Part shown: positions 1-64,000 of the stretch, piece by piece
Position numbering within the stretch: the stretch's first letter is position 1
Layout: every line of letters begins with the position of its first letter
IMG/VR virus record: IMGVR_UViG_3300025789_001553
Location: 1-64,000 of that record
From: a virus
DNA length: 64,000 nt
Direction: 5' to 3' (one strand)
Made by a program: the position numbers and the translations under genes
The notes under the pieces: generated by a model
Told to the model about the DNA's origin: nothing
What the model saw: only the letters and a program-made list of their open reading frames with translations
The model's database searches: none

Positions 1-270
1 ATCATCCTTAGCTTTTGGTATCTTAAGGTCTGTATTAGTTAAAGCAGACATCGTAGAGATATCTCTAAAGAAATCCATATTAATTACTTTATGTTCTTTA
101 ACATTGCATGCTTTAGCTTGAAACTTAGCACAATCGATTTCTCGAGCAATCCGTTGACCATAGTTAAAAGTAACAGCATATACTTCATCGTATTTAAGTG
201 TTTTAGTTACATAGTGTAGTAATACAGTACTATCCATTCCGCCCGATAATATAACTAATGCTTTATTCAT
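1..270 (-). CDS. queC: QueC, 7-cyano-7-deazaguanine (preQ0) synthase, 3' part outside window
   Basis: Reading leftward from an ATG at 268-270 gives an uninterrupted 90-codon frame that leaves the window at position 1. It begins MNKALVILSGGMDSTVLLHY, the PP-loop (SGGMDS) of QueC, followed by a typical FNYGQR segment at about residues 34-40. QueC converts 7-carboxy-7-deazaguanine to preQ0 with ATP and ammonia. It completes the preQ0 set with folE, queD and queE found elsewhere in this window. The gene is divergent from the gene at 331. The C-terminal zinc and ATP-binding parts cannot be judged because they lie outside the window. Family assignment is firm; use in DNA modification is inferred from context. 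Confidence 0.93.
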   Translation of the reverse strand, partial: MNKALVILSGGMDSTVLLHYVTKTLKYDEVYAVTFNYGQRIAREIDCAKFQAKACNVKEHKVINMDFFRDISTMSALTNTDLKIPKAKDD

Positions 271-312
271 ATGTGTATTTTAAATTATAAATGAGAAAAT
301 TCAATGTGGTTT

Positions 313-320
313 GATAAATA
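313..320 (+). promoter_or_regulatory. T4-type late promoter box GATAAATA
   Basis: GATAAATA lies 10 nt before the ATG at 331. It matches the T4-family late -10 consensus (TATAAATA) except for the first base. A gp55-type late sigma factor is encoded in this window, so late transcription from such boxes is expected. Confidence 0.5.
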
Positions 321-330
321 ATATGTACAT

Positions 331-1071
331 ATGTCTACGTTTGCAAATAAATTTTTGAAAGCTCTTAATGAAGATACAGAAGGTAATGCCTTTACTGGTG
401 CTTTACATAATACTAAAAAAGGTAAAAAAGCTAAAGTAGACGGTAAAGAAATTATTAACACTACTGGTACAATTCCAGAAGATAAAAAGTGGATTCAACA
501 TGCACATGCTAAAAAGGGCGGTCTTCATAAAGCTTTACATGTAAAACAAGGTGAAAAAATTCCAGCAGCTAAGTTAGATAAAGCTTTACATAGCAAAAAT
601 CCTCATGTTAAACACATGGCACAATTTGCAAAGAACATTAAAGGTTTAAAAGAAAATGTAATGGAAGCCCCAAAAGCTCAACCAGAAGCTCCTGCAGCTG
701 ATGCTCCTGCACAAAATGATGATGCAGCAGCTTGGCAAAAATCTTTAGACAAGGGTACTAACCCAAAAGACTTTGACGTAGCAGATAATCCACAGCACAC
801 CGTTGACACAACCGGTATTCAAGCTGCTCATGAATGGATACAAAAGCTCGAAGAAATGGCACACTTTGTTAATGGTACAGGACCAGAAAGCTTAAACTCA
901 CAAATCAATCAATTAGAAATTAAGAATTCAGTTCCTTTCCGTGGTATTGTTCGTCGTGAAGAAAAACGTATTACTAAGTTGGCTGAAAACTTACGCGGTT
1001 TAGCTGAAGTGTTTAAGTCAGTAGTTATTACTTCTGAAAAGAAGATCAAAGACGTTAACTCACCTCGTTAA
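331..1071 (+). CDS. Unknown protein with capsid-targeting-like N-terminus
   Basis: This 246-residue protein is not recognised. Its first 14 residues (MSTFANKFLKALNE) form a short amphipathic segment ending in LNE. That resembles the capsid-targeting peptides of T4 internal head proteins, which the prohead protease cuts after (L/I)xE. A Lys/Ala/His-rich region follows, then an Ala/Pro/Gln-rich linker at about residues 110-130, then a helical C-terminal part with many Lys, Arg and Glu. A late-type box at 313-320 precedes the gene, and it converges on the primase gene. A role as a packaged internal or scaffold-associated protein is inference only. Confidence 0.6.
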   Translation: MSTFANKFLKALNEDTEGNAFTGALHNTKKGKKAKVDGKEIINTTGTIPEDKKWIQHAHAKKGGLHKALHVKQGEKIPAAKLDKALHSKNPHVKHMAQFAKNIKGLKENVMEAPKAQPEAPAADAPAQNDDAAAWQKSLDKGTNPKDFDVADNPQHTVDTTGIQAAHEWIQKLEEMAHFVNGTGPESLNSQINQLEIKNSVPFRGIVRREEKRITKLAENLRGLAEVFKSVVITSEKKIKDVNSPR

Positions 1072-2087
1072 TTACATTTAACCTGGGAGTAATGTAATAG
1101 ACCTTTCATACCGCAATGGGTATATTTGTTTATAAACTCTGAACTTATTTCATCCTTTTTAGTGTGTATACACAACTCGTTTAAATCTTTAAACTTAATA
1201 AGCTCTTTTGGCCAAATAAACACACATTGGTCTGCTTCAAGTAACTCTTTAGTTACCTTGTGTGAAGTTTTATCTCTCCACTGATTATCTAATACATACA
1301 CTATTTTGTGAAACGGAAACTTAGTGGTTATAGTGCTTAGTTGCTCTTTAGTAGGATGTATACCAGCTAACGCCACACTATTACGTAAGAACATAGCATC
1401 AATAGGTCCTTCCTGTAGGTATATGTAATCAATATCAGAAGTAACCTTATCTAAATTAAATATGCCTTTTTCACTATTAGCTTTAGATAGATACTTTGCT
1501 CTGTCTTCATCTACTTTATACAGTGCCCTGGACTGATAGTGTTCTACTTTAGTGTTGCTATCTGCCGAATAAAAAGGAAATATAACTCTATTCTTGTGTG
1601 TATAGTCTGTTAAACTTAACCAAAGAGCTCTTGGCTTATTAATAGCTGTATCAAGTCGTCTATTAGTTATAAACGCTAAAGCATCCTGTACTACTTGGTT
1701 TTCTTTATAAAATGATACCTGATTAGGGTCGTACATGTTTATACTGTCATCTGGTAAGCTCTTAGGGTTGTACTTTTTATATGTTACTGATTTCTTAATA
1801 ATATCTTCTACTGTTTCAGCATGTGTCTCAGATTCGGATAAAATTTCAGATAGTGACATACCAGTTCTATCTTTGACGAAATCTATGCCACTCTTACTCT
1901 CATTACAGTTATGACAGTATAAATGATCTTCTTCTGGTATATAAAAGAATCTACGTTTTCTACCCGCGCTCTTACCTTCATGACAATACGGACATTCTCC
2001 TGCATACGTGCCGGTACTTTTCTTAAATACTGGTCTTTTACAGTATTGAAAGAATGTACGAATAACTAAGTTTTGAGATATTTGCAC
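1068..2087 (-). CDS. 61: DNA primase, T4 gp61-like
   Basis: This is a DnaG-type primase that makes RNA primers at the replication fork with the gp41 helicase. The N-terminal zinc ribbon shows CPYC followed by CHNC; the TOPRIM core shows LQEGPIDAMF, then VYVLDNQWRD, closely matching the T4 gp61 pattern (LEGPIDSLF, VWVLDN). The C-terminus (QVKCN) ends at the expected point. No ATG suits the N-terminus. The GTG at 2085-2087 gives 339 residues, close to the 342 of T4 gp61; a TTG at 2127-2129 would run into the divergent gp4 gene. The stop overlaps the convergent gene ending at 1071. Confidence 0.9.
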   Translation of the reverse strand: MQISQNLVIRTFFQYCKRPVFKKSTGTYAGECPYCHEGKSAGRKRRFFYIPEEDHLYCHNCNESKSGIDFVKDRTGMSLSEILSESETHAETVEDIIKKSVTYKKYNPKSLPDDSINMYDPNQVSFYKENQVVQDALAFITNRRLDTAINKPRALWLSLTDYTHKNRVIFPFYSADSNTKVEHYQSRALYKVDEDRAKYLSKANSEKGIFNLDKVTSDIDYIYLQEGPIDAMFLRNSVALAGIHPTKEQLSTITTKFPFHKIVYVLDNQWRDKTSHKVTKELLEADQCVFIWPKELIKFKDLNELCIHTKKDEISSEFINKYTHCGMKGLLHYSQVKCN

Positions 2088-2106
2088 AGTAGAGTAATTA
2101 TATGTT

Positions 2107-2562
2107 ATGGGCACCGCTAAAAATAGCAAATATATTCAGGGAATTTATAACCCTATAAACAAAGAAAAATATATAGGTAATACAAATCCTTCATATAGGT
2201 CTCTATTAGAACGGAAGTTTTTTTATTATTTTGATACTAACCCAAACGTTACTGCTTGGGCAAGTGAATCAATTGTAGTGCCCTATTATAACGACGTCGA
2301 TAAAAAAGTACACAAGTATTACGTAGATTTAGTTGCAGCTATTAAAGATGAACAAGGTAACATACAAAAATATTTAATAGAAGTAAAACCTCATGCTCAA
2401 ACTCAAGCACCAGTGCCTTCTGACAGAAAAAAGTCGAGTACTGTTTTATATGAAAATTTAATGTATCACCAGAATCAGTGCAAATGGAAAGCCGCGAGTG
2501 AATACGCGGCTAAAAAAGGAATGAAGTTTATTGTACTGACTGAAAAATTCTTAGGTAATTAA
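2107..2562 (+). CDS. 4: Head completion protein, T4 gp4-like
   Basis: The 151-residue product has the gp4 hallmark layout: a YNP..KYIGNTNPSYRSLLERKFFYYFD segment at about residues 14-43, NPNVTAWASES, then a PYY....K..KYYVDLVA strand and an EVKP motif. This is the TnsA/PD-(D/E)xK nuclease-like core seen in T4 gp4, needed to finish DNA-filled heads before tail joining. The start lies only 19 bp from the primase start on the other strand, so both promoters must share this AT-rich gap. The 3' end overlaps the convergent gene at 2559 by 4 nt. Confidence 0.85.
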   Translation: MGTAKNSKYIQGIYNPINKEKYIGNTNPSYRSLLERKFFYYFDTNPNVTAWASESIVVPYYNDVDKKVHKYYVDLVAAIKDEQGNIQKYLIEVKPHAQTQAPVPSDRKKSSTVLYENLMYHQNQCKWKAASEYAAKKGMKFIVLTEKFLGN

Positions 2563-3197
2563 TCAGCTTCTACAGGGTCTGTTTCATCAGCATCGTAAGG
2601 GCTCTTTTTCATAGCCTTCACGTAATGGGAAACATAAGGATCAGCTTCTACTTCATCCCCATCTTCGTCTTTATCTACCTTAGGAGCAACTTCTGCTGCT
2701 TTACGTTTAGCAGCTAAAATACGGTCACGTTCAGCTTTTGGCTTCATAAAGAAACTACGTAAACGAGCCATCTTAGCAGCTTTTTCAGCTTCTGGATTAA
2801 ATTCAGGCTCAACTTCACTTGGTTCTTCACCTTTAGCTAAAGCTATCATACCCAAAACGTCTTTAAAATTACCTTCAAATGGTGTTTGACCTGGTAATGT
2901 GTTTGCAAGATGTTTGTATATCTCTTCTGGAGATAAACCTTGTGATACTAATTGATCCACTATTTCTTGTTTGCGTGGATCTATCTCTGTATGATGTACA
3001 GCAGGTGCTATAGGAGCAGCAGCTGGAGTAGTACCACCTCTTGTAGATTTCTTGAAGTGATAATATGCACTTGGACCTTTAGCCAATTCAGGATTTGCTG
3101 CTTTCCAGTCAGCAAATGAAGCATTAGGGTTACGGCCTTCCACTTCTTCTGAAGTAAGGGATTCATTAATTACGTTTGCAAGCTTGTTAAAATTCAT
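2559..3197 (-). CDS. Unknown Ala/Glu-rich protein with capsid-targeting-like N-terminus
   Basis: This 212-residue protein is not recognised. It starts MNFNKLANVINESL, an amphipathic peptide ending in INE at residue 11, again like a T4 internal-protein targeting peptide with a possible prohead protease site. The body holds a FADWKAANPELAKGPSAYYHFKKS segment, a Pro/Ala linker at about residues 56-67, a helical middle and a very acidic C-terminus with Lys/Asp/Glu runs. It stands alone on the minus strand between gp4 and the kinase gene. A virion-associated role is inferred from its N-terminus and composition. Confidence 0.6.
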   Translation of the reverse strand: MNFNKLANVINESLTSEEVEGRNPNASFADWKAANPELAKGPSAYYHFKKSTRGGTTPAAAPIAPAVHHTEIDPRKQEIVDQLVSQGLSPEEIYKHLANTLPGQTPFEGNFKDVLGMIALAKGEEPSEVEPEFNPEAEKAAKMARLRSFFMKPKAERDRILAAKRKAAEVAPKVDKDEDGDEVEADPYVSHYVKAMKKSPYDADETDPVEAD

Positions 3198-3234
3198 ACG
3201 GTAATATGATTACTTACACAATTTAAGGCAAGTT

Positions 3235-3945
3235 TTATTTCATTTTTTTCATAGGTTCAATTAAGTTTTGTTGTAAGAGTTCCTTCTGTAGGAAATCCGA
3301 AACAATAGACTCATTTTCCCCATATAAATCACCTTTATCGTTGATATAAAGGCTAATCATTGCAATACGTTCTTGTCTTGAACCGAAAATCGGAATAATA
3401 GGCGGGCAATCTTCGTGATTAAAGAAACGTGTACCTTTACCCTTTTCCCATGCTTTATATATACCTTCGAATATATGACCTATCTCTGAACGATAAACCG
3501 GGTCTATATCTCTATTAGGTGCAGCTGCTAATAATACATCGTTCTCTTTACAAAACGGTAGGTAAAATATAACTGAATATGAGCTCATAGCATTACGAAC
3601 TAATGCTACGCACTTATCGATAAATGCTTCATCTATACCACCCAAGCCTTTGTCATACAAATAAAGTGAATAAACCAGATTATCTAATGGTGTACGGTCA
3701 AATATCATTTTCTTTTTGCCGTAATTTGCCATAGCCTCATCTACAAGAAAATTAAGAATAATTTCTTGAGACTCTTTTGTTGCTTCTTTATTGAGAGGTA
3801 GTTTCTTCTTTTTTACCAAATCTCTATACGACTTAGTTGGAGATTCAAATACAGGCCACTTTTCCTTAAAATCTGCTACAAGTGTAGACTTACCTACACA
3901 CTGGGTACCGATAATGCCAACTTTATTAAGTTTAGAGGTGCTCAT
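3235..3945 (-). CDS. AAA_28/NadR-like P-loop kinase
   Basis: This 236-residue ATPase has a Walker A GTQCVGKST at about residues 13-21 and a FDRTPLDNLVYS segment near residue 82, typical of the AAA_28 family (NadR-type nucleoside kinase fold). The substrate is not clear. The gene is the downstream member of a leftward run with a 105-residue protein, a small membrane protein, queE and queD, overlapping its upstream neighbour by 4 nt (translational coupling). A second AAA_28 protein lies inside the dpdA-queF operon at 23748. This repeated pairing with 7-deazaguanine genes suggests, but does not show, a nucleotide role in modification. Confidence 0.75.
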   Translation of the reverse strand: MSTSKLNKVGIIGTQCVGKSTLVADFKEKWPVFESPTKSYRDLVKKKKLPLNKEATKESQEIILNFLVDEAMANYGKKKMIFDRTPLDNLVYSLYLYDKGLGGIDEAFIDKCVALVRNAMSSYSVIFYLPFCKENDVLLAAAPNRDIDPVYRSEIGHIFEGIYKAWEKGKGTRFFNHEDCPPIIPIFGSRQERIAMISLYINDKGDLYGENESIVSDFLQKELLQQNLIEPMKKMK

Positions 3946-4259
3946 TTATTTGATTTATTCTTCTTAGCTACTTTAGCAAATTTCTTCTGTACTTTGTTTT
4001 TTGCATCAGATTCTGTTACAAGGTCTTGAATACTAATATCATCATACGATGCGTCTTCTCCGTTAACATCTACCCAATCAAGTACACAATTGTGAGGTGG
4101 GTTGTAACCTATAGCTTTAACAAAAGCGTTAAACTGCTCTGTTAGTTCCTCTAAGTCGGCTTGACCGTCAAATATAATTTCAATCTTACGAGGCACACTG
4201 ACATTAATATCGTCATTAGTATGCTCTAACGTATATGTGAATTTTATTTCTTGTTTCAT
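3942..4259 (-). CDS. Unknown 105-residue protein
   Basis: I do not recognise this protein. It begins with predicted beta strands (MKQEIKFTYTLEHTND), has an acidic middle with VDVNGEDASYDDISIQDL, and ends in a Lys-rich tail (KFAKVAKKNKSNK) that could bind nucleic acid. It sits between the AAA_28 kinase (4 nt overlap) and a small membrane protein in the leftward queD-queE run. The upstream sequence holds TATAATATATG with no Shine-Dalgarno motif. Confidence 0.6.
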   Translation of the reverse strand: MKQEIKFTYTLEHTNDDINVSVPRKIEIIFDGQADLEELTEQFNAFVKAIGYNPPHNCVLDWVDVNGEDASYDDISIQDLVTESDAKNKVQKKFAKVAKKNKSNK

Positions 4260-4262
4260 ATA

Positions 4263-4424
4263 TTATACCATTTCTTCAATAATACCGAGTATTTCTGCTA
4301 CGATTAGTAATATACCGGTAACCCAGAGAGCACCGAAGCAAAGACATGTACCCGCAATAATACGAATAATGCTTTTGATAATACTAATGTTTTTATGTTT
4401 TTTAGGATCAGGAATGTCGTTCAT
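4263..4424 (-). CDS. Small single-span membrane protein (53 residues)
   Basis: Reading leftward from an ATG at 4422-4424 gives 53 codons to a TAA at 4263-4265. The product starts MNDIPDPKKHKN, then has one long hydrophobic segment rich in Ile/Leu/Gly (about residues 13-49, including IIAGTCLCFGALWVTGILL), and ends IIEEMV. It fits tightly between queE (stop 3 nt upstream) and the 105-residue gene, leaving the run almost gapless, which supports it being real. No function can be assigned. Confidence 0.65.
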   Translation of the reverse strand: MNDIPDPKKHKNISIIKSIIRIIAGTCLCFGALWVTGILLIVAEILGIIEEMV

Positions 4425-4427
4425 ATA

Positions 4428-5231
4428 TTAAACCTTGAGTGCGCGATCCCAAACTTGCAAGTGTAATCTGTTAGAGAATTTAAAACCATACTTTTTGCAA
4501 AGCTCTGCTACTACTGGTCCAACTTCTAATAATTCTTTACGACTACCACAGCAAGGCATAATCCATACTTGCTCTGAACGTAAACCTACATCTGGGTTGT
4601 TTAAATATTTTTCTAACACTTCATTTAAATCAGACTCTTGTCTTGCTACGAACTTAAAACAAGCATCTTTCTTTACTAAGAAACGTAAGACTTCTGGTTT
4701 AAAGCGCTTATCTTCAGGGTCTCCATTACTTGATAGTTTTGGCGATGTTGTGTATGTAACAATACAACCAATTTGATCCCATTCTGGGTCAGGCATTAAA
4801 GTAGCATTAGTTTCAAAATCAATATGTAATGATGGTCTGTTAGTATCATCCATAGTGAGAGTTTTACTATAGTTTGCAAAACCCCAACGATCTCTAATAA
4901 ATTTAACGAACTCAATTAAGTTCTTTTGCTGAATAAAAGGTTCACCACCGGTAATTTTAAGTAGAGCGCCTTGTCTTAGATTCTCATCATAACCATTCTT
5001 TTCGTAAAATTGAGCAATCTCTTCAAACGTCATCTTGTTCTTCTTAGACCAGCTGACATAAGAGTCACAACCAAATGGTGCATCTTCACTTTTAAAACCG
5101 ATACACGTAAGGTTGCACATAGACAATCTCATAAACACTGAAGGGTAACCGATATAACGGCCTTCACCTTCTAATGTATAAAATACGAAATCGTCTGAAA
5201 GAAATAAAGTTTTATTAGGGTCAATTGGCAT
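4428..5231 (-). CDS. queE: QueE, 7-carboxy-7-deazaguanine synthase (radical SAM)
   Basis: QueE rearranges 6-carboxytetrahydropterin to 7-carboxy-7-deazaguanine, step three of the preQ0 pathway. The N-terminus carries the family signature YTLEGEGRYIGYPSVFMRL at about residues 18-36, and the SAM-binding GGEP at 95-98. The cluster cysteines are C39, C43 and C55, i.e. CX3CX11C. In most QueE the third Cys follows two residues after the second; here it still precedes Asp-Ser (CDS), so a 9-residue insertion is the simplest reading. The gene lies 21 bp after queD in the same direction. Confidence 0.92.
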   Translation of the reverse strand: MPIDPNKTLFLSDDFVFYTLEGEGRYIGYPSVFMRLSMCNLTCIGFKSEDAPFGCDSYVSWSKKNKMTFEEIAQFYEKNGYDENLRQGALLKITGGEPFIQQKNLIEFVKFIRDRWGFANYSKTLTMDDTNRPSLHIDFETNATLMPDPEWDQIGCIVTYTTSPKLSSNGDPEDKRFKPEVLRFLVKKDACFKFVARQESDLNEVLEKYLNNPDVGLRSEQVWIMPCCGSRKELLEVGPVVAELCKKYGFKFSNRLHLQVWDRALKV

Positions 5232-5252
5232 ACGTTATTATATTATATAAGA

Positions 5253-5717
5253 TTAGCTTTTCCACTCTCCATCATGAATTGTTTCAAATATAGCTGAATT
5301 GTCCGGGTGTTCCCACACTTCAACTTTAGAACACCAGCAACGACCTAATGTGAGATCATTTACAAATTCATTTGCTTCTTTATGACAATATTCAGCAAAC
5401 TTTTCAATACCTACACCGCCAGACATTATACGTAAATCTATAATCTCTTTTTTATTGAGCATTTGAAATGTTTGTAGTTCGGGATCCTTTTCCCACACTA
5501 CAGTTGTATGATCAAACTGCTCTTCTAATGCTGTCTTAAGCGGTTTAAGAGCACCAAAATCTACTACCCAATTGTTATCATCTAATTGATTACATTCAAA
5601 CCAGAACTTAGCTTGTAATCTATAACCATGAATAAAGTGACAGTGACTGTTTGCAAAAGGTTGGCGAAATGCGCACGACCCTAACGGAATAACTTTAGTA
5701 GAAGTGTATTTTGACAT
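5253..5717 (-). CDS. queD: QueD, 6-carboxytetrahydropterin synthase
   Basis: This 154-residue T-fold enzyme converts dihydroneopterin triphosphate to 6-carboxytetrahydropterin. A first zinc-type His is in FANSH (residue 25), followed by C26 and then HGY (30-32). The usual HGH is HGY here, so one expected zinc ligand is replaced by Tyr; H27 is an alternative ligand. The catalytic pair FDH is at 68-70 and the substrate Glu at about 105 (GIEKFAE). The gene heads the leftward queD-queE group. The family call is secure; the altered metal site deserves a check. Confidence 0.9.
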   Translation of the reverse strand: MSKYTSTKVIPLGSCAFRQPFANSHCHFIHGYRLQAKFWFECNQLDDNNWVVDFGALKPLKTALEEQFDHTTVVWEKDPELQTFQMLNKKEIIDLRIMSGGVGIEKFAEYCHKEANEFVNDLTLGRCWCSKVEVWEHPDNSAIFETIHDGEWKS

Positions 5718-5743
5718 AACTTCATACTATAATAAAAATAATT

Positions 5744-6097
5744 TTAATCAAGCTTTTCTAAATGGTTTTGTACCCATTTTAGCAAGGTGTCTTCATCTAT
5801 ATCATCTGGAGCACACATCATTGCATTATTATCCGCGTCATTAGTATCAAATAAGCTTCTTTGTAAAGTGCGTTTTTCTTCTTTTTCATCAATTCTGAAA
5901 TATATAAATGCTCTTTTGTCTTTTATTACAGTTTTACCTGCTAAAACAAAATACATACAGTTTACTCTGCACCAAGTGCCTAATTCATAAAATTGCAGTA
6001 AGTTTATAAAGTCATTACGGTTTTTATCCGTTTTAAAATAGATAAAAATTGGTAAGTCAATACTACTGTATGTTTTATCGCGATACTTTATATACAC
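5744..6097 (-). CDS. Unknown 117-residue protein
   Basis: No family is recognised. The frame begins with GTG at 6095-6097. It shows alternating hydrophobic stretches (IDLPIFIYFKT, MYFVLAGKTVI, RAFIYFRID) suggesting a small alpha/beta fold, and an acidic C-terminus (CAPDDIDEDTLLKWVQNHLEKLD). It is the first gene of the leftward run that continues into queD and queE. An AATAAATA late-like box lies 12 nt upstream at 6110-6117, back to back with the lysozyme promoter. Confidence 0.55.
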   Translation of the reverse strand: MYIKYRDKTYSSIDLPIFIYFKTDKNRNDFINLLQFYELGTWCRVNCMYFVLAGKTVIKDKRAFIYFRIDEKEEKRTLQRSLFDTNDADNNAMMCAPDDIDEDTLLKWVQNHLEKLD

Positions 6098-6116
6098 TTT
6101 ATTATGGCATATTTAT

Positions 6117-6125
6117 TATAAATAT
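6117..6125 (+). promoter_or_regulatory. T4-type late promoter TATAAATAT
   Basis: A perfect TATAAATA followed by T ends 5 nt before the lysozyme ATG at 6131. With T4 spacing (box at about -13 to -6) transcription would begin at or next to the start codon. Confidence 0.7.
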
Positions 6126-6130
6126 AACTA

Positions 6131-6745
6131 ATGCAATCGGTAAAGCATAATAAGCAAGTAAATATAAAAGAAGCCATTATGGATGTACCTCCACCACCTC
6201 CAATCCATTTTGACAATCCTGCAGCAATTGTACATAAAGTAAACAAACCGGCGGCTGATTTTAAGTCTTTTTACCAGGCAAGCTTTATGCCAACACCTGA
6301 CTTTATCAATTATATTAAAGGTGTAGAAAACAGTACACATACAGGTTTTAAACACGGGTTGTGGCACCCACACAAAAGTGTCGAGGGCGGTACTGATACT
6401 ATTGCTTATGGCCACAAACTACATCACGGTGATATTTTTAGTAAAGGTCTTACTGATGAAGAAGCAACTAAGCTTTTAATTAAAGATATAATGAAAGCTT
6501 CAGAGACAGCTAAGCACGTCATTAATAAAACTTACGGTGCTGGTGTATTTGAAAAGTTACCAACTAAAAGCAAGGAAATGTTAATAGATTTCGCATTTAA
6601 TGGTGTTATTAACAAATTTCCACAATTTGTAGACGGCGTAATTAACAACGACATTGATACAATGATGACACAGTACAAACGTCACTCTAACGGCAAAGAG
6701 CTAACCGGTCGCAATCATGCATTTGCAAACCGGTACTTTAATTAA
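6131..6745 (+). CDS. T4-type lysozyme (glycoside hydrolase family 24)
   Basis: This peptidoglycan hydrolase is likely the endolysin. The GH24 catalytic region is clear: GVENSTHTGF with the catalytic Glu at about residue 60, then GTDTIAYGHKLHHGD with the usual Asp/Thr and AYGH signature, then the helical LTDEEATKLLIKDI and DFAFNG segments. The first roughly 50 residues (Pro-rich VPPPPPIHF and linker) are extra compared with T4 lysozyme e. A later ATG at 6179 (MDVPPPPP) is possible, but the perfect late promoter spaced 5 nt from 6131 favours this start. The product has no signal peptide or membrane segment, so a holin encoded elsewhere would be needed if it is the endolysin. Confidence 0.85.
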   Translation: MQSVKHNKQVNIKEAIMDVPPPPPIHFDNPAAIVHKVNKPAADFKSFYQASFMPTPDFINYIKGVENSTHTGFKHGLWHPHKSVEGGTDTIAYGHKLHHGDIFSKGLTDEEATKLLIKDIMKASETAKHVINKTYGAGVFEKLPTKSKEMLIDFAFNGVINKFPQFVDGVINNDIDTMMTQYKRHSNGKELTGRNHAFANRYFN

Positions 6746-7089
6746 AGACCTTCTACTATTTGTTTAATACGGTCTGCTACTTGATCAGCGTTATCTTTAG
6801 TAACGTGGGTTTCAAATATAGATTTGTCTTGTTCACTAATCGTAGAAGAATCAACAGCTAAAGCTTTAAGTGCAAGTTCTACTAAGAATACTTTACCCTC
6901 AGGGGTCATTGGTTGAGCTTCTTGTTGCTCCGGAGCTGCAGGTGCTGGTGCTTGTGCTGGTGCTTGTGCAGGAGCAGCTGCTGTAGTTTGATCTCCTTGT
7001 TGACCGCCGGTTTGATCTAAACCAGTTTGTTGATCAGCCTCTAAAAGATTAAAATAAAATTCGTTTATTTTTTTATTAAATTTACTCAT
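6742..7089 (-). CDS. Ala/Pro/Gln-rich small protein with capsid-targeting-like N-terminus
   Basis: This 115-residue protein is not recognised by function. Its N-terminus MSKFNKKINEFYFNLLEAD is amphipathic and ends in LLE-A, a good T4 prohead protease-type site at residue 17. A low-complexity Gln/Gly/Ala/Pro region spans about residues 20-60, then a compact helical C-terminal domain (GKVFLVELALKALAVDSSTI ... ADRIKQIVEGL). It overlaps the upstream gene by 4 nt (ATGA coupling), and that neighbour has the same overall plan. Inferred role: internal head protein. Confidence 0.6.
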   Translation of the reverse strand: MSKFNKKINEFYFNLLEADQQTGLDQTGGQQGDQTTAAAPAQAPAQAPAPAAPEQQEAQPMTPEGKVFLVELALKALAVDSSTISEQDKSIFETHVTKDNADQVADRIKQIVEGL

Positions 7090-7463
7090 GGTTGTTTCAT
7101 TATTGCTTGAGCTTGTTGTAACTTTGCATTAGCAGCAGCAAGTGCAGCTGTAGCAGCGGCTTTTTGTGTAGGGTCTTGTGTATTGGCTTGACTTTTAAGT
7201 TGTCCAATTTGACTGTTAACTGAATTAATATCTTGTTGTGCCTGTACTTTTTGTTTTTTCTTTAAATCAGCTGTATCTTTATTAACTTTGTCTTGTGCTT
7301 GTGCTAAAGCTGGATTTGGTGCAGAAGTCGGTGCAACAGGTGCAGTACCAGGCAATGCTCCAGGATTCGCTCCATCTTCAGTCGCAAGACCACTCTTATT
7401 AAATTTTGCTACAATAGCTAAAAATTTACTTTTAGGTTTAAACTTCTCGTATAACGTTTCCAT
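7086..7463 (-). CDS. Ala/Gln-rich small protein, possible internal head protein
   Basis: The 125-residue product starts METLYEKFKPKSKFLAIVAK, a basic amphipathic stretch, followed by LATED at about residues 27-31. The rest is rich in Ala, Gln, Pro and Lys, with a long coiled-coil-like segment (about residues 55-120) low in hydrophobic core residues. A TAAATAA box 5 nt before the ATG suggests late expression together with the downstream gene. No enzyme motif is visible. The role is inferred from similarity of layout to the genes at 331, 2559, 6742 and 8625. Confidence 0.55.
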   Translation of the reverse strand: METLYEKFKPKSKFLAIVAKFNKSGLATEDGANPGALPGTAPVAPTSAPNPALAQAQDKVNKDTADLKKKQKVQAQQDINSVNSQIGQLKSQANTQDPTQKAAATAALAAANAKLQQAQAIMKQP

Positions 7464-7468
7464 TGTTA

Positions 7469-7475
7469 TTATTTA
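7469..7475 (-). promoter_or_regulatory. Late-type box TAAATAA
   Basis: Read leftward, GTAAATAA ends 5 nt before the ATG at 7463, the same spacing as the perfect late boxes at 6117 and 41647. Confidence 0.45.
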
Positions 7476-7479
7476 CTGA

Positions 7480-7677
7480 CTTACAACAAAAATAAAGAAC
7501 TATAGTTGATTTTTCGTGGATTCATTTAATATAATACCGGGGAGGGAAAAGACGGACTATGTACAGATAGTAATCTATACGTTATGTTTGTTATAGGTTT
7601 TTCTTGTTTATTTTTTAATAGGCTCGCTGCGCTCGCCTGATATATCATATATAATATATATATCTCCCGGAAACTTG
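7480..7677. other. Non-coding gap between two leftward genes
   Basis: No convincing gene is seen in this roughly 200-bp AT-rich gap. It contains a GC-rich patch at 7621-7637 built of two GCTCGC copies separated by TGC, and CCGGGGAG (about 7540) that can pair loosely with CTCCCGG at about 7665. It probably holds the 3' end of the gene at 7678 and the promoter of the gene at 7463. Confidence 0.4.
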
Positions 7678-8160
7678 CTACTTGCACTGGTTTAGAATAT
7701 CCGGACTTATCTTGCGCTTTTTAAGGTATGTTACTAATTTCCGGTGGGAGTATTTGTTGTGATCGAAATTAAAGCGGTAATTAGTTACACTGTTAATTAA
7801 TTCAGTAGATTCCCCGGATTTGCTGTATATACAATCATAATATATTGTATTAGTATATACTATTAGATTTAATGCATTTGCTACGCTTTTAAAGTTAGAT
7901 TTTATATCTTTATATGTATCTAACTTTTCGTTAATGTAAAATATTATGTTCTTTTTATGTTCTTTAAAATTTACCTGTATTTCAAGTACTTGTTGCAATA
8001 TATAATAAACTAATAGCCTGCTTGCATCTTTTTTAGGTAAATCATCAGCAAACACCTGAAACTCGCTTCTTAACTTTGTTAAATAGCTGTTTTGTATATC
8101 TTCAGCTACACTTTCAAAGTCTACTACTATCAAGTGAAGATCTGTCTGGTGATATCGCAT
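7678..8160 (-). CDS. Unknown 160-residue protein
   Basis: No family is recognised. The sequence has an alternating alpha/beta character: LHLIVVDFESVAEDI near the start, a helix-rich middle (DASRLLVYYILQQVLEIQVNF), a strand KNIIFYINEKLD, and a Lys-rich end. The position of Asp in IVVDFE and of II-FYI strands resembles nucleotidyl or nuclease folds, but this is not enough for a call. Its start lies 47 nt inside the preceding GIY-YIG gene, a long overlap for this phage. Confidence 0.55.
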   Translation of the reverse strand: MRYHQTDLHLIVVDFESVAEDIQNSYLTKLRSEFQVFADDLPKKDASRLLVYYILQQVLEIQVNFKEHKKNIIFYINEKLDTYKDIKSNFKSVANALNLIVYTNTIYYDCIYSKSGESTELINSVTNYRFNFDHNKYSHRKLVTYLKKRKISPDILNQCK

Positions 8161-8611
8161 TATTGTTTATAATAACACCGTTTTCTTCTTGTGCAAGCTT
8201 TTTTAATAGTGCGTCAGGTGCTCTTCCAATACGGCAATTTATAATACCGTTGTAATATCCTTCTTTTAACAGTACATTGTTGTCAAACTGTATTTTAGCT
8301 TCGTAATATGCTAATTCAAACTTACTATCACAAAAACGCAATATTTCAAATTTAAACTTGTCTTTACCGATTTTTTTTATATCTTCATTAACATCATTAG
8401 ATGATGAAGTATAAGTCTTCCAATCTGTTTCTACGTCGAAGTGTCTTTTGTTTTTTCTTCCTTTAAGCGGTTTAAGTTTTTTAACGCTTCTAATCTGCTT
8501 TTTACCGAAATAGACCTTACCACTGACCACGTTTGTAATACGATAAATAAAACCGTAAGGCAGAATATTGTTGTTGAAAGCTTCATTTGTTGTCCAGTGG
8601 CCTAAATCCAT
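8114..8611 (-). CDS. GIY-YIG nuclease (stand-alone homing-type endonuclease)
   Basis: The 165-residue protein carries a GIY-YIG motif near its N-terminus: YGFIYRITNVVSGKVYFGKK at about residues 19-38 (FIY ... YFG). A Lys/Arg-rich stretch follows (RSVKKLKPLKGRKNKRH), then DKFKFEILRFCDSKFELAYYEAKIQF, which is typical of the second half of Seg-type or Hef-like GIY-YIG domains. Such free-standing endonucleases are common in T4-like genomes and promote their own spread. No intron is seen near it. The C-terminal tail after about residue 130 has no match I can name. Confidence 0.78.
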   Translation of the reverse strand: MDLGHWTTNEAFNNNILPYGFIYRITNVVSGKVYFGKKQIRSVKKLKPLKGRKNKRHFDVETDWKTYTSSSNDVNEDIKKIGKDKFKFEILRFCDSKFELAYYEAKIQFDNNVLLKEGYYNGIINCRIGRAPDALLKKLAQEENGVIINNNAISPDRSSLDSSRL

Positions 8612-8624
8612 TTACTTTGACTTA

Positions 8625-8900
8625 TTACAAACCTGGCGGAGTTCTACGGATAACCTTAAATTTGGATTTAAAACCTGGATTATTTTTAGGAGCTTTAAAT
8701 TTAGATTTTTTCTTCTTTGTTTTTTCCGGAGCACCAAATAGATTGCGAGCATCGCCTGGTGCATATATTTTATCACTACTTTGACCTATAGGTACACCAG
8801 CAGCTGCACTTGTGCTTCCGATTCCTGCAGCTGCAGTAGTACCTGCTGCCGCTCCCATATCTTCTAAGATTTTCTGTATTTTTTTATCAAATTTTTTCAC
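8625..8900 (-). CDS. Small Ala/Gly-rich basic protein, capsid-targeting-like N-terminus
   Basis: The frame starts with GTG at 8898-8900. Its N-terminus MKKFDKKIQKILEDMG is amphipathic and ends in ILE-D at residue 13, like a prohead protease site. An Ala/Gly/Thr-rich linker follows (about residues 17-40) and a strongly basic C-terminus (KTKKKKSKFKAPKN ... KFKVIRRTPPGL). The small, basic, cleavable layout is what T4 internal proteins show; the assignment is inference. Confidence 0.55.
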   Translation of the reverse strand: MKKFDKKIQKILEDMGAAAGTTAAAGIGSTSAAAGVPIGQSSDKIYAPGDARNLFGAPEKTKKKKSKFKAPKNNPGFKSKFKVIRRTPPGL

Positions 8901-8943
8901 TGTTGATTATATTAAAGATTATATTATACTTATGTTGTTTATT

Positions 8944-9345
8944 ATGGACTTACCCGATTTAGATACACTATTTATTAACTACCAAACTGAAATTATACAA
9001 GATATACAGGTAGATGAATTGTCTCTTAAAGACAAAGCAATGTTAGTGCCCACTATCAAACATAAATGGGTAGCACGCATGATGCAACATAAAGCTCAAT
9101 TGCGTAAGCTTCAAGCTAAGAAAAAAGATCTTATTAAGAATACTGCTAATGCGAGTCCTGTTTCAATGAGTAAGACTGCATTAGAACAATTATCTCAAAA
9201 TAATCCTAATATAGTGCAATTGACTGAGTATATTGAAAAGTTAGAAGGTATTATTGAGTATCTTGAGAAGGTAGAAAAACTAACCAGCTCGTTAACGTAC
9301 GATTGTAAAAACGTAATAGATTTACAAAAGCTCGAAACGACCTAA
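8944..9345 (+). CDS. uvsY: UvsY-like recombination mediator
   Basis: The roughly 133-residue product starts MDLPDLDTLFINYQTEI and has a long helical basic segment, HKWVARMMQHKAQLRKLQAKKKD, like the KWL-K-----L---AQKK motif of T4 UvsY (137 residues), then a second helical part with EYIEKLEGIIEYLEKVEKL. UvsY loads UvsX on gp32-coated ssDNA. It lies directly before uvsW, as in T4 where the two are neighbours, with TAATG stop-start overlap. An in-frame ATG at 8932 exists, but the TATTATAC box at 8922-8929 is too close to it, so 8944 is preferred. Confidence 0.7.
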   Translation: MDLPDLDTLFINYQTEIIQDIQVDELSLKDKAMLVPTIKHKWVARMMQHKAQLRKLQAKKKDLIKNTANASPVSMSKTALEQLSQNNPNIVQLTEYIEKLEGIIEYLEKVEKLTSSLTYDCKNVIDLQKLETT

Positions 9346-10796
9346 TGGTAGTAGAACTTCAATACGACCCTAAACGCAAAGAAGTAAAGATTGTTTCGGA
9401 ATACCTTAACAATATTAAAGAACGTTTTAGTGTTAAAAACCCGGGGGCACGTTTTAATCGATATCAAAGATTTTTACCTCAGCGTATCTACGCTATAACT
9501 AATGCCGGTTATTGTGGTATAGGTTTAGTTCCGGAAATTGTAGATTACCTTAACTCTCAAACTATACCATTTGAAATTAAAGTTAATAAAGAATACAATG
9601 ATGTTTTACTTCAAACTCATATTCTCAATGACGGAACACATAAAACTTTAGACAGTGAATTTAAACTTAGAGATTACCAGGAGACAGCTGTTAATAAAGC
9701 ATTAGAAAGTGGTTATGGTGTTGTAGAGTTAGCTACTGGTGGTGGTAAAACATTAATTATCGCTAATTTAGTATATGCTGCATTACACAGTATCAAACTT
9801 ACTGAAAAAGTATTAATTGTAGTGCCAGATTTAGGTTTAGTGGCACAAACTTATAAAGACTTTATTTCATACAACTTTCCTATGGAGATAGTGAGTAAGT
9901 GGACAGGAGATACTGAGTTAGACTCTAATGCCCGTGTTATTATAGCTAATATGGGTATTTTACAAAGTAAGTCGTCGGATATTTCTTGGTTTAACAAAGT
10001 AGGTTTGTTAGTTGTAGATGAGTGTCATAAGCTACGTAGAGGTAATAAGGTATGTAAACTTATTGATAAAATACCCACACTAAGACGTATTGGTTTTACA
10101 GGTACATTACCAGAAAATGATATCGATAAATGGAATATTAATAATTTTATCGGGCCGGTTATATTTAAAAAAACTACAACCGAACTAAGAGAAGCAGCTG
10201 GTGGAGAGTATATTGCTAATGCTCAAGCTTTAGCCTTACATATTGAGTATGCAATGAAGCCAGATTATACTGCAGTAGCGGCAGCTCAAAGATACTTAAC
10301 TGAGTTAGATTTTATACACATAAACAAATTTCGTAACGAGGTTATTAAGAACATTATTGGTAAACTAAATAATAACAGCCTTATACTTGTGGACCATATT
10401 GCACACGGTGAAAATTTGTATAATACTTTATCAACCTTAACCGGTAAACAAGTGTACTTTATACAAGGTAGTGTTGAAGTTGAGGACCGTAAAAAGGTGC
10501 AAGAACTAATGGAACAGCATAACAATGTTGTATGTGTTGCTATAAGCAAAATTTTTTCTACTGGAATTTCTATAAAAAACATTCATTATATAGTGTTTGC
10601 TGCAGGCGGTAAGTCCAAGATCAAAACTTTACAGTCTATTGGTCGTGGTTTACGTGTACATGAAAATAAGGACATTCTTACTATCATTGACATTGTAGAT
10701 GAGCTTATCTATGGTGGTAAACACTATGACAAACGAAAAGAATTTTATGCCCTTGAACAAATCAAAATTACCGAAAAAACAATTACCGAAAGCTAA
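9345..10796 (+). CDS. uvsW: UvsW-like DNA/RNA helicase
   Basis: This superfamily 2 helicase remodels recombination intermediates and stalled forks and removes R-loops. It has 483 residues (T4 UvsW 503). Motifs in order: an N-terminal nucleic-acid binding region, Walker A ATGGGKT at about residues 130-136, DECH in LLVVDECHKL (near 225), the FTGTLPE motif III, and motif VI SIGRGLRVHENKD near residue 430. It overlaps the preceding uvsY by 1 nt. The next gene begins within its 3' end. Confidence 0.9.
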   Translation: MVVELQYDPKRKEVKIVSEYLNNIKERFSVKNPGARFNRYQRFLPQRIYAITNAGYCGIGLVPEIVDYLNSQTIPFEIKVNKEYNDVLLQTHILNDGTHKTLDSEFKLRDYQETAVNKALESGYGVVELATGGGKTLIIANLVYAALHSIKLTEKVLIVVPDLGLVAQTYKDFISYNFPMEIVSKWTGDTELDSNARVIIANMGILQSKSSDISWFNKVGLLVVDECHKLRRGNKVCKLIDKIPTLRRIGFTGTLPENDIDKWNINNFIGPVIFKKTTTELREAAGGEYIANAQALALHIEYAMKPDYTAVAAAQRYLTELDFIHINKFRNEVIKNIIGKLNNNSLILVDHIAHGENLYNTLSTLTGKQVYFIQGSVEVEDRKKVQELMEQHNNVVCVAISKIFSTGISIKNIHYIVFAAGGKSKIKTLQSIGRGLRVHENKDILTIIDIVDELIYGGKHYDKRKEFYALEQIKITEKTITES

Positions 10797-11259
10797 AGCA
10801 CCACCTAAGCCTAAAAAGCCATTAAGTGAGTCTGCTAAAGCTAAAAAAGTATATTATGTGAGCCCAGCTGATTTTACAGCTGAGTTACGCAAATACTATG
10901 AAACCAATATCATTACCGATGATTTAGCAATGATGATTAAAAACATTGCTTATGGGCTTGCACATGCTTCAAACTTTATCAATTATACCTTTAAAGAAGA
11001 CGCTATTGGTGATTCTTTAATTAATATGTTCAATGCATTAAAAGATAAGAAATATAATTTTGATAAAGGTAGTAATCCATTCTCTTATTTTAATTCAATT
11101 TCGTTTAATTGCTGGCGTTCTCGTATTAAAAAAGAAAAACGCATGAGAGACACATTAGCGGCATATCAAGAAGAAGTGTATAGTATTATCGGGCCTCAGG
11201 TAGGTGTTGATGATCCGGTTAATCCCGCTAAACGTAATAATAATAATGACAATAACTAA
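10726..11259 (+). CDS. 55: Late-transcription sigma factor, T4 gp55-like
   Basis: gp55 is a minimal sigma that directs host RNA polymerase to late TATAAATA promoters. The region YETNIITDDLAMMIKNIAYGLAHASNF, then EDAIGDSLINMFNALKDKKYNFD and NPFSYFNSISFNCWRSRIKKEKR, matches the sigma-2-like core of gp55. The tail does not show the Ser-Leu-Asp-Phe-Leu clamp-binding end of T4 gp55: it finishes PAKRNNNNDNN. Start choice is uncertain (10726 or 10747, both inside uvsW). The stop overlaps the gp47 start by 14 nt. The late-type boxes in this window are its expected targets. Confidence 0.85.
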   Translation: MTNEKNFMPLNKSKLPKKQLPKAKAPPKPKKPLSESAKAKKVYYVSPADFTAELRKYYETNIITDDLAMMIKNIAYGLAHASNFINYTFKEDAIGDSLINMFNALKDKKYNFDKGSNPFSYFNSISFNCWRSRIKKEKRMRDTLAAYQEEVYSIIGPQVGVDDPVNPAKRNNNNDNN

Positions 11260-12301
11260 TTTAAGAATCGGTATATTTTCTGATCCGCACTACGGTGTTC
11301 ACCGTAATAGTGAAACATGGCACAAGATTGCTTTGGAGCACGCTAAGTGGGCTGCTGAGCAGTTTAAACAACAAGGCATAAAAGATATACTAATACCTGG
11401 AGACATATTTCATGATCGTAATGACATTGCTGTTAACACTCTTCACGTGGTTACTGACATTTTTGATGTATTGCGTGATTTTAACATCATTGTTACCGTG
11501 GGTAATCACGATGCTTACTACCGTGATAATTCTTCAGTTAATTCCGTATCCATACTTCGTGGCTGGAGTAATATTACTGTTATTGATAAGCTTACGGTCG
11601 AAACGCTCCAAGGAAAGAAAATAGCATTCTGTCCATGGGGTCAAGATATTAACGAAGTACCTAAATGTGATCTAATTGTAGGTCATTTTGAAGTTAATAG
11701 CTTTAAAATGAACTCTTATAAAGTATGTACTAACGGGCTTAAGACTTCTGATTTAACTGATAGAGCACCTTTAACTATTACAGGTCACTTTCACCATAGA
11801 GAAGAACGCAAATACAAAGATGGTACTATTCTTTATGTTGGGTGCCCGTATCAACAGGATTGGGGTGATTATGGTACTACTAAAGGTTTATACATTTTAG
11901 ATTTAAAAGACTTAAGTTACGAGTTTATTGTTAATAACATATCACCACGCTATAACAAGATTAAATACTCTGAAATAGCTAATGGTGTATATACAGCTGA
12001 ATCTTTAAAAGGCTTTATACGTAACAATATAGTAAAATTTTACATAGATAAACAACTTACACCTGAAGTAGTAGATAATATTGTTAGAAAGATTGCTTCA
12101 ATTAAACCTGTCGAGCTTACTTTAGAATACGATTATTCAGAACTATCTAAGCTTAATGTAGAAGAAGCTAATACCAAGGATTTTAGTATTAGTGTTGAAA
12201 ACTCTATATCAGAATTCATTGATTTATTAGATGTTAATCATAAGGATAAGGTAAAGAGTTACGTAACAGATTTATACCATAGAGCATTAACAATAACATG
12301 A
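11246..12301 (+). CDS. 47: Recombination endonuclease subunit gp47 (Mre11/SbcD-like)
   Basis: This calcineurin-like nuclease forms the gp46/gp47 complex that resects DNA ends. Motifs: GIFSDPHYG near the start, LIPGDIFHDRNDI, VGNHDAYYRD, then a late GHF and TGHFHHRE metal-site motif. From ATG 11246 the product is 351 residues (T4 gp47: 339). In T4 the partner gene 46 follows almost at once; here seven genes, six of them glycosyltransferases, or about 4.3 kb, come between. Confidence 0.92.
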   Translation: MTITNLRIGIFSDPHYGVHRNSETWHKIALEHAKWAAEQFKQQGIKDILIPGDIFHDRNDIAVNTLHVVTDIFDVLRDFNIIVTVGNHDAYYRDNSSVNSVSILRGWSNITVIDKLTVETLQGKKIAFCPWGQDINEVPKCDLIVGHFEVNSFKMNSYKVCTNGLKTSDLTDRAPLTITGHFHHREERKYKDGTILYVGCPYQQDWGDYGTTKGLYILDLKDLSYEFIVNNISPRYNKIKYSEIANGVYTAESLKGFIRNNIVKFYIDKQLTPEVVDNIVRKIASIKPVELTLEYDYSELSKLNVEEANTKDFSISVENSISEFIDLLDVNHKDKVKSYVTDLYHRALTIT

Positions 12302-13095
12302 AAATAGGAGCAGCAGTAATAGCATGTGATAGATTGGAATACACTAAACAGTGTGTTGCAAGTATACTTGCGAATAAAGGCCCGTTAACTGATATTATTT
12401 TAATTAATGATGGTATTAAAATACCAGATGGTGCATTACCTGATGGTATTGAAATAATGAACAATAGACCGCCATATCAATCAGTTGGGAGAGCTAAAAA
12501 TAGAGCTATGCAGGTGTTAGTCAATAGAGAATGTGAACATATATTTCTTGTTGAAAATGATATTTTAATTCAAACACCTGATGTTTGGCAAAAATATATA
12601 GATACTGCTAATGGTACAGGTATACGTCATTTAAATTTCGGTTATCATGGACCAGCCAACAGAACACCAGATTATAGTAAACCAAATCCGAGGTATATTG
12701 TAGAATACCCAAATAATATAAAAGTTGCACTTAATTTTCATTGTGTTGGAGCGTTTTCGTATTTTCATCGTCAATTTATGACAGATGTTGGTTATCATGA
12801 TACATTTTTTCAAAATGCATGGGAACACGTAGAGCTGTGTCAAAGAGCAATTAAGAAAAACTATTTGCCTGCATTTTGGTGGTTTCCAGATGTAGAAGGT
12901 AGTGATGAATTACTTAAAGAAATACCAGGCTCTATACAAAACAGTTCTATTACACATACCGAAAAATGGACTGAAAATATGTATAAAGGTGCTGATCATT
13001 ACAGAAAGATACACGGTGTATCAGCTGTAGAAAACCCTGATACCGGTCTTTCTGTAGTACTACAACGCTTAAAAGAAATTTATAAATGCAAGTAA
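12298..13095 (+). CDS. GT-A glycosyltransferase (GT2-like)
   Basis: The 265-residue product has an N-terminal strand-helix MKIGAAVIACDRLEYTKQC with ILINDGIKIPDG, the nucleotide-sugar site of GT2-type enzymes. A DxD-like motif is in HIFLVENDILI (END), with later catalytic-region residues in FQNAWEHVELCQRA. It is the first gene of the sugar island between gp47 and gp46, overlapping gp47 by 4 nt (ATGA). The donor and acceptor are unknown. Confidence 0.78.
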   Translation: MKIGAAVIACDRLEYTKQCVASILANKGPLTDIILINDGIKIPDGALPDGIEIMNNRPPYQSVGRAKNRAMQVLVNRECEHIFLVENDILIQTPDVWQKYIDTANGTGIRHLNFGYHGPANRTPDYSKPNPRYIVEYPNNIKVALNFHCVGAFSYFHRQFMTDVGYHDTFFQNAWEHVELCQRAIKKNYLPAFWWFPDVEGSDELLKEIPGSIQNSSITHTEKWTENMYKGADHYRKIHGVSAVENPDTGLSVVLQRLKEIYKCK

Positions 13096-13874
13096 CACAT
13101 TTAGGTATAACTAACGTAAAGCGTAGTGGTTATGGGTTTGGTAATCAATTATTTTTAATTGCAAGTACGATAGGTATTGCTATCAGCAATAATTTAAAGT
13201 ATGGTTTTGCAGAATGGAGTAATAATCGTTACTTTAACGAGCAGTTACCGGGTTTAGCGCCAGGAACAGGTAATATTGTAAAAGAACAGAGCTTTGATTA
13301 TAACCCGGTAGTGTTGCCAAAAAATACATTTACATACCTTGAAGGTTATTTTCAAAGTGAAAAATACTTCAGTTCTCCTGAAGCAAAAAACACAATACGC
13401 AATTTCTTTACATTTAAAAATGAGTATATACAACCAATAAAAGACTCTTTAAATGGTATAACCAATACATGCTCTATACATGTACGTCGCGGAGACTATT
13501 TAAAATACCCTGATATACATGTACAGCAACCTGAAACCTATTGGTATAACGCTCAACTTAAAGTTGAAAGCTTAACCACTGTTAACACTTATATAGTAAT
13601 GTCTGATGACATAAATTGGTGTAAAGAAAATAAACAACTGTTTACTAAAACAGGTAAAAAGGTATTATTTATGCAAGGTAGAAACGACATGGATGATTTT
13701 GTTATGATGTCTTTGTGTAGCAACAATATAATAACTAATTCCTCCTTTTCATGGTGGGCAGCTTGGTTAAACACAAATAGAGATAAAGTTGTTGTTATGC
13801 CCAAACAGTGGTTTGGTATTAACGGGCCATCAGATGGTAAAGATTTGCAAGCAGAGGGGTGGATAAAAGTATGA
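13086..13874 (+). CDS. Family 11 glycosyltransferase (alpha-1,2-fucosyltransferase type)
   Basis: GT11 signature motifs are clear: GFGNQLFLIAST near the N-terminus, SIHVRRGDYLKYP at about residues 136-148 (the HxRRGDY GDP-fucose motif), YIVMSDDINWCKEN, and TNSSFSWWAAWLN near the C-terminus. GT11 enzymes transfer fucose to galactose in alpha-1,2 linkage. It overlaps its neighbours on both sides (10 and 4 nt), showing a tight operon. A second GT11 gene is on the other strand at 43484, so the two may act on related glycans. Confidence 0.88.
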   Translation: MQVTHLGITNVKRSGYGFGNQLFLIASTIGIAISNNLKYGFAEWSNNRYFNEQLPGLAPGTGNIVKEQSFDYNPVVLPKNTFTYLEGYFQSEKYFSSPEAKNTIRNFFTFKNEYIQPIKDSLNGITNTCSIHVRRGDYLKYPDIHVQQPETYWYNAQLKVESLTTVNTYIVMSDDINWCKENKQLFTKTGKKVLFMQGRNDMDDFVMMSLCSNNIITNSSFSWWAAWLNTNRDKVVVMPKQWFGINGPSDGKDLQAEGWIKV

Positions 13875-14692
13875 AAAAAGAATTATACATAAAAGACTCT
13901 AATTTCGGTCACTGCGCGTTTAGTAATAATCCAACACCACCAGTAAGCATTTCTGAACATATAATATGGAACCGCAGCGACGCTCCACATGGAACTGATG
14001 TGGTGTGTACTGATTACCAATTAGATAAAGGCAATATTGCATGGTTATTAGAACCTTATGAAATTAACCCACAGCCATATGAGTATGTCAAAGCTAATTC
14101 AGCTTTTTATAAAGAAATATGGACACACGATAAAGAGTTTTTGTCTTTACCAAACGCTAAATGGTATCCGGTTGGAGGGTGTTGGTTAGAAGTACCTGAA
14201 AGAAAAATATATGAAAAGAGCAAAATGTTCTCTATTATAGCTTCGAACAAAAACCAACTGCCCGGTCACAAATTAAGACATCAAATAATACAAGCCGCTG
14301 GTAATAAGGTGGATGCTTTCGGTCCTTCCTATATTCAGTTTAAGAAAAACCCCATGCATAAAATAGAAGGATTAGCGGATTACCGATATCATTTTGCAAT
14401 TGAAAACTGTAAGAGAGATTTTTATTTTACAGAAAAGCTTATTGATACCTTGATGTCTGGTACAATTCCTATATACTGGGGGTGTCCTTCTATTGATAAA
14501 TTCTTTAATACTGATGGTTTTATTATCTTTAATGACTTGTATGATTTAAAAGAGAAGCTTAAAAATTGTACAGTAGAATTATACGATAGTAAGAAAGCAG
14601 CTATTGAAGAAAACTTTAAATTAGCACAAAACTATATTTTATCAGAAGATTGGATATATAACAATATATTACAAAATGAAAAGACAATTTGA
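13871..14692 (+). CDS. Family 10-like glycosyltransferase (alpha-1,3-fucosyltransferase type)
   Basis: The C-terminal half shows the GT10 fold motif: YRYHFAIENCKRDFYFTEKL at about residues 172-191, followed by IDTLMSGTIPIYWGCPSI, the donor-binding loop of fucosyltransferases. The N-terminal half has IIWNRSDAPHGTDVVCTDY and IAWLLEPYE segments. ATG at 13871 gives an ATGA overlap with the GT11 gene, preferred over a GTG at 13859. With the adjacent GT11 gene it suggests a fucosylated product, by inference. Confidence 0.8.
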   Translation: MKKELYIKDSNFGHCAFSNNPTPPVSISEHIIWNRSDAPHGTDVVCTDYQLDKGNIAWLLEPYEINPQPYEYVKANSAFYKEIWTHDKEFLSLPNAKWYPVGGCWLEVPERKIYEKSKMFSIIASNKNQLPGHKLRHQIIQAAGNKVDAFGPSYIQFKKNPMHKIEGLADYRYHFAIENCKRDFYFTEKLIDTLMSGTIPIYWGCPSIDKFFNTDGFIIFNDLYDLKEKLKNCTVELYDSKKAAIEENFKLAQNYILSEDWIYNNILQNEKTI

Positions 14693-14990
14693 TACAGGTG
14701 CACAAAGAGACACTGATGTTGGCAAACCAAGAGTTAGCCTGGTGCCTCATGAAGAATTAATGAGAGTGGCAAGCCACTTTGTTGTAGGCGGGCAGAAGTA
14801 CGGTTTCAATAACTGGAAGAAAGGTATGAATACGTCAGTATATTATGACAGTGCACAGCGTCATTTAATGAAATACTGGCAAGGAGAAGACAGTGAGGAT
14901 CATGCTGCAGCTGCTGTGTGGAATATTATGTGTATGATGTGGACGGAAAAAAATAAACCAGAATTAGACGATAGAAAAGAATACCAATGA
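14676..14990 (+). CDS. dATP/dGTP diphosphohydrolase N-terminal-like protein (DUF5664-type)
   Basis: The 104-residue product has GKPRVSLVPHEELMRVASHFVVGGQKYGFNNWKKG at about residues 17-51, the usual pattern of the phage dATP/dGTP diphosphohydrolase-like family, followed by SAQRHLMKYWQGEDSEDHAAAAVWNIM, in which the E-ED-H acidic residues resemble a MazG-like metal site. It would hydrolyse nucleotides or act in their housekeeping. It is the only non-sugar gene in the 47-46 island and overlaps its upstream neighbour by 17 nt. Confidence 0.75.
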   Translation: MKRQFDTGAQRDTDVGKPRVSLVPHEELMRVASHFVVGGQKYGFNNWKKGMNTSVYYDSAQRHLMKYWQGEDSEDHAAAAVWNIMCMMWTEKNKPELDDRKEYQ

Positions 14991-15742
14991 AAATTGATTT
15001 AAAAAACCTAACATTCACAATACCTGTCAGAATTGATAGTGATGATAGAGCATTCAATCTCAACTATGTTATCGAGTATTTGTTACACAATTTTGATACT
15101 AATATAATTGTGTATGAAAACGGACCTAAACCTATATTTAAAAATAAATACAGTATTACACATGTTTATGAACAAAATGACGGTGTGTTTCACCGTACTC
15201 GTTATCTTAACAATATGGCTAAGCAAGCCACAACTGATTTTATAGCTAATTATGATTGTGATGTAATATTTCCTGTAAAACAAATTGTAAAAGCATATAA
15301 TTTATTAAAAAGCAATAACTTAGACTGTGTATATCCTTATAGTGGTTATTTTGTTAACATTAAACGTGATGTTTTAAAGGAAATTGTAAACTTAGACCCG
15401 GCTAACTTAAACCCTGATACATATCAAAATTTCGGTAAAAATTCCTTTGGTGGTGCTGTATTTTGGTACAAAAAAGCCTTTATAGAGGGTGGAATGGAAA
15501 ATGAAAATTGTGTATCTTGGGGCTGTGAAGACTGGGAACGGTTAAAGCGTTTTGAAATACTTGGTTACCGTATTGCAAGAGTAAATGGTCCTTTATATCA
15601 TATTGATCATGTAAGATCTCAAGATAGCAGTGAAGCTAACCCATATTATAATAATAATAGAAAAGAATTCGATAAAGTATTAAATGCTAAAAAAGAAGAC
15701 TTACTAAGATACGTCAGCACATGGCCTTGGGCTAAATTATAA
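14987..15742 (+). CDS. Glycosyltransferase with galactosyltransferase-type C-terminal domain
   Basis: The 251-residue product shows an N-terminal GT-A region (TIPVRIDSDDRAFNL; DFIANYDCDVIFP as DxD-like) and a C-terminal block FGGAVFWYKKAFIEGGMENENCVSWGCEDWERLKRF at about residues 155-190. The latter is the Gly-Gly-x8-9-NE-x-GWGxED-like motif of Glyco_transf_7C (beta-4-galactosyltransferase superfamily). It overlaps both neighbours by 1-4 nt. The acceptor is unknown. Confidence 0.8.
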   Translation: MKIDLKNLTFTIPVRIDSDDRAFNLNYVIEYLLHNFDTNIIVYENGPKPIFKNKYSITHVYEQNDGVFHRTRYLNNMAKQATTDFIANYDCDVIFPVKQIVKAYNLLKSNNLDCVYPYSGYFVNIKRDVLKEIVNLDPANLNPDTYQNFGKNSFGGAVFWYKKAFIEGGMENENCVSWGCEDWERLKRFEILGYRIARVNGPLYHIDHVRSQDSSEANPYYNNNRKEFDKVLNAKKEDLLRYVSTWPWAKL

Positions 15743-16524
15743 TGAAAAAAGTATACATTACTTTTGGTGGTAATATCTATGATGACACCACTCGTATAAT
15801 AGTTCAAGACGGTATTAAATTCGGTGCTGATGAAGTTAAAGTGTACGATGATGTATGGTTAATGAAACAACCATTCTTTGAACAAAATAAATGGCTTTGG
15901 GAACACCCGCATAAAAGAGGTTTTGGATGGTATTGCTGGAAACCATTTATAATATATCATGCTTTACAAAACCTACAAGACGGTGATATAGTGCTATTTA
16001 CAGATGCTGATTGTTACCCTGTTAGTGATTTAAATGTATTGTTTAATCAATGCGATAAAGACGGTGGTGTAATGCTATTTGCGGCTAACGGACAAACACA
16101 CTCTTATTGGTGCAAGAAAGATTGTTACATTGTGATGGGACAAAACGACCCTAAATATTACAACGTACAGGCTGGTGTTGCACGGTTTATGTTATTTCAA
16201 AAAGGTAAATGGAAAGCTACACAGTTTTTAATGGAATGGTTAACATATTGTGTCAACCCATTAGCTACAACGTTTGATAAAAGTATTCTTGCTGCAGAAG
16301 CTCCGGAATTTATTGAACATAGAACTGAACAAGCAATAATGACCAGTCTTGCACATAAGTACGGTTTAAAGCTCTATAGAGAAGCTTGTGAAGCTGGTAA
16401 CAAGTACAGTTTTGATAAAGAACTATATAGTCAATTATTTACACAGTTTAACCCTACTGATTTGTTTGGTGGTGAAAAAGTTACACTTAGACCGGTAGGT
16501 TCTAAGTTTGCAAACGTTAAATAA
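15742..16524 (+). CDS. Glycosyltransferase, GT-A fold with DxD motif
   Basis: The 260-residue product has GFGWYCWKPFIIYHALQNL at about residues 60-78 and then DIVLFTDADCYPVSD, a classic DAD metal/nucleotide-sugar motif. WCKKDCYIVMGQNDP and a C-terminal EHRTEQAIMTSL segment follow. This arrangement is seen in phage and bacterial proteins annotated as OCH1-like or capsular glycosyltransferases. It is the last gene of the island before gp46. Confidence 0.75.
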   Translation: MKKVYITFGGNIYDDTTRIIVQDGIKFGADEVKVYDDVWLMKQPFFEQNKWLWEHPHKRGFGWYCWKPFIIYHALQNLQDGDIVLFTDADCYPVSDLNVLFNQCDKDGGVMLFAANGQTHSYWCKKDCYIVMGQNDPKYYNVQAGVARFMLFQKGKWKATQFLMEWLTYCVNPLATTFDKSILAAEAPEFIEHRTEQAIMTSLAHKYGLKLYREACEAGNKYSFDKELYSQLFTQFNPTDLFGGEKVTLRPVGSKFANVK

Positions 16525-16568
16525 GTTTACAGTAGAAAAAAGATAGTTCTATATTATACTATTAGGTA

Positions 16569-18392
16569 ATGCGTTATGTTTATTTCAAACATTTAAAAAT
16601 TACTAATTTCCTGTCTGTAGGTAAAAGACCGGTAGTTGTAGATTTTAAGCCTGGACTAAATATTATTACAGGTAAAAATTATGATAAAGCTGATAGAGCG
16701 AATGGCGTTGGAAAGTCCACTATTGCTGACGCAGTGCATTTTGCTCTGTACGGTAGCACTATACGCGATCTTAAAAAAGAAAACATAGTAAACGATCAAG
16801 CACCGGATCAGTTGTGTGAAGTCGAGCTTGAATTTACTTATCAGCAAGATGGTATTAATAATGAATGTCGAGTGCTAAGAACACTTAACCCCACTAAATG
16901 TTTCTTCTTTATTAATGGTGAAGACGTTACCAGATCTGGTGTACCGCAAACTACAGAGTTGATAGTCGACACTATTAAAACCTCTTCTGAAATATTTCAG
17001 AACAGTGTTGTTATGACAATTAATACCACTGTACCTTTCATGGCACAGAAGAAGATCGAGAAACGCAAGTTTATTGAAGGCATACTTGGTTTAGAAGTGT
17101 TTAGTAATATGTTAAGTTTTGCACGCTTTGATTATAATGAAGCAAAACGCTTACTTGATATTGAAAGTACAAAAGTAGAAGAAACTAACAGATCTTTAGC
17201 AGACGCGATTAAACAAAAAGAAACTTATGAAGACACTAAAAAGAAAAGACTTGAAGTTCTATTAACACGTCAGTCTAACAATGCTAAGGAACTGGCAGGT
17301 ATAGATGAAAAGCTTAACAGTTTAGAGTCAGTAGATACAGTAGCAGAAAAGCAAATACAAGATAAGCTATCTACATTAAAAACAGCTGAAACAGCATGCG
17401 ACCGTAAAATAGCTACTATAAACAAGCTTATTACTGAAGCGGAAACACATATCAAACTTAATAATGATCGTATTAAAAAGCTAAAGAAGGTAGATAGTAA
17501 ATGCCCTCATTGCGGTAAAGACTTAGCTGAAGCTGTAAACACTCAATATGAAAAAGATAAAGCGGAGTGTCAGACTGAAATACAAAAGTACACAGAGGTT
17601 ATTGATACACAAAAGCCGCTTTTAGTAGAAGCACAAGAGCAATTAGATAAAGTTGAAAAGGCTATAGTAACAATTCAGAAGAAAATAAACGACTTTAATA
17701 TTCGTAAGAAAGAAGTAGAAAACATTAATAATCGTGTTAAGCAACTCAATGAGTGGCAATCTTCATTAGTCGTAGATATAGATCAGCTCAACAAAGACTC
17801 TAATAACTATCAAGATATTATAGATGCTATTGTTACAAGGCAAAACGAGACTAAAAAACAAATTAGCTCTTTACAAGAAAGAATAGATATAGTTGAGTCT
17901 GCTAAGTTTATTGTGGACGAAGAAGGAGTGAAGTCGTATATTGTTAAAAAGATACTACAAGTATTAAACATGCGTTTAGCACAATATTTGCGTAGACTTG
18001 AAAGCAATAGTATCGTTACATTTAACGAGTTTTTTGAAGAGACTATTACCAACGAGCGTGGAAGTCAGTGTAGCTATTTTAACTTTTCCGGTGCAGAGCG
18101 TAAAGCTATCGATCTTGCAATGTTATTTACGTTTCAAGATATCCGTAGAGCACAGGCTGATGTTTGGCTTAACTTGAGTATGTTTGATGAATTATTTGAT
18201 TCATCATTGGATGAAAAAGGTATTGAGTTAGTACTTGATATTCTTAAAGAAAGGGTAGATAATTACAATGAATCAATTTATATTATTTCTCACCGTAAAG
18301 AGAGTAAAAAATACTGTATCGGTGGTGAAATCGTATATCTTGAAAAGAAAAACGGCATAACAACAAGAACAACAACTTATGATATTTCCTAA
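16569..18392 (+). CDS. 46: Recombination endonuclease subunit gp46 (Rad50/SbcC-like ATPase)
   Basis: This SMC-type ATPase partners gp47 in end resection. Walker A is GVGKST in ANGVGKSTIAD near residue 47; a long coiled coil (about 190-450) is broken by a zinc hook CPHCGKDL at about residues 314-321; the signature motif FSGAERKAIDLAM and Walker B VWLNLSMFDELFD follow near residues 505-545. The 607 residues are longer than T4 gp46 (560). A promoter-like TATTATAC lies about 14 nt before the ATG. It is separated from gp47 by the glycosyltransferase island. Confidence 0.92.
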   Translation: MRYVYFKHLKITNFLSVGKRPVVVDFKPGLNIITGKNYDKADRANGVGKSTIADAVHFALYGSTIRDLKKENIVNDQAPDQLCEVELEFTYQQDGINNECRVLRTLNPTKCFFFINGEDVTRSGVPQTTELIVDTIKTSSEIFQNSVVMTINTTVPFMAQKKIEKRKFIEGILGLEVFSNMLSFARFDYNEAKRLLDIESTKVEETNRSLADAIKQKETYEDTKKKRLEVLLTRQSNNAKELAGIDEKLNSLESVDTVAEKQIQDKLSTLKTAETACDRKIATINKLITEAETHIKLNNDRIKKLKKVDSKCPHCGKDLAEAVNTQYEKDKAECQTEIQKYTEVIDTQKPLLVEAQEQLDKVEKAIVTIQKKINDFNIRKKEVENINNRVKQLNEWQSSLVVDIDQLNKDSNNYQDIIDAIVTRQNETKKQISSLQERIDIVESAKFIVDEEGVKSYIVKKILQVLNMRLAQYLRRLESNSIVTFNEFFEETITNERGSQCSYFNFSGAERKAIDLAMLFTFQDIRRAQADVWLNLSMFDELFDSSLDEKGIELVLDILKERVDNYNESIYIISHRKESKKYCIGGEIVYLEKKNGITTRTTTYDIS

Positions 18393-19542
18393 TAACGGCT
18401 TAGTAATCGGTGCACCGCAAATGCCTCTTGGGGCACCTGCTTTTGGTAGCCCGGTGGTTGATACACCACTTCCAGTAATGGAGACACCAGGTGGTATGAA
18501 ACGTGCAGTGAGTTTTGCTGCAGACCATCAAGGTTGTGGTTTCTGGCGTATGCATTGGCCTGAATCAGTTATTAATGCACATCAATTAGGTATTATTAAT
18601 AACAATAACTTTATGATTTTACAGGAGAACTTCTATCAAGGTATTTCTTCTGTAAGAATACAAAGACAAGTTACCCCCACTCAATTACAATTTGTAAAGT
18701 TCTTAAAGAGTATTTCAGAAAAAACTAATAATTTTAAGATATATTATGAAATTGACGATGTAATATTTCCTGAAGATATTCCTTTATATAATAAGGCTCG
18801 TGAAGCATTTGTTGATCCAAGTATTGGTAAAACCGCTATCGAGATAATGCAGCTATGTGATGGCATTACTGCTCCAACTGAGTATATGGCTAAGTATTAT
18901 CAGGAGAAGTCAGGTGTACCTGGTATTGTATTGCCTAACTATATGCCGAAGTTCTGGATGGATAGGTTTTATAATAAGACTAAGATATCAGAAAATTACG
19001 AAACCAACAAGCGCCGACCACGTATTGGTTATATCGGTAGCCCTACACATTTTAATGTTGCAGGGGTGCCTGGAATTAAAGACGATTTCGGTGATATATT
19101 GGATGTCATTAAGAAAACAGTCAAGCAGTTTAAATGGGTATTAATGGGCGGTTGCCCACAAGAGCTTGCAGACTATGTACGTAGTGGTGATATAGAGTAT
19201 ATTGGTTGGACGAAACTCTGGGATTATCCCTATGCATTCAATGCTTTAAACGTTAATATGGTAATAGCTCCATTACAGAATAATAGGTTTAATTTAGCTA
19301 AAGCCAATATTAAACACATTGAAGCTGGTGCATTAGGTATACCTTGTGTTTGTCAAAACTTAGAACCATATAAAAACGCTCCATTGAGATTTGATACAGC
19401 AGATGAAATGGTAAGTGTTATCAAGAAAACATTAAGTGATCGCCGTACATATCTAACCGAATCGGATATTGCTCGTAAAAATGCTACAAAATATTGGTTA
19501 GAAGACCATATAGATGAGTATTGCAAAGTATATTTCTCTTGA
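18379..19542 (+). CDS. GT-B glycosyltransferase (GT4-like)
   Basis: The 387-residue product has an N-terminal Gly/Pro-rich leader, then a GT-B layout: DHQGCGFWRMHWPES; YYEIDDVIFPEDIP near residue 122; GITAPTEYMAKYY; IGYIGSPTHF; WVLMGGCPQEL; and the donor-binding C-terminal part with NRFNLAKANIKHIEAGALGIPCV, the usual E-x7-E-like region. It overlaps gp46 by 14 nt and lies just before gp43, so a second sugar gene is placed within the replication cluster. The substrate is not known. Confidence 0.8.
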   Translation: MIFPNNGLVIGAPQMPLGAPAFGSPVVDTPLPVMETPGGMKRAVSFAADHQGCGFWRMHWPESVINAHQLGIINNNNFMILQENFYQGISSVRIQRQVTPTQLQFVKFLKSISEKTNNFKIYYEIDDVIFPEDIPLYNKAREAFVDPSIGKTAIEIMQLCDGITAPTEYMAKYYQEKSGVPGIVLPNYMPKFWMDRFYNKTKISENYETNKRRPRIGYIGSPTHFNVAGVPGIKDDFGDILDVIKKTVKQFKWVLMGGCPQELADYVRSGDIEYIGWTKLWDYPYAFNALNVNMVIAPLQNNRFNLAKANIKHIEAGALGIPCVCQNLEPYKNAPLRFDTADEMVSVIKKTLSDRRTYLTESDIARKNATKYWLEDHIDEYCKVYFS

Positions 19543-19574
19543 TATTTTTGTGGAAGGTCACATAATAATGACCT

Positions 19575-22139
19575 GTGTATCGTAACATTTATTACAGTCA
19601 ACGAGATAGTATGTGTCATCTCTTTACGTGGGATGAGAATGGTAAGCGTGTAATCAAAAAAACACCTTATCAGCCTTATTTTTATGTAGAGACAAATGCT
19701 GAAACAGCTGATGCTTTATCTATCTTTAATACTAAGTTAAAGAAAAAAGTATTTAAGAGTAACTTTGATCGTAATAAAGCTGCACAAGACGGCGCCATTA
19801 AACGTCTATATCACAATATTCAGGTAGAGCAACAATTTCTTATTGAGCAGTTTAAAGACGAATACGAAAAACCTGAGTTTTCTGCTAACCCATTAAAGGT
19901 TTGCTTTCTTGATATCGAAGTTTATTCACCGGATGAGTTCCCTGAAGCTAAGGATGCAAAGCATCCTATCAATCTGTTAACTATATATGATAACCTTTCT
20001 GAACACTTTTATACCTGGGGTTGTAAGCCTTATACTCCGACTCGTGATAACGTTATATACACTCAATGCACAAGTGAATATAACCTTTTAGAAAAGTTTT
20101 TAGAGTTCTGGGAAAGCGGTTATTACCCTGATATACTATCAGGGTGGAATACAGACTTTTTCGACTTCCCTTATTTAATTAACCGTATTAATAACTTATT
20201 AGGAGAAGACGCAGCTAAGAGGTTATCCCCAGTAAAAAGTCTTTGGTGTCGTAAAGGTATCTTTGTTAAAGGTCAAGAGTTAGATCGTTGGTATATTCAT
20301 GGTATATCTGCAATGGATTATCTCGAAGTGTACAGAGGTTTTGCTCGCGGTTTGTTAGAGTCGTATGCACTAAACTTTGTGGCACAACACGAATTAGGTG
20401 AAGGTAAATTAGCTATCAACGCTACCAACTTAGCTTCTCTATCTGAAAACGACTGGAATAACTTTGTAGATTATAATATTCAAGACGTTGACCTGTTAGT
20501 ACGAATGGAAAAGAAACTGCAATTCTTTAAGATTATTCGTATGTTAGCTTACAAAGGACTAACCTCGTTTGAAGCAGCTTTAGGTAAAGTTTCTATTGTT
20601 ACCGGGTGCGTTGCACTACAAGCATATAAACACGGTATGGTTATACCAACATTCGTTGAAGGACCTCTACGCGAGGAAATTCAGGGTGGTTTCGTAAGAG
20701 AACCAGAAAGAGGCCTACAAAAGTCTATAGTAAGTTATGACGCTAACTCACTATACCCTAATACCATTATTACCTTGAATATATCCCCGGAGACTAAGTT
20801 CGGTAAAATAGTTAGTAAGAGTGATACTGAAGTGGTTATTCGTTACGGTAATAACAAAGAGCAGCCACTATCGCATGAAAAGTTTATACAGTTTATGCAG
20901 GTTGAAAAACTTGCTCTATCTAAAGCAAATGTACTATACACGCAAAAGAAAAAAGGTGTGGTGCCTGCATTAATTGATGGGCTGTATAAAGAGCGTGTAA
21001 CCAATAAAAATCAGTACGTCGAATTTAAAAAGAAACTAAGTAAGTTAACTACAGATACAGATGAGTACAAAACGTGTAAGTTTAATATGGAACGAGCTGA
21101 CACCATTCAGCACGTTATCAAAATTCTTCTTAACTCCATTTACGGTGTTTTTGCTAATAAGTTTAGCCCTATTTGCGATAGTGATCACGCCGGTAGCATT
21201 ACTCTTACTGGTCAGTCAGTGGTTAAGCAAGCAAGTGATATCATTGATCAATACGCTAAGGAAAGGTTTGGCTACACTGGTAAATCGTTAACTATATATA
21301 ACGATACGGATAGTACTCACGTTACTATTCAACCTTTATTAGATCAAATGAAGTTAAACATATTAACTGAAAACAAGGTTAATAAAGAAGGTTTAAAGTT
21401 CATTGATGACGAATTAGGTGTATATCTTAACGAACATATTAAACAATGGGCTAAAGATAAACTCAACTCAATAGACCCACGCTATTTCTTCAAACGTGAA
21501 TCTATCTGTGATGTAGGAGTATACCTTGAAAAGAAACGCTACATTATACATGTATTAAATGACGAAGGTGCAGATGTTAGTAAGTTTAAATATGTTGGTG
21601 TTGAAATTGCACGTTCTACTACCCCTAAGAAAGCTAAAGAACTAATTAAAAAGGTTATTGAGAATAGCTTATTAGTACAAGATCAAAATAAAGCAAACAC
21701 TATTTATAGAGACGTTTATGATGGGTTTAAATCATTATCTATTGACGATGTAGCTATTAGAGGTGGTTTAAGTGATTTAGAAAAACATGAAGTACGTTCA
21801 GAAGGGTTTAAAATAGCTAAAGGTACACCTAATCATGTCAAAGGAGCTATTTGGTATAACATGCTATTAAAACATAGAGGGTTAGAAACAAAGTACGAAC
21901 GCATTACTTCAGGTGGTAAGGTAAAGAAGATTTATATTGCGCCTAACAGGTATAATATTGATACTCTTTGCTACCCTGTTAGTTTTCCACCAGAATTAAA
22001 CGATTTTCAAGTTGATTATGAAGAAATGTTCGATACAATTATAGTACCTCCAGTAAAAGCAGTTTATGAAGCTCTTAACTGGCAGTTACCACAAGTAAAC
22101 AATCAAGCACAAACAGACTTATTTGACCTATTCACATGA
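19575..22139 (+). CDS. 43: Family B DNA polymerase, T4 gp43-like
   Basis: This is the replicative polymerase with proofreading exonuclease. Exonuclease motifs: FLDIEVYSPDEF near residue 110, GWNTDFFDFPYL near 190, and YNIQDVDLL. Polymerase motifs: motif A SYDANSLYPNTIITLN, motif B KILLNSIYGVFANK, motif C YNDTDSTHVTI. The last residues, QTDLFDLFT, are a clamp-binding PIP-like end for gp45. The start is a GTG at 19575 (product MYRNIYYSQRDS); no suitable ATG exists. It overlaps the downstream dpdA by 4 nt, so polymerase and modification genes are translationally coupled. Confidence 0.93.
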   Translation: MYRNIYYSQRDSMCHLFTWDENGKRVIKKTPYQPYFYVETNAETADALSIFNTKLKKKVFKSNFDRNKAAQDGAIKRLYHNIQVEQQFLIEQFKDEYEKPEFSANPLKVCFLDIEVYSPDEFPEAKDAKHPINLLTIYDNLSEHFYTWGCKPYTPTRDNVIYTQCTSEYNLLEKFLEFWESGYYPDILSGWNTDFFDFPYLINRINNLLGEDAAKRLSPVKSLWCRKGIFVKGQELDRWYIHGISAMDYLEVYRGFARGLLESYALNFVAQHELGEGKLAINATNLASLSENDWNNFVDYNIQDVDLLVRMEKKLQFFKIIRMLAYKGLTSFEAALGKVSIVTGCVALQAYKHGMVIPTFVEGPLREEIQGGFVREPERGLQKSIVSYDANSLYPNTIITLNISPETKFGKIVSKSDTEVVIRYGNNKEQPLSHEKFIQFMQVEKLALSKANVLYTQKKKGVVPALIDGLYKERVTNKNQYVEFKKKLSKLTTDTDEYKTCKFNMERADTIQHVIKILLNSIYGVFANKFSPICDSDHAGSITLTGQSVVKQASDIIDQYAKERFGYTGKSLTIYNDTDSTHVTIQPLLDQMKLNILTENKVNKEGLKFIDDELGVYLNEHIKQWAKDKLNSIDPRYFFKRESICDVGVYLEKKRYIIHVLNDEGADVSKFKYVGVEIARSTTPKKAKELIKKVIENSLLVQDQNKANTIYRDVYDGFKSLSIDDVAIRGGLSDLEKHEVRSEGFKIAKGTPNHVKGAIWYNMLLKHRGLETKYERITSGGKVKKIYIAPNRYNIDTLCYPVSFPPELNDFQVDYEEMFDTIIVPPVKAVYEALNWQLPQVNNQAQTDLFDLFT

Positions 22140-22942
22140 TTAAAATATCTCACGAATCTCCTTTAAGTATGCTCGAGATCTCTCGTACATACAACGATTA
22201 CTGCTACGCTTTAGTGCACCTCTTCGAAACTCACCCAGAATATTACAAGTTCTTTGAAGATAGTGTTAAAATGGGTAGACATGTCTTATTAGATAATTCT
22301 ATCTTTGAATTAGGTGAATCTTTTAATCCTAAACGCTATGCTTATTGGATTCAAAGACTTAACCCTACAGAGTATATCATACCAGACGTATTGGAGGATT
22401 GTAATGGTACAATTGAGTCTGCTAAGAAATGCTTATGGAGAGAATGGGACTTTGTTAACGATTCTAAAACTATCGGCGTGGTACAAGGTAAAACTTATGC
22501 TGAATTAGTTAAATGTTATGTAACTTTAGATCAAGAAATTGATGTAGATAAGTTAGCTATTTCATTTGACTATTCTTATTATCTCAAACTATTTCCGCAC
22601 CCTAACAAATGGGTATCTTATATGATGGGTAGAGTAATGACTCTTAATCAATTAATGAATGATGGTATTATTAATAAAGATAAAACTCATCATTTATTAG
22701 GCTGTGCACACCCAAGAGAATTTAGTTTTTATCAAGGACCTGAATATAATTGGATTGAAACATTAGATACATCATCTCCTATTGTTCACGGTATTAAAAG
22801 AGTAAGATACTCTAATGCTATTGGTAACTGGAAAAAGGAGTCTACTAAGCTTGTAGATCTTTTAGATGTAATACCGGATGCAATGCAAGAAAAAATCATT
22901 GCAAATAATTTAATTGAGTTTAGAAACTACGTTAATGGATGA
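22136..22942 (+). CDS. dpdA: DpdA-like DNA guanine transglycosylase
   Basis: This TGT-fold enzyme would swap guanine in DNA for a 7-deazaguanine base. Key segments: LLDNSIFELGES with D53 where tRNA TGT has DSGGFQ; PTEYIIPDVLED (77-88) where TGT has its conserved Asp region; GVVQG at 114-118 (TGT GIVQGG); HHLLGCAHP (185-193); and ETLDTSSPIVHG with D211 at the expected nucleophile position (TGT FDCVxPTR). The 268 residues are shorter than bacterial TGT (about 375), as in phage DpdA proteins. It is coupled to gp43 and followed by a formyltransferase and queF. I cannot tell which DpdA subfamily it belongs to. Confidence 0.82.
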   Translation: MIKISHESPLSMLEISRTYNDYCYALVHLFETHPEYYKFFEDSVKMGRHVLLDNSIFELGESFNPKRYAYWIQRLNPTEYIIPDVLEDCNGTIESAKKCLWREWDFVNDSKTIGVVQGKTYAELVKCYVTLDQEIDVDKLAISFDYSYYLKLFPHPNKWVSYMMGRVMTLNQLMNDGIINKDKTHHLLGCAHPREFSFYQGPEYNWIETLDTSSPIVHGIKRVRYSNAIGNWKKESTKLVDLLDVIPDAMQEKIIANNLIEFRNYVNG

Positions 22943-23169
22943 CAACGTTAGAAGCTATAACTAATTCCGTCCATGCTAATTATCCCCACCTCCTGGCAAA
23001 TAATATTTCTATTAGGGATTATTGTTTTTGGGATTGTATTCGTAATTGTGAAATCCCTGTAAGAGAGTTAACCGAAGTTAAACCTTACCTAATAAAACAC
23101 GGTATTATTGACTTTACACTTGTAATTTTCTTTAGTGATAATACAATAGGTTATCGCTTAAAAATATGA
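22939..23169 (+). CDS. Unknown 76-residue protein between dpdA and the formyltransferase
   Basis: This protein is not recognised. It is coupled on both sides by 4-nt overlaps, so it is made with DpdA and the formyltransferase. It starts MTTLEAITNSVHANYPHLL and contains several Cys/Trp residues (YCFWDCIRNCEIP) and a hydrophobic strand FTLVIFFSDNTIGYRL. The conserved place in a modification operon makes a helper role possible, but there is no motif evidence. Confidence 0.6.
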   Translation: MTTLEAITNSVHANYPHLLANNISIRDYCFWDCIRNCEIPVRELTEVKPYLIKHGIIDFTLVIFFSDNTIGYRLKI

Positions 23170-23744
23170 AACGTACCCTAATATGGAAAACCTTTTTCTC
23201 TCAGAGCGGATCTGAGATATACGAGATATCTAAAAATATTGGTAGGTTTCCGGATGCAATCATAACTAATAAAAGCTTCGAAGACATGGATAAGATTAAT
23301 CCTGATCTCTTAGAAAAGTGTTTTGATCGTTTTATTTTCTTACCTAAGAAACCAACAGTAGAAGAATATAGAGAAGCTATAAGGAACGCTGATATAATTA
23401 CCCTTCACGGCTATCTTCGTATATTACCGCCACAGATCTGCGGTAGGTTCAAGATATACAACGGACATCCAGGTCTTATAACTAAGTTTCCTGAACTAAA
23501 AGGTAAAGACCCACAAGCTAAAGTATGGTATAAACATTTTGAAAAACCTTATAAACTACACGGGCACGTTATTCACGAAGTTATACCAGAAGTAGATGCT
23601 GGTAGAGTGATATCCGAAAAAGAGTTCTTTAGTAACAATATCTATAACGAGTTTAACAGTTTAAACGAATATATTGGTAGACTACATAAATTAGCAATCG
23701 AAAATTGGGTTGGCTTTATGCGCAAAAGCCTATTAAATAAATAA
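23166..23744 (+). CDS. Formyltransferase-fold protein, candidate DpdN (dPreQ1 formyltransferase)
   Basis: The 192-residue product has the folate-dependent formyltransferase (PurN/GART) active-site pattern: IYNGHPGLITKFPEL gives N99 and H101 (PurN N106/H108), HGHVIH at 132-137, and EVDAGRVIS gives D144 (PurN D144). PurN makes formyl-GAR in purine synthesis. Its place one gene after dpdA and two before queF instead fits the predicted role of DpdN, formylation of the preQ1 aminomethyl group to give 7-(formylamino)methyl-7-deazaguanine. No other purine synthesis gene is near. Family confident, function inferred. Confidence 0.75.
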   Translation: MKRTLIWKTFFSQSGSEIYEISKNIGRFPDAIITNKSFEDMDKINPDLLEKCFDRFIFLPKKPTVEEYREAIRNADIITLHGYLRILPPQICGRFKIYNGHPGLITKFPELKGKDPQAKVWYKHFEKPYKLHGHVIHEVIPEVDAGRVISEKEFFSNNIYNEFNSLNEYIGRLHKLAIENWVGFMRKSLLNK

Positions 23745-23747
23745 CTT

Positions 23748-24326
23748 ATGAGATCAAATTATAAAGCTGCAATCTGTGGTGCTCATTCACAAGGCAAAAC
23801 TACTTTGGTTAAAGCTCTAAAAGAGAATGCTAATCTTACAAGTGATTATCATTTTAGTTTTAGAACTAATTTAACAAGAGGTTTAAAAGATCTTAATGTA
23901 CCTATTAATGAAGGTGGTACCTCTTTAACTCAATATCTGGTAATGTCTCGTCATTTAGAGTATGGTTTAACTCCAGGTAACTGGATCTTAGATAGAGGTG
24001 CTTTAGATGGGATTGCATATACAACTTATTTTTATGAAAAAGGACAAGTACATAAAGATGTTTATCAAGCTGCTTTAGTTGTATACGAAGAAATGTTAAG
24101 GACTTATGATAAGATTTTTTATGTTGTACCTGAACTTAGTATCAAAGAAGACGGAGAAAGAAGTACAGGTAAAGAGTTTTTTGATGGTGTTGTAAATCAA
24201 TTTGATTTTTATCTTAAACATCATTCAATGCCTGCTGATAAACTTGTTTATGTAATGGGATCATTAGAAGACAGAACTAAAATTGTAATTGATAATATAA
24301 AGAAAGATTTTACCAATGAGTTATAA
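23748..24326 (+). CDS. AAA_28/NadR-like P-loop kinase
   Basis: The 192-residue protein has a Walker A GAHSQGKTT at about residues 11-19, ILDRGALDGIAYTTYF near residue 81 (nucleoside-binding DR of NadR/AAA_28 kinases) and an EDR segment near the C-terminus. It may phosphorylate a nucleoside or nucleotide. It lies inside the dpdA-queF operon. Its relative at 3235 lies next to queE/queD, so both modification loci carry such a gene. The substrate is unknown. Confidence 0.72.
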   Translation: MRSNYKAAICGAHSQGKTTLVKALKENANLTSDYHFSFRTNLTRGLKDLNVPINEGGTSLTQYLVMSRHLEYGLTPGNWILDRGALDGIAYTTYFYEKGQVHKDVYQAALVVYEEMLRTYDKIFYVVPELSIKEDGERSTGKEFFDGVVNQFDFYLKHHSMPADKLVYVMGSLEDRTKIVIDNIKKDFTNEL

Positions 24327-25236
24327 TACTAATAATATTGACAAAGTACTTGGTCAGAGAGTTGATTCTCCTACCACCTACACGCCTGAGATTTTAGTGC
24401 GTGAAGAACGCCAACGTAATCGTACCTATTTAGGTTTACAGAACGATTCTTTACCATTCGTAGGTTACGATATTTGGAACGGTTATGAATGTAGTGCATT
24501 AACAGATAATGGTTTACCAGTTACATGCGTAGCTAAGGTAATTTATTCTGCTACTAATGATTTCATTGTTGAATCTAAATCAATGAAGCTTTACTGGAAC
24601 TCATTTAACATGCAAAAGATGGGTAAGAATACTAAAGAAGTACTTAAGAACATTAAGCAAACAGCTTCTAAGGACTTATCTCTATTATTAGAAACTGATG
24701 TTAAAGTAGAGCTATTTCCACAAATTATAGATATTACTACTGAAGAAGCGCGTAATGTTTGGCTCGGAGATTATAATCCGCAGTCATGGTTAGCTCTCGA
24801 AAAGATTAAAAGTGCTGAAAAGGTTAAATTTACAGTGTTTAACGAGAATGCTGATCTTTTAGTTGCAAACGACGCTGAAGTGTCTAAACCTCATTTCTAT
24901 ATGAGTACTTTATTACGTTCTAACTGTAAGATTACTAAGCAGCCAGATTCTGGTGATATCTTTATTTATTATAAAGGTGATAAAGAAGTAACAGAACAAT
25001 CCTTATTAGAGTGGATCGTATCATTCCGTAATGAATGTCATTTCCATGAAGAAATATGTGAAGCTGCTTATAAACGTTTATGGGACTTGTTACAACCAGA
25101 AGAGCTTATGGTGACTTGTTTCTATGCTCGTCGTGGTGGTTGGGATATTGTTCCTACTCGCGCATCAAATAAAAAATTACTTGATCAAAATCTTATCAAC
25201 ATAAAGTTCCCGTACTTTAAATTTCCTCGTCAATAA
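24316..25236 (+). CDS. queF: QueF, NADPH-dependent preQ0 reductase (preQ1-forming)
   Basis: QueF reduces the nitrile of preQ0 to the amine of preQ1 in two NADPH steps. The 306-residue length and layout match the long (E. coli-type) form: DSLPFVGYDIWNGYECS at 44-60; the QueF motif ESKSMKLYWNSFN at 86-98; and the catalytic pair in SNCKITKQPDSGD, where C204 and D211 keep the seven-residue spacing of E. coli C190/D197. FHE at 243-245 and YARRGGWDIVP near 270-280 complete the substrate site. Overlaps the kinase by 11 nt. Its presence means the phage makes preQ1, not just preQ0. Confidence 0.92.
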   Translation: MSYNTNNIDKVLGQRVDSPTTYTPEILVREERQRNRTYLGLQNDSLPFVGYDIWNGYECSALTDNGLPVTCVAKVIYSATNDFIVESKSMKLYWNSFNMQKMGKNTKEVLKNIKQTASKDLSLLLETDVKVELFPQIIDITTEEARNVWLGDYNPQSWLALEKIKSAEKVKFTVFNENADLLVANDAEVSKPHFYMSTLLRSNCKITKQPDSGDIFIYYKGDKEVTEQSLLEWIVSFRNECHFHEEICEAAYKRLWDLLQPEELMVTCFYARRGGWDIVPTRASNKKLLDQNLINIKFPYFKFPRQ

Positions 25237-25272
25237 ACTTGATTATAATAAAAACTATATTAATATAACTAT

Positions 25273-25623
25273 ATGAACCCAGATCAAATCATTGTATTCC
25301 TTGATAACATACAACGCACTATTGTTGCTACATACGTAAGCGATGATAAAAATAGTATCGTTGTTAGTAAACCTGCAATCTTGAATGTTACACCTTCTCA
25401 AGATAAAAAACTACAAGTACAACTCTATCCTTTAATGTTTAGAGAATTTTTTGCAGATCGTGACGTATTCCCAACCTGGACATACAGTAAATCCCAGATC
25501 GTTTTAGCAGGTAATTTAAACCTTGAAGCAAATCTTACAGCACAGTATGTAGAGATGTTTAAGATTACTAAAAACGAACCTGCTCCAACTATTAAGCTAT
25601 TTGACGCAGACGATAATAGCTAA
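25273..25623 (+). CDS. Unknown 116-residue protein (possible Sm-like small beta fold)
   Basis: This protein is not confidently recognised. It is short, rich in beta-prone residues (IIVFLDNIQRTIVATYVS, SIVVSKPAILNVTP, KLQVQLYPLMFREFF) with an acidic end. Similar small beta proteins beside uvsX in T4-like genomes are sometimes called Sm-like, but I cannot confirm that here. It has its own AT-rich upstream region with TTGATTATAATA at about 25240 and precedes uvsX by 8 nt. Confidence 0.5.
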   Translation: MNPDQIIVFLDNIQRTIVATYVSDDKNSIVVSKPAILNVTPSQDKKLQVQLYPLMFREFFADRDVFPTWTYSKSQIVLAGNLNLEANLTAQYVEMFKITKNEPAPTIKLFDADDNS

Positions 25624-25631
25624 TACAAAAT

Positions 25632-26783
25632 ATGGCACGTAAACAAACAACTGCGGAGTCTAAGACTACTGAAACTAAGGCTTCGTCATTAAAAGACATT
25701 TTTGAGGCGGTCGATGCATTGAATACAGATGCATCGATGCTCTCTGAAGATAATTCTTTATCTATTGTAGGTGACTGGATTGATACCGGCTCTTATGCAC
25801 TTAATGCTATCTTTTCTGGATCTCTTTACAAGGGTATTCCTGTTGGTAGGGTTACTGGTTTTTCCGGTCCTTCCGGAGCGGGTAAGACGCTTATTGTTAA
25901 TAAGATCATTGCGAACGCTCAAAAGAAAGGCTACTTTGCTGCAGTATGGGATACAGAAGCAGCAGTAGATAGGCAATCTGCTGAAGGCGTTGGTGTTGAT
26001 CCTAAGCGCTTAAAGTACTATCCAGTAGAAACAGTAGAAGATTGTCGTAACCAAATCGCTACATTCTTAGACAAGATTATTGCAGCTAATGACCCTAACT
26101 TAAAGGTTATTATTGCTATTGATAGTCTCGGTAACTTAGCAAGTGCTAAAGAGCTTCGTGACGTTACAGAAGGTAAGGATGCAGCAGATATGGGTACTAA
26201 GGCTAAAGCAATGAAGTCTATGATGCGTGCTTTAACCTTTAAGGCAGCTAAAGCTCGTGTGCCTATTCTGTTTACTAATCACATTTATGACAACCCTACT
26301 TCACTCTATCCTGAATTGGTTAAGCGCCAATCCGGTGGCTCTGGCCCTATTTATCTTGCTTCTTTGTTGGTTCAGCTTGCGACTCGAAACGAAAAGATTG
26401 ACAAAAACGAAGGAGAAGAAGCAATAGCAGTAGCTCACAACGTAAGCGGTGTTACTCTGTCAGCAATGACAGTAAAGAACCGTTTTGCACCTCCTTTCTT
26501 AAAAGCTGAGCTTTATAACAACTTCCGTACCGGGTTAAGTCGTTATGCAGGTTTAGCTGACATGGCTATTGCGTTTGGAGTAATTCAGCAAACTGGTTCT
26601 ACGTTTCAGTTCAATGGAGAAAAGATCGGTTATAGAAAGACTTGGGAAAATGACACTGAGTTTTGGGATACTAAAGTTATACCTCTATTAGAAGAGACCT
26701 TAAAAGAAAAGGTTCGATATGGTGGGGCTCTCGATCAGATACCTGATTCAGAGCCGGTAGAAAAAACTGAATCATCAGAATAA
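25632..26783 (+). CDS. uvsX: UvsX, RecA-like recombinase
   Basis: UvsX forms filaments on ssDNA and carries out strand exchange. The Walker A GPSGAGKT is near residues 78-85, Walker B in LKVIIAIDSLGNLASAKE near 160, and the SGGSGPIYLASLLVQLATR segment (about 235-255) matches the UvsX L2/motif region. At 383 residues it is close to T4 UvsX (391). A strong terminator follows immediately at 26785, so it ends the transcription unit that includes the modification genes. Confidence 0.92.
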   Translation: MARKQTTAESKTTETKASSLKDIFEAVDALNTDASMLSEDNSLSIVGDWIDTGSYALNAIFSGSLYKGIPVGRVTGFSGPSGAGKTLIVNKIIANAQKKGYFAAVWDTEAAVDRQSAEGVGVDPKRLKYYPVETVEDCRNQIATFLDKIIAANDPNLKVIIAIDSLGNLASAKELRDVTEGKDAADMGTKAKAMKSMMRALTFKAAKARVPILFTNHIYDNPTSLYPELVKRQSGGSGPIYLASLLVQLATRNEKIDKNEGEEAIAVAHNVSGVTLSAMTVKNRFAPPFLKAELYNNFRTGLSRYAGLADMAIAFGVIQQTGSTFQFNGEKIGYRKTWENDTEFWDTKVIPLLEETLKEKVRYGGALDQIPDSEPVEKTESSE

Positions 26784-26784
26784 A

Positions 26785-26817
26785 CAAAAAAGCTAAGGGA
26801 AACCTTAGCTTTTTTTA
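26785..26817 (+). terminator. Rho-independent terminator after uvsX
   Basis: GCTAAGG at 26792-26798 pairs with CCTTAGC at 26803-26809 across a GAAA tetraloop, with flanking A-run and T-run (AAAAAA/TTTTTT) extending the stem. The T-run is followed by the AT-rich promoter region of gp41. Confidence 0.92.
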
Positions 26818-26839
26818 TTTTATATATTATAATAATAAA

Positions 26840-28183
26840 GTGAAGAATAAACTTCAAGTAAACGCAGAATATTTTGAAAACATTGTTGCACATCAATGTT
26901 TATTTAACTCTTACTATGTATCTTTAGTATTAGACCATTTATCACCGGAGAACTTTAAAAACGCTGGTAATAAACTTGTAGTGAGTATTGTCAAAGACTT
27001 TTACAATAAGCGTAAAGCACTACCTACTATTACCGAGATTAAAACCTATCTCAGTAAAGAAGAAGATCTAAAACTATTTAAAGATACAGTTACTACCTAC
27101 AAGCAATATGATACCACTCTTAATATGGATGAGCTTATTGCTAATACTGAGACGTTTTTTAAAGAAAAGAACGTTTATAATACGGTACTGAAGATAGTAG
27201 ATGATGTAACGAATGATAAAGCTGATTATGGTAAGTTCTTAAAGATGTTTGAAAAGGCGTGTAATGTAACGCTTATTAACGACATTGGTTTAGATTTTTA
27301 CGGTCAATATCAAAAAATTATTGATGAGCTTGGTACGCCTAATGAAACTATACCTACAGGTTGGAACTTCATCGACGATAAAATTGGTGGTGGTTTAGCT
27401 AAAAGAGGTAGAGCTCTTTATCTATTCCTGGGACCAACTAATATTGGTAAATCTATCTTTTTAGGTAATATAGCTTCTAATATGGCAGAACGTGGTTTAA
27501 CTACCGTTCTTATTTCATTAGAAATGCCTGAAATGATGTATGCTAAACGCATTAGTTCACATCTATCAAAAATACCTATTAAAGATATCCAGCAACAGAT
27601 AAAACCATTAGAAACATATTTTCAAGAAGTATCAGTACAACGTAAGCAAAAGCTTATCATTAAGGAGTTCCCACCGAAATCCATTACTATAGGTGGTATT
27701 AGAGCCTATCTTGAGTCTTTAGTAAAGACCGGGATAAAACCGGATATACTCGTTATAGACTATCTTGGACTGATAAAGGCGAGTAGCGGTGATAACTCTT
27801 ATGAACAAGGTAAAAATACTGCAGAAGAATTAAGAGCTCTTTCATATTTCTTTAGTATTCCTATAGTAAGTGCAATTCAAACTAACCGTGAAGGTATGGA
27901 GAAACCAAGTCTGGATACCGTAAGCGAATCTTTAGGTGTAGCGTTTACAGCAGACGTTGTTTGGTCTATTCATCAAGATGAAGGTGATCAGGATTTAGGC
28001 ATTATAAAAGTAGGTGGTATTAAAAATCGTGTAGGACCTAAACACGGAGCAACAGCTATGAGAATAGATTATAATACTCTTTCGCTTTCTGAAGAAAAAG
28101 ACTATATAGGACTTGCCAATAATAACAGCGATTCTGATGTTATGTCAAGCTTGGAAAGAAAGCTTGAAAATATGGCCAAGTAA
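26840..28183 (+). CDS. 41: Replicative DNA helicase, T4 gp41-like (DnaB family)
   Basis: This hexameric helicase drives the fork with gp61. The N-terminal helical domain (about 1-150) is followed by the RecA-like core: Walker A GPTNIGKS near residue 200, VLISLEMPEMMYAKR, Walker B ILVIDYLGLIKASS, then SAIQTNREG and GGIKNRVGP near the C-terminus. The start is GTG at 26840 (MKNKLQVNAEYF); a TATTATAATAATAAA box lies just before. At 447 residues it is close to T4 gp41 (475). Confidence 0.92.
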   Translation: MKNKLQVNAEYFENIVAHQCLFNSYYVSLVLDHLSPENFKNAGNKLVVSIVKDFYNKRKALPTITEIKTYLSKEEDLKLFKDTVTTYKQYDTTLNMDELIANTETFFKEKNVYNTVLKIVDDVTNDKADYGKFLKMFEKACNVTLINDIGLDFYGQYQKIIDELGTPNETIPTGWNFIDDKIGGGLAKRGRALYLFLGPTNIGKSIFLGNIASNMAERGLTTVLISLEMPEMMYAKRISSHLSKIPIKDIQQQIKPLETYFQEVSVQRKQKLIIKEFPPKSITIGGIRAYLESLVKTGIKPDILVIDYLGLIKASSGDNSYEQGKNTAEELRALSYFFSIPIVSAIQTNREGMEKPSLDTVSESLGVAFTADVVWSIHQDEGDQDLGIIKVGGIKNRVGPKHGATAMRIDYNTLSLSEEKDYIGLANNNSDSDVMSSLERKLENMAK

Positions 28184-28197
28184 GTTAAATAAGTCTT

Positions 28198-29130
28198 ATG
28201 AGTGCCAAGAACATATACATTTTTACAGACATCGATTTAGATGGCTCCGTGAGTTTATTGGCACTACATTGGGGTCTTAATGCAAATATTGGCGACCTAA
28301 AATACAAAGCTACCACAGTCAGTAATTTAAGAAGAGAAATATTACGGTGGTTAGAAGAAGATAATTTCAGTAACTACGATAAAGTTTACTTTTTAGATCT
28401 TGATACAAGTAATTGTGCAGATCTTATTGACAAAGCTAATGTAGAGATTATTGACCATCATCTAACGCACGTAAACGCAAAAGATGTTTATAAGAACGCG
28501 ACTGTTAATGTGGTTGAAGAAACTTCTTGTGCTAAAAAACTATATAAATATCTTAAGACAAGTTACCCTGGTTTTGAAAAGAAACTTTCTACAGAGCAAA
28601 AGCTTTTAATTGCGTTAGCGGATGATTACGACAGCTATCAATTTAAAATAAACGAATCTTATAATTTAAATTGCTTATTAACCAACACACAAAAAACCTT
28701 AGACAAAACCCGTACTGATAAATTTGTTGAACGTTTTTATAACGGTTTTAGTGGTTTTAATAAACAAGAGCTTAATATCATTAAAGAATATATTAATGGT
28801 AGAGATAACACTATAAAGAACTTACAGGTGTTTTCAGGTAACGTGAATATTAGTAAGCAAAATGTTAAGGTTACAGGTACAACCGGTACAAAGTATGTTA
28901 ATGATATTTGCGACCATTTAATTAAAGAATATGATTCAGATATTGTATTTTTCGTTAATACTAATAACTCACATGTATCTTTTAGAAAGAAAAAAGAATG
29001 TAGTATAGATATGTCAAAGCTTGCTATTAAGCTATGCGAAGGTGGTGGTCACGAGTATGCCGCTGGTGGTAAAATTACAGATACATTTATGGAATTTGTT
29101 AAACAATTAACCCCAGTGGAGAATCAATAA
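28198..29130 (+). CDS. DHH/DHHA1 phosphoesterase
   Basis: The 310-residue product is of the RecJ/NrnA superfamily. Motifs: FTDIDLDGSVSLL near residue 9 (DxD-G), VYFLDLDTSN near 65, the IIDHHLTH DHH motif near 90, ALADDYDSY near 140, and DHHA1 GGGHEYAAGGKI near residue 282. Such enzymes cut short nucleic acids, oligoribonucleotides or cyclic dinucleotides. The last is of interest because a phage could use it against cyclic-nucleotide defence signals, but nothing here decides the substrate. The stop overlaps the next start. Confidence 0.85.
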   Translation: MSAKNIYIFTDIDLDGSVSLLALHWGLNANIGDLKYKATTVSNLRREILRWLEEDNFSNYDKVYFLDLDTSNCADLIDKANVEIIDHHLTHVNAKDVYKNATVNVVEETSCAKKLYKYLKTSYPGFEKKLSTEQKLLIALADDYDSYQFKINESYNLNCLLTNTQKTLDKTRTDKFVERFYNGFSGFNKQELNIIKEYINGRDNTIKNLQVFSGNVNISKQNVKVTGTTGTKYVNDICDHLIKEYDSDIVFFVNTNNSHVSFRKKKECSIDMSKLAIKLCEGGGHEYAAGGKITDTFMEFVKQLTPVENQ

Positions 29131-29426
29131 TGTCTGGAGTAATTGGTGCATTAGAATCCGCAGTTTTAGAAAACCCACTTGACTCTTTAATTGAAGAAGA
29201 GGTAGAAGCAGAGCTAATTAAGTTTAGCTCGTTTTGTTCCATTATACACAATAAAAAACTTAACAATGTGGCTGTGTTTTCATTGATTGTTAAGAACAAA
29301 ATATACAAAAAAGTTTACATGCGGATGTTACAGGTTGACAACGAGAAAGAAGCTATTTTAATATTTTTAAAGTATAATTCTAACCTTTGCCGTAGCAAAG
29401 TTGTGAGAGAGGTACTACAATCGTAG
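29130..29426 (+). CDS. Unknown 98-residue protein in the gp33 position
   Basis: The sequence is helical and acidic at the N-terminus (DSLIEEEVEAELIKFSSFCSI) with a basic central part (KNKIYKKVYMRML). No T4 family match is clear. In T4 the order 33-59-32 is conserved, and this gene and the next stand in the same order before gp32 with similar lengths (T4 gp33 112, here 98). gp33 is a late-transcription co-activator. The positional argument is weak evidence only. Confidence 0.45.
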   Translation: MSGVIGALESAVLENPLDSLIEEEVEAELIKFSSFCSIIHNKKLNNVAVFSLIVKNKIYKKVYMRMLQVDNEKEAILIFLKYNSNLCRSKVVREVLQS

Positions 29427-29431
29427 TACTA

Positions 29432-30088
29432 ATGAACGTTCCGGAAATTTATAATACATATTTAAGCGTTTCGCGTGGCTCTTTAAACAAGCCTTGGAAA
29501 GCACGTAAAGACTTTAATGATTTTGACAAAACCCCGGATGGTGTTATTTGTAAGCGTTTGGAATTATTCTTTAAGAAATTTCCTCAAATAGATCCAAGAG
29601 ACTATTTTAAAGCACCTTATATTGTTTATAAAGATGAAGAGCATTTTCCGCTAAATTTTTACACTACACAAAAAGCTATAGCTATTTATACTACAGTAGA
29701 AAAGCAAAAGAAAGAAGAATTACCGGATACGGAAAGTCAAATTGAAGACATTAAAAAGACTTTAAAACATATTGCCGGTACTTGCCTTCGCCAGAAAACT
29801 ACACTTACTGATTACTGTAGAGCGAAAGAAGGATATACATATAGAATATTTAACGAATATAATAACAAACTTATTAACATTTATGTACTGATTAAGTTGC
29901 CTTTCTTTGAAAACCAGCTAAACTCTCTTAACCCTCAAGATAAGTTACTTTACTTGAAAGATGCTGCAAATAACATCCAGAAATACAAGATGCGATTGAA
30001 CTCATCCATTAGAGCAAAGAAACTTATTGACGAAGGTCTCAAACTAATAACAAATACAACTAATACTATTGATAAAACTAAAAACTAA
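29432..30088 (+). CDS. Possible gp59-like helicase loader (by position)
   Basis: The 218-residue product (T4 gp59: 217) starts MNVPEIYNTYLSVSRGS and has KRLELFFKKFPQIDPRDYF, loosely recalling the YxxYL ... KRxxxFFxKL pattern at the start of gp59 proteins. It lies directly before gp32, as in T4. The rest is helical and basic, fitting a DNA-binding loader. Similarity by eye is weak, so this is a positional suggestion; an unrelated protein is possible. Confidence 0.4.
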   Translation: MNVPEIYNTYLSVSRGSLNKPWKARKDFNDFDKTPDGVICKRLELFFKKFPQIDPRDYFKAPYIVYKDEEHFPLNFYTTQKAIAIYTTVEKQKKEELPDTESQIEDIKKTLKHIAGTCLRQKTTLTDYCRAKEGYTYRIFNEYNNKLINIYVLIKLPFFENQLNSLNPQDKLLYLKDAANNIQKYKMRLNSSIRAKKLIDEGLKLITNTTNTIDKTKN

Positions 30089-30108
30089 ACTAAAATCACA
30101 ACACAATT

Positions 30109-31020
30109 ATGAAACCTACGTTTAATTCAAATATGTTCGAAAGCATTAAAAGCGCTCTCGACTCAGCTAAGACAAAAAATACTGGTAGCAGCTTTAAGAA
30201 TCTATTCTCTATTGCTAAGCCAGGTAATTATGTAGTACGTTTACTACCTAATATTAAAAACCCAGGTGAAACCTTTTTACATTATTATCATCACGGTTGG
30301 AATAGTATTGCTACCGGTCAATACGTAAGTGTAACATCTCCTTCTACATGGGGTGAACGTTGCCCGATTAGTGAACTATACTTTAAGGTATTACGCGGTG
30401 GTACTCCTGATGAACAAGAAAAGGCTAAAGCAAATCTACGTCGTAAAGAGAACTGGTATGTTAATGTTTATGTAGTAAGTGATCCAGTATCACCAGAAAA
30501 CAACGGTACTGTTAAAGTATTACGTTTCGGTAAACAATTAAACAAGATTATTGAATCTGCTATTAGTGGTGATGATTCAGCTGAATTCGGCGCTAAGATC
30601 TTTGATCTAAGTGAAAATGGCTGTAACTTACGTATTAAAGCAGAATTAGTATCAGATAAGCCAGGTGCACCAAAGTACCCAACTTATACAGCTTCTAAGT
30701 TCTTATCACCATCTGCTATTGATGGCTTAGATGAAGACAAGATTCAAGATGTATATGAAAGCATTTATGATCTTGGTACTTTTGTAGAGCATAAAACACC
30801 TGCAGAATTACAAACATTTATTGATACTCACTATTATGGTACAGATGCTGCTCCAGTATCCGCACCGGTTGTAGAGGAAGAAGAAGATGTACCATACGAT
30901 ACACCTGCACCTAAACCAGCAGCAAAGTCAGTCGCTAAATCGGCACCTATAGTTGCAGAAGATTCAGATACAAACGACGATAAAGTTAAAGCCATTCTCG
31001 ATGGTCTTGATAACTTATAA
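30109..31020 (+). CDS. 32: Single-stranded DNA-binding protein, T4 gp32-like
   Basis: The 303-residue product coats ssDNA in replication, repair and recombination. The core carries KPGNYVVRLLPNIKNPGETFLHYYHHGW and KFLSPSAIDGLDEDKIQ; the region around GERCPISELYFKVLRGGTPDEQEKAKANLRRKENWYVNVYVV corresponds to the zinc and OB-fold part, though only one Cys (GERCPI) of the T4 zinc site is plainly kept. The C-terminus is acidic and Ala/Pro-rich (EEEEDVPYD ... DSDTNDDKVKAILDGLDNL), the protein-partner tail of gp32. It has its own AT-rich leader. Confidence 0.88.
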   Translation: MKPTFNSNMFESIKSALDSAKTKNTGSSFKNLFSIAKPGNYVVRLLPNIKNPGETFLHYYHHGWNSIATGQYVSVTSPSTWGERCPISELYFKVLRGGTPDEQEKAKANLRRKENWYVNVYVVSDPVSPENNGTVKVLRFGKQLNKIIESAISGDDSAEFGAKIFDLSENGCNLRIKAELVSDKPGAPKYPTYTASKFLSPSAIDGLDEDKIQDVYESIYDLGTFVEHKTPAELQTFIDTHYYGTDAAPVSAPVVEEEEDVPYDTPAPKPAAKSVAKSAPIVAEDSDTNDDKVKAILDGLDNL

Positions 31021-31025
31021 TCTCA

Positions 31026-31598
31026 ATGACTGAACAAGAAAGAAGACAGCAAATATTACAAGCTCGTCAGCAGACTGCCCAACAGCGGTCTGCTGTACCC
31101 GCTATGTCAGATACAGAAGCTGAACAATTAGCTTCTCAACAACAGGGGTTAACGCAAGAGCAGATGATTGCTATTGCTATGCTTGGTAAAATGGTGTCTA
31201 ATGATATAGGCGGTATTAAAAAGAACGCTATAGGTGATAGCCTGAAAGTAACAGATGTGGATATGTCTAAAGTAATGCCTTCAAACATTATGAAGGCAGC
31301 TGGTATGACTATACCACAACAAAGACTCTCGCAACAGAGACCAGTACAGCAACCTATTATCAGTCAACCCACTCTACAACCAGCAGCTCAATTTGAAGCA
31401 CTTCCTGTACAGCAGGTTAGTCAACCAGTTTCCGATTCAGGACAACTCGAATTTGATTTAAATAAACAAGCTCGTTACGAAGATATAATAAATGCTATTG
31501 ATAAATTAGAGAATAAGGTTAATATGTTAACCGACAAGATTAACACTCTAATTGACTCTAATAATAAAAAAAAACCGAAGATAGCAAATGGAACTTAA
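31026..31598 (+). CDS. Unknown Gln-rich coiled-coil protein between gp32 and gp45
   Basis: This protein is not recognised. It has a Gln-rich N-terminus (QQILQARQQTAQQ), a central AMLGKMVSNDIGG helix, a Gln/Pro-rich linker (about 95-140) and a C-terminal coiled coil (YEDIINAIDKLENKVNMLTDKINTLIDSN). A GQLEFDL segment just before the coiled coil resembles a weak sliding-clamp motif. The 3' end overlaps gp45 by 11 nt. A replisome accessory role is a guess from place. Confidence 0.5.
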   Translation: MTEQERRQQILQARQQTAQQRSAVPAMSDTEAEQLASQQQGLTQEQMIAIAMLGKMVSNDIGGIKKNAIGDSLKVTDVDMSKVMPSNIMKAAGMTIPQQRLSQQRPVQQPIISQPTLQPAAQFEALPVQQVSQPVSDSGQLEFDLNKQARYEDIINAIDKLENKVNMLTDKINTLIDSNNKKKPKIANGT

Positions 31599-32322
31599 AC
31601 TGGCTAAAAAAGATTTCGCTGATAATTTTTTAAATATTATCAGTAAAGCTGTAGATGTAGCTTGTATCAAGGTCAACAAAGATGGTTTATACGTCTTATG
31701 TAACAAACCTGATACAAGTATTATATTACTTGGTAAATACAACTACCCTATTGATATTGCTCAAGAGCAGTCACTTAATATTGGAGATATTAAAAAGCTG
31801 TTGCGTGTTATTGACTGTATAGAAGAAGATGATTTTACCTTTAAAATTAACAGTAATCATTTATTTCATAAATCAGATTCAATACAATTTAAATATCACT
31901 TTTTAGATGATACAGCAGTACCAAAAGCTTCAATTAAGAAAGAAAAAGTAGAAGCATTAGAACTTGATACCTTTTTTGATATTGATTACCGCAAACTACA
32001 AGAAATCCTTAAAGCAAGTTCGTTTACTACAGATACCAATAAGATATATCTATACGGACAACAAGACGGCGTGTACTGCGAATTAGGTGATAAAGAATCT
32101 GCTAATACAGATAGTGTATCGCTTAAGGTAACTGATAAAATAGAGGGTAAACCATTAAATCAGGTTATACCTTTTAACTTAGATATCTTTAGAGTATTAA
32201 CCGGAGTTAAGTTTGAAACCGCAAGAGTAGGTATCAATCTTAAGCTTAAAATAATGTCATTTTATGTTAAGCCAACACCCGAAACTGAATTTAAGTTTAT
32301 TATTTCTGGATTAGTTAAATAA
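31588..32322 (+). CDS. 45: Sliding clamp, T4 gp45-like
   Basis: The 244-residue product (T4 gp45: 228) is a trimeric PCNA-type clamp that tethers gp43 and links late transcription to replication. It starts MELKLAKKDFADNFLNIISK and follows the gp45 pattern: an N-terminal helix, repeated beta strands (IIDY; GLYVLCNKPDTSIIL), a middle FFDIDYRKLQEILKAS and a C-terminal ARVGINLKLKIMSFYVKPTPETEFKFIISGL. The polymerase end QTDLFDLFT is a plausible partner. No clamp-loader gene (44/62) is in this window. Confidence 0.85.
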   Translation: MELKLAKKDFADNFLNIISKAVDVACIKVNKDGLYVLCNKPDTSIILLGKYNYPIDIAQEQSLNIGDIKKLLRVIDCIEEDDFTFKINSNHLFHKSDSIQFKYHFLDDTAVPKASIKKEKVEALELDTFFDIDYRKLQEILKASSFTTDTNKIYLYGQQDGVYCELGDKESANTDSVSLKVTDKIEGKPLNQVIPFNLDIFRVLTGVKFETARVGINLKLKIMSFYVKPTPETEFKFIISGLVK

Positions 32323-32652
32323 ATGGCTAACAAGATAACAACTCAAAGTTATTTTATTAAAAGACTTAAAGACTCTGGTTATATGGTTTATAAGATCTTT
32401 GATGAATACGGTGAAGCTGATCCTCGTTCGTGGACTGTAATGATTGATCCAGGCAATGCTTCAGTATTTTGTACATGTTACGTTAATCATCATGGTATGT
32501 TTGGCGAAACATTTTTTGAATTTTATGACGGAGGTCAATATATTCCTGAGCGATTTAAGTTGAAAACTGACTCGATCGAGGTTATAATAAGCTATTTAGT
32601 AAAATATGGAATCAACAACAAATCAGAGTTATACAACGGGCGAACAATTTAA
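32323..32652 (+). CDS. Unknown 109-residue protein
   Basis: No function is recognised. It starts immediately after the gp45 stop. It has a mixed alpha/beta look: [40 protein letters not shown], followed by [24 protein letters not shown]. The Cys/His pairing (CTCYVNHH) might bind metal, but this is speculative. Confidence 0.5.
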
Positions 32653-32671
32653 GTCCGTAAAATCTTTTAAC

Positions 32672-33331
32672 ATGGCAAATAAAGTAAAACACCCAATACT
32701 TCCTACTGCTAATAGCAGTATGATAACTACAGAAGAAGATAGAAAAGCTATTATTGATAACGCAGCAGAAGCTTATGCAGACTTTCTCGACGCTTTGCGT
32801 ATTGATTGGCGTAATGATGTCAATAGTGCCGACACACCACGTCGTGTAGCTAAGGCATATGTATGTGATCTTATTAAAGGTTGCTATGAGGGGCCACCAA
32901 AGATTACTACATTCCCTTCAGACGGTTATGATGGTATTGTTAGTCAGATGAACATACCTGTAGTATCTATGTGTTCACATCACCATCTATCATTTACCGG
33001 TGTTGCACATGTAGCTTATATTCCTGATAAAAATGGTCAAGTTATTGGTCTATCTAAACTTAATCGTATTGTAGAACATTATGCTCGTCGCCCTCAAATA
33101 CAAGAAGGCTTAACAGTTCAGATTCATAAAGCTATTGATCAACTATGCACAGGCAATCAGGGCGTAGCAGTTATTCTTAAATGCTCTCATACTTGTGCTT
33201 GCCATCGTGGTGTAAAGCATCATGGTTGTGCTATGATTACCTCTAAGTTATCTGGGGATTTTATGAACGAACCACAAACTCGTAAAGAGTTCTATGATTT
33301 TGTTGCTTCCGCTGAACGAGACACTAAATAA
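32672..33331 (+). CDS. folE: FolE, GTP cyclohydrolase I
   Basis: FolE makes dihydroneopterin triphosphate from GTP, the first step toward preQ0. Zinc ligands are visible as C101 and H104 in [10 protein letters not shown] and C175 in [11 protein letters not shown]. The catalytic region [20 protein letters not shown] and the C-terminal [16 protein letters not shown] match the family. From ATG 32672 the product is 219 residues (E. coli 222). An upstream in-frame ATG at 32606 would overlap the previous gene by 47 nt; the later start is preferred by length. It supplies the pathway with queD, queE and queC. Confidence 0.92.
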
Positions 33332-33333
33332 TT

Positions 33334-33759
33334 ATGGTGAGCAAAGAACAAAAAGTATCTAAAGCTAATAAAAAGAACTCTCCTAAAAAGAAAGCTCAAG
33401 CCTCTGCTTCAGATGCTTTAAAGGTTCCGGTACTACCAGTGACGTTAACCGAAGATCAAAAAAAAATTAGAGATCTGATCTTACATGCTCAAGTGGAGTT
33501 TGCTAAACTTAAAAACAATATCATTAAAGAAAGACGTGGAGAGATTGCTGCTCTTGAAACACAAATAAAAGAGTTTATGGGCCCGTTTATGTTAATTGGA
33601 TATGATATTAACAATAATCCAATAGAATTAATATCAGCAAACTCTACTGCAGAGAATGATGCACTACTGGAACGTTTTAGACGTGTAATGTATAAAATTA
33701 ATCAGAATATTGCTAATTCCGGTGGGGAAGACCCTTATGGTCACCAAAATACTGACTAA
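33334..33759 (+). CDS. Unknown 141-residue protein
   Basis: This protein is not recognised. It has a very basic N-terminus (KVSKANKKNSPKKKAQ), a helical middle (EDQKKIRDLILHAQVEFAKLKNNIIKERRGEIAALETQIKEF) and a short C-terminal helix (LERFRRVMYKINQNIA). The layout suggests a helical bundle or coiled-coil protein that binds nucleic acid through its tail. A TAAATAA box that is also the folE stop context lies just before the ATG. Confidence 0.5.
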   Translation: MVSKEQKVSKANKKNSPKKKAQASASDALKVPVLPVTLTEDQKKIRDLILHAQVEFAKLKNNIIKERRGEIAALETQIKEFMGPFMLIGYDINNNPIELISANSTAENDALLERFRRVMYKINQNIANSGGEDPYGHQNTD

Positions 33760-34054
33760 ACTTAAGTTATTTTTTCTACCTAAAAAACGCCGTATTTATG
33801 TTGTTCTTGAAGGGCAATACAAAGGTGAATGGTTAGTGAAGGTAAAAACTGATAAAGAAAATATAACGTTTTTCTCGTTACCGGATAAATTTATACGCGG
33901 TATACCTACAAAAGACTATGAGTGGGGTATACAAAATAAAGTTTTGGAACCAGTAGATGTTTTACCTGAAAAGGTATATAATGTCTGTTTAGCAGAATAC
34001 AACCTTAAAGCTACCGATGTCCAAAAAAATAACGCTCTTAATAGACGGGAATAA
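33737..34054 (+). CDS. Unknown 105-residue basic protein
   Basis: No family is recognised. From ATG 33737 the product starts MVTKILTKLKLFFLPKKRRIYVVLEGQ, basic and hydrophobic, then VKVKTDKENITFFSLPDKF and a mixed C-terminal part. The start lies 23 nt inside the preceding gene and the stop overlaps the exonuclease gene. Small beta-rich proteins like this are usual between T4-type replication genes; nothing more can be said. Confidence 0.45.
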   Translation: MVTKILTKLKLFFLPKKRRIYVVLEGQYKGEWLVKVKTDKENITFFSLPDKFIRGIPTKDYEWGIQNKVLEPVDVLPEKVYNVCLAEYNLKATDVQKNNALNRRE

Positions 34055-34940
34055 CACCCTTCACCGCACCCACTGGGTAGCCAATAACACTGGTCGCCAA
34101 TTAATTAACTCAAAAGGTGTTAATGTTGGTAGTACATTTACTTTTCTTAAAACAGTTAAGTCGTATGTAGATCAGTTTAATGCGGATGATGTTTACATTG
34201 CATGGGATAAAAAGCTAACCGAAGGTGCTGTTAATTTTCGTAATACTTTAATGGAAGGTACGTATAAAGCGGGTAGAGATCATGTACGTAACAAAGCGGT
34301 ATACGATGATGCAGATGGAATTATTGAAATTACAAAAACACTTGGAATTAAAAACATTTTTCCAGGAGAGTTAGAAGCAGATGATGTTATTAGCTGGTTA
34401 AGTGAAAATATAGAAGGTAAAAAGATAATTGTCAGTGTTGATAACGACTTTGCACAGTTAGTTAACGACAGTATATCCCTTTATAGCCCAATTAAAAAAC
34501 TTCTTGTAGATGTTAATAACTTTGAAGAATACTATGGATTAAACCCAAAAGAATTCTTGTATTACAAGTGTATAGTAGGAGATAAATCTGATAATATACC
34601 AGGTATTGAGGGAGTAGGTAAAATACGCGGACAAAAACTTGCAAAATTATTTGTTGTTGGGGATACAAAATCTCAAGAACAATGTAATGCACAAGTTTCA
34701 TTAAATATGCCTCTTGTTAGTTTAACCTATGGGTTTAACACACACCCTAATGAAATAAAACTTTATGAAAAGCAGTTTTCTAATGCAAAGAATGCTAAAG
34801 CAGATTTTAGCTCGTTTATTGCATATTGTACAGAGTTAGAGTTTAACTCTATCATAGATAAAATGAGTAATTGGCAAGCTTCCTTTAACAAAACATCGAA
34901 TAATGATGTTTTAGCTGGGTATTTTAAGGCTTTTGAGTAA
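34017..34940 (+). CDS. rnh: 5'-3' exonuclease of the FEN/T4 RNase H family
   Basis: This enzyme removes RNA primers and flaps. Motifs: LLIDGNNTLHRTHW at the start (metal Asp), VYIAWDKK near residue 62, GELEADDVISWLS near 120, VSVDNDFAQLVND, and the helix-hairpin-helix YKCIVGDKSDNIPGIEGVGKIRGQKLAKLF at about 182-211. The 307 residues match T4 RNase H (305). It lies in the early/middle replication run after folE. Confidence 0.9.
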   Translation: MSKKITLLIDGNNTLHRTHWVANNTGRQLINSKGVNVGSTFTFLKTVKSYVDQFNADDVYIAWDKKLTEGAVNFRNTLMEGTYKAGRDHVRNKAVYDDADGIIEITKTLGIKNIFPGELEADDVISWLSENIEGKKIIVSVDNDFAQLVNDSISLYSPIKKLLVDVNNFEEYYGLNPKEFLYYKCIVGDKSDNIPGIEGVGKIRGQKLAKLFVVGDTKSQEQCNAQVSLNMPLVSLTYGFNTHPNEIKLYEKQFSNAKNAKADFSSFIAYCTELEFNSIIDKMSNWQASFNKTSNNDVLAGYFKAFE

Positions 34941-34944
34941 GTAT
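34938..34944 (+). promoter_or_regulatory. TAAGTAT box before zinc-ribbon gene
   Basis: TAAGTAT lies 6 nt before the ATG at 34951, the same arrangement as in tail genes. It overlaps the stop codon of the exonuclease gene (TAA at 34938-34940), so it might be partly fortuitous. Confidence 0.4.
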
Positions 34945-34950
34945 TTGATT

Positions 34951-35145
34951 ATGTTACCAAATACAATAGAACCACGCCCATCTTCTTGCAGTACTTGTGG
35001 TCAACCAGCAGTACACCCACGTATTTCACAAGTTAGACGTGGTAAAGACGTTGTAACCGAAGCTCACTGGATTTGTCCAAGATGTAACAGTAGATTCATG
35101 TATGGGACAGTAAGTATAGTTAACAGTGAAACCAAGAAAAACTAA
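34951..35145 (+). CDS. Small zinc-ribbon protein (64 residues)
   Basis: The product starts MLPNTIEPRPSSCSTCGQP and carries two CxxC knuckles, CSTC and CPRC, about 30 residues apart, separated by QVRRGKDVVTEAHWI. This is a zinc ribbon, usual in small phage transcription or nucleic-acid factors. The ATG at 34951 is chosen over a TTG at 34933. The following gene starts before its stop. Confidence 0.6.
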   Translation: MLPNTIEPRPSSCSTCGQPAVHPRISQVRRGKDVVTEAHWICPRCNSRFMYGTVSIVNSETKKN

Positions 35146-35521
35146 GAAAATCCTTGACGAGTCGTCATTCTACACTGGCTCATACTCTGGCCAACAGGCT
35201 CCGGAGACAACATCAGCTTACGAGTACAGTAGAGACAGTGTTCCTACACTGAACAAAATCGAGGAACTTAGAAACAAAGGAAACAATATGGGTGTTCCAC
35301 AAGAATTGCCGTTTCCTTTTCAAGATTCTGTTAGAGAGCTTGCTGATTTATATTTAAAAGCACAAGATTTAAGAAATAAAGCACGTGATGCTGCAAAATT
35401 ACCTTTTTTTAAAGGTAGAGAAGCTAAGCTTGAATCATTCCGTGGTAAACTAAACGGTATTATGGTTGAGTGTAAAAAGTTAGCTGCTGATTTGCACAAT
35501 TTTTCTCTTGCACCTAAGTGA
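35126..35521 (+). CDS. Unknown 131-residue protein
   Basis: The frame opens with GTG at 35126 (MKPRKTKKILDESSFY), overlapping the preceding gene by 20 nt; an internal ATG at 35288 (MGVPQELPFPF) is another option. The C-terminal half is helical (DSVRELADLYLKAQDLRNKARDAAKL). No known family is seen. Confidence 0.45.
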   Translation: MKPRKTKKILDESSFYTGSYSGQQAPETTSAYEYSRDSVPTLNKIEELRNKGNNMGVPQELPFPFQDSVRELADLYLKAQDLRNKARDAAKLPFFKGREAKLESFRGKLNGIMVECKKLAADLHNFSLAPK

Positions 35522-35546
35522 ATAAGTTCCTCTAATAGGGGATCTT

Positions 35547-35972
35547 ATGAGAGACAAATTAATATTATTATTTAAATCATTAACCGTAACTGTGGCTATA
35601 TCTGCCTTAATAGGTGGAACAGTTGCTTATTTCGGCCACCCATTTTGGATGTGGTTTGTAGTAGCATTTATCGGTCAATTCTTGGTATCTTATATTTCTA
35701 ATTCGTTTTTAGAATATAAAGCATTAAGAGAAGCAAGAGCTCTCAAGATAAGAGAGGCTCAAATAGCTGAACAAAATACAATGAGAGTATCTTGTGCATC
35801 CTGTAAAAAAGAAAGTAATGTTATTGTATTCACTAATCAAGAAAATAGATTTAACTGTGGGTTTTGTAATGCTAAAAATTCTGTTTATTTAGTTGCAGAA
35901 ACCGCTTTAGTAACAGACCCTATTTACGATGCGTCAGCACTTAAAAATATTTCATTAAATGGAAACCAATAA
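35547..35972 (+). CDS. Membrane-anchored protein with zinc knuckles
   Basis: The 141-residue product has two hydrophobic segments near the N-terminus (about 10-32 and 35-55, LTVTVAISALIGGTVAYF and WMWFVVAFIGQFLVSYI), then a charged helix (EYKALREARALKIREAQ) and a zinc ribbon with CASC and CGFC in the C-terminal half. The function is unknown. A GGGGATCTT sequence upstream is one of the few places with any purine-rich ribosome-site-like stretch. Confidence 0.55.
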   Translation: MRDKLILLFKSLTVTVAISALIGGTVAYFGHPFWMWFVVAFIGQFLVSYISNSFLEYKALREARALKIREAQIAEQNTMRVSCASCKKESNVIVFTNQENRFNCGFCNAKNSVYLVAETALVTDPIYDASALKNISLNGNQ

Positions 35973-36249
35973 TACAAATAAAGTATCACTTTACGAATTT
36001 AGCCGTTGGGCTGCTCTAATGGAAGCTGTAAATATTATAGCCGATAAATGCGAAGATAGGGGCATTGATTTTAATAGCCAAGAAGGCATGAAATATATTA
36101 AGCCATTAGATATTCAAGACTACGTTAATATACGTACTGATGCGTTAATGACTAAAATTAAAACAGCACGTACAATCGAAAAGAACCTTAATAATATCAA
36201 ATGCCTACAAATAGAAAAACAATTAAAACACTTGGAAGTTGTAGGGTAG
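35959..36249 (+). CDS. Unknown 96-residue helical protein
   Basis: This protein is not recognised. It is helical and charged (LYEFSRWAALMEAVNIIADKCEDRG; TKIKTARTIEKNLNNIKCLQIEKQLKHLE). It overlaps its upstream neighbour by 14 nt and the clpP-like gene by 49 nt. The C-terminal Leu/Lys/Glu pattern suggests a coiled coil. Confidence 0.45.
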   Translation: METNNTNKVSLYEFSRWAALMEAVNIIADKCEDRGIDFNSQEGMKYIKPLDIQDYVNIRTDALMTKIKTARTIEKNLNNIKCLQIEKQLKHLEVVG

Positions 36250-36764
36250 TACGTCTCTCAGGTGAGATTACTGAAGAGCTGGCTAATAAGATTATTGACC
36301 AGCTTATCAAGTATGACAAAAAAAGCAATAAAGACATTTTATTGCTTATTGACTCCCCTGGTGGTGATATAGATGCAACGCTTTCAATATACCAAATTAT
36401 ACAGTTATTAAGATGTAATGTAGCAACTTTAGCATTATCTAATGCTGCCTCTGCTGCTGCAGTACTCTTAGCGTGTGGAAAATTAGGTAAACGTATGGTA
36501 ATGGAGCACAGTATTGTTATGCTACATGATATTAGTCAAGCAATGACAGAAGACTATCATAGAGTGTTAGAGAACGAATTAATATCGTTGCGTCTTTCTA
36601 AAGATATATTAAATACTATTTTACATAAACAAAATGTTAAAAAGCCTTTAGATTTGCTAAAACCGGAAGCAACCTATATGCTTGGTAAACAAGCTGTTGA
36701 GCGTGGCTTAGCAGACTATGTTATAAAAGACTTTAATGAACTTTACAATATAACCGTTATATGA
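36201..36764 (+). CDS. clpP: ClpP-like protease subunit lacking the usual catalytic Asp
   Basis: The 187-residue product has a ClpP fold: LLLIDSPGGDIDATLSIY near 48-64, the Ser nucleophile S84 in NAASAAAVLLACG, and H109 in EHSIVMLHD. The third residue of the triad, Asp in most ClpP (ERDRFLS), is aligned with Ala here (KPEATYM; A157, with E156 next to it). It either uses another acid or is partly inactive. There is no ClpX/ClpA in the window, so it would use host partners. A phage tmRNA lies 2.4 kb away. Confidence 0.85.
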   Translation: MPTNRKTIKTLGSCRVVRLSGEITEELANKIIDQLIKYDKKSNKDILLLIDSPGGDIDATLSIYQIIQLLRCNVATLALSNAASAAAVLLACGKLGKRMVMEHSIVMLHDISQAMTEDYHRVLENELISLRLSKDILNTILHKQNVKKPLDLLKPEATYMLGKQAVERGLADYVIKDFNELYNITVI

Positions 36765-37015
36765 ACAACCCTGAATTTGTAATACTCGATTCTTCAATTA
36801 AGTACATGCATGCTCGTAATGTGCTTGAAGAAGGCCTGTTTTACTGTGATAATAATACGTGGTCCCGTAATTTAGAACGCGCTGTTAAATATTCCGATTC
36901 TAACAGTGCAGTTGACATAGCAAAGAAGCTTCAAGCTGAAGAGAATCTACCTAAAAGAGTGCTTTTAGTACAGAGAAACGGTAACAATATAAATGTAGGA
37001 GATGTTAAGTTTTAG
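36761..37015 (+). CDS. Unknown 84-residue protein
   Basis: No family is recognised. The sequence MNNPEFVILDSSIKYMHARNVLEEGLFYC is followed by ERAVKYSDSNSAVDIAKKLQAEE and VLLVQRNGNNINVGDVKF, a small alpha/beta pattern. It overlaps the clpP-like gene by 4 nt, so the two are translationally coupled. Confidence 0.5.
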   Translation: MNNPEFVILDSSIKYMHARNVLEEGLFYCDNNTWSRNLERAVKYSDSNSAVDIAKKLQAEENLPKRVLLVQRNGNNINVGDVKF

Positions 37016-37049
37016 TGGATTTATACTTGTTTGTAGTTAATATTATATT

Positions 37050-37346
37050 ATGATCCTTAAATTAACGAACGCTTTTCCTGCTTATAGAGATAAATCTGTT
37101 ATTATTAATACAGACTTTATTGTAAATGCACTTGAAAATTCAATTACAAGAGATGATGGCACGATAGAGAACGTAACAACTGTTCACTGCCCCCCGCATG
37201 GTGTTTGGGAAGTTAAAGAAACTCCAGACGAGATATTTGCCATGATTAACGGTAACACAACAAAAGTATCTCAACCTGTAACTACTTTACTTGAAGAAAC
37301 TACTGCACCAAAAGCAACCACTAAAAAGACACGTAAGAAGTCTTAA
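37050..37346 (+). CDS. Unknown 98-residue protein, weakly FlbD-like
   Basis: The N-terminal part (MILKLTNAFPAYRDKSVIINTDFIVNALE) and the centre (ENVTTVHCPPHGVWEVKETPDEIFAMI) resemble the small FlbD-like fold found in some phages, where a T-V-V-x-x-x-x-G-x-x-W-x-V-K-E-S/T-x-D-E pattern is usual. The tail is Thr/Lys-rich (APKATTKKTRKKS). The similarity is weak. An AT-rich TATTATATT box precedes the ATG. Confidence 0.5.
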   Translation: MILKLTNAFPAYRDKSVIINTDFIVNALENSITRDDGTIENVTTVHCPPHGVWEVKETPDEIFAMINGNTTKVSQPVTTLLEETTAPKATTKKTRKKS

Positions 37347-38123
37347 TTAGTTTTTACAATATTGCAGCATGTGCACGTATTTGGGTAGATACGTCTCATG
37401 CTGTATGTGATCAAATTCCATATTTGATCTAAAGAATATATCTTTACCCTGTTCTATAGCTTCTTTAATTTTTTCCGGGTCAGTGTATTTTGCGTTGTTA
37501 TATTCTTGGTGAGAAAAGTTTTTAATTTTTCTTATTATTGCATTTACATCCCCGAAATAAGAAAAGTGCCAACCGGTTACTTGGTTGTGTAATGTAATAT
37601 CAGCTATAGTAAATCTACTATTTCTAAGCTGTTGCATGTCTGAACCTGATTGTGTAAAAGTAGCTGCATCTACTACTACAGTACCAGGCCACAGGTTTTT
37701 ACATCTGCATTTTGTATTATAATAATAAAAGTGTTGTAAGAACTTATATTGACCGTGTAAATTTGCATTACGTAATTGTTTTAACACATTAGTATCAGGT
37801 ATTTCGTCTACGTCTGATAATAATATTAGGTCATCATTGTTTAATACAGGTAAACCAGTTTGTAAGAATTTTCTTTGACCTATTTCATTAGCCCATGCAT
37901 CTGTAGAAGAATATAGCATATTGTTAGGTACATATTTTATTTTATCTGAAAACACTACAAACTTTTCAGCTATTTTAGGATAAAGTAGTTCTTTCTTATC
38001 TCCTTTAAATGTATACTCGCATTCAGTAATAATAAAAAGATCTACGTGGTCATATAATTCATGTAACCGAAAATTTAACATATCGGATTCCCCATTATAC
38101 ATTATACAATCATAAATATTCAT
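37347..38123 (-). CDS. Family 17-like glycosyltransferase
   Basis: The 258-residue product matches the layout of GT17 (beta-1,4-N-acetylglucosaminyltransferase type): MNIYDCIMYNGESDMLNFRLHELYDHVDLFIITECEYTFKG at the start, then the DDLILLSDVDEIPD motif near residue 100 with the acidic metal site. It stands alone on the minus strand, convergent with the small gene ending at 37346. It adds to the many sugar enzymes of this phage; the acceptor is unknown. Confidence 0.8.
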   Translation of the reverse strand: MNIYDCIMYNGESDMLNFRLHELYDHVDLFIITECEYTFKGDKKELLYPKIAEKFVVFSDKIKYVPNNMLYSSTDAWANEIGQRKFLQTGLPVLNNDDLILLSDVDEIPDTNVLKQLRNANLHGQYKFLQHFYYYNTKCRCKNLWPGTVVVDAATFTQSGSDMQQLRNSRFTIADITLHNQVTGWHFSYFGDVNAIIRKIKNFSHQEYNNAKYTDPEKIKEAIEQGKDIFFRSNMEFDHIQHETYLPKYVHMLQYCKN

Positions 38124-38157
38124 ACTTGTTAATTACCATTAGTTTGTAAATAATATA

Positions 38158-38349
38158 GTGGTATTAATACGTAGAGCTTCTAAAGACGGTAAAGACTATA
38201 CTGTCCTAATGTTAAAAGGTGAAGAACCTAAATGGGTTCTTACAACTAACTATGAACATATGCGTATAATGCAAATATTCAAACAAGATAAATTTTATGA
38301 AGGTATCGAAAATGATTTCGTAGACTTTAAAGAAATACTGGATAAATAG
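38158..38349 (+). CDS. Unknown 63-residue protein
   Basis: The frame starts with GTG at 38158, 4 nt after a TAAATAA box. The product (MVLIRRASKDGKDYTVLML ... MRIMQIFKQDKFYEGIENDFVDFKEILDK) is mixed and unrecognised. The 3' end contains the GATAAATA box and stop just before tRNA-Gly. Confidence 0.4.
   Translation: MVLIRRASKDGKDYTVLMLKGEEPKWVLTTNYEHMRIMQIFKQDKFYEGIENDFVDFKEILDK
38341..38348 (+). promoter_or_regulatory. GATAAATA box before tRNA-Gly
   Basis: GATAAATA (also the last codons and stop of the preceding gene) lies 8 nt before the first base of tRNA-Gly. The placement resembles a T4-type late promoter. Confidence 0.35.
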
Positions 38350-38356
38350 ATAATAT

Positions 38357-38431
38357 GCGGGGTTAATTCAGTGGTAGAATATCTGCTTGCCAAGCAGGAT
38401 GTCGGCGGTTCGAGCCCGCCACTCCGCTCCA
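38357..38431 (+). tRNA. tRNA-Gly (GCC)
   Basis: Acceptor GCGGGGT pairs with ACTCCGC (one G-T). The anticodon loop is TTGCCAA with anticodon GCC, and stem TCTGC/GCAGG. The T-arm loop is TTCGAGC in GGCGG/CCGCC. The 3' CCA is encoded (38429-38431). It lies between two small genes and is apart from the other three tRNAs. Confidence 0.93.
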
Positions 38432-38440
38432 ATTCCTATT

Positions 38441-38665
38441 ATGAACAGTCACCTCATATCTTTATTAAAAGCTACTACCTACAGAGTGTTAGGTAGTCTT
38501 GCAACATTTTTAATTAGCTACCTTTTAACAAAGCGTGCTGACCTGTCTTTAGGTATAGCGGGTATAGATTTTTTTGGTAAAATAGCATTATACTATTTAC
38601 ACGACAGAGTGTGGAGTGTAATACTCGCTAAAAAAACTAAAAAACCTAAAAAAGTAAAAGTTTAA
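38441..38665 (+). CDS. DUF2061-like small membrane protein
   Basis: From the ATG at 38441 the 74-residue product starts MNSHLISLLKATTYRVLGSLATFLISYLL and has two hydrophobic spans (about 14-27 and 33-50), with the DUF2061 pattern KATTYRVLGS and a YYLHDRVW ending. The tail is very basic (KKTKKPKKVKV). DUF2061 proteins are small membrane proteins of unknown function, common in marine bacteria and their phages. Confidence 0.78.
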   Translation: MNSHLISLLKATTYRVLGSLATFLISYLLTKRADLSLGIAGIDFFGKIALYYLHDRVWSVILAKKTKKPKKVKV

Positions 38666-39075
38666 ATCTTTAAACTTTCAGGTTTGGTAGCACGAATATA
38701 TACCTCGCCCCAAACTTCTAACTCCCCCATAAGAGCTTGAAACTCTTTTTGAGATAATTTATCTAAATTTGCTAACTTAGCATAAACCTCTTCTGCCATT
38801 TTTTTATAGTGAGCATTTGCTTTATCGCAATCTTTATTAGGATCTTTTTCCATTTTCTCACATTCTGCATAAGGTTTAGCTTTAGCAGCAAAATGAATAG
38901 CTGTTAATGTAGCAAAACCACCCTTTTCTTTTGAACTATGTGCAATCTTAGCAGCTCCAGCAGCTCTTTTTTCTAAGAATTGCTTCAATGCTTCTTCTGT
39001 TTCGGGTTCAGGTTGAACACGTTTTTCAAGCATTAATTGATACTGTTCTGCTAAAACTTTAAGCTGGCTATTCAT
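38662..39075 (-). CDS. Unknown helical protein with possible targeting peptide
   Basis: The 137-residue product begins MNSQLKVLAEQYQLMLEKRVQPEPETEEALKQFLEKRAAG. A LxE-type site (MLE) occurs at residue 17, followed by a Pro-rich, acidic linker. The rest is helical with a central YAECEKMEKDPNKDCDKANAHYKKMAEEVYAKL segment (two Cys). It converges on the DUF2061 gene (4 nt overlap) and lies upstream of the tmRNA on the other strand. The function is unknown. Confidence 0.55.
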   Translation of the reverse strand: MNSQLKVLAEQYQLMLEKRVQPEPETEEALKQFLEKRAAGAAKIAHSSKEKGGFATLTAIHFAAKAKPYAECEKMEKDPNKDCDKANAHYKKMAEEVYAKLANLDKLSQKEFQALMGELEVWGEVYIRATKPESLKI

Positions 39076-39119
39076 GGTAAATATATTATATTACTTATTG
39101 TTCTTTAACATATTTTAAT

Positions 39120-39502
39120 GGGCCTGTACCAGATTCGACTCTGTGGCAGATGTATTAGAAGCAAGCAGGATTAGTAAATCCTTTATAAATTACTACAAAA
39201 ACAAACGGCATTATTCAAAGCCTCAAGAACGCAGTCGCTTCTGTAATGGATTCATTCAATACAAGCGAAAGCTTCGCACTCGCAGCTGCTTAAGCTCGAT
39301 CGGTTGTAGTATAGATTCTCGCTATATATTATAACCGTCATTTAGCGAGACTGACTATTCAATGGTAGTAGAATAGCAGGAACACTACCAAACAACTTGT
39401 ATATCAGCACTATGGATATACATTTTATTAATAGTGCTAAGCTTGTAGAAACTGATAAGAACGCTACGGAACACAGGGGTGCAACTCCCCTCAGGTCCAC
39501 CA
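39120..39502 (+). ncRNA. ssrA: Phage tmRNA (one-piece type)
   Basis: The two ends fold into a tRNA-like domain: GGGCCTG (39120-39126) pairs with CAGGTCC (39492-39498), followed by A and encoded CCA. GATTCGAC near the 5' end and a T-arm AGGGG/CCCCT with loop TGCAACT fit tmRNA. The resume site is AGTC before GCT at 39237; the tag reads ASVMDSFNTSESFALAAA, then TAA at 39291-39293. tmRNA frees stalled ribosomes and tags the product. The T-loop lacks the usual TTC, and the tag ends ALAAA, one Ala more than the common ALAA. Confidence 0.92.
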
Positions 39503-39506
39503 TTTT

Positions 39507-39610
39507 ACGGCTGTTAAGGTGACACTATAGGGATCAAGGATGTAAACTTTTTTCACCTTTCTGTTTACGGTATCAACGAATTGGCACTCGAGCTTGCAAC
39601 CTATAGCCGT
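39507..39610 (+). ncRNA. Putative structured RNA (pseudoknot) between tmRNA and tRNA-Tyr
   Basis: Pairings seen: P1 ACGGCT 39507-39512 with AGCCGT 39605-39610; P2 AAGGTGA 39516-39522 with TCACCTT 39553-39559; P3 GTAAAC 39542-39547 with GTTTAC 39563-39568; P4 ATAGG 39527-39531 with CCTAT 39600-39604. P2 and P3 interleave, forming a pseudoknot, and P4 stacks directly on P1. There is no T-loop motif, so it is not an ordinary tRNA. It lies in the run of stable RNAs, and a T-run (39615-39622) follows. The four helices are seen in the sequence; the fold is predicted by eye. Confidence 0.5.
39517..39530 (+). promoter_or_regulatory. SP6/T7-class RNA polymerase promoter-like sequence
   Basis: AGGTGACACTATAG is identical to the core of the SP6 phage promoter (16 of 18 positions match over 39513-39530). 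The following GGGA also matches the T7 start. No single-subunit RNA polymerase is seen in this window, and the bases take part in the P2 and P4 helices of the RNA above, so this may be chance or structure-driven. Confidence 0.3.
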
Positions 39611-39622
39611 TACATTTTTTTT

Positions 39623-39707
39623 GGGTATATCGTATAGCGGCAATTACGGCAGACTGTAAATCTGCTGCCTCTCGGCTTCCTTGGTTCGAGTCCAAGTGTA
39701 CCCACCA
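39623..39707 (+). tRNA. tRNA-Tyr (GTA)
   Basis: Acceptor GGGTATA pairs with TGTACCC. The anticodon stem is GCAGA/TCTGC with loop CTGTAAA (anticodon GTA). A long variable arm (TGCCTCTCGGCTTCC region) marks class II. The T-arm is CTTGG TTCGAGT CCAAG, and the CCA is encoded. Confidence 0.93.
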
Positions 39708-39711
39708 TTTT

Positions 39712-39786
39712 ACGGACGTGGTATAACGGTCGTGCAACAGTCTCCAAAACTGTCTTATGAGGGTTCAACTCCTTCCGTCCGTGCCA
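39712..39786 (+). tRNA. tRNA-Trp (CCA)
   Basis: Acceptor ACGGACG pairs with CGTCCGT, followed by G and encoded CCA. The anticodon stem ACAGT/ACTGT encloses loop CTCCAAA with anticodon CCA. The T-arm GAGGG TTCAACT CCTTC closes with one G-T pair. Confidence 0.9.
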
Positions 39787-39793
39787 TTTTTTT

Positions 39794-39868
39794 GCCCCTA
39801 TCGTCTAACGGTTAGGACATCGGATTTTCATTTCGCTAATCGCGGTTCGATTCCGCGTAGGGGTACCA
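39794..39868 (+). tRNA. tRNA-Glu (TTC)
   Basis: Acceptor GCCCCTA pairs with TAGGGGT (first pair G-T) and is followed by encoded ACCA. The anticodon arm TCGGA TTTTCAT TTCGC has anticodon TTC, but the outer pair is T-C and another is G-T, so the stem is weak. The T-arm CGCGG TTCGATT CCGCG is regular. Confidence 0.85.
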
Positions 39869-40023
39869 GTTTGTAAGTATTTAAAAATACTATAGAAATG
39901 ATAGTTTATTCCTATGGATTTTTTCAATATTATATAAGAAACCTTAACTAAGTATTTGTGCTGGTGACATTATCCAGCATAACAACCAAAGCCCCCGGGC
40001 GGCGGTTCTCAACAAAACAACAC
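39869..40023 (+). promoter_or_regulatory. Leader with TAAGTAT box and GC-rich hairpins
   Basis: After tRNA-Glu an AT-rich stretch holds TAAGTAT at 39949-39955. Downstream are two stems: GTGCTGG 39958-39964 with CCAGCAT 39974-39980, and a GC patch at 39991-40005 (GCCCCCGGGCGGCGG) flanked by AACC/GGTT. The hairpins precede the small gene starting at 40024 and would be its 5' leader if the box is a late promoter. Confidence 0.35.
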
Positions 40024-40209
40024 ATGCAAGTATTAATTATAACAAGTTATCTTGCTGTTGGTGGTCTTGTTAGACTCGCATACGAGGACTATAAGATAGG
40101 TAACAGTAAGACAAAGTCAAAGTTCGTTGAAAATATTAAAAAGTTTTGGAAAGGGTTTAAGGCAGCTTGGAAAGAAGCTATCTCAGCCCCACACCAACAC
40201 TTATTTTAA
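40024..40209 (+). CDS. Small membrane protein (61 residues)
   Basis: The ATG at 40024 gives MQVLIITSYLAVGGLVRLAYEDYKIGNSKT, one N-terminal hydrophobic span, then a basic amphipathic helix (FVENIKKFWKGFKAAWKEAIS). A longer frame from GTG at 39958 or 39964 would cover the GC-rich hairpins. The ATG is preferred because the hydrophobic segment then comes first. It ends just before a strong terminator. A role in lysis (holin-like) is possible but not shown. Confidence 0.55.
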   Translation: MQVLIITSYLAVGGLVRLAYEDYKIGNSKTKSKFVENIKKFWKGFKAAWKEAISAPHQHLF

Positions 40210-40232
40210 TATTATAAGTTAGAAAAACAATG

Positions 40233-40267
40233 CCCGGCTTGGAGTAATCTGAGCCGGGTTTTTTTTG
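40233..40267 (+). terminator. Rho-independent terminator
   Basis: CCCGGCT at 40233-40239 pairs with AGCCGGG at 40252-40258, with an 12-nt loop and an eight-base T-run. It ends the transcript from the tRNA/40024 region before the FkbM gene. Confidence 0.92.
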
Positions 40268-40298
40268 ATTTTTTAACTATACATTATATATATTGAGT

Positions 40299-40961
40299 AT
40301 GGATCCAGCATCTTTAAAACAACAAGCACCGTTTGAACATTATGAAATATTTGACTTAAACATTTATGCATTATCGCGAGAAGTTATTGAAGGATATAGC
40401 GTGTTAGATCTGGGCGGTCATTATGGTTTATTTGCTAATGCTTGCAGTATGTGTAACCCTAAGAAAATTATTAGTGTAGAAGCTAACCATAATAATTTTA
40501 AAAAGTATTTAGATAATACTAAAGAATTACCTAATGTAAGGTGTATTAATGCAGCAGTTACCTCTAAACCGAACAAGATATTAACTATAAGCAATGAAAG
40601 CGGTAGCTCGATTGTAGGTAAAGGAGAACAGTTAGTTGCTTCTGTTACTCTTGAATCGTTATTAGAGTTATTTCAACCAGATGAAAAATTACTACTAAAG
40701 ATGGATATTGAAGGATGTGAGTATGAAATATTTTATAAAACACACCCTGACGTGTTTAAGAGATTTGATATGATTAAGTTAGAAGCTCACAACTTTAACC
40801 CTGATACTAAAGGAGATGAAGCAACTAAACTTAAAATGTATATTGAAGCATTAGGATTTCATGACACCGTAAATTTTCATGTTTTTTCTCCTGAATATGA
40901 AGACAAGTACAACGGGTTAAAAGTAGCGTGGTCTTACAATTTTGTTAAAAATAATTTATGA
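40299..40961 (+). CDS. FkbM-family methyltransferase
   Basis: The 220-residue product is a SAM-dependent methyltransferase. VLDLGGHYGLFANACS near residue 36 is the SAM motif I; IISVEANHNNFKKYL and LLLKMDIEGCEYEIFYKTHP near 145 are the FkbM signature. Such enzymes often methylate sugars, which would fit the glycosyltransferases of this phage. ATG 40299 is used in preference to the TTG at 40293. The next gene overlaps by 4 nt. Confidence 0.85.
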   Translation: MDPASLKQQAPFEHYEIFDLNIYALSREVIEGYSVLDLGGHYGLFANACSMCNPKKIISVEANHNNFKKYLDNTKELPNVRCINAAVTSKPNKILTISNESGSSIVGKGEQLVASVTLESLLELFQPDEKLLLKMDIEGCEYEIFYKTHPDVFKRFDMIKLEAHNFNPDTKGDEATKLKMYIEALGFHDTVNFHVFSPEYEDKYNGLKVAWSYNFVKNNL

Positions 40962-41593
40962 GCAAATCAACATCAATAGATATTAACTACCTGTCATATG
41001 CATGTGACAAGCAAGGCACGTGTGCATGGTCATTAAGTGCAGGTAGTTCAGATATAGTACAGGTACCTGCACCTACTGATAACAGTACTGTGTTTTTGCC
41101 GTCTAATCCTACATCTTTTGCAAGTATACTTAAACTTGCAGATAATGCAATTATTAATCTTTCTGGTTTAGTGGTAGATCAAGCAAATGAAAATGCAGTA
41201 GATGCAAATAATAAAGTTTCAGCTACACTTGAAGGAGTGTTTGGTAATTCTACACCTGGTATCGGTAATCAAATTTTTAGCGTAAAAGGTAGTAGTAGTG
41301 TCAGTATTAGAGGTACGTTAAAAGGAGCGGGTAACCGATTAAAAGCTGATGTACTTGTAGATAACTGGTCAGATCAAGATTACGGGCCAAGCACAGTCGA
41401 CTTAACACAAGCTAAACACGAAACAGGTAGAAAGATAAACGTAGTGTACCGTATCGGTTCAAGTAAGATAATAGGGAATTGCAATAAATTACTGTTACCT
41501 TCATTTGGTTTGACATTTTATTTTTATATCAAATTAATTGTTCGTAAAGTGATGAGTATCAAGCAGGGACAGAAGGGACCAAGCTGGCTTTAA
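40958..41593 (+). CDS. Unknown 211-residue protein
   Basis: No family is recognised. It has many short beta-prone segments (FLPSNPTSFASILKLADNAIINLSGLVV; SVSIRGTLKGAGNRLKADVLVDNWSDQDYGPSTVDLTQ), suggesting a beta-rich or beta-helical fold, and then a hydrophobic, basic C-terminus (LTFYFYIKLIVRKVMSI). It is coupled to the FkbM gene. A virion or surface-related role is possible; nothing confirms it. Confidence 0.5.
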   Translation: MSKSTSIDINYLSYACDKQGTCAWSLSAGSSDIVQVPAPTDNSTVFLPSNPTSFASILKLADNAIINLSGLVVDQANENAVDANNKVSATLEGVFGNSTPGIGNQIFSVKGSSSVSIRGTLKGAGNRLKADVLVDNWSDQDYGPSTVDLTQAKHETGRKINVVYRIGSSKIIGNCNKLLLPSFGLTFYFYIKLIVRKVMSIKQGQKGPSWL

Positions 41594-41646
41594 AAATCCT
41601 AAATTAAAAAAATATTAAAAAAATTTGCTATTTGTTGATTATAATA

Positions 41647-41655
41647 TATAAATAT
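41647..41655 (+). promoter_or_regulatory. T4-type late promoter TATAAATAT
   Basis: A perfect TATAAATA plus T ends 5 nt before the ATG at 41661. It is preceded by a TTGATTATAATA stretch that recurs at about 25240. Start-site spacing predicts an almost leaderless mRNA. Confidence 0.7.
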
Positions 41656-41660
41656 AGCGT

Positions 41661-42428
41661 ATGAAGAAACTATTAACATTCCTCGCATTAGTATCATTAA
41701 CCGTAGCAGCTGTTGCTCAAACTGCAACAGTACTATCACCTGTTAAAGGTGTTAGCGTAAATGCTGGTTTTGATTCTAAGCTTATTGAACAAGGCGCAGT
41801 AACTGGCAACGATTATATCACTGCTGGTGTTGGTCTTGATGTATATAGCGTTGACTTAGCTGTTGAAACGTTTAGCCGTTATAATGGTTTAACGAAGTAC
41901 AGTACCGCTACAGTAGCTGGTAAATCAGTTACAACTGCAAGCACAGATGCTTCCGGTTTAAAGCGTACTTACTTAACAGCAGGTTATGTTTTTACATCAA
42001 ATCTTGCTGACCTTACATTAGGTGCACAGCTCCGCCATGCTCAAGGTACAGAAACCTTAGTTGGTGGTTTATCCAATGACACATTACCATTCGTTAAATT
42101 AAATGGTAAGCTTTTTGGTGGTGCTCTATTGTGGGACGGTATCGCTCTTGATGACACTAAGAACCGTAGCAACAACTACGAAGCAAATCTTCGCCTACCA
42201 TTAGGTGTTGGTTACGGCTTAAAAGTTGTTCCTGCAGTAGGTCTTGGTTTCAACGATCCAGGCGCAGCTACAATTGCAGCTCTTAAAGCAGACAAAAAGT
42301 ATGCATCGGCTGGTATCGGTCTTGCATTCAAGGGCTTAGAAGCTAACCTATTCGCACAACGTGGCGATGTTACAAGCTCAGCAACACAAGTTACTGGTTA
42401 TACAGTAGGTTATACCTACAAGTTCTAA
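41661..42428 (+). CDS. Secreted outer-membrane beta-barrel protein (porin-like)
   Basis: A Sec signal peptide MKKLLTFLALVSLTVAAVAQ ends in AVAQ-TAT, then a long series of alternating beta strands with Gly/Asn/Asp turns (YITAGVGLDVYSVDLAVETFSRY ... RTYLTAGYVFTS ... ASAGIGLAFKGLEANLFAQ) and a C-terminal aromatic end VGYTYKF, the usual BAM recognition signal. It would sit in the host outer membrane. It has its own late promoter and terminator. It may alter the host surface late in infection (e.g. superinfection exclusion), but this is inference. Confidence 0.75.
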   Translation: MKKLLTFLALVSLTVAAVAQTATVLSPVKGVSVNAGFDSKLIEQGAVTGNDYITAGVGLDVYSVDLAVETFSRYNGLTKYSTATVAGKSVTTASTDASGLKRTYLTAGYVFTSNLADLTLGAQLRHAQGTETLVGGLSNDTLPFVKLNGKLFGGALLWDGIALDDTKNRSNNYEANLRLPLGVGYGLKVVPAVGLGFNDPGAATIAALKADKKYASAGIGLAFKGLEANLFAQRGDVTSSATQVTGYTVGYTYKF

Positions 42429-42452
42429 TAAAACTTAGATATTAATCATTTA

Positions 42453-42484
42453 AAAACCTCTCATTTCGGTGAGAGGTTTTTTTT
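42453..42484 (+). terminator. Terminator, also able to act leftward
   Basis: CCTCTCA 42457-42463 pairs with TGAGAGG 42470-42476 with loop TTTCGG, flanked by A-run and T-run. It ends the outer-membrane protein transcript; on the other strand it overlaps the end of the convergent gene stopping at 42461. Confidence 0.9.
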
Positions 42485-42685
42485 ATGTTCAGAAATATGA
42501 AATTGCATTGCTCTATTGAGCTTATGTAAAAACTTATCTGGTGCAATACCAGCCTTTTCTTGCAATATTAGCTCTTCTTTCAGAGCTTTCAAAAAACTCT
42601 TAGACAGATTAAAATCTCGAGGATAAAAAATCCTTTTTTCCTGTCTAATCATACCGTAGCTTTCCATTAGTTCTTGAAATTTCAT
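42461..42685 (-). CDS. Small basic protein with T4-like capsid-targeting N-terminus
   Basis: From the ATG at 42683-42685 the 74-residue product starts MKFQELMESYGMIRQEKR. The first nine residues resemble a T4 internal-protein targeting peptide (MKTYQEFIAE type) with LME as a possible prohead protease site. The body is Lys/Arg/Glu-rich and helical (LSKSFLKALKEELILQEKAG). A perfect TATAAATA lies 13 nt before the start. An upstream start at 42748 is unlikely. Confidence 0.55.
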   Translation of the reverse strand: MKFQELMESYGMIRQEKRIFYPRDFNLSKSFLKALKEELILQEKAGIAPDKFLHKLNRAMQFHISEHKKNLSPK

Positions 42686-42698
42686 AAATTGTTTATTA

Positions 42699-42706
42699 TA
42701 TTTATA
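42699..42706 (-). promoter_or_regulatory. T4-type late promoter TATAAATA (leftward)
   Basis: Read leftward, TATAAATA at 42699-42706 lies 13 nt upstream of the ATG at 42685. Here the spacing would leave a leader of about 6 nt, unlike the 4-6 nt box-to-start group. Confidence 0.6.
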
Positions 42707-42797
42707 CCTACACCATGAATATACCCTATTTAAACATAAAAAATCCAAAGTTTATACTTGATTAAGTAAAAATATGGTATAACATAGTATTACACCT

Positions 42798-43295
42798 ATG
42801 AGTAAAGAAGAATACGTTAAATTACAAGCTGTTATTGCAGCTTTACAAAAAACTGTAGAAGATCAAGAAAAGATCGATGAGATTATTGAATTATTATCCG
42901 ATAATACGGTAGCTGTTGATGAAACTGCTACACCTGAACAAGCTTTAGATGAAGCTATTAACAATAACGAGGAAAATGATGGTTCAGATGAGCCTAAAGT
43001 AAAGAAACAATACGTAATGCTTGTTTCTGACACGACTGGTATTATTGATAGAGATCTTACCGGTTGGGTACTTCAAATGCCTGAAGATGAAGACGTGAGA
43101 GACGTAGTAGATTGCATTAAAAAAGGAGCTTATAATTTTAATGCATCTAAGAAGGGTCAAAAATACCCTGTTACCTCTATCGGACAAGCAATTGCTAACG
43201 TTGGTAACAAGTTTTTTAAGCCTTATAACGTGAGTATTAAGACTAAAGAACCTATTCTCATCGTTACTACTAATAACGTTTTACCTCGAGGATAA
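42798..43295 (+). CDS. Unknown 165-residue protein
   Basis: This protein is not recognised. It starts with a helix (MSKEEYVKLQAVIAALQKTVEDQEKIDEIIELL), then an acidic linker (DEAINNNEENDGSDE), followed by a compact domain: QYVMLVSDTTGIIDRDLTGWVLQMPEDEDVRDVVDCI and KYPVTSIGQAIANVGNKFFKP. It precedes the gene at 43298 by 2 nt and shares its transcript. The conserved-looking C-terminal domain may be structural, but I have no evidence. Confidence 0.5.
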   Translation: MSKEEYVKLQAVIAALQKTVEDQEKIDEIIELLSDNTVAVDETATPEQALDEAINNNEENDGSDEPKVKKQYVMLVSDTTGIIDRDLTGWVLQMPEDEDVRDVVDCIKKGAYNFNASKKGQKYPVTSIGQAIANVGNKFFKPYNVSIKTKEPILIVTTNNVLPRG

Positions 43296-43297
43296 AT

Positions 43298-43495
43298 ATG
43301 TCAGGAAAAGGCTCAAAACCACGTCCTTTTTCGGTTTCTCAAGATACATTTGGAGAAAATTGGGACAATATCTTTAAAAAGAAGCAGCCTGATCACGATA
43401 AACATATGGCTGCTACTGATTGGTCCCAAATGTTAGGTGAATTACCGGAAGATTACAATAAAACCAAGAAAAAATTAAAAAAACTACCTGGGTAA
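43298..43495 (+). CDS. Unknown 65-residue protein
   Basis: A short charged protein (MSGKGSKPRPFSVSQDTFGENWDNIFKK ... TDWSQMLGELPEDYNKTKKKLKKLPG) with no family match. GAGGATAAATATG before its start is one of the few sites with a possible Shine-Dalgarno (AGGA) and at the same time holds a GATAAATA box. It overlaps the convergent GT11 gene by 12 nt. Confidence 0.45.
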   Translation: MSGKGSKPRPFSVSQDTFGENWDNIFKKKQPDHDKHMAATDWSQMLGELPEDYNKTKKKLKKLPG

Positions 43496-44326
43496 TATGA
43501 ATCCAGTCGGGTCATAAACCGCTGGACATATTTTCCACCCTTCACAGTACACATCTTTTGGGTCATATTCCCTTAAGATGTCAGGACCAAACCAAACCCC
43601 AGGAGCAATAACTGTTTTGTTGGGGTTTTTTGATAGATAAGCACCCCACCAGGTGAAAGTTGAGTTAGAAATTACAAAATTTTGACATAATGACAAGAAC
43701 CAAAGAGCTTTATACGGTTCATATTCTACAAAAACTGTGTTTGGAAACTTAATATTCTCTCTACACCATGGAATATCATCGCTTACTACAAAAATTGTAT
43801 CAACTTTTGGTAGCATTTGGTATGCTTTCTGCAAATAACCAGCAGTAACTACTGGATGACGTGTGGGAAATGTTAAAAAATCACCTCTACGTACATTAAT
43901 TACAGCATTTGTACCGTTTACTAATTGAGGATATGTGCGTGTAGCTTCTTCAATAAACTCTTGAGTAGGCCCGAACAACTGTTTTACATTTTCTGAATGA
44001 TCTTTAAAGAATTTTTCACTTTCAAAGTACCCTCTAAACACGGTTGGTAGTGTGTCATGTGGTTTATATTCAGTATAATGATATGTTGAATTTATCGTAT
44101 GCACTGCAGGTGTAGCATCTGGTGCTTTAGGTATAATAAAATCTAATTTGCGATGTACAGTGTCGTAGTAGTCACTTGTAGATGTTTCTGCATAAGGTAA
44201 AACTAACTGTCTATTATGTCTTAATGACTGTGCATATGCATTAGCAATTTGAAACATTTGATTACCTAACCGACCTATCAATGTACAGGTAATATAGTTT
44301 GAAGATAAATTTAAGTTTTCGTTCAT
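43484..44326 (-). CDS. Family 11 glycosyltransferase (alpha-1,2-fucosyltransferase type)
   Basis: The 280-residue product shows IGRLGNQMFQIANAYAQSLRHN at the start, AVINVRRGDFLTFP near residue 137 (HxRRGDY-type motif, here NVRRGDF), IFVVSDDIPWCRENI, and ISNSTFTWWGAYLS near the C-terminus. These are GT11 hallmarks. It differs from the GT11 at 13086 in many positions, so it is a separate acquisition or old duplicate. It is the last gene of the leftward sugar island. Confidence 0.88.
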   Translation of the reverse strand: MNENLNLSSNYITCTLIGRLGNQMFQIANAYAQSLRHNRQLVLPYAETSTSDYYDTVHRKLDFIIPKAPDATPAVHTINSTYHYTEYKPHDTLPTVFRGYFESEKFFKDHSENVKQLFGPTQEFIEEATRTYPQLVNGTNAVINVRRGDFLTFPTRHPVVTAGYLQKAYQMLPKVDTIFVVSDDIPWCRENIKFPNTVFVEYEPYKALWFLSLCQNFVISNSTFTWWGAYLSKNPNKTVIAPGVWFGPDILREYDPKDVYCEGWKICPAVYDPTGFILPR

Positions 44327-44333
44327 TGTATTA

Positions 44334-45008
44334 TTAAAATTTCTTAACTATTGGGGACTTTATAAAGTTTGTCTCCCAATGATCTGTGGTAGGCGCAAAA
44401 CCGTTTATATCTAAATCGCTTGGACTTTGTCTTTGTATTACCGATAACGGGTAAACCACGTATTTGTTGAGTTCGCCTCGCTCACCAAGCCATGTATCAA
44501 CAGGACAATGAAAATGTGGATCATACTGTAAGAACATTTTTAGTCCTTTTCTGTTAAACCCTGTAGCATGATTAGCTAATATATGCTCACACTTAAGTAA
44601 ATTTTCTGACACTTGTTGTACAGGATTATCAAACACATAGCAGCCTAAATAGATTGTATCCCAATCCGGAAAATTTTGTAATTGATCTAATGCATTCTCT
44701 ATATTCTTTAATGAATTAGCATTATAAAATTGTGCATCATCTTCAAGTATTAAAAATCGTTCATAACCTTCTTTTTCTGCTTTTTTAAATATATTTGCAA
44801 ATGTTTCACCACAATAATTGTGAACCATTCTCATGCCCTCTTCTGTAGTAGTATCTTTTACTATAGCTTTTGCATCTATACCAGGCACGCGCTCAAAAAA
44901 GCCTTGAAGGCCGGCATCTTTTACTTCCTTTTCAAATAAAGTTCTTCTATCTGCTCTACGATCAAGATTTATATAATAACCTTTTTGAAAAAATTCATTA
45001 ATTTTCAT
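44334..45008 (-). CDS. Family 25 glycosyltransferase, tandem copy 3
   Basis: The 224-residue product begins MKINEFFQKGYYINLDRRADRR, the GT25 N-terminal pattern (INLDRRxDR), with ERFLILEDDAQFYN (EDD metal site) near residue 85 and DWDTIYLGCYVFD further on. GT25 enzymes include LPS galactosyl/glucosyltransferases. Three copies lie head to tail with 1-nt gaps and share the first residues almost exactly. It is about 10 residues shorter than its neighbours at the site region TTEEGMRMVH. Confidence 0.85.
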   Translation of the reverse strand: MKINEFFQKGYYINLDRRADRRTLFEKEVKDAGLQGFFERVPGIDAKAIVKDTTTEEGMRMVHNYCGETFANIFKKAEKEGYERFLILEDDAQFYNANSLKNIENALDQLQNFPDWDTIYLGCYVFDNPVQQVSENLLKCEHILANHATGFNRKGLKMFLQYDPHFHCPVDTWLGERGELNKYVVYPLSVIQRQSPSDLDINGFAPTTDHWETNFIKSPIVKKF

Positions 45009-45009
45009 A

Positions 45010-45705
45010 TTAAAACATTTTTACTAAACGAGGTTCAAGTAACTTGTATGCTTCTTCCCAGTGTGATAAGCCAGGCGCTCTACCAAACGCATCGATGTCA
45101 CTCTCCCCGTCTTTTTGCACTACTGCCATCGGATAAACAAAATACTTGTTCATAAATTTTTGCTGACTCAACCACCCATCAAATATTGTTTGTAAAGTAT
45201 GATCGTATCTTTTTAATAGTTTAGGTATAACCTTCTTGTTATAACCTATAGCGTGTGTTGTTAAGAGTATATCCGGTTTTAAAAGGTTTTCTGATACATG
45301 TTTTACTTTATCATCTACTACGTAACCACCGAAGTATACCATGTCCCAGTCTGGGAAATTTTGCAATTGATCCAATGCTTTTTCTACTATCTGTAAAGCT
45401 GGTTCAGAACCGTTATTATAAAATAGCATATCATCTTCACATATTAATACACGTTCATGTGGTTGTTCGTTAATCTTTTTAAACAATTCGTATACCGTTT
45501 CACTAAATGCAGCACCTTTATGTACATGTGCTGGTTCATGCACGTACATTGGATACTCTCTTGTTAAGTAGTCAATACCTGCAAATCTTTCAAACCAACC
45601 GTCAAGGTTAATTTTTTTAGCTTCTTCTTCGAACCCCGCTCTACGCTCAGGACGACGATCAAGATTTATATAATAACCCTTTTGAAAAAATTCATTAATT
45701 TTCAT
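45010..45705 (-). CDS. Family 25 glycosyltransferase, tandem copy 2
   Basis: The 231-residue product starts MKINEFFQKGYYINLDRRPERR. The metal/nucleotide site is ERVLICEDDMLFYNNGS; the centre keeps FPDWDMVYFGGYVVD and HAIGYNKKVIPKLL, and the end has GESDIDAFGRAP. It is flanked by two paralogues, so it arose by tandem duplication. The 1-nt gap to the next copy implies translational reinitiation. Confidence 0.85.
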   Translation of the reverse strand: MKINEFFQKGYYINLDRRPERRAGFEEEAKKINLDGWFERFAGIDYLTREYPMYVHEPAHVHKGAAFSETVYELFKKINEQPHERVLICEDDMLFYNNGSEPALQIVEKALDQLQNFPDWDMVYFGGYVVDDKVKHVSENLLKPDILLTTHAIGYNKKVIPKLLKRYDHTLQTIFDGWLSQQKFMNKYFVYPMAVVQKDGESDIDAFGRAPGLSHWEEAYKLLEPRLVKMF

Positions 45706-45706
45706 A

Positions 45707-46390
45707 TTACGGTTTTATTATTTTAAATTTTGAATAGCAATCTAACCAATGCTTAATGTCCGGTGATTTACCGAAAGCATCAATATCGCTTTTACCTTCT
45801 CTTTGAGCTACTGCTAATGGATACACAATATACTTAATTATGTTCTTCCTGGCAGCTATCCACTCATCATATATACAATCATGTCCAGGTACATATTGTA
45901 ATAGTTTTTCAAATACTTTTTTATTATATCCAACTGCATGAGCAGTCAGTATATTATCTGCTTTAAGTAAATTTTCAGATACTTGTACACCGGGGCAATA
46001 TTTTAAATAACCACCAAAATATATCATGTCCCAATCAGGAAAATTTTGTAATTGATCTAATGCTTTTTCAACTAATTGTAAACCTGTTTCCTGTCCATCA
46101 TTATAAAATAATATGTCATCTTCGTATATTAAAACTCTTTCATAACCGCTTTCATTCGCTTTTTTGTAAGCATTATAAAAAGCTTCCCCACAAGCCATTC
46201 CTTTGTTTACATATGATGGTTGATTGATAGCATTAGGGTATTGACGGGTAGATACATCAATACCGGGTACACGTTCAAAAAAACCTTCAAGACCTATCTG
46301 TTTTACCTCTTGCTCAAATTGAGCTTTTCGATCTGTTCTGTAGTCTAAATTTATGTAATAACCTTTTTGAAAAAAATCATTAATTTTCAT
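45707..46390 (-). CDS. Family 25 glycosyltransferase, tandem copy 1
   Basis: The 227-residue product starts MKINDFFQKGYYINLDYRTDRK and keeps ERVLIYEDDILFYNDGQ, FPDWDMIYFGGYLK, HAVGYNKKVFEKLL and GKSDIDAFGKSP, the same motif order as its paralogues. Copies 1 and 2 are closer to each other than to copy 3 by eye. A terminator-like hairpin at 46416-46437 separates it from the upstream GT-B gene. Confidence 0.85.
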   Translation of the reverse strand: MKINDFFQKGYYINLDYRTDRKAQFEQEVKQIGLEGFFERVPGIDVSTRQYPNAINQPSYVNKGMACGEAFYNAYKKANESGYERVLIYEDDILFYNDGQETGLQLVEKALDQLQNFPDWDMIYFGGYLKYCPGVQVSENLLKADNILTAHAVGYNKKVFEKLLQYVPGHDCIYDEWIAARKNIIKYIVYPLAVAQREGKSDIDAFGKSPDIKHWLDCYSKFKIIKP

Positions 46391-46415
46391 TTAATATTTT
46401 ATTACAAAATTTTAT

Positions 46416-46437
46416 AAAAACCACGGCGACGGTTTTT
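46416..46437 (-). terminator. Terminator-like hairpin (leftward)
   Basis: Read leftward, AAAAACC pairs with GGTTTTT (7 bp, loop GTCGCCGT), ending in a T-run. It may end or attenuate transcription from the GT-B gene into the GT25 genes. Confidence 0.6.
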
Positions 46438-46442
46438 ACACA

Positions 46443-47624
46443 TTAAGATGTGAGTGAACCAATAAATTCAGCCCACATGTTGCCCACCTTAGCTGGGTTA
46501 AATTTATCTAAAATAAATTTTGTACCTTCAGCGCGTACTTTTTCTTTTAAATCTGGATTAGCTTCGAGGTAGTTTACTGCATCAATAATTTTTTTAGTAT
46601 TATTTTTAAATGCTCCTTCAGTATCTTTAGTTAAAGATTCTTTTTGTATAACATTAACATCTTTACCGTCAGGTAATTCAACCCACTTACAGAAACCTTC
46701 GAAATTTTCTGGTAATGCACCGAACGGGTAAGTTACGGGTATAGCGCCTAATGCAATTGCTTCAGCAACTACACATGAGAATGTGTCTTTATGCACATCC
46801 TGATAAGGTGTATATAAAGGATATATAAAATACTCACTTTCTGCTATATGTGTAAATAGTGTTTTTCTATCTACCCCATCATGCTTATAAAAGAATTCAT
46901 CCTGGTGAGGGTGCGTACATAATAGATAGTCAAAAGCGTGTAGTTCAACATCAGGCCAGTTTAATTCTCTTGCAACTTGTATAGCTACATCACCACCACG
47001 CGCCCATGCTGCATGAAACACAATCTTATGCTTTTTTCTCTCTGGTTTACTATTTAGTACTTCGCTAACTACGTCATCCATTATCGGGTTAGGAATTAAT
47101 GTACTTAAAGTACCAGGATAACGAGTTTTAGCACTTGCTACAGTACCCTCATTCATTGACTTTTCCCACTCAGAAATATTAACAAACCCTAACTTTAAGT
47201 TATTGTCATTAGCATAATTAATAATTTCATCAATACCATATATCCATTGCATATGGTTCCAGTATATTAATGCTTTAGTAACTTTTATCGGTAGTTTTTT
47301 ATAATCATGAAACCAAAGACTACTAACTAACACGTCAAACTCTTTATTTTCAATATTAGTAAAGTCAATATCGGTATAGTATACACCTCTTACTTTTTTA
47401 CCTTGATTGAAGTGAATACCTTTTTCAGCGTACTCAGCTTCAAGTCCAGGTTCAAGCTTATCAGAAGTAACAACAACTTCATGACCTTGCAAAGCCAATT
47501 GCTCAGCAACTATGATGGTGCTTCCGTCTGTACCAGAACCACCACCGTTACCATAACGAAGAGTTTCTCCGTCTAAGTAGTTACTACGCCGACTGTTACC
47601 GATTAAGATGAATGCTATTCTCAT
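46443..47624 (-). CDS. GT-B glycosyltransferase (GT4-like)
   Basis: The 393-residue product has an N-terminal donor-domain motif MRIAFILIGNSRRSNYLDGETLRYGNGGGSGTDGSTIIVAEQL with a Gly-rich loop, then EVVVTSDKLEPGLEAEYAE, VLVSSLWFHDYKK, and a C-terminal half with HAAWARGGDVAIQVARE and KDTFSCVVAEAIALGAIPVTYPFGALPE (the E-x7-E donor loop). GT4-type enzymes transfer sugars from nucleotide donors. A TAAGTAT box lies 4 nt before its start, so it may be transcribed late. Confidence 0.82.
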   Translation of the reverse strand: MRIAFILIGNSRRSNYLDGETLRYGNGGGSGTDGSTIIVAEQLALQGHEVVVTSDKLEPGLEAEYAEKGIHFNQGKKVRGVYYTDIDFTNIENKEFDVLVSSLWFHDYKKLPIKVTKALIYWNHMQWIYGIDEIINYANDNNLKLGFVNISEWEKSMNEGTVASAKTRYPGTLSTLIPNPIMDDVVSEVLNSKPERKKHKIVFHAAWARGGDVAIQVARELNWPDVELHAFDYLLCTHPHQDEFFYKHDGVDRKTLFTHIAESEYFIYPLYTPYQDVHKDTFSCVVAEAIALGAIPVTYPFGALPENFEGFCKWVELPDGKDVNVIQKESLTKDTEGAFKNNTKKIIDAVNYLEANPDLKEKVRAEGTKFILDKFNPAKVGNMWAEFIGSLTS

Positions 47625-47628
47625 TTAT

Positions 47629-47635
47629 ATACTTA
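47629..47635 (-). promoter_or_regulatory. TAAGTAT box (leftward)
   Basis: Read leftward, TAAGTAT lies 4 nt before the ATG at 47624, overlapping the stop of the preceding gene. Confidence 0.4.
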
Positions 47636-48931
47636 TACTACCGGTGGTAATACCTTTTCGTAGCGATCACTCCAGCCTTTATCTTTACTGTGTGCATACA
47701 TAACAATTTTATATGGCTTATCTATGCTACGAAAACGTGCTAAGTGATCGGTTTTTGCAAAAGAAACATATTCTGGATCCTTTTCAGCAACAAAGTCGTG
47801 TCTGTATAGGTTTACACCACTTTGTGTTTCTATACCAAATGTAACGAAATCGATTACGTTCTCTTCTTTAAACTTTGCAAAGAAATCTGATTCCCAGTTG
47901 CAAGTAAACACCCGCTCTTTACTAATAAATTGTTCTTCATAGTTTGTAGGGTTTGGTGGTTCTTGTACTTTTAAAGTATAGTCTTGTATACGACAGTTTT
48001 TAAAATCAAAACCACCATATATTTCGTATTCTCGTAGTGTACGTACATTACCTAAACCGTACTTACCTAAATCAATACCATGCTCTTCTTGACCGAAGAT
48101 TTGACGTGTTTTATTACGTGCATATATATCTCTTTCCCCGGATGTTTTACCGGTATGTTTTTCAGTACCATGATCATCCCAGTGCTTTACGCGGTAGTTA
48201 CGTGTGTATTCGTGCCAAATGTATTGACGGTATGGACTAAAGAAATCATATCCCGAAGTCCAAGCTCTTACACTCATAGTGGTTTCTTCTGTATAACCAC
48301 CAAAATAAATGTCTGGATCATAAGATACTTCTTCAATAAATTTACCTTGCGCTAAAAAGAAATGACCACTAATTGTGCGAGCTTTAATAACTTTATTTCT
48401 TTGTTGATAGTCTCCAATGTAATATGGCATACTCATTAGTAGTTTATCACTACTAAACTCATACTGAGACATTAAACAAGGGCCGAAATCAGTGATAGGT
48501 TTATCCGGATTAAATGGTGTGCAATAAGTTGAAATAACTGGCTTCTTGCTCATTGTTAATGCTTGTGCGTAATCTTCTAACAACATTTTATCCCAATCTT
48601 GAGCAAAACGATGGTGAGAGTCTAACTGTAGTGTTAGTTCTTCACCGTCATATAATGAGTTGGTTAAATTACGTGCCCAACCTAAACCTTCACTTTCTGT
48701 ATAAGGTTTTTTAATCACTCTAAAGTTTTCCTTACCGTCATAGACACTTGTATCTTCATCCGGGCCGTACTGCCAACAGATACCAAAAGAGAATTGCGAC
48801 GGATCAGCAGCTTTCTCTAACATGTCAGTTATAGTAGGAACCAACTGAGGATCTCTATAAGCAGCAAATTGTACGAAAATACGCGGTTTGTTTTTCTTTT
48901 TTGTGGTGCGTGTAGTAGTCTTTTTAGCCAT
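47633..48931 (-). CDS. GT60-like N-acetylglucosaminyltransferase
   Basis: The 432-residue product has a basic N-terminus (KKTTTRTTKKKNKP), then RIFVQFAAYRDPQLVPTITDML near residue 18, and TESEGLGWARNLTNSLYDGEELTLQLDSHHRFAQDWD near 78-114 with the DSH metal motif. These match the family of Skp1-type GlcNAc transferases (GlcNAc, GT60). KARTISGHFFLAQGKF and FFSPYRQYIWHEYTRNYR follow. Bacterial and phage members exist; the acceptor is unknown. Confidence 0.82.
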   Translation of the reverse strand: MAKKTTTRTTKKKNKPRIFVQFAAYRDPQLVPTITDMLEKAADPSQFSFGICWQYGPDEDTSVYDGKENFRVIKKPYTESEGLGWARNLTNSLYDGEELTLQLDSHHRFAQDWDKMLLEDYAQALTMSKKPVISTYCTPFNPDKPITDFGPCLMSQYEFSSDKLLMSMPYYIGDYQQRNKVIKARTISGHFFLAQGKFIEEVSYDPDIYFGGYTEETTMSVRAWTSGYDFFSPYRQYIWHEYTRNYRVKHWDDHGTEKHTGKTSGERDIYARNKTRQIFGQEEHGIDLGKYGLGNVRTLREYEIYGGFDFKNCRIQDYTLKVQEPPNPTNYEEQFISKERVFTCNWESDFFAKFKEENVIDFVTFGIETQSGVNLYRHDFVAEKDPEYVSFAKTDHLARFRSIDKPYKIVMYAHSKDKGWSDRYEKVLPPVV

Positions 48932-48939
48932 AAAAGTAA

Positions 48940-50052
48940 TTACGAGTTGTTAACAGTATTACCACTGTTTTCTTTTTCAAAGTCATGTAGGGCAGCTGCT
49001 ATAACTTGGTGCATATCATAGTATTTGTATTCTGCTAATCTACCACCAAATAATACATTTGGAAGTGTTTTAGTAAGCTCTTTGTATTGATTATATATTT
49101 TAGTATTTTTCTCGTTGTTAATTGGATAATATGGGGTTAAACCACGTTTCCAATCTTCTGGATACTCTCTTGTAATTAGAGTAAACGGCACATTTACTGG
49201 ATCAAAGTGCTTATGTTCAATGATACGAGTGTATGGTACATCGGCAGCTGTATAATTAATTAATGCATTCCCTTGGTAATCTTTAACAGGAACTACTTCA
49301 TGTTCAAAGCTTGTAGTTCTATAATCCAAGTCTCCAAATTGATAGTTAAAATATGCATCAATAGGCCCTGTGTACAATACTTTTTTAGCAATTTTATCCC
49401 AATTGCTCTTATCTGCTAAATAGTCAGTATTGAGTTTTACTTCAATACCAGCAAGCATTTTTTCTATAATTTGAGTATAACCACCAATCGGTATACCTTG
49501 GTATGTATCAAAATAATAATTATCGTCGAAATTTGTTCTTATTGGAATACGTTTAATAATAAACGTTGGTAACTCTTTAGGATCGGCTTTCCATTGCTTT
49601 TGAGTGTACCCTTTAATAAACGTTTCGTATAGTTCTGTACCTATTTCATTAAGGCACCATTCTTCTAAATTTTGCGGGTTATCTATTTTTACTTTACTTG
49701 CAAGTAATTTATCAATTGCTTCTTGTGGTGTTTTAACACCCCATAACTGATATAACGTTAACAGATTAATTGGAAACGAATAAAGTGTATCTTTATAATA
49801 TACTTTCGGCCTATTAACAAAATTATTAAATGTTGCAAACTGGTTTACATAATCCCAGATTTTTTTATTAGATGTATGAAATATGTGAGGCCCGTATTCG
49901 TGTACATTAATACCGTTAATATTTTTGGTATATATGTTACCACCTATATGCTCTTTCTTCTCAAGCACTAAGCATTTTTTTCCTGCTTTAGTAGCTTCAT
50001 ATGCAAACACAGAACCATATAGACCCGAACCAACTATAAGATAATCGTACAT
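48940..50052 (-). CDS. glf: UDP-galactopyranose mutase
   Basis: This flavoenzyme converts UDP-galactopyranose to UDP-galactofuranose. The N-terminus shows the FAD motif YLIVGSGLYGSVFAYEATKAGKKCLVLEKKEHIGGN (GxGxxG), GPHIFHTSNKKIWDY near residue 56, and ALINYTAADVPYTRIIEHKHF near 240 and FGGRLAEYKYYDMHQVI at the end. The 370 residues match the family. Its presence means the phage can supply a galactofuranose donor. A 20-bp palindrome lies at its start. Confidence 0.93.
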   Translation of the reverse strand: MYDYLIVGSGLYGSVFAYEATKAGKKCLVLEKKEHIGGNIYTKNINGINVHEYGPHIFHTSNKKIWDYVNQFATFNNFVNRPKVYYKDTLYSFPINLLTLYQLWGVKTPQEAIDKLLASKVKIDNPQNLEEWCLNEIGTELYETFIKGYTQKQWKADPKELPTFIIKRIPIRTNFDDNYYFDTYQGIPIGGYTQIIEKMLAGIEVKLNTDYLADKSNWDKIAKKVLYTGPIDAYFNYQFGDLDYRTTSFEHEVVPVKDYQGNALINYTAADVPYTRIIEHKHFDPVNVPFTLITREYPEDWKRGLTPYYPINNEKNTKIYNQYKELTKTLPNVLFGGRLAEYKYYDMHQVIAAALHDFEKENSGNTVNNS

Positions 50053-50056
50053 GTTA

Positions 50057-50076
50057 GTATTATTATATAATAATAC
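50057..50076. repeat. 20-bp perfect palindrome upstream of glf
   Basis: GTATTATTATATAATAATAC is a perfect inverted repeat (two 10-nt arms) lying 4 nt upstream of the glf start codon and between glf and the gp5-like gene. It could be an operator or an RNA hairpin; a TATAAT-like box lies within it. Confidence 0.7.
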
Positions 50077-50090
50077 CGTAATTATTCAAC

Positions 50091-52046
50091 TCAAGCTGCA
50101 GGGCCGTTTGGATCTTGATTAAGGTTACCACCAGCTGAATTCCAATGATTGGATGGAGTAGTTGCAGATACTGCAGTGTTTGGCCCGTTCACTAATGATG
50201 CATTTGTTTGTAATGTAGTAGGATCAGCAACCAGTGTTAGTGGTATGTTTTTAAAGTAATGGGTATGAGACTGGTTAATAACTAAACGTATAGTATCGCC
50301 ATACTGTACATTACCACCTGTACCACCACCTGGTTTAAATATTTGTGCTCCGTTATCAGTTATTTTTGTAGATTCGGTAACTTGAAATTCTACAGGTGCT
50401 GTAACATGCTGCAAGTAAGTTTCACCTTTAATATATGTACCGCCCCCTACAACCACATTTTGACTTACACCCAGATTGTCATCAATAACTACTTGTTGAC
50501 GGTTACGTGTTCTTAAAGTCATTAAATTAGCTATTACAGAAAGATTAGTACCACCATCAATATTAGTATCATCTGATGATGCTATATTAATCTGTTTACC
50601 AGCAATTGCCATTATAGTACCACCCAAATTAACCGGGCCAGTAGTTTTAATATCTATACCACCAGAGCCCACTAATAAACTATATCTATTACCAGCGGTT
50701 ACTGTATAGTTACCACCAGGCATATCGTCGATGTGTGTATACTCTATAGCGGGTATTGTAGTGGCTGATAACCCCGTATTATTAAAATATTCCGTTACAG
50801 TTTTGTTTGTAGCATTATACCTGGTGCTATTAAATTTGTTAAACACTAAGCCGACGTTAACCAATTTGTGCTTGGTAATTGTCTCTATATAATTACCACC
50901 CTCCCCGAGTTCAGCTTCTGCTACAGCCATTATAGGGGTTTGTGTTGCTACTATATTCGTTAAATCTCCAGATTTACTACCTTCGTTTTGTGTTAAATAA
51001 TCGGCTACAGGAGCATAAGCACCTAACCAATCGTTCATAGCAGATTGCTTTAAACTACCCGCTTTAAGGTAAAAATTACCTTGTATATTATTATCAAAGT
51101 CTCTACCCACAAATAAATTATTATGCCCGTATACAGTTTCAAATTTATCTTTTAATGTAAGATACTGTACATTTTTAGGGCTAAATAAGGAATTGTATTT
51201 GTTATTAAACTCTAAGAAACCACCAGCAAAGTGTGTAACTTTAAATGACTCTCTATCTGTAGTGTTTATAATTTCTATAGCAGCACCGCGTTGATTGATA
51301 ACCATTTTATTACGGTAGGTCTGGGTGTTAAAGTCTTCTACATTTCTTATATTTTTACCGTTGCTTTCAAAAGTTTGCGGGTAGTCTTGATATGTACCGT
51401 CATCAGATTGAAATATACTTGCAAAATCGTCCTGCCCTAAAGACGTACCCATGTATACAGGGTAGGTTGGCATACCGTCTCTAAAAAATACCCAAACCTG
51501 TGCACCTACCTTTGGTACAGCAAAAACACCTTTAGCTGCGTTAGAGTAGGTAGAAGGTCGATACTGAGTACCGGTCGGGTTTACTTTACTTGTGTTATTT
51601 GTAGCTGTATCTGTAAAAGCATCTGTAACTCTAAAATTGTATTTTTCGTATACAAAACCAGGCTTTTCGCCCATTTGTTCTGTATTTAAATTAAATTGAG
51701 TATACGAGTTCGAAAAATTTGTACCAGATAAACTATAAGGAAATTCTGCGTCTGATACAGTCGACTTGTCTCTAAAAGCATTATAAGTACCTGAAGCGTT
51801 TTCTCCCATTATTGGGCTACATTGTTCTGCCCAAGGTAAAGAGTCTTTTAATTCATTTATAATTAAACTTAAATCTGAATTTATATTAATACCAGGAAAC
51901 TTAAAGTTGCGGTCCTGCTTTAAAGCAGCCCACTTATTGTAAACATTTGCATTTACATGAGGTACCCACACCTTGACTCTGCCTCTGTATTCAGGGTCAT
52001 TATTTTGTACTACTATACCAAGATATGTTGAAGAAAAGTTTTTCAT
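50091..52046 (-). CDS. 5: Baseplate central spike, gp5-like, without lysozyme domain
   Basis: The 651-residue product begins with an OB-fold hub module: STYLGIVVQNNDPEYRGRVKVWVPHV, with LPWAEQCSPIMGENASGTYN near 75-95, then KVGAQVWVFFRDGMPTYPVYMGTS (second OB piece). The C-terminal half has many repeated Gly/Asn/Thr strands (GGNYTVTAGNRYSLLVGSGGIDIKTTGPVNLGGTIMAIAGKQINIAS), the expected trimeric beta-helix needle. No lysozyme motif is seen between, unlike T4 gp5. Lysis activity instead may come from the gene at 6131. Confidence 0.78.
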   Translation of the reverse strand: MKNFSSTYLGIVVQNNDPEYRGRVKVWVPHVNANVYNKWAALKQDRNFKFPGININSDLSLIINELKDSLPWAEQCSPIMGENASGTYNAFRDKSTVSDAEFPYSLSGTNFSNSYTQFNLNTEQMGEKPGFVYEKYNFRVTDAFTDTATNNTSKVNPTGTQYRPSTYSNAAKGVFAVPKVGAQVWVFFRDGMPTYPVYMGTSLGQDDFASIFQSDDGTYQDYPQTFESNGKNIRNVEDFNTQTYRNKMVINQRGAAIEIINTTDRESFKVTHFAGGFLEFNNKYNSLFSPKNVQYLTLKDKFETVYGHNNLFVGRDFDNNIQGNFYLKAGSLKQSAMNDWLGAYAPVADYLTQNEGSKSGDLTNIVATQTPIMAVAEAELGEGGNYIETITKHKLVNVGLVFNKFNSTRYNATNKTVTEYFNNTGLSATTIPAIEYTHIDDMPGGNYTVTAGNRYSLLVGSGGIDIKTTGPVNLGGTIMAIAGKQINIASSDDTNIDGGTNLSVIANLMTLRTRNRQQVVIDDNLGVSQNVVVGGGTYIKGETYLQHVTAPVEFQVTESTKITDNGAQIFKPGGGTGGNVQYGDTIRLVINQSHTHYFKNIPLTLVADPTTLQTNASLVNGPNTAVSATTPSNHWNSAGGNLNQDPNGPAA

Positions 52047-52858
52047 TACGCGCTTAATGTAATTGTAGTAAGTTGTACTTGATTGCCGATAGTAGTGTTA
52101 GTTATATCGACTGTTATTGTTGTATCCCCAATAGATGTTGTATCTTCATATTGTATTTGAGTTGACCAATAGTATGGTACCATAAGATTACCTACTATTA
52201 TATTATTGAAAGGTAAAAACGGACTTAAAACCGGGTATGTACTGTTTATAACAGTTTGTATGGTACTATTAGAAACAATTCTTCTATTCAAATCCGTATC
52301 AGCCATTATTAGATTACCGTTATTAGGGTTTGTATCTGTACCTGTTGGACCTATGTTAGCTATATTTGCTATAAAAATGTTGTTAGCTACTGTGTAAAAA
52401 CTCTGTATTGCCCTGGATATTCCTGTAGGTAACAAGTTATCTATAATAGTATTATAAGGTACTGTACGAGTATTATTTAAGTTATTAGTATAGGATATAT
52501 AATACAAGCTACCAACTGATTCGGAAAACTTTTGATAGTAAGAAGGATATTGTATAGTTATAGCACTTAGCACCAAACTATTAGAGTAATACATTGCTTC
52601 ATCCCACCAATACTTGCCCCACAATAGCGGTAAACTATCAATAGTTGTACCACTTAAAGAAAATGAAAGATTAGTGACATCACTCCCGGCTAACTGAGCA
52701 AAAAAATCAATTTGAGAACCTATAGGGTTAGATGAGTACTGAGCTATATAATAACTCTGTGCTACATTTAGTTGAGTAGCAAAATCAGGTACCGTATACC
52801 CATTCCAATAAAATGTGGTATTATATAGATCAAATGTCTTTACAACTGATGTTGCCAT
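52046..52858 (-). CDS. Unknown baseplate-region protein
   Basis: The 270-residue product is not recognised. It is rich in Tyr, Ser, Thr and Asn (TTFYWNGYTVPDFATQL; SFSLSGTTIDSLPLLWGKYWWDEAMYYSNSL), typical of tail structural proteins, and the C-terminus has repetitive Thr/Ile strands. It lies between the gp5-like and gp27-like genes and overlaps gp5 by 1 nt. A TAAGTAT box lies 5 nt upstream. Confidence 0.55.
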   Translation of the reverse strand: MATSVVKTFDLYNTTFYWNGYTVPDFATQLNVAQSYYIAQYSSNPIGSQIDFFAQLAGSDVTNLSFSLSGTTIDSLPLLWGKYWWDEAMYYSNSLVLSAITIQYPSYYQKFSESVGSLYYISYTNNLNNTRTVPYNTIIDNLLPTGISRAIQSFYTVANNIFIANIANIGPTGTDTNPNNGNLIMADTDLNRRIVSNSTIQTVINSTYPVLSPFLPFNNIIVGNLMVPYYWSTQIQYEDTTSIGDTTITVDITNTTIGNQVQLTTITLSA

Positions 52859-52863
52859 TTATT

Positions 52864-52870
52864 ATACTTA
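52864..52870 (-). promoter_or_regulatory. TAAGTAT box (leftward)
   Basis: Read leftward, TAAGTAT lies exactly 5 nt before the ATG at 52858, as with the perfect late boxes. Confidence 0.5.
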
Positions 52871-52886
52871 CCCCTGGTTATAAGTG

Positions 52887-54416
52887 TTACAACACATCGT
52901 CCGGAATACGTGTGTTTTTATCCGCGTGTGGTTTAACTGCAGTAATTGCATTTATATAACCGGTTTGCGTAAACCGGTGCTCAACCTTAACTATGTACCA
53001 TTGACCTAAAAACTTTTCGTCGAAATCTGAATCAATAGAACCTATTTGACGGTCTAATCCTATAAACCGGTTACATTTACGCAATGTAGTGCCTGGTGCT
53101 GTAAAGTGTAAACATTGATTTAAAAAGAAACCGGATTTAAGTATAGCGTTTCGAGCTTCCGGGTAACGTTCCAGTTTTGTACTACCATACGAATACGGTA
53201 CTTTAGACACAGCTATTTCAGTCTTATTTTTGTTTAACGAAAGCAATGCTGTAGGGTTTTGATAATTTGAAAACTTTTTTACATAGTTATCTTGAAAGTA
53301 ATTTTTTATACTATCAACAGTATTATCCGCAAAATCTATACTAAACTCTTTATCTTTTATACTATTACTTGCACAAGGCATATTAATAAACATAAACGCA
53401 TTATCTAATGCTGCCATATCTACAAACTGATAGTTATTAACTGTACTCGTGCCACCTAAGTTTAAATTTAAATAATTTGTTGACGATTGAGGGGTTTTAA
53501 GTATTGAAGGTATTATAACACCTGTTTGTGTAGAAGATGTTAAAAAGAATTGCTCTGCTTGAAGCGGTCCAGCCTCACTACTATTAGTTACTGCTAAAGA
53601 AAGCTCTGTGGCTAATGAAGTTAAAGTCCACTCTTTTGTATAGCGGTTTCTATATAATAATGGAACATCTCCATTAATTTGCCCATACTTTTTACTTGCA
53701 ACATGTCTATTAAAAAGATACTCTAAATCATCAATAGCGCTATTATTTGAGGGTGGGTGATAAAATATCTTACTTGCGCCAGGATCCCATTGAGAGTTAA
53801 AAGTTTGTACTTTACTTTTAGCGTTTAATGTATTCTCAATTAAACTTTTTATTGCTAAACCTGTAGGTACTTTTCGGTTATCATCCGAAAGCACACTCGA
53901 TTTACCTTTTAAAGAAGGATATAAATCATACAGCGCTTTGTTAGTATTCCAGTTAATTGAATTAGTTTCTGCAAAAAGTTGATAATCGTATTCCCAAAAA
54001 TAAAGTTTTATATTCTTATCACTTGGCTGTACGCCTGGTATATCTTCAACATCATACACTGAAAACAAATAATTTAATTCCCAACCCTCTGAAGGAAATA
54101 TGTCTGTTTTTATATAATTTGTATCTAAAACTGGTTTAATGTTAATTAACAATAAATCTCTACCGTCGTTACGGAATTTATAATTTGCAGTAGAAGACAT
54201 AAACTCATTAGGTCTTCTTTCTATAATATTTTCTTTGTTGTTAATAATAAGATACCCACGTTTAAACCACTCGCGTGAGTCTTCCTCTATAGACAATGTA
54301 ACTAAAGCAGCAGTATTAATACCAAAGAGATTACTCTTACAATCATACAACGCCATACCAAACTCATAGGTTTGGTCATTAAGACGTATCCTTGTTGTTT
54401 GTGGTGCTTCAGTCAT
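52887..54416 (-). CDS. Baseplate hub protein, gp27-like
   Basis: The 509-residue product lies one gene before gp5 and after gp53-like in transcription order. It has beta-rich segments (TRIRLNDQTYEFGMALYDCKSNLFGIN; GWELNYLFSVYDVEDIPG; DDLEYLFNRHVAS) and ends with a domain FIGLDRQIGSIDSDFDEKFLGQWYIVKVEHRFTQTGYINAITAVKP, like the C-terminal part of T4-type gp27/gpD hub proteins. The size is larger than T4 gp27 (391). The assignment rests on the C-terminal motif and position. Confidence 0.6.
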   Translation of the reverse strand: MTEAPQTTRIRLNDQTYEFGMALYDCKSNLFGINTAALVTLSIEEDSREWFKRGYLIINNKENIIERRPNEFMSSTANYKFRNDGRDLLLINIKPVLDTNYIKTDIFPSEGWELNYLFSVYDVEDIPGVQPSDKNIKLYFWEYDYQLFAETNSINWNTNKALYDLYPSLKGKSSVLSDDNRKVPTGLAIKSLIENTLNAKSKVQTFNSQWDPGASKIFYHPPSNNSAIDDLEYLFNRHVASKKYGQINGDVPLLYRNRYTKEWTLTSLATELSLAVTNSSEAGPLQAEQFFLTSSTQTGVIIPSILKTPQSSTNYLNLNLGGTSTVNNYQFVDMAALDNAFMFINMPCASNSIKDKEFSIDFADNTVDSIKNYFQDNYVKKFSNYQNPTALLSLNKNKTEIAVSKVPYSYGSTKLERYPEARNAILKSGFFLNQCLHFTAPGTTLRKCNRFIGLDRQIGSIDSDFDEKFLGQWYIVKVEHRFTQTGYINAITAVKPHADKNTRIPDDVL

Positions 54417-54417
54417 G

Positions 54418-54792
54418 TTACGTGTTTGTAGTAGTATTTAACTGAGCAAGTATTTGCCTTACATACTGAGGTGTTAAGTATTTTAACTGTGTACCCGCTT
54501 GTGGAAAAAATACCGGGTTTTGTATATTGTTAACAGAGCAAATTAACCACCATAATAGCGTAGTGCCATATAAATTATATGAAATTAATGTATACGACAT
54601 TTCCCCATGAGGTACTGTATATACGTTATAGTATGACGGATCAAGATTGGCCGGAAAATTTGTTTTAGCTAAAATATTGTAAAAATAATCACTATTATCG
54701 TTTTGGTAAACGTTAAAAATATTTTCGTACCTAAAACTTTCAAGAGAAGGTAGTACGTTTATATTGTTCTGATTTGAAGGTGTTTGGTTCAT
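54418..54792 (-). CDS. 53: Baseplate wedge protein, gp53-like
   Basis: The 124-residue product has YTVPHGEMSYTLISYNLYGTTLLWWLICSVNNIQNPVFFPQAGTQLKYL at about residues 57-107, the same order as the gp53/LysM-like baseplate domain (YTISxxxYGTTxxWWIIxxANNIxxP). gp53 strengthens the wedge-hub contact in T4. It is shorter than T4 gp53 (196). ATG at 54792 follows a TTAAATATG sequence. Confidence 0.7.
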   Translation of the reverse strand: MNQTPSNQNNINVLPSLESFRYENIFNVYQNDNSDYFYNILAKTNFPANLDPSYYNVYTVPHGEMSYTLISYNLYGTTLLWWLICSVNNIQNPVFFPQAGTQLKYLTPQYVRQILAQLNTTTNT

Positions 54793-54794
54793 AT

Positions 54795-56207
54795 TTAACT
54801 TTCAGAAGTAGTAATGTTTATATTATTACTTGGATCTGCATTTGATAAAAATGTATTACGTGTGTTGAGCAGTACACTCGAAAAAATCAGACTTACTTTA
54901 TACGCTTCAGGTATCATTTTAATATAGGGGTCGTTACTTGCAGTTCCCGCTACTTCACCGGTCTTAACATTTATATATCTTACATTACCTACATTTTCAA
55001 TATTAATGCCGCTTAAATATGCTAAAGGTATGTTTTTATAGCCAGGTATATCAATACCATATAAGCATGGTGCATCTAAGAAATTAATGCCTTTTCTATT
55101 AGGTAAATTTTGATATGTTATAAGATAGCAAAACTCCCAGTTTTTTTGTATTTGAGTTACATCATCACCATGATCTATAGTGTTATATAGATAAAATTGT
55201 ACCTGTACATCTTCTCTTCCAGATGCGCCGTTAAATGCATATAACTCTTCTTTTTTAAGGGTGCCTGCTTGAGTGCCTATTATAGATTGTGCTAAGCCTC
55301 GAGTTATATTTGTTGCACCGGTTAATACACCTATACCTTTTCCAATAGGGGACTTTTTAGCTTTATCTTCAAGCTGTGCGCTTCCACTTTCTCCTGACAC
55401 GCTTTCTTCAGTAAGCGCATCGATAATTTGCCCCACACCACTGGCAGTTTTTTGTAAACCTTTTAGTATATCTCCATTACTACTACCCCAACTGTTTCCA
55501 ACCTTCACCATATTTGCATTGGTGTAGTAAGGTAAAGCATATGTGAACCCGGTTTTTGCTACAGCATACAAACCTTGATAGGGTGCAAATGCAGTAGTTA
55601 AATTGTACGGAATCTTTTTCGTGGGGTCTGTTTTCGCAGAATCCAACCCTGCAGTATCTGGTAAAGTTACAGCTTTACCGGCTGCACTATTACCAAACAG
55701 AGAGTTAGTAAAATTTTTTAACTGTGTAACGCCGATATTACCGGCTACTGCAATATTATTAATCTCACCACGAAGGCTATACAAATAACCGCGTAACTCG
55801 CTTGATTGAGTTTGTTTATATTCTGTTAAAATAACTTTAGGGATATGCTTTCTACCTTCTCGTTTTGTTAGTGTCCAATCGAAATCATCAAATACGTTTA
55901 TAACAGACTGTATAGTATTATTACCACTACCGGTTGAGTTACTACCAGTCTTACTGTTATTATTAGTAGCTGGTTTTAGTACTGGTGCACCTAACTCATC
56001 ATCAGGAGCTCCCCACGTAAACAACAATGGTTCATAATTAGGTTTCTGGCTTCCTGTAGGTGGTGGTGGCTCGGGCTTAGCAACCGGGGTGTTTACCATA
56101 TTAACATTTGCATTGTACATTAAACCACCACCTATAATTGAACCACCGGTATTTACAGTGGGGTTAGTGTTTGTAGTATTGCTACCGCCTGGGTTGTAGA
56201 AAGCCAT
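54795..56207 (-). CDS. Baseplate tube cap-like structural protein
   Basis: The 470-residue product has a Gly/Asn/Pro-rich N-terminus, a central helical portion, and a C-terminal block with QVQFYLYNTIDHGDDVTQIQKNWEFCYLITYQN and IPEAYKVSLIFSSVLLNTRNTF. The latter resembles the end of T4-type gp48 tube cap or baseplate tube-associated proteins (PxAYxVxxxxxSLLxxTRN). It follows the tape measure gene by translation overlap. gp48 assignment is tentative. Confidence 0.5.
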   Translation of the reverse strand: MAFYNPGGSNTTNTNPTVNTGGSIIGGGLMYNANVNMVNTPVAKPEPPPPTGSQKPNYEPLLFTWGAPDDELGAPVLKPATNNNSKTGSNSTGSGNNTIQSVINVFDDFDWTLTKREGRKHIPKVILTEYKQTQSSELRGYLYSLRGEINNIAVAGNIGVTQLKNFTNSLFGNSAAGKAVTLPDTAGLDSAKTDPTKKIPYNLTTAFAPYQGLYAVAKTGFTYALPYYTNANMVKVGNSWGSSNGDILKGLQKTASGVGQIIDALTEESVSGESGSAQLEDKAKKSPIGKGIGVLTGATNITRGLAQSIIGTQAGTLKKEELYAFNGASGREDVQVQFYLYNTIDHGDDVTQIQKNWEFCYLITYQNLPNRKGINFLDAPCLYGIDIPGYKNIPLAYLSGINIENVGNVRYINVKTGEVAGTASNDPYIKMIPEAYKVSLIFSSVLLNTRNTFLSNADPSNNINITTSES

Positions 56208-58129
56208 TATAGTAATCCTCTCGCGTAAATCATATTATGTCTATACTTACTACGCTCAATGTAAGGTATATCTCTACTTGAGTTTTCTACATTAGCCTCT
56301 ACGTTGTTTACATTAGAAGCATTATTAACAATAGTAGCTGTAGAGTTTTTAGATGAATTTATACTTTGCTGTGAAGCAGCTAATGGTTCAATAGAACTAA
56401 TTAACGTATCTATCTTTTTCATCAGCTTATCGATATTTTCAGTTTGTACTTTAATGACCGGTAATTCATTTATTTCTTTAGCTTCAGATGTATTAACAAC
56501 ATTACCTAATTTTGCAGCTTCGGTAACCGCTAATTTTGTAGATACTAAAGATACAGGCATTGCAGGTCCAGCATCTGTCGTTATAGAAGGTATATTGGCA
56601 CCTTGTACAGAGGTTTGATTGTTAGTAGCAGAAGCTCTTATAATAGGTGCTGTAACCGCTAAAGCGGCAGTAACAGCTAATAGCTTTATTAAATTAACAC
56701 TATTAATTGTATCAACGAACCTCTTTAATGGATCTAAATTTATACTTAAATCTCCAAAAGATGATAAACTTTGCTTAAATGCTGTAATACTATTAGTAAC
56801 TCTATCAATATTATCTGCCTGTTCCCCTATAGCTACTAATTGATCTAAAGGAGATTTTTGGCCTGATATTTTGCTAAATAACCCACCAACAAAATTACCT
56901 ATACCAGCTATAGCTGTACCTGCTCCGAACCCGGCTATAGCTAAACCAAGCGCCCCTATTGCTACACTTACTTCTAATATTTTTAAAGCAGAAATACCTG
57001 CTAATTCCTTTAATTGATTGGTAAACGTGGTTAGTGGTTTGCTTATTGCTGCCATACCCACACTTAAAGGCACTAATGCAACCCCAAGTACACCAAGTGC
57101 AATAGCCCCTGGTATAATAAATTCTGAAACCAATCCTAATACAGCAGCTACCGCACCTAAACCAAGCAATGCAACAAAGCCTTTTCCGATTGTTTCCCAA
57201 TTAAGTTCTGCAAATGTTTTAAGACCTTTACCTGCAAGCCATAACGCTCCCCCGAGAGCTGCCACTGCTGCAGCACCTACAATCATTTCTAAAGAAGAAC
57301 CAGCTAACAACTTAGATGCTCCAATTAAACCTATTAAAGCAACCGATCCTTTAGCGATTGATGTCCAATCTACTAAACCAAACTCTTGAAACCCTTTTGC
57401 AGCAGCATATAATGATACGCCTAATATACCTATAGTAACTGCTCCTTTCATAGCATCAGTATCACCGAGTTTTTTAAGACCGTCACTTAGCTTACCCAAC
57501 CCACTACCTATTGCACCCATTATACCAAGACCAGCTCCAGTATTAGCGGAAGCATTTGCAGTTGTTGGGGTACTGTTTACTGAAGTTGTAAATACTTTTT
57601 TAAGTGCTTCAAGTGCTTCTGGTTGTATTGTAGCCAGGCTTATTGGCTGTACTTGTACTTCTTTTAGTGCTGCTTCTTCTGCTGAAACACCACCACCAAC
57701 ACCCGCGCCTATCGCATTTGAAGATACGTTTTCTAATTTTTCTGATAAATTACCGAACAGTTCTTTTTGATCTCCATAAGACTTAGCATATCGTTCTTTA
57801 TGTTTTATTTCTTCTTGATTATATGCTTCACTGTTTTTATACTCTGTTTTGTCGTATTTTTTAATAACGTCAATTAGAGTTTTTTCTAAATTAGTTCCAA
57901 GCTTAGCACTTAATGAATTTAAAGCTTGTGTTTGTAATACCGATTGCTCTAATTGGTCTTTATTATTTAACTCCGCACTTTTAATCAATACATTAATTCG
58001 ATTGTTTAATACATTGGAATTTTTTTCCATTGCATCCAGCCACTTCTGTGGTATAGGGCCAGTTTCTTTAGGCCTTAATGCTGCCATTAAAGATGTAAGA
58101 AATCCCGGGTCGGCTGATTGATCTGCCAT
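56207..58129 (-). CDS. 29: Tail tape-measure protein, gp29-like
   Basis: The 640-residue product has a helical N-terminal part, then a long Ala/Gly/Leu-rich hydrophobic middle (about 210-440) with repeated ALGxAL-like stretches (IVGAAAVAALGGALWLAGKGL; GALGLAIAGFGAGTAIAGIG) and a charged C-terminus. This is typical of a tape-measure/hub protein; T4 gp29 has 590 residues. Protein length would set tail length. It lies among baseplate genes in the expected region. A TAAGTAT box lies 6 nt upstream of the start. Confidence 0.78.
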   Translation of the reverse strand: MADQSADPGFLTSLMAALRPKETGPIPQKWLDAMEKNSNVLNNRINVLIKSAELNNKDQLEQSVLQTQALNSLSAKLGTNLEKTLIDVIKKYDKTEYKNSEAYNQEEIKHKERYAKSYGDQKELFGNLSEKLENVSSNAIGAGVGGGVSAEEAALKEVQVQPISLATIQPEALEALKKVFTTSVNSTPTTANASANTGAGLGIMGAIGSGLGKLSDGLKKLGDTDAMKGAVTIGILGVSLYAAAKGFQEFGLVDWTSIAKGSVALIGLIGASKLLAGSSLEMIVGAAAVAALGGALWLAGKGLKTFAELNWETIGKGFVALLGLGAVAAVLGLVSEFIIPGAIALGVLGVALVPLSVGMAAISKPLTTFTNQLKELAGISALKILEVSVAIGALGLAIAGFGAGTAIAGIGNFVGGLFSKISGQKSPLDQLVAIGEQADNIDRVTNSITAFKQSLSSFGDLSINLDPLKRFVDTINSVNLIKLLAVTAALAVTAPIIRASATNNQTSVQGANIPSITTDAGPAMPVSLVSTKLAVTEAAKLGNVVNTSEAKEINELPVIKVQTENIDKLMKKIDTLISSIEPLAASQQSINSSKNSTATIVNNASNVNNVEANVENSSRDIPYIERSKYRHNMIYARGLL

Positions 58130-58135
58130 ACTTAA

Positions 58136-58142
58136 ATACTTA
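58136..58142 (-). promoter_or_regulatory. TAAGTAT box (leftward)
   Basis: Read leftward, TAAGTAT lies 6 nt before the tape-measure ATG at 58129. A 7-bp inverted repeat AGGTACT/AGTACCT (58142-58157) overlaps its upstream edge. Confidence 0.5.
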
Positions 58143-58163
58143 GGTACTGAAGTACCTTAAGGC

Positions 58164-58976
58164 TTATTGATTAACAATAAACAATGTACTATCTACTAAT
58201 ACAGTTAAATCACTTACTACTTCCCCAGTCTCTACATCTGTACCTGATACAGTTAATAAATCCTTTTGTATGCTTACGTATTTTTCCATGTACTTAAGTA
58301 CGTCTTGAATTATACTATTTGGCATTTTTTCAAGTAGTGCATGTCGTTTTGCAAACGATAAATTACTATAACCGACTTGTTGTTCTTGATTGTTATAAAA
58401 AATGTTAATATCTTTAATAAATTTTGACACTTCACCCACGAAAGCGTCTCCTATTGTTTCAGTAATTTGTGCGCTTAATATTTGCTTATCATTAGCTGTT
58501 TTTTCGCGTAGTTGTTTTTCTAAATTGTATTGTTCTATGTATAGAGGAGAACCGACTTGTATTGTAAATGGTACCCCTGTAATAGTATCTGTACCTGGTA
58601 CGGCAACAACTTTAAACTTGTTAATAATGTCTTGTAAATTGATATTAAATTTACGATTGTTTTGAAATAAAACATACCCGGTACCCGCTGTAGAAACACG
58701 CAATTGTACGGCTATAGCTGCTGCATCAATAGTTGTTAATAAAGGCACTACACCCGATTCGATGCAATTTTCTTGTATGATATTATATAATGCAATTGTA
58801 AATCTGGTTTGAAATACAGGATTATCAACAGCTGCTTTTAAAATATTTTTCTGTTGACCGGTATTAATGGTTTTAAATTTTACTTCCCTTGTTAAACTCG
58901 GTACATACACCGAAACTGTAACCTCGTTATTAATTGTATCCAATACGGATAGTATGTCATTAAAATTACTGCTCAT
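58164..58976 (-). CDS. Baseplate hub assembly protein, gp26/gp51-type
   Basis: The ATG at 58974-58976 gives a 270-residue product starting MSSNFNDILSVLDT; an upstream TTG at 59009 overlapping the previous stop is less likely. It has VSVYVPSLTREVKFKTINTGQQKNILKAA near residue 20, the usual start of gp26-like baseplate proteins, and later LSFAKRHALLEKMPNSIIQDVLKYM. The upstream gene is a paralogue with the same LSFxxRxxLxEKxP pattern. Precise T4 equivalence is uncertain. Confidence 0.6.
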   Translation of the reverse strand: MSSNFNDILSVLDTINNEVTVSVYVPSLTREVKFKTINTGQQKNILKAAVDNPVFQTRFTIALYNIIQENCIESGVVPLLTTIDAAAIAVQLRVSTAGTGYVLFQNNRKFNINLQDIINKFKVVAVPGTDTITGVPFTIQVGSPLYIEQYNLEKQLREKTANDKQILSAQITETIGDAFVGEVSKFIKDINIFYNNQEQQVGYSNLSFAKRHALLEKMPNSIIQDVLKYMEKYVSIQKDLLTVSGTDVETGEVVSDLTVLVDSTLFIVNQ

Positions 58977-59005
58977 ATATAGATTTATGGTGCGTTGATA
59001 GGTTA

Positions 59006-59965
59006 TCAAGTAAACTCACTTGGAGAGTTCTTTCCTGTATCTAACGGCATACCATTGAATCCAGGAACGGACGTATCTCTACTCTTACTTCCAGAGTTAG
59101 CTTCTGATTGCTCTTTTTCTGCTTGCTGTACAAACAATGTCCAATATAATAATTGTTCAGCTGGTGTAATACTATCTACATATTCCGGTGTAAAATTAGC
59201 CTTGCTGATTAAATTTAAATTTATTTTATACAAATTTATTAAATCATCATTAAAGATTAGTTTACAAAATTCCAACAATACTTCAGTATTGGTCGACACC
59301 GACAGGTTTACAACATAGCTACCTGTATAAGGTGATTTAATAGATAGAAGCTTTGTGTCAGCAAGCGAATCTTCGACACGTGTTAATGATTTGTAAACCT
59401 CTGTAGCTAAAGTTAGTGGTAGTTTTTCAACGAGCTCTATTCTTTCTGAAAAAGTTAAACCTTTAAACGATAAAAACTTTTCGTTAACAGTCATACTATC
59501 TATACAAGAGGCTAACTGATAACTAAACATTTTTTCGGGTTCTATGTTAATAAAATTAATTTCGTCTATAGCCTTTACTATACTGTGGTTTATAGTTATG
59601 TTATTAAAAGTAACTGATTTATTGTAATGTATATTACCAAGTTTAGCTACCAAGTCTTCAATTTTAATAATATATTCAAACTTTTTCTTGGTATCGTTAC
59701 AAACAGCTTCTAATTTAAGATCCGGACTTATACAGACTGATCGTATATTAAGCAATAGTATGATCTTATCTACAACGTTAAGTCCGTCCAGTAATATCCC
59801 GGGAGAAACGTGTTCAACTACTTGGTTTAAATGGTGTAAGAACTCTGTTGTATCATTGTTATAAAGGGATTTAACTAAGTCTTTATATAACTTAGCATTA
59901 ACCTCTTTTACCCAGATTTTCTTATAATTAAATCCAGGTAACTTAATTCCATACGTAAAAGCCAT
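59006..59965 (-). CDS. Baseplate hub assembly protein, paralogue of the next gene
   Basis: The 319-residue product starts MAFTYGIKLPGFNYKKIWVKEVNAKLYKDLVKSL, like the opening of gp26-type proteins, and contains LTFSERIELVEKLPLTLATEVYKSL, which aligns with LSFAKRHALLEKMPNSIIQDVLKYM of the next gene. Both then have similar size and beta-rich middles. A duplication is the likely origin. The C-terminus is polar (SGSKSRDTSVPGFNG). Confidence 0.58.
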   Translation of the reverse strand: MAFTYGIKLPGFNYKKIWVKEVNAKLYKDLVKSLYNNDTTEFLHHLNQVVEHVSPGILLDGLNVVDKIILLLNIRSVCISPDLKLEAVCNDTKKKFEYIIKIEDLVAKLGNIHYNKSVTFNNITINHSIVKAIDEINFINIEPEKMFSYQLASCIDSMTVNEKFLSFKGLTFSERIELVEKLPLTLATEVYKSLTRVEDSLADTKLLSIKSPYTGSYVVNLSVSTNTEVLLEFCKLIFNDDLINLYKINLNLISKANFTPEYVDSITPAEQLLYWTLFVQQAEKEQSEANSGSKSRDTSVPGFNGMPLDTGKNSPSEFT

Positions 59966-59985
59966 TATATTGACTTACTATGTAG

Positions 59986-60891
59986 TTATTTTTTACCAGC
60001 TTTAACATTGAAACCGTTAACAAGACTATTGTTATAATTATTTAACATTGTATTATTATAATCTAAAGGTGTCTTACCAGGGTTGGCAGCAGCATTATTA
60101 ACGTTTGAAATAAACGCATTATTTGCAGCCGGAGTTTTGTTTGTAGTGGCTGGTGCAGTAACAGGTACGTTACCTGATTGATTTGGGTCGTAAGATATTC
60201 TATAATTATTAAATACAAACCTCACACCTTCTATTCTTGCATCAGATTTACCATACGCATATGATGATTCGTTAATTGAAACAGGGGCACAGGCGTTAAA
60301 TTTAAATACTCTTCGAATACCTGCATTTGTTTTATTATCATTTTTATCGAAATGATATACCGAAATAGGTATTTTTACATTTTGTAAAGAAGTAGAAGCA
60401 CGAGAAATTAAACCATAATGGCCCACCAGCGTAATCCATGGACGTATTACAAAGTCAATAAATGATTTATTAGTTTCTAAAAAGCTAATAGTTAATTCAC
60501 TGTATTTAATACGCATATTCGTGGTTACCCCTCCCACTAAACCACCTGCAGGGCCTAATAGAGGGTCTGTTCTTTCTACCCCTACACTCTCTCCTGGTAT
60601 GTTAATTCCATTAGCAAATAAACATATTTGACCGCCAGCTGGACCATGTACTTGATTTTGTATTTCTTGTATTAAAGCACGGCTGACGTTTTTAACGTCC
60701 CAATTTTCTTCAAAATTTACCCATGGGTTTGCTTTTGAGTCTGTAAACACTGGGGGTAAACTTTCAAAATGTATAAGAAAGTTTGAATCAACCGGTATTT
60801 GAGTGTTAGGGTTGCTTAAAAATTTTACAAACATGTCAACTTCGGACATGTTGACTTGATTGTTTGCCTTTGGCCCTATTATGTTAGCCAT
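59986..60891 (-). CDS. Tube/baseplate junction-type protein
   Basis: The 301-residue product has MSEVDMFVKFLSNPNTQIPVDSNFLIHFESLP, then GGQICLFANGINIPGESVG, the segment RIKYSELTISFLETNKSFIDFVIRPWI and SYAYGKSDARIEGVRFVFNNYRISYDP. The strand pattern and RPW-type core resemble the tube fold seen in gp54/gp48-type junction proteins. It follows three tube-like genes. The T4 name (54 or 48) cannot be decided. Confidence 0.5.
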   Translation of the reverse strand: MANIIGPKANNQVNMSEVDMFVKFLSNPNTQIPVDSNFLIHFESLPPVFTDSKANPWVNFEENWDVKNVSRALIQEIQNQVHGPAGGQICLFANGINIPGESVGVERTDPLLGPAGGLVGGVTTNMRIKYSELTISFLETNKSFIDFVIRPWITLVGHYGLISRASTSLQNVKIPISVYHFDKNDNKTNAGIRRVFKFNACAPVSINESSYAYGKSDARIEGVRFVFNNYRISYDPNQSGNVPVTAPATTNKTPAANNAFISNVNNAAANPGKTPLDYNNTMLNNYNNSLVNGFNVKAGKK

Positions 60892-61562
60892 TATCTACCC
60901 CCTAAACCACCAATTAAACTATTAATAGTTTTATTGACAAGTTTGTTAGCGACATTACCTACTGCCCCGCCGATCGACCTACCAAAATTGTTACCTAAGC
61001 TCAATCCAGACGCAACACCTGAATCAGGTCCTGTTGTCCAGTACTGATATGCAATAGATGCACCAACTTCCTGTATACCACCTGACTTCGTTAAGTCATA
61101 TGCAATATCATCAATTTTAGTAATGAACGCACCTAATAATGTGTATACTTTAATTTCATTCAACGTATCATCGATTAATGATAATCTAATTATGTTGCTA
61201 TTTAAATCTCTTGGTTCCATATTACCTACAGATTGATTTTCATCAAACGTATTAGTCATAGAATCTTCTAACATTGATCTTAAATTGTAATCTTGTGTGC
61301 AATAAAACTTAACTGCCCAATTTGCGTTGTCAAACTTTACAGTGCCCGGTATTTGAAAATCTAACCCCATAAAAGGAGCAGTAGTCGTGTTAATTGATTT
61401 ACCAGGAAGGCTTGCTGTTTTTAAAAACACTAAATCAGGATCTTCAAGCTGTACACCATTAACATTAAACGTGGTTATTCTGAATTGAAAATCACGTGCA
61501 AATCCAACATTTGTTGCCTGTTGGTAAAAATCTGCTATTGTTTGTCCTGTTACTGATGCCAT
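60891..61562 (-). CDS. Tail tube-fold protein, third copy
   Basis: The 223-residue product shares the tail-tube pattern with the genes at 61580 and 62250: QTIADFYQQATNVGFARDFQFRI at the start, GMDF-like GLDFQIPGTVKFDNANWAVKFYCTQDYNLRSMLED in the centre (strands around residues 60-95), and VGASIAYQYWTTG near the end. The tail differs (Gly-rich SLGNNFGRSIGGAVG). It could form a baseplate-proximal tube ring. A TAAGTAT box lies 4 nt upstream of its start. Confidence 0.72.
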   Translation of the reverse strand: MASVTGQTIADFYQQATNVGFARDFQFRITTFNVNGVQLEDPDLVFLKTASLPGKSINTTTAPFMGLDFQIPGTVKFDNANWAVKFYCTQDYNLRSMLEDSMTNTFDENQSVGNMEPRDLNSNIIRLSLIDDTLNEIKVYTLLGAFITKIDDIAYDLTKSGGIQEVGASIAYQYWTTGPDSGVASGLSLGNNFGRSIGGAVGNVANKLVNKTINSLIGGLGGR

Positions 61563-61566
61563 ATAT

Positions 61567-61573
61567 ATACTTA
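61567..61573 (-). promoter_or_regulatory. TAAGTAT box (leftward)
   Basis: Read leftward, TAAGTAT lies 4 nt before the ATG at 61562. Confidence 0.5.
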
Positions 61574-61579
61574 TGTTTG

Positions 61580-62176
61580 TTATGTCAATATATCTTCTGA
61601 TGTCATATACTGAAAACCGATAGTTGCAGTTAATTTTGCTATATCTGCCCCTGACTTTGTTTCATATGTTATAGTACCAGTATTCTGTAAAAATGCTCCA
61701 ACTAAAAAGTATTTACGTATTACTTGTGGTTCTGTTGAGGCATTACTTCCCTGAAACAAATTACCTGAATTAGAAAGCAAGTTTAATTCAATTTTACAAT
61801 CCCACCAATTAGGTTTTTGTGATACGGAAGTGTGCTCATTAAATGTATCTACAGACCATTTCTCTAAAACATTTCTTAATATATAATCTCTATCACAGTA
61901 AAAAGATACATCCCAACTACCGGCAGCTTCAGGATAGCTTGCTACCATTGGTATGTTGTATTTAAAGGACTTAAAATCAACAGTTGTAGTGCTAATAACA
62001 CGAGATGGTACTTTACCGTCTTGAGCATAAAGAAATAAATTATCTGTGTCAGACGAGGGCTTATATACATCGTCTGCTCCGTTCCTTGTAATTGCATTTA
62101 TTCTAAACAAGTTAGTACGAGCAAATCCGCGCTTAGTAGCGGTTTGATAAAATGAGGATATACCCGTGTTTGCCAT
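61580..62176 (-). CDS. Tail tube-fold protein, second copy
   Basis: The product starts MANTGISSFYQTATKRGFARTNLFRINAI (ATG at 62174-62176; another ATG at 62177-62179 is two nt from the upstream box and is less likely). It keeps the tube pattern: KSFKYNIPMVASYPEAAGSWDVSFYCDRDYILRNVLEKW, and ATIGFQYMTSEDILT at the end. It follows the main tube gene after a terminator, so it has its own promoter (TAAGTAT, 5 nt before the start). Confidence 0.72.
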   Translation of the reverse strand: MANTGISSFYQTATKRGFARTNLFRINAITRNGADDVYKPSSDTDNLFLYAQDGKVPSRVISTTTVDFKSFKYNIPMVASYPEAAGSWDVSFYCDRDYILRNVLEKWSVDTFNEHTSVSQKPNWWDCKIELNLLSNSGNLFQGSNASTEPQVIRKYFLVGAFLQNTGTITYETKSGADIAKLTATIGFQYMTSEDILT

Positions 62177-62181
62177 CATTA

Positions 62182-62188
62182 ATACTTA
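62182..62188 (-). promoter_or_regulatory. TAAGTAT box (leftward)
   Basis: Read leftward, TAAGTAT lies 5 nt before the ATG at 62176 and downstream of the terminator at 62201, as needed for fresh initiation. Confidence 0.55.
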
Positions 62189-62200
62189 ATGTATAGACAT

Positions 62201-62229
62201 AAAAAAAGCCCTGTTTTTAGCAGGGCTTT
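62201..62229 (-). terminator. Rho-independent terminator after the tail tube gene
   Basis: Read leftward, AAAGCCCTG pairs with CAGGGCTTT (loop CTAAAAA-type) and ends in a seven-base T-run. It lies 21 nt after the tube gene stop and before the next tube-like gene. Confidence 0.9.
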
Positions 62230-62249
62230 GTATATTAAAGCTTTATAAC

Positions 62250-62774
62250 TTATACGTGTCTCCAGTATTGGAAAGCTAACTTAACCGTAAATGCTTCTGT
62301 TGGTTTACCAGCACCAGCATTATCATAACCAATTGAGCCAATAGATACTGGATATACACCGTATAGTTTATAGGTGTTAAGTACGTTTTGACTTTCATCG
62401 ATTAAATCAAGTTGAATTAGTCTATCTGGACCGCGTAGTGAGAGGTTACCAGTGCTTGTAGCATCGTCAAATACATTGTTAATTTGCCAATCTTCAAGCT
62501 TTTTACGAATAACGCCTTTAAGGTCATTATAGAACTTAACTTCCCATCCTTCTGAACCTGTATAATCAACTGTACCAGGCACATTGAACTTTAGTCCCAT
62601 GTAAGGTACCTGTTGGTTTTGAATTGTACGGTCCGGAAGATTTTTTGTTGTGATATAAACGAAATCATCTTCGTTGAACGTATCTTGACCAATCGAACGC
62701 ACTCTCATCATGAAATCACGAGCGAAACCGCGTTCTTGTGCTACCCTGTAGAAGTCTTGTATTGTCTGTGCCAT
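62250..62774 (-). CDS. 19: Tail tube protein, gp19-like
   Basis: The 174-residue product (T4 gp19: 163) begins MAQTIQDFYRVAQERGFARDFMMRVRSI and has NLPDRTIQNQQVPYMGLKFNVPGTVDYTGSEGWEVKFYND in the centre and EAFTVKLAFQYWRHV at the end, the compact strand pattern of the contractile tail tube. It follows the sheath gene with a 20-nt gap that includes a TAAATAT box 5 nt before its ATG, and it is followed by a terminator, which suggests high, separate expression. Confidence 0.88.
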   Translation of the reverse strand: MAQTIQDFYRVAQERGFARDFMMRVRSIGQDTFNEDDFVYITTKNLPDRTIQNQQVPYMGLKFNVPGTVDYTGSEGWEVKFYNDLKGVIRKKLEDWQINNVFDDATSTGNLSLRGPDRLIQLDLIDESQNVLNTYKLYGVYPVSIGSIGYDNAGAGKPTEAFTVKLAFQYWRHV

Positions 62775-62779
62775 GTTAA

Positions 62780-62786
62780 ATATTTA
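62780..62786 (-). promoter_or_regulatory. Late-type box TAAATAT (leftward)
   Basis: Read leftward, CTAAATAT ends 5 nt before the tail tube ATG at 62774, in the short sheath-tube gap. Confidence 0.55.
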
Positions 62787-62794
62787 GGTTGAGA

Positions 62795-64000
62795 TTATAA
62801 TAACTCGTTAAAGTTTTGCGATGTCTTAGTAGCATAGAAGTTTACCAAGATAAACTCTGCTGTACGAACTGGCTTAATATAGATGTCAACAACTAATGTG
62901 TTATCGTCAACTACGCTTGGCGTGTTGTTCGTAGAATTACATACTATTAAGTAATCGTATAAACCTTGAGTGTTTTTAGCTAATTCAAATACAGGTGTTA
63001 ATGTGTTAATAACTCTGCTTTGTGTGAATGTTGTATTAGGTTCAAACACGAAGTATTTTAATGTTTGTAATGCAGACTTTTCTAAGAATAAGAATAGACG
63101 GCGAACATTAATACGGTCAAACGCACTTGGGTTCTTCATAAGCGTCTTTTGACCGAATACTGTATAACCTTCATTTGGGAAGTATACTACAGGATTAAGA
63201 GCTACTTTATAAAGTAAGTCGCGTTGTTTTTGCTGTGGGTTAACACCGATGTCAGCAAGACCGTTAATAATACCACGGTTTAAACCAGCTGGTGCAGTCC
63301 AGAAATAATTATTAGCATCAGATGCTGTAATCATTGCTGCAGCAAAACCAGAGAATGGTAACCATACACCTTGGTTAGTGTAAGTGTCTTGAACCTTAGC
63401 CCAGTTAGCATATGCTGTAGCATAGCTTGTATTGAATGAACCGTAAAGGTTACGTAGAGGCCAGTAAATGTTAGACGAGAAATTATTTGCCTTGTTGTCA
63501 AGGGTCTTGTAATTTTTACCTGTTACGAATACATGACGTAATGGGTCTGAAATAAAGAGGTGATCTTTACGACGGAATTGAGCAAACTGCACGAACTTGT
63601 TTGTGATGTCAACCCAAGCATCAACTAAATCGTTGCTTACTGGATTACCATCTGAAGCTGTAAGTGCTGCTAATTCTGTTGTTAGTTCTGCCCATACTGC
63701 AGTGTCATCATACTCTGTACCAGCACCTTCTACTGCTTGTACAGCAGCAATTGTTGATAGACCAGCATCAAGTGTGATATCGACGTCTACTAACTCGTTG
63801 TTTTCAGCAGCATTGAGAACGTAGTCAAGTTTTGAACTTACATCGCCAATAATTTTTGCACTATTAAGTGGTAAGCTGTCTGAATATACGCCTAAAGCAT
63901 AAAGCGAGTTAGCAGGCATAAACGAACCGTTTGCTTTAGCAAGATAAGCTGAAGCTACTGAGTAGAATGTATCACCGTCAGTACCAGTTGACTCTTTAAG
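62795..64000 (-). CDS. 18: Tail sheath protein, gp18-like, 5' part outside window
   Basis: The frame is open from the window edge at 64000 down to a TAA at 62795, giving the last 401 residues. The visible part has FIRRDHLF-like ending segments: NPQQKQRDLLYKVALNPVVYFPNEGYTVFGQKTLMKNPSAFDRINVRRLFLFLEKSALQTLKYFVFEPNT near the C-terminal third, the classic contractile-sheath C-terminal domain (GQKTL, RINVRRL), and EFILVNFYATKTSQNFNELL at the end. No start is seen inside the window. The position before gp19 matches T4. Confidence 0.9.
   Translation of the reverse strand, partial: LKESTGTDGDTFYSVASAYLAKANGSFMPANSLYALGVYSDSLPLNSAKIIGDVSSKLDYVLNAAENNELVDVDITLDAGLSTIAAVQAVEGAGTEYDDTAVWAELTTELAALTASDGNPVSNDLVDAWVDITNKFVQFAQFRRKDHLFISDPLRHVFVTGKNYKTLDNKANNFSSNIYWPLRNLYGSFNTSYATAYANWAKVQDTYTNQGVWLPFSGFAAAMITASDANNYFWTAPAGLNRGIINGLADIGVNPQQKQRDLLYKVALNPVVYFPNEGYTVFGQKTLMKNPSAFDRINVRRLFLFLEKSALQTLKYFVFEPNTTFTQSRVINTLTPVFELAKNTQGLYDYLIVCNSTNNTPSVVDDNTLVVDIYIKPVRTAEFILVNFYATKTSQNFNELL

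Follow-up and report, generated by a model that had tools for sequence, protein, structure and literature searches.

Predicted late promoters close to the start codons of virion genes in a T4-like phage and its relatives

The window analyzed here comprises bases 1–64,000 of an 82,476-base IMG/VR fragment. Judged from its gene content, the window phage is T4-like and contractile-tailed, and it is known from metagenomes only. It encodes a gp55-type late sigma factor, as the initial annotation had recognized, and a gp45-type sliding clamp (Table 1); in T4, gp45 is a co-activator of late transcription, alongside gp33. Also present are genes for a family B DNA polymerase, a DnaB-like helicase, a UvsX-like recombinase, and gp32-like and UvsY-like proteins. 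Genes for tail tube, tape-measure and hub proteins lie in the window, and the tail sheath gene lies at 62795–65152. Searching annotated phages with the DNA of this region gave no match. For the tail tube protein encoded at 60891–61562, the best annotated matches include Pelagibacter phage Mosig, at merely 30% identity. One relative, G004 (122.7 kb), also carries a gp55 gene. For host assignment, bacterial genomes were searched with the secreted-type protein encoded at 41661, and no relative was found.

Boxes resembling the T4 late promoter lie close to a number of start codons (Table 1). The gap is the number of nucleotides between the end of the box and the start codon; for the boxes of the 82-kb record it is given on the scale of the heptamer TAARTAW. 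Start codons were set by rule as the first ATG within 40 codons. The initial annotation had listed ten genes with a box 4–6 nt before the start, and all ten boxes are present at those codons. Two are perfect T4-type late elements, most of the others read TAAGTAT, as had been described, and those at 7463 and 62774 read TAAATAA and TAAATAT, respectively.

Table 1. Putative late promoter boxes and late transcription genes in the window
Feature	Coordinates	Strand	Position or match
TATAAATAT, perfect T4-type late box	6117..6125	+	before lysozyme-like gene 6131-6745
TAAATAA box	7469..7475	-	5 nt before gene 7086-7463
gp55-type late sigma factor gene	10699..11259	+	phrog_234 late sigma transcription factor, E=3e-17
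gp45-type sliding clamp gene	31588..32322	+	phrog_223, E=1.4e-8
TAAGTAT box	34938..34944	+	6 nt before 64-aa ORF 34951-35145
TAAGTAT box	35111..35117	+	8 nt before GTG of 35126-35521; kept in G004
TATAAATAT, perfect T4-type late box	41647..41655	+	5 nt before gene 41661-42428; kept in G004
TAAGTAT box	47629..47635	-	4 nt before glycosyltransferase gene 46443-47624
TAAGTAT box	52864..52870	-	5 nt before gene 52046-52858
TAAGTAT box	56243..56249	-	35 nt before gene 54795-56207 (leadered contrast case)
TAAGTAT box	58136..58142	-	6 nt before tape-measure gene 56207-58129
TAAGTAT box	61567..61573	-	4 nt before tail-tube gene 60891-61562
TAAGTAT box	62182..62188	-	5 nt before second ATG (62176) of tail-tube gene 61580-62179
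TAAATAT box	62780..62786	-	5 nt before tail-tube gene 62250-62774

The gene at 6131 has a Pfam Phage_lysozyme match, and the sequence upstream of it is identical in G004. G004 has TAAGTAA in the same place as the 7463 box, and again, with a gap of 5, at the ortholog of the 52858 gene. The product of the gene at 41661 is a predicted secreted protein. The tail-tube ORF at 61580–62179 opens with ATGATG (from 62179), which is why its gap is counted to the second ATG. Several virion genes of the window phage have no box of their own. The least certain gene of the ten is the 64-aa ORF at 34951. Two boxes of the window, those at 35126 and 56207, were absent from the earlier list; the gene downstream of the second, which follows the tape-measure gene, has a Shine–Dalgarno (SD)-like GAGAGGA.

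As a null model for enrichment near starts, the 60 nt upstream of each start were dinucleotide-shuffled 400 times. In the 82-kb record, TAARTAW occurs at gap 4–6 before 12 of 99 ORF starts (shuffles: mean 0.76, maximum 5) and at gap 2–13 before 25 of 99 (shuffles: 3.2, maximum 10). At gap 14–53 there is no excess, with 7 starts versus 10 in shuffles. Among non-start ATGs, 7 of 2359 have the motif at gap 4–6 (Fisher 4e-13). TAARTAW is depleted over the whole window (90 found versus 169 expected), so it is the position of the motif that is special. When 6-mers were counted without bias in 301 non-redundant upstream regions from the clade, TAAATA ranked first and TAAGTA second in enrichment near starts. 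TAACTA and TAATTA are much rarer near starts, and A or G as the fourth base is therefore a real property of the box. Near-identical upstream regions were dropped for the main counts; because the relatives are kin, pooled tests still overstate independence.

It is extremely improbable that chance accounts for this pattern. The genome is 66% AT, and TAA stop codons near starts could generate such motifs; in two of the ten boxes (34938 and 47633) the TAA indeed terminates the preceding gene, and several weak cases in the replication block are similar. However, neither the shuffles nor the non-start ATGs reproduce the enrichment, the motif is globally depleted, and the boxes are kept in orthologs. 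The 5-nt spacing conserved at gp48, described below, contradicts chance too. We also asked whether upstream stop codons give rise to the box incidentally and rejected this, since it holds for those two boxes only.

The boxes mark a particular class of gene. In the window phage, TAARTAT lies 2–13 nt before 9 of the 27 virion-block genes and before none of the 31 replication-block genes (p=4e-4), and the same count in G004 gave 6 of 25 versus 0 of 31 (p=0.005). The 40 nt upstream of 89 non-redundant boxes contain no informative position, with neither a –35 element nor a Bacteroidetes-type –33 element. In T4 late promoters, the 8-bp box lies roughly one turn before the point where transcription starts, with AT-rich sequence downstream and no –35 element (PMC2988020). 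In the clade boxes, TA at –13/–12 is not conserved and –8 is A or G; a variant at –13/–12 is known from phage Aeh1 (PMC2988020). By these features, the clade boxes look like a variant of the gp55-type late promoter with consensus TAARTAW, which agrees with the initial reading of TAAGTAT as a variant late box, though with no fixed TA at –13/–12. Like T4 late promoters, they are –10-like 8-bp boxes with no –35 element, they accompany late virion genes, and the phage encodes both gp55 and the clamp. They differ in sequence and placement: the T4 box is TATAAATA, mostly 14–28 nt from the ATG of genes with an SD, whereas the box of the window clade is TAARTAW, mostly 5–13 nt from the ATG and with almost no SD.

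These boxes are probably gp55-type late promoters that yield leaderless or near-leaderless mRNAs. RNA polymerase carrying the phage gp55 would bind the box with no help from a –35 element, and transcription would start ∼6 nt downstream of the last core A of the box. For a box that ends 4–6 nt before the ATG, the transcript would begin at the A of the AUG or 1–2 nt before it, and mRNAs with such 0–2 nt leaders would be translated without an SD, by ribosomes recognizing the 5'-terminal AUG. Late genes with the box 7–20 nt away would have short leaders, and a gene with the box 35–39 nt away would have a leadered mRNA, usually with an SD. The box itself, its position and conservation, the class of gene it marks, the gp55 gene, and the absence of –35 and SD elements are seen in the sequences, and from there we infer gp55 recognition, the start point and translation from a 5'-terminal AUG.

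The predicted start point follows from T4. Since the late 8-mer occupies –13 to –6 in T4 numbering (PMC2988020), an ATG 5 nt after the 8-mer has its A at +1; the TAARTAW gap is the 8-mer gap minus one (gap 4 equals 5 on the 8-mer scale). An equivalent rule has been used for bacteria, where a –10 box with its first T ∼12 bp before the start codon was taken to give leaderless mRNA (PMC3160421); the same inference is applied here. As in the leaderless (TA-led) genes of Actinobacteria and Deinococcus-Thermus, the first T of the box lies 11–13 nt before the ATG in the gap 4–6 class, but the bacterial elements are sigma-70 Pribnow boxes and that of the window phage appears to be of phage gp55 type. 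Kasugamycin does not affect leaderless transcripts (PMC5230787). Among phages, Thermus phage phiYS40 is a documented case of leaderless middle and late mRNAs (review PMC3594737). That phage differs in belonging to another group, with no gp55-type box known for it here, and in the shift of host translation factors. In the open-licence literature, we found no description of leaderless late mRNAs in T4-like phages or of the 5-nt arrangement.

Within the window clade, the commonest 8-mer distances are 5 (14 genes) and 6 (24 genes), and a shoulder covers 9–13. The modal distance is thus 6 rather than 5, and many boxes lie at 9–13, so leaders of 1–8 nt would be as common as none. Box and spacing are kept in orthologs at 62–82% identity, also in an alignment of the tube upstream regions: orthologs of the tube gene at 61562 have TAARTAW gaps of 4–9 in relatives down to 62% identity, and one relative lineage, at 58%, has only a degenerate box before this gene. 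The tube paralog at 62176 has gaps of 4–5 in every relative covering it. Gaps are 5–8 for the tape-measure gene and 4–10 for the tube gene at 62774. Boxes farther from their genes are maintained as well. The box of the sheath gene, ∼20 nt away, is kept at 19–22 nt, and that of the gene after the tape measure lies 37–39 nt away in relatives, usually with an SD. The initial annotation had proposed that late mRNAs of this phage are leaderless. The modal spacing, kept in relatives and in HTVC008M (below), does predict leaders of 0–2 nt, but the proposal does not hold as a blanket claim, as other late genes have the box at 7–13, ∼20 or 35–39 nt and several have none.

For comparison, we similarly analyzed other T4-like phages. 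In T4, Vibrio, Campylobacter and cyanophage genomes and in C48C1, boxes lie mostly 14–48 nt upstream, mostly with an SD. T4 boxes are mostly 14–28 nt (∼25 nt in round numbers) from the ATG, those of C48C1 16–48 nt, those of cyanophage S-H34 17–32 nt, and exact boxes of Vibrio phiKT1024 and Campylobacter F355 20–34 and 20–43 nt, respectively; the 5-nt spacing is not seen in S-H34. Pelagibacter phage Mosig has the 5-nt spacing at one examined gene only. In isolate HTVC008M, TATAAATA or a one-mismatch version ends exactly 5 nt before the ATG at 18916, 18943, 19456, 31132 and 49760. These are virion genes, most of them without an SD, and other genes of this phage have the box at 18–30 nt, with an SD; genes at 36520, 46310 and 69453 are SD-led. 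HTVC008M thus resembles the window phage in having the box end 5 nt before the ATG at several virion genes, most lacking an SD. It differs in keeping TAAATA and the SD-led 18–30 nt form, whereas boxes of the window clade are of the R variant and SDs are scarce there. Across non-redundant pelagimyophage genes, 18 of 33 boxes are at a gap of exactly 5. For gp48 of HTVC008M, every relative examined between 95% and about 41% identity keeps the 5-nt spacing. At ∼32–35% identity, orthologs mostly have the box at 20–28 nt, usually with an SD-like AAGGATA; L122, which is among them, has it at 5 nt, and its start codon is less certain.

These spacings bear on whether much leaderless mRNA would be made. 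The boxes could be gp55 promoters whose start is shifted relative to T4, or leadered polycistronic transcripts from upstream could dominate. The late genes follow one another closely on a single strand, some of them without a box, which makes read-through likely, and in some cases the box overlaps the stop codon of the gene before. Against this stand the exact 5 nt at gp48, down to about 41% identity, and the strict 4–5 nt at the tube paralog; spacing kept so exactly argues for selection on distance and not on the box alone. We therefore regard little leaderless mRNA as an unlikely outcome.

SD sequences were assessed in both groups. A strong SD is present in 2 of 90 genes with a box at 5–13 nt. 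The window clade is SD-poor generally, with a strong SD in 12% of genes without a box, so the lack of an SD is weak evidence within the window. Moreover, the box fills the place of the SD, and the contrast is thus partly forced. Among non-redundant pelagimyophage genes, a strong SD is found in 0 of 26 at gap 5–8, 5 of 7 at gap ≥14, and 66 of the 160 that lack a box (p=9e-5 and 8e-6 for the contrasts). The 5-nt arrangement therefore occurs in phages that use SDs elsewhere and is not merely a matter of a host that ignores them. Ribosomal protein S21, a possible translation aid, is not phage-encoded in any of five records.

With an AT-rich, SD-poor clade and a box situated where ribosome signals lie, the box might instead be a Kozak-like, AT-rich context for translation initiation in a host independent of SDs, and not a promoter. 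This is quite unlikely. Replication genes need translation too, yet none of 31 is preceded by the box. The box is also kept 19–22 nt before the sheath gene and 35–39 nt before the gene after the tape measure, and it matches the T4 late box. Finally, HTVC008M has the same box at 5 nt and uses SDs at its other genes.

The textbook picture of late transcription in T4 is one of mRNAs with a leader and an SD. Some lineages of the T4 superfamily may have shifted their gp55 late promoters to the start codon, which would make some virion mRNAs leaderless and leave others SD-led; we consider this possible, though somewhat short of an even chance. If true, late synthesis of virion proteins would depend on recognition of a 5'-AUG, possibly as a late translational switch favouring phage mRNA. 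If whole T4-like lineages are so arranged, including phages of the very abundant SAR11 bacteria, leaderless translation would carry part of virion production. Late promoters in pelagimyophages could not be predicted in an earlier study (PMC7029224), and boxes adjacent to start codons might explain this. Box spacing might also serve as a rule by which start codons and transcription units are located when T4-like genomes come from uncultured phages.

A motif search over the rest of the record, which the initial annotation had proposed as a check, found the box before further genes, mostly at other gaps. Past the window end, boxes precede starts at 65152 (gap 19), 65793 (7), 66928 (11), 67998 (8 and 12), 68572 (12), 79387 (12) and 80354, the last of these at a gap of 5.

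In HTVC008M (L055), a Pelagibacter phage isolate, genes gp2 and gp4 diverge from positions 18890–18960, and their late boxes, TATAAATA and TCTAAATA, overlap on opposite strands. Both boxes end 5 nt before the ATG, so each promoter overlaps the region of the other. At two sites in the window (see table), the downstream gene's TAAGTAT box takes in the stop codon, TAA, with which the upstream gene ends. Each of the four tail-tube-like paralogs, which lie in the same module with three of them consecutive, is preceded by its own late box.

Pfam and PHROG searches with the 41661–42428 protein gave no match; it is possibly outer-membrane-like. The gene at 42798–43295 (+) gave a weak, below-cutoff match to sigma-70 region 1.1 (PF03979) and could encode a transcription-related protein. 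One of the three tandem paralogs was tested and matched glycosyltransferase family 25. Tail-fibre genes adjoin the large repeat-protein gene.

Features of the window and the rest of the record
Feature	Position	Strand	Remark
TAAGTAT box sharing upstream stop TAA	window 34938–34944	+	
Protein with signal-peptide-like N-terminus	window 41661–42428	+	perfect T4-type late box upstream
Tandem paralogs (n = 3)	window 44334–46390	-	common N-terminus MKIN(E/D)FFQKGYYINLD
TAAGTAT box sharing upstream stop TAA	window 47629–47635	-	
Tail-tube-like paralogs	window 60891–62774 and record 65209–65793	-	phrog_45
1802-aa protein	record 70682–76090, outside window	-	SGYSGWSG-type repeats

Follow-up and report, generated by a model that had tools for sequence, protein, structure and literature searches.

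The DNA analyzed here (the window, bases 1–64,000 of an 82,476-base virus record) carries a gene whose product is almost certainly a phage-encoded, BAM-type outer-membrane β-barrel, predicted to reside in the outer membrane of cells. From its export signals, promoter and pattern of variation we infer an outer-membrane location, late timing and a receptor or exclusion role. The full reading that we favor, an exported porin-like barrel encoded by a late, one-gene core unit and remodeling the host surface against further phages, is tentative and is given slightly less than an even chance. Most known cases of phage-made barrels in the outer membrane of a host are lysogenic-conversion genes or bare annotations. 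Here, an unnamed barrel family appears core to widespread T4-like freshwater phages, as a self-contained promoter–gene–terminator unit.

Family matches of T4 type were found for DNA polymerase, a UvsW-like helicase, SbcC/SbcD, UvsY, a DnaB-like helicase, tail sheath and tail tube, and judged by this gene content the phage is T4-like. Its closest annotated polymerase relative is that of Kyanoviridae phage C48C1, with 32% identity. The features discussed below are collected in Table 1.

Table 1. Barrel gene, its signals, loops and neighbors, and related features (window coordinates)
Feature	Position	Strand	Basis or remark
Second TATAAATA, at -14 before lysozyme-like gene 6131-6745	6117..6124	+	Sequence
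gp55-like late sigma factor	10699..11259	+	phrog_234, E=3e-17
211-aa gene just upstream of barrel	40958..41593	+	In 10/21 compared loci (some duplicates)
Conserved promoter block before barrel start codon	41640..41660	+	Near-identical where members' further flanks differ
TATAAATA, exact T4 late-type -10 element, 14 nt before ATG	41647..41654	+	Sequence
Phage-encoded outer-membrane β-barrel gene, stop included	41661..42428	+	ORF, 255 aa, ATG start
Predicted signal peptide, residues 1-19, cleavage between VAAVA and QT	41661..41717	+	Sequence; N-terminal hydrophobic segment
Predicted extracellular loop 2, residues 74-98, β-hairpin	41880..41954	+	Model; variability 0.52
Predicted extracellular loop 3, residues 128-138, highly variable	42042..42074	+	Variability 0.67
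Conserved loop 5, residues 198-212, NDPGAATIAALK..., two short helices	42252..42296	+	Variability 0.24; model; alignment A3
C-terminal β-signal YTVGYTYKF, residues 247-255	42399..42425	+	Sequence
Intrinsic-terminator-like hairpin after barrel gene	42452..42481	+	13 pairs and T tail
c1, convergent 74-aa gene, constant downstream neighbor	42461..42685	-	Synteny
c2, 165-aa gene, next conserved neighbor	42798..43295	+	Synteny

Export signals and predicted fold

The second codon upstream of the barrel ATG is an in-frame stop, so that a longer reading frame is impossible and the start is fixed. The protein begins with MKKLLTFLALVSLTVAAVA followed by QT; the signal peptide was read from the sequence and its hydrophobic segment, without a dedicated predictor, and contains no lipobox cysteine. 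At the C-terminus, GYTVGYTYKF places F255, Y253, Y251, V249 and Y247 on alternating positions. F255 is nearly invariant, being present in >90% of an alignment of 29 natural relatives (A4). An earlier note, made from the letters of the window alone, had pointed to a signal peptide and to a C-terminal KF as a BAM-type signal, and both were borne out by the predicted cleavage and by the aromatic residue kept across A4.

A first AlphaFold2 model, built from 13 close relatives, had a pLDDT of 75 and a pTM of 0.68. With A4 as input these values were 85.3 and 0.77, and the five models agreed, all at 79–85. The A4-based model is a barrel of 12 membrane strands, counted by eye from its DSSP string (residues 28–43, 46–61, 64–73, 99–112, 116–127, 139–151, 156–165, 170–178, 187–198, 213–223, 226–234 and 244–254). 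The hairpin of loop 2 spans residues 77–96 and the short helices of loop 5 residues 200–211; the outward orientation of the loops is taken from this predicted model.

Comparison of the model with the PDB by VIA-align gave 296 chains at Z of at least 8, and the top rows were all outer-membrane barrels, including KdgM porin (Z 16.7), FapF (15.9), VhGalP (15.4), PcoB (15.0) and NalP (14.9). The KdgM match had an rmsd of 2.7–2.9 over 166 residues (166 of 170–171 aligned) and a Foldseek TM of 0.72–0.74, normalized to KdgM. Sequence identity to the nearest solved folds is only about 7–15%, so a common fold is indicated and kinship with KdgM porins is not implied. The barrel first suspected from strand alternation was thus recovered by structure prediction. 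Every testable feature of the protein fits the outer-membrane barrel class.

The view that the protein does not look like OmpT or a spanin also held. An omptin protease (10 strands, Asp-Asp/His-Asp site) is at odds with the 12 strands of the model and with the lack of an invariant histidine in the family, and a spanin-like identity was not indicated. The enzymatic barrels OMPLA and LpxR appear in the fold list and were rejected because their catalytic residues are not conserved; A4 holds no invariant His or Ser that would suit OMPLA, PagL or LpxR activity.

Among known structures, the KdgM/NanC porins (PDB 4pr7, 4fqe, 2wjr, 8xua) are 12-stranded monomeric oligosaccharide porins. They share with the window protein the 12-strand barrel, a similar length and periplasmic ends (VIA Z 14.7–16.7), but identity is 8–13%, there is no Pfam match and the window barrel is phage-encoded; it therefore has the fold of this class and lacks sequence membership, and the monomeric state is a property known for the porins. 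FapF (PDB 5o65), a 12-strand amyloid secretion barrel, matches over 200 residues at the Z given above, whereas the window barrel is without the extra N-terminal domain and no Fap neighbors were seen. Among the best matches in viral models was E1A206, an outer membrane protein of the T4-like Aeromonas phage phiAS5 (Foldseek TM 0.50/0.56), although at 10% identity no sequence kinship is recognizable.

Family scans agreed with this picture. Pfam, NCBIfam and PHROG scans of the barrel protein returned noise only and no covering family, as did Pfam and NCBIfam scans of 13 relatives, which gave no KdgM match; a profile search of PDB sequences found no KdgM-family match either. Two NCBIfam matches were rejected, LP_plasma because it spans only the signal peptide and T9SS_PorG because it lies far under its cut-off.

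Promoter, terminator and timing

The window contains six copies of the octamer TATAAATA and shuffled sequences 16 on average, so that it is depleted if anything; by itself it is weak promoter evidence. It is nevertheless more than chance before the barrel gene, because 18 of the 24 distinct upstream regions in clade 1 keep it at -14 while flanks and coding sequence diverge, even among genes about 37–44% identical in protein with differing further flanks. In the remaining clade-1 regions, almost the same position is taken by TTAAATA, TATAAAATA or TATAAATT. Counts of TAAATA and TAAGTA near starts are inflated by the TAA stops of upstream genes. The barrel element is unaffected, since it lies within a 67-nt intergenic gap.

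T4 late transcription starts about 13 bases after the first T of the -10 element. By this geometry, transcription of the barrel gene would start at about the base before the ATG (about -1) and its mRNA should be nearly leaderless. Downstream, a hairpin-like inverted repeat with a T run was also recognized by eye in relatives. The barrel would thus be transcribed from a one-gene unit of its own, bounded by a late-type promoter and a terminator and yielding a near-leaderless mRNA.

The "perfect late promoter" of the earlier note was upheld in part. The element is an exact T4 consensus, it is conserved, and the phage encodes a gp55-like sigma factor, but the virion genes favor TAAGTAT. TAAGTA/TAAGTAT is overrepresented before virion-side genes (9 of 31 late genes, 0.24 expected), whereas TAAATA is enriched before late and early genes alike. 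TAAGTA(T) may represent a G-variant of T4's late promoter that leaves very short leaders. Since the virion genes prefer it, late timing is something that we infer for the barrel; judged by its promoter, late synthesis is likely. The TAAGTA/TAAGTAT motifs stand mostly 9–19 nt before the ATG and occur in 1 of 50 early genes, and the enriched genes lie on the minus strand (window 43400–64000 and the record up to 82476).

Distribution and neighborhood

Relatives of the barrel were found in IMG/VR viral contigs, in scans that gave 6, then 21, then 57 loci. The last set holds 38 distinct full or partial proteins, and distinct relatives number about 40. Members of a near group share 37–100% identity with the window protein; in a far group, whose contigs reach 297 kb, the figure is 34–41%. 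A tblastn search of 50,697 phage records in GenBank found no barrel relative. Homology to host porins, proposed earlier as a check, was not seen by sequence when 84,980 genomes of bacteria and archaea were scanned twice with patterns; these scans detect fairly close relatives only, and a distant host porin may exist.

With c1 and c2 used as independent bait, the barrel turned up next to c1 wherever the sequence of a locus extended far enough. It therefore looks like a core gene of its T4-like freshwater phage clade, not an occasional extra. Apparent absences in L034, L037, L041, L048, L051, L052, L058, L074 and L077–L079 were discarded: these contigs end at or before the place of the gene, so none of the absences is informative. 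The barrel gene is under purifying selection, with dN/dS of about 0.1–0.35 (for example, dN 0.19 and dS 0.88 between L002 and L008).

Of the neighbors, c2 has a weak Pfam Sigma70_r1_1 match, below the cut-off, and the 211-aa upstream gene has no Pfam or PHROG match. One locus (L003) carries a tandem second barrel gene at 8859–9599, whose product shares 47–48% identity with that of the window; TATAAAATA precedes its ATG by almost the same distance, and the gene has a terminator-like repeat of its own. A repeat of 76–80 bases with 95–97% identity occurs within and between loci upstream of the barrel region (L002 7189–7264 and 5388–5463; L003 4297–4376). The window also encodes a ClpP-like protease (36201–36764; Pfam CLP_protease, E=1e-31).

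Exchange of alleles and loops

Comparison of near-identical phages demonstrated that the barrel gene is swapped whole and alone. The base-by-base alignment of L002 with L008 covers 13,434 positions; of their differences, 196 fall within the 768 positions of the barrel gene and 26 within the remaining 12.7 kb. Phages that exchange the barrel gene alone are 99.8% identical. L055, from another sample, carries the L008 allele, with 1 difference from L008 inside the gene and 18 outside; against L002, it has 195 differing sites inside and 27 outside. L011 and L014 are 99.9% identical in the 1,500 bases downstream and 91% identical in the barrel gene.

An assembly artefact, in which short identical ends join the wrong alleles, would concern the exchange only and not the gene. 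Many relatives have identical 5' ends of about 40 nt, which would allow such joining. Nevertheless, we consider it very unlikely, as L008 and L055 share allele and background in different samples with the few differences given above, and neither L002 nor L008 has ambiguous bases.

Across the family, variability within the barrel proper peaks in loops 2 and 3 (0.52 and 0.67, compared with 0.52 for turn 4, 0.21–0.46 for the strands and 0.24 for loop 5). Between L011 and L014, loops 2 and 3 together differ in 20 of 35 codons and the remainder in 26 of 212 (p=2e-8). Two other pairs showed a weaker loop excess, with p of about 0.005 before correction for the pairs tried, and the remaining pairs showed no significant excess. 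The same long and short alleles of loop 2 occur in both subfamilies. Exchange of the predicted extracellular loops 2 and 3 was thus observed mainly in one pair and in the common loop-2 alleles. Conserved loop 5 is a possible pore-folding or functional loop.

Possible role of the barrel

In the mechanism that we favor, Sec would export the 12-stranded, porin-like protein and the host BAM machinery would assemble it into the outer membrane of the infected cell. The altered surface would then be bound or injected less well by further phage particles. These could be competitors or the phage's own progeny, and the variable outer loops would decide against which of them the barrel acts. Exchange aimed at the predicted outer loops points to surface recognition, and for this reason we prefer interference with superinfection or with receptors to a role as nutrient porin or lysis aid. 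Several observations argue against exclusion. No known exclusion protein is among the sequence relatives of the barrel, loop variation is common to all outer-membrane proteins and arises under relaxed constraint as well, and the strong loop excess is confined to one pair. Conserved loop 5 and the KdgM-like fold of the model would fit a channel equally well. The known exclusion factors of T4 type either work at the inner membrane or belong to the small lipoproteins.

A porin for solute uptake (e.g. of an acidic oligosaccharide) that serves phage production, as an auxiliary metabolic gene, is somewhat unlikely. The best-matching folds, KdgM, NanC and VhGalP, are 12-strand monomeric porins, loop 5 with K40, K101, K188, E174 and N172, charged or polar residues conserved in the strands, could form a pore constriction, and core conservation is compatible with a metabolic need. 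Identity to these porins is nevertheless about 10%, there is no Pfam KdgM match and a fold match does not show function; moreover, with a late-type promoter the uptake of nutrients would come late, and a porin role alone does not explain the outer-loop exchange. That exchange is likewise unexpected of lysis proteins, and A4 has no conserved catalytic residues, which makes it distinctly unlikely that a late barrel destabilizes the outer membrane or aids virion release, replacing spanins or acting beside them, even though barrel and lysozyme-like gene at 6131 have TATAAATA at -14 in common. Variable outer loops and exchanged alleles would also suit a barrel that is bound by tail fibers and traps competitors, or carries receptors via membrane vesicles to other cells, as receptor re-supply or decoy. 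The gain from a decoy on a dying cell is doubtful, and we regard this as highly improbable.

Superinfection or receptor interference can be put in a narrower form. The barrel may act as an exclusion-specificity protein: infected cells would display it as a surface tag, core to the clade and subject to recombination, and its loop alleles would determine which phages are excluded; we consider this unlikely as it stands. If it were true, exchange of a single gene between otherwise identical phages would change their exclusion group. Whether lytic phages remodel the host outer membrane to exclude rivals is thus testable with one gene, and whether exclusion groups are set by loop alleles is a second question raised.

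Barrels that phages add to the outer membrane of their host include Lom of lambda and the Lc/NmpC porin of PA-2 and lambdoid prophages; Lc alters the porin make-up and thereby phage sensitivity. Lom is of the 8-strand Ail/OmpX type and Lc/NmpC is a 16-strand trimeric porin; both are lysogenic-conversion genes of temperate phages. In contrast, the window barrel belongs to the apparent core genes of a T4-like phage, has 12 strands and shows no sequence link to them. The methylophage Melnitz encodes CsgG/CsgF pores (PMC9004378). Its CsgG is likewise an outer-membrane pore of a T4-like aquatic phage, but of another fold and family and oligomeric (PMC9004378). Searches of the literature turned up nothing close among phage-encoded outer-membrane barrels of tested function. 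Phage-encoded outer-membrane proteins are therefore a known kind; what is new is that the gene appears core to a T4-like clade, that its promoter keeps a fixed spacing and that alleles and loops are exchanged.

Translation signals, host and further genes

Shine-Dalgarno motifs precede 3 of 88 genes in the whole record, with 7.0 expected from shuffles, and 18 of 207 genes in relatives, with 17.3 expected. In the control T4-like phage C48C1, they precede 23 of 49 genes against 9.6 expected. Such a chance-level frequency is unusual for a T4-like phage and points to a host with SD-independent initiation such as Bacteroidota, whose genes naturally lack Shine-Dalgarno motifs (PMC6847099). Signal peptides ending in -AQ or -SQ suggested the same host. 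In Flavobacterium psychrophilum, about 5.5% of the mRNAs mapped are leaderless (PMC9723704). However, no enrichment was seen for TAnnTTTG, the promoter of Bacteroidota (8 occurrences, 6 in the reverse-strand control), and Bacteroidota are no more than our best guess for the host.

Other genes of the phage and its relatives drew attention. A cluster of glycosyltransferase-like genes lies amid structural genes on the minus strand (window 43484–48931), with one of GT11 type (Pfam Glyco_transf_11) and three tandem paralogs starting MKIN(E/D)FFQKGYYINLD. In L023, positions 7983–13391 (record 70682–76090) encode a tail-type protein of 1,802 aa consisting largely of SGYSG/SGISG/SGWSG repeats, and the next two genes of that locus have a similar, shorter SGYSG-type repeat pattern.
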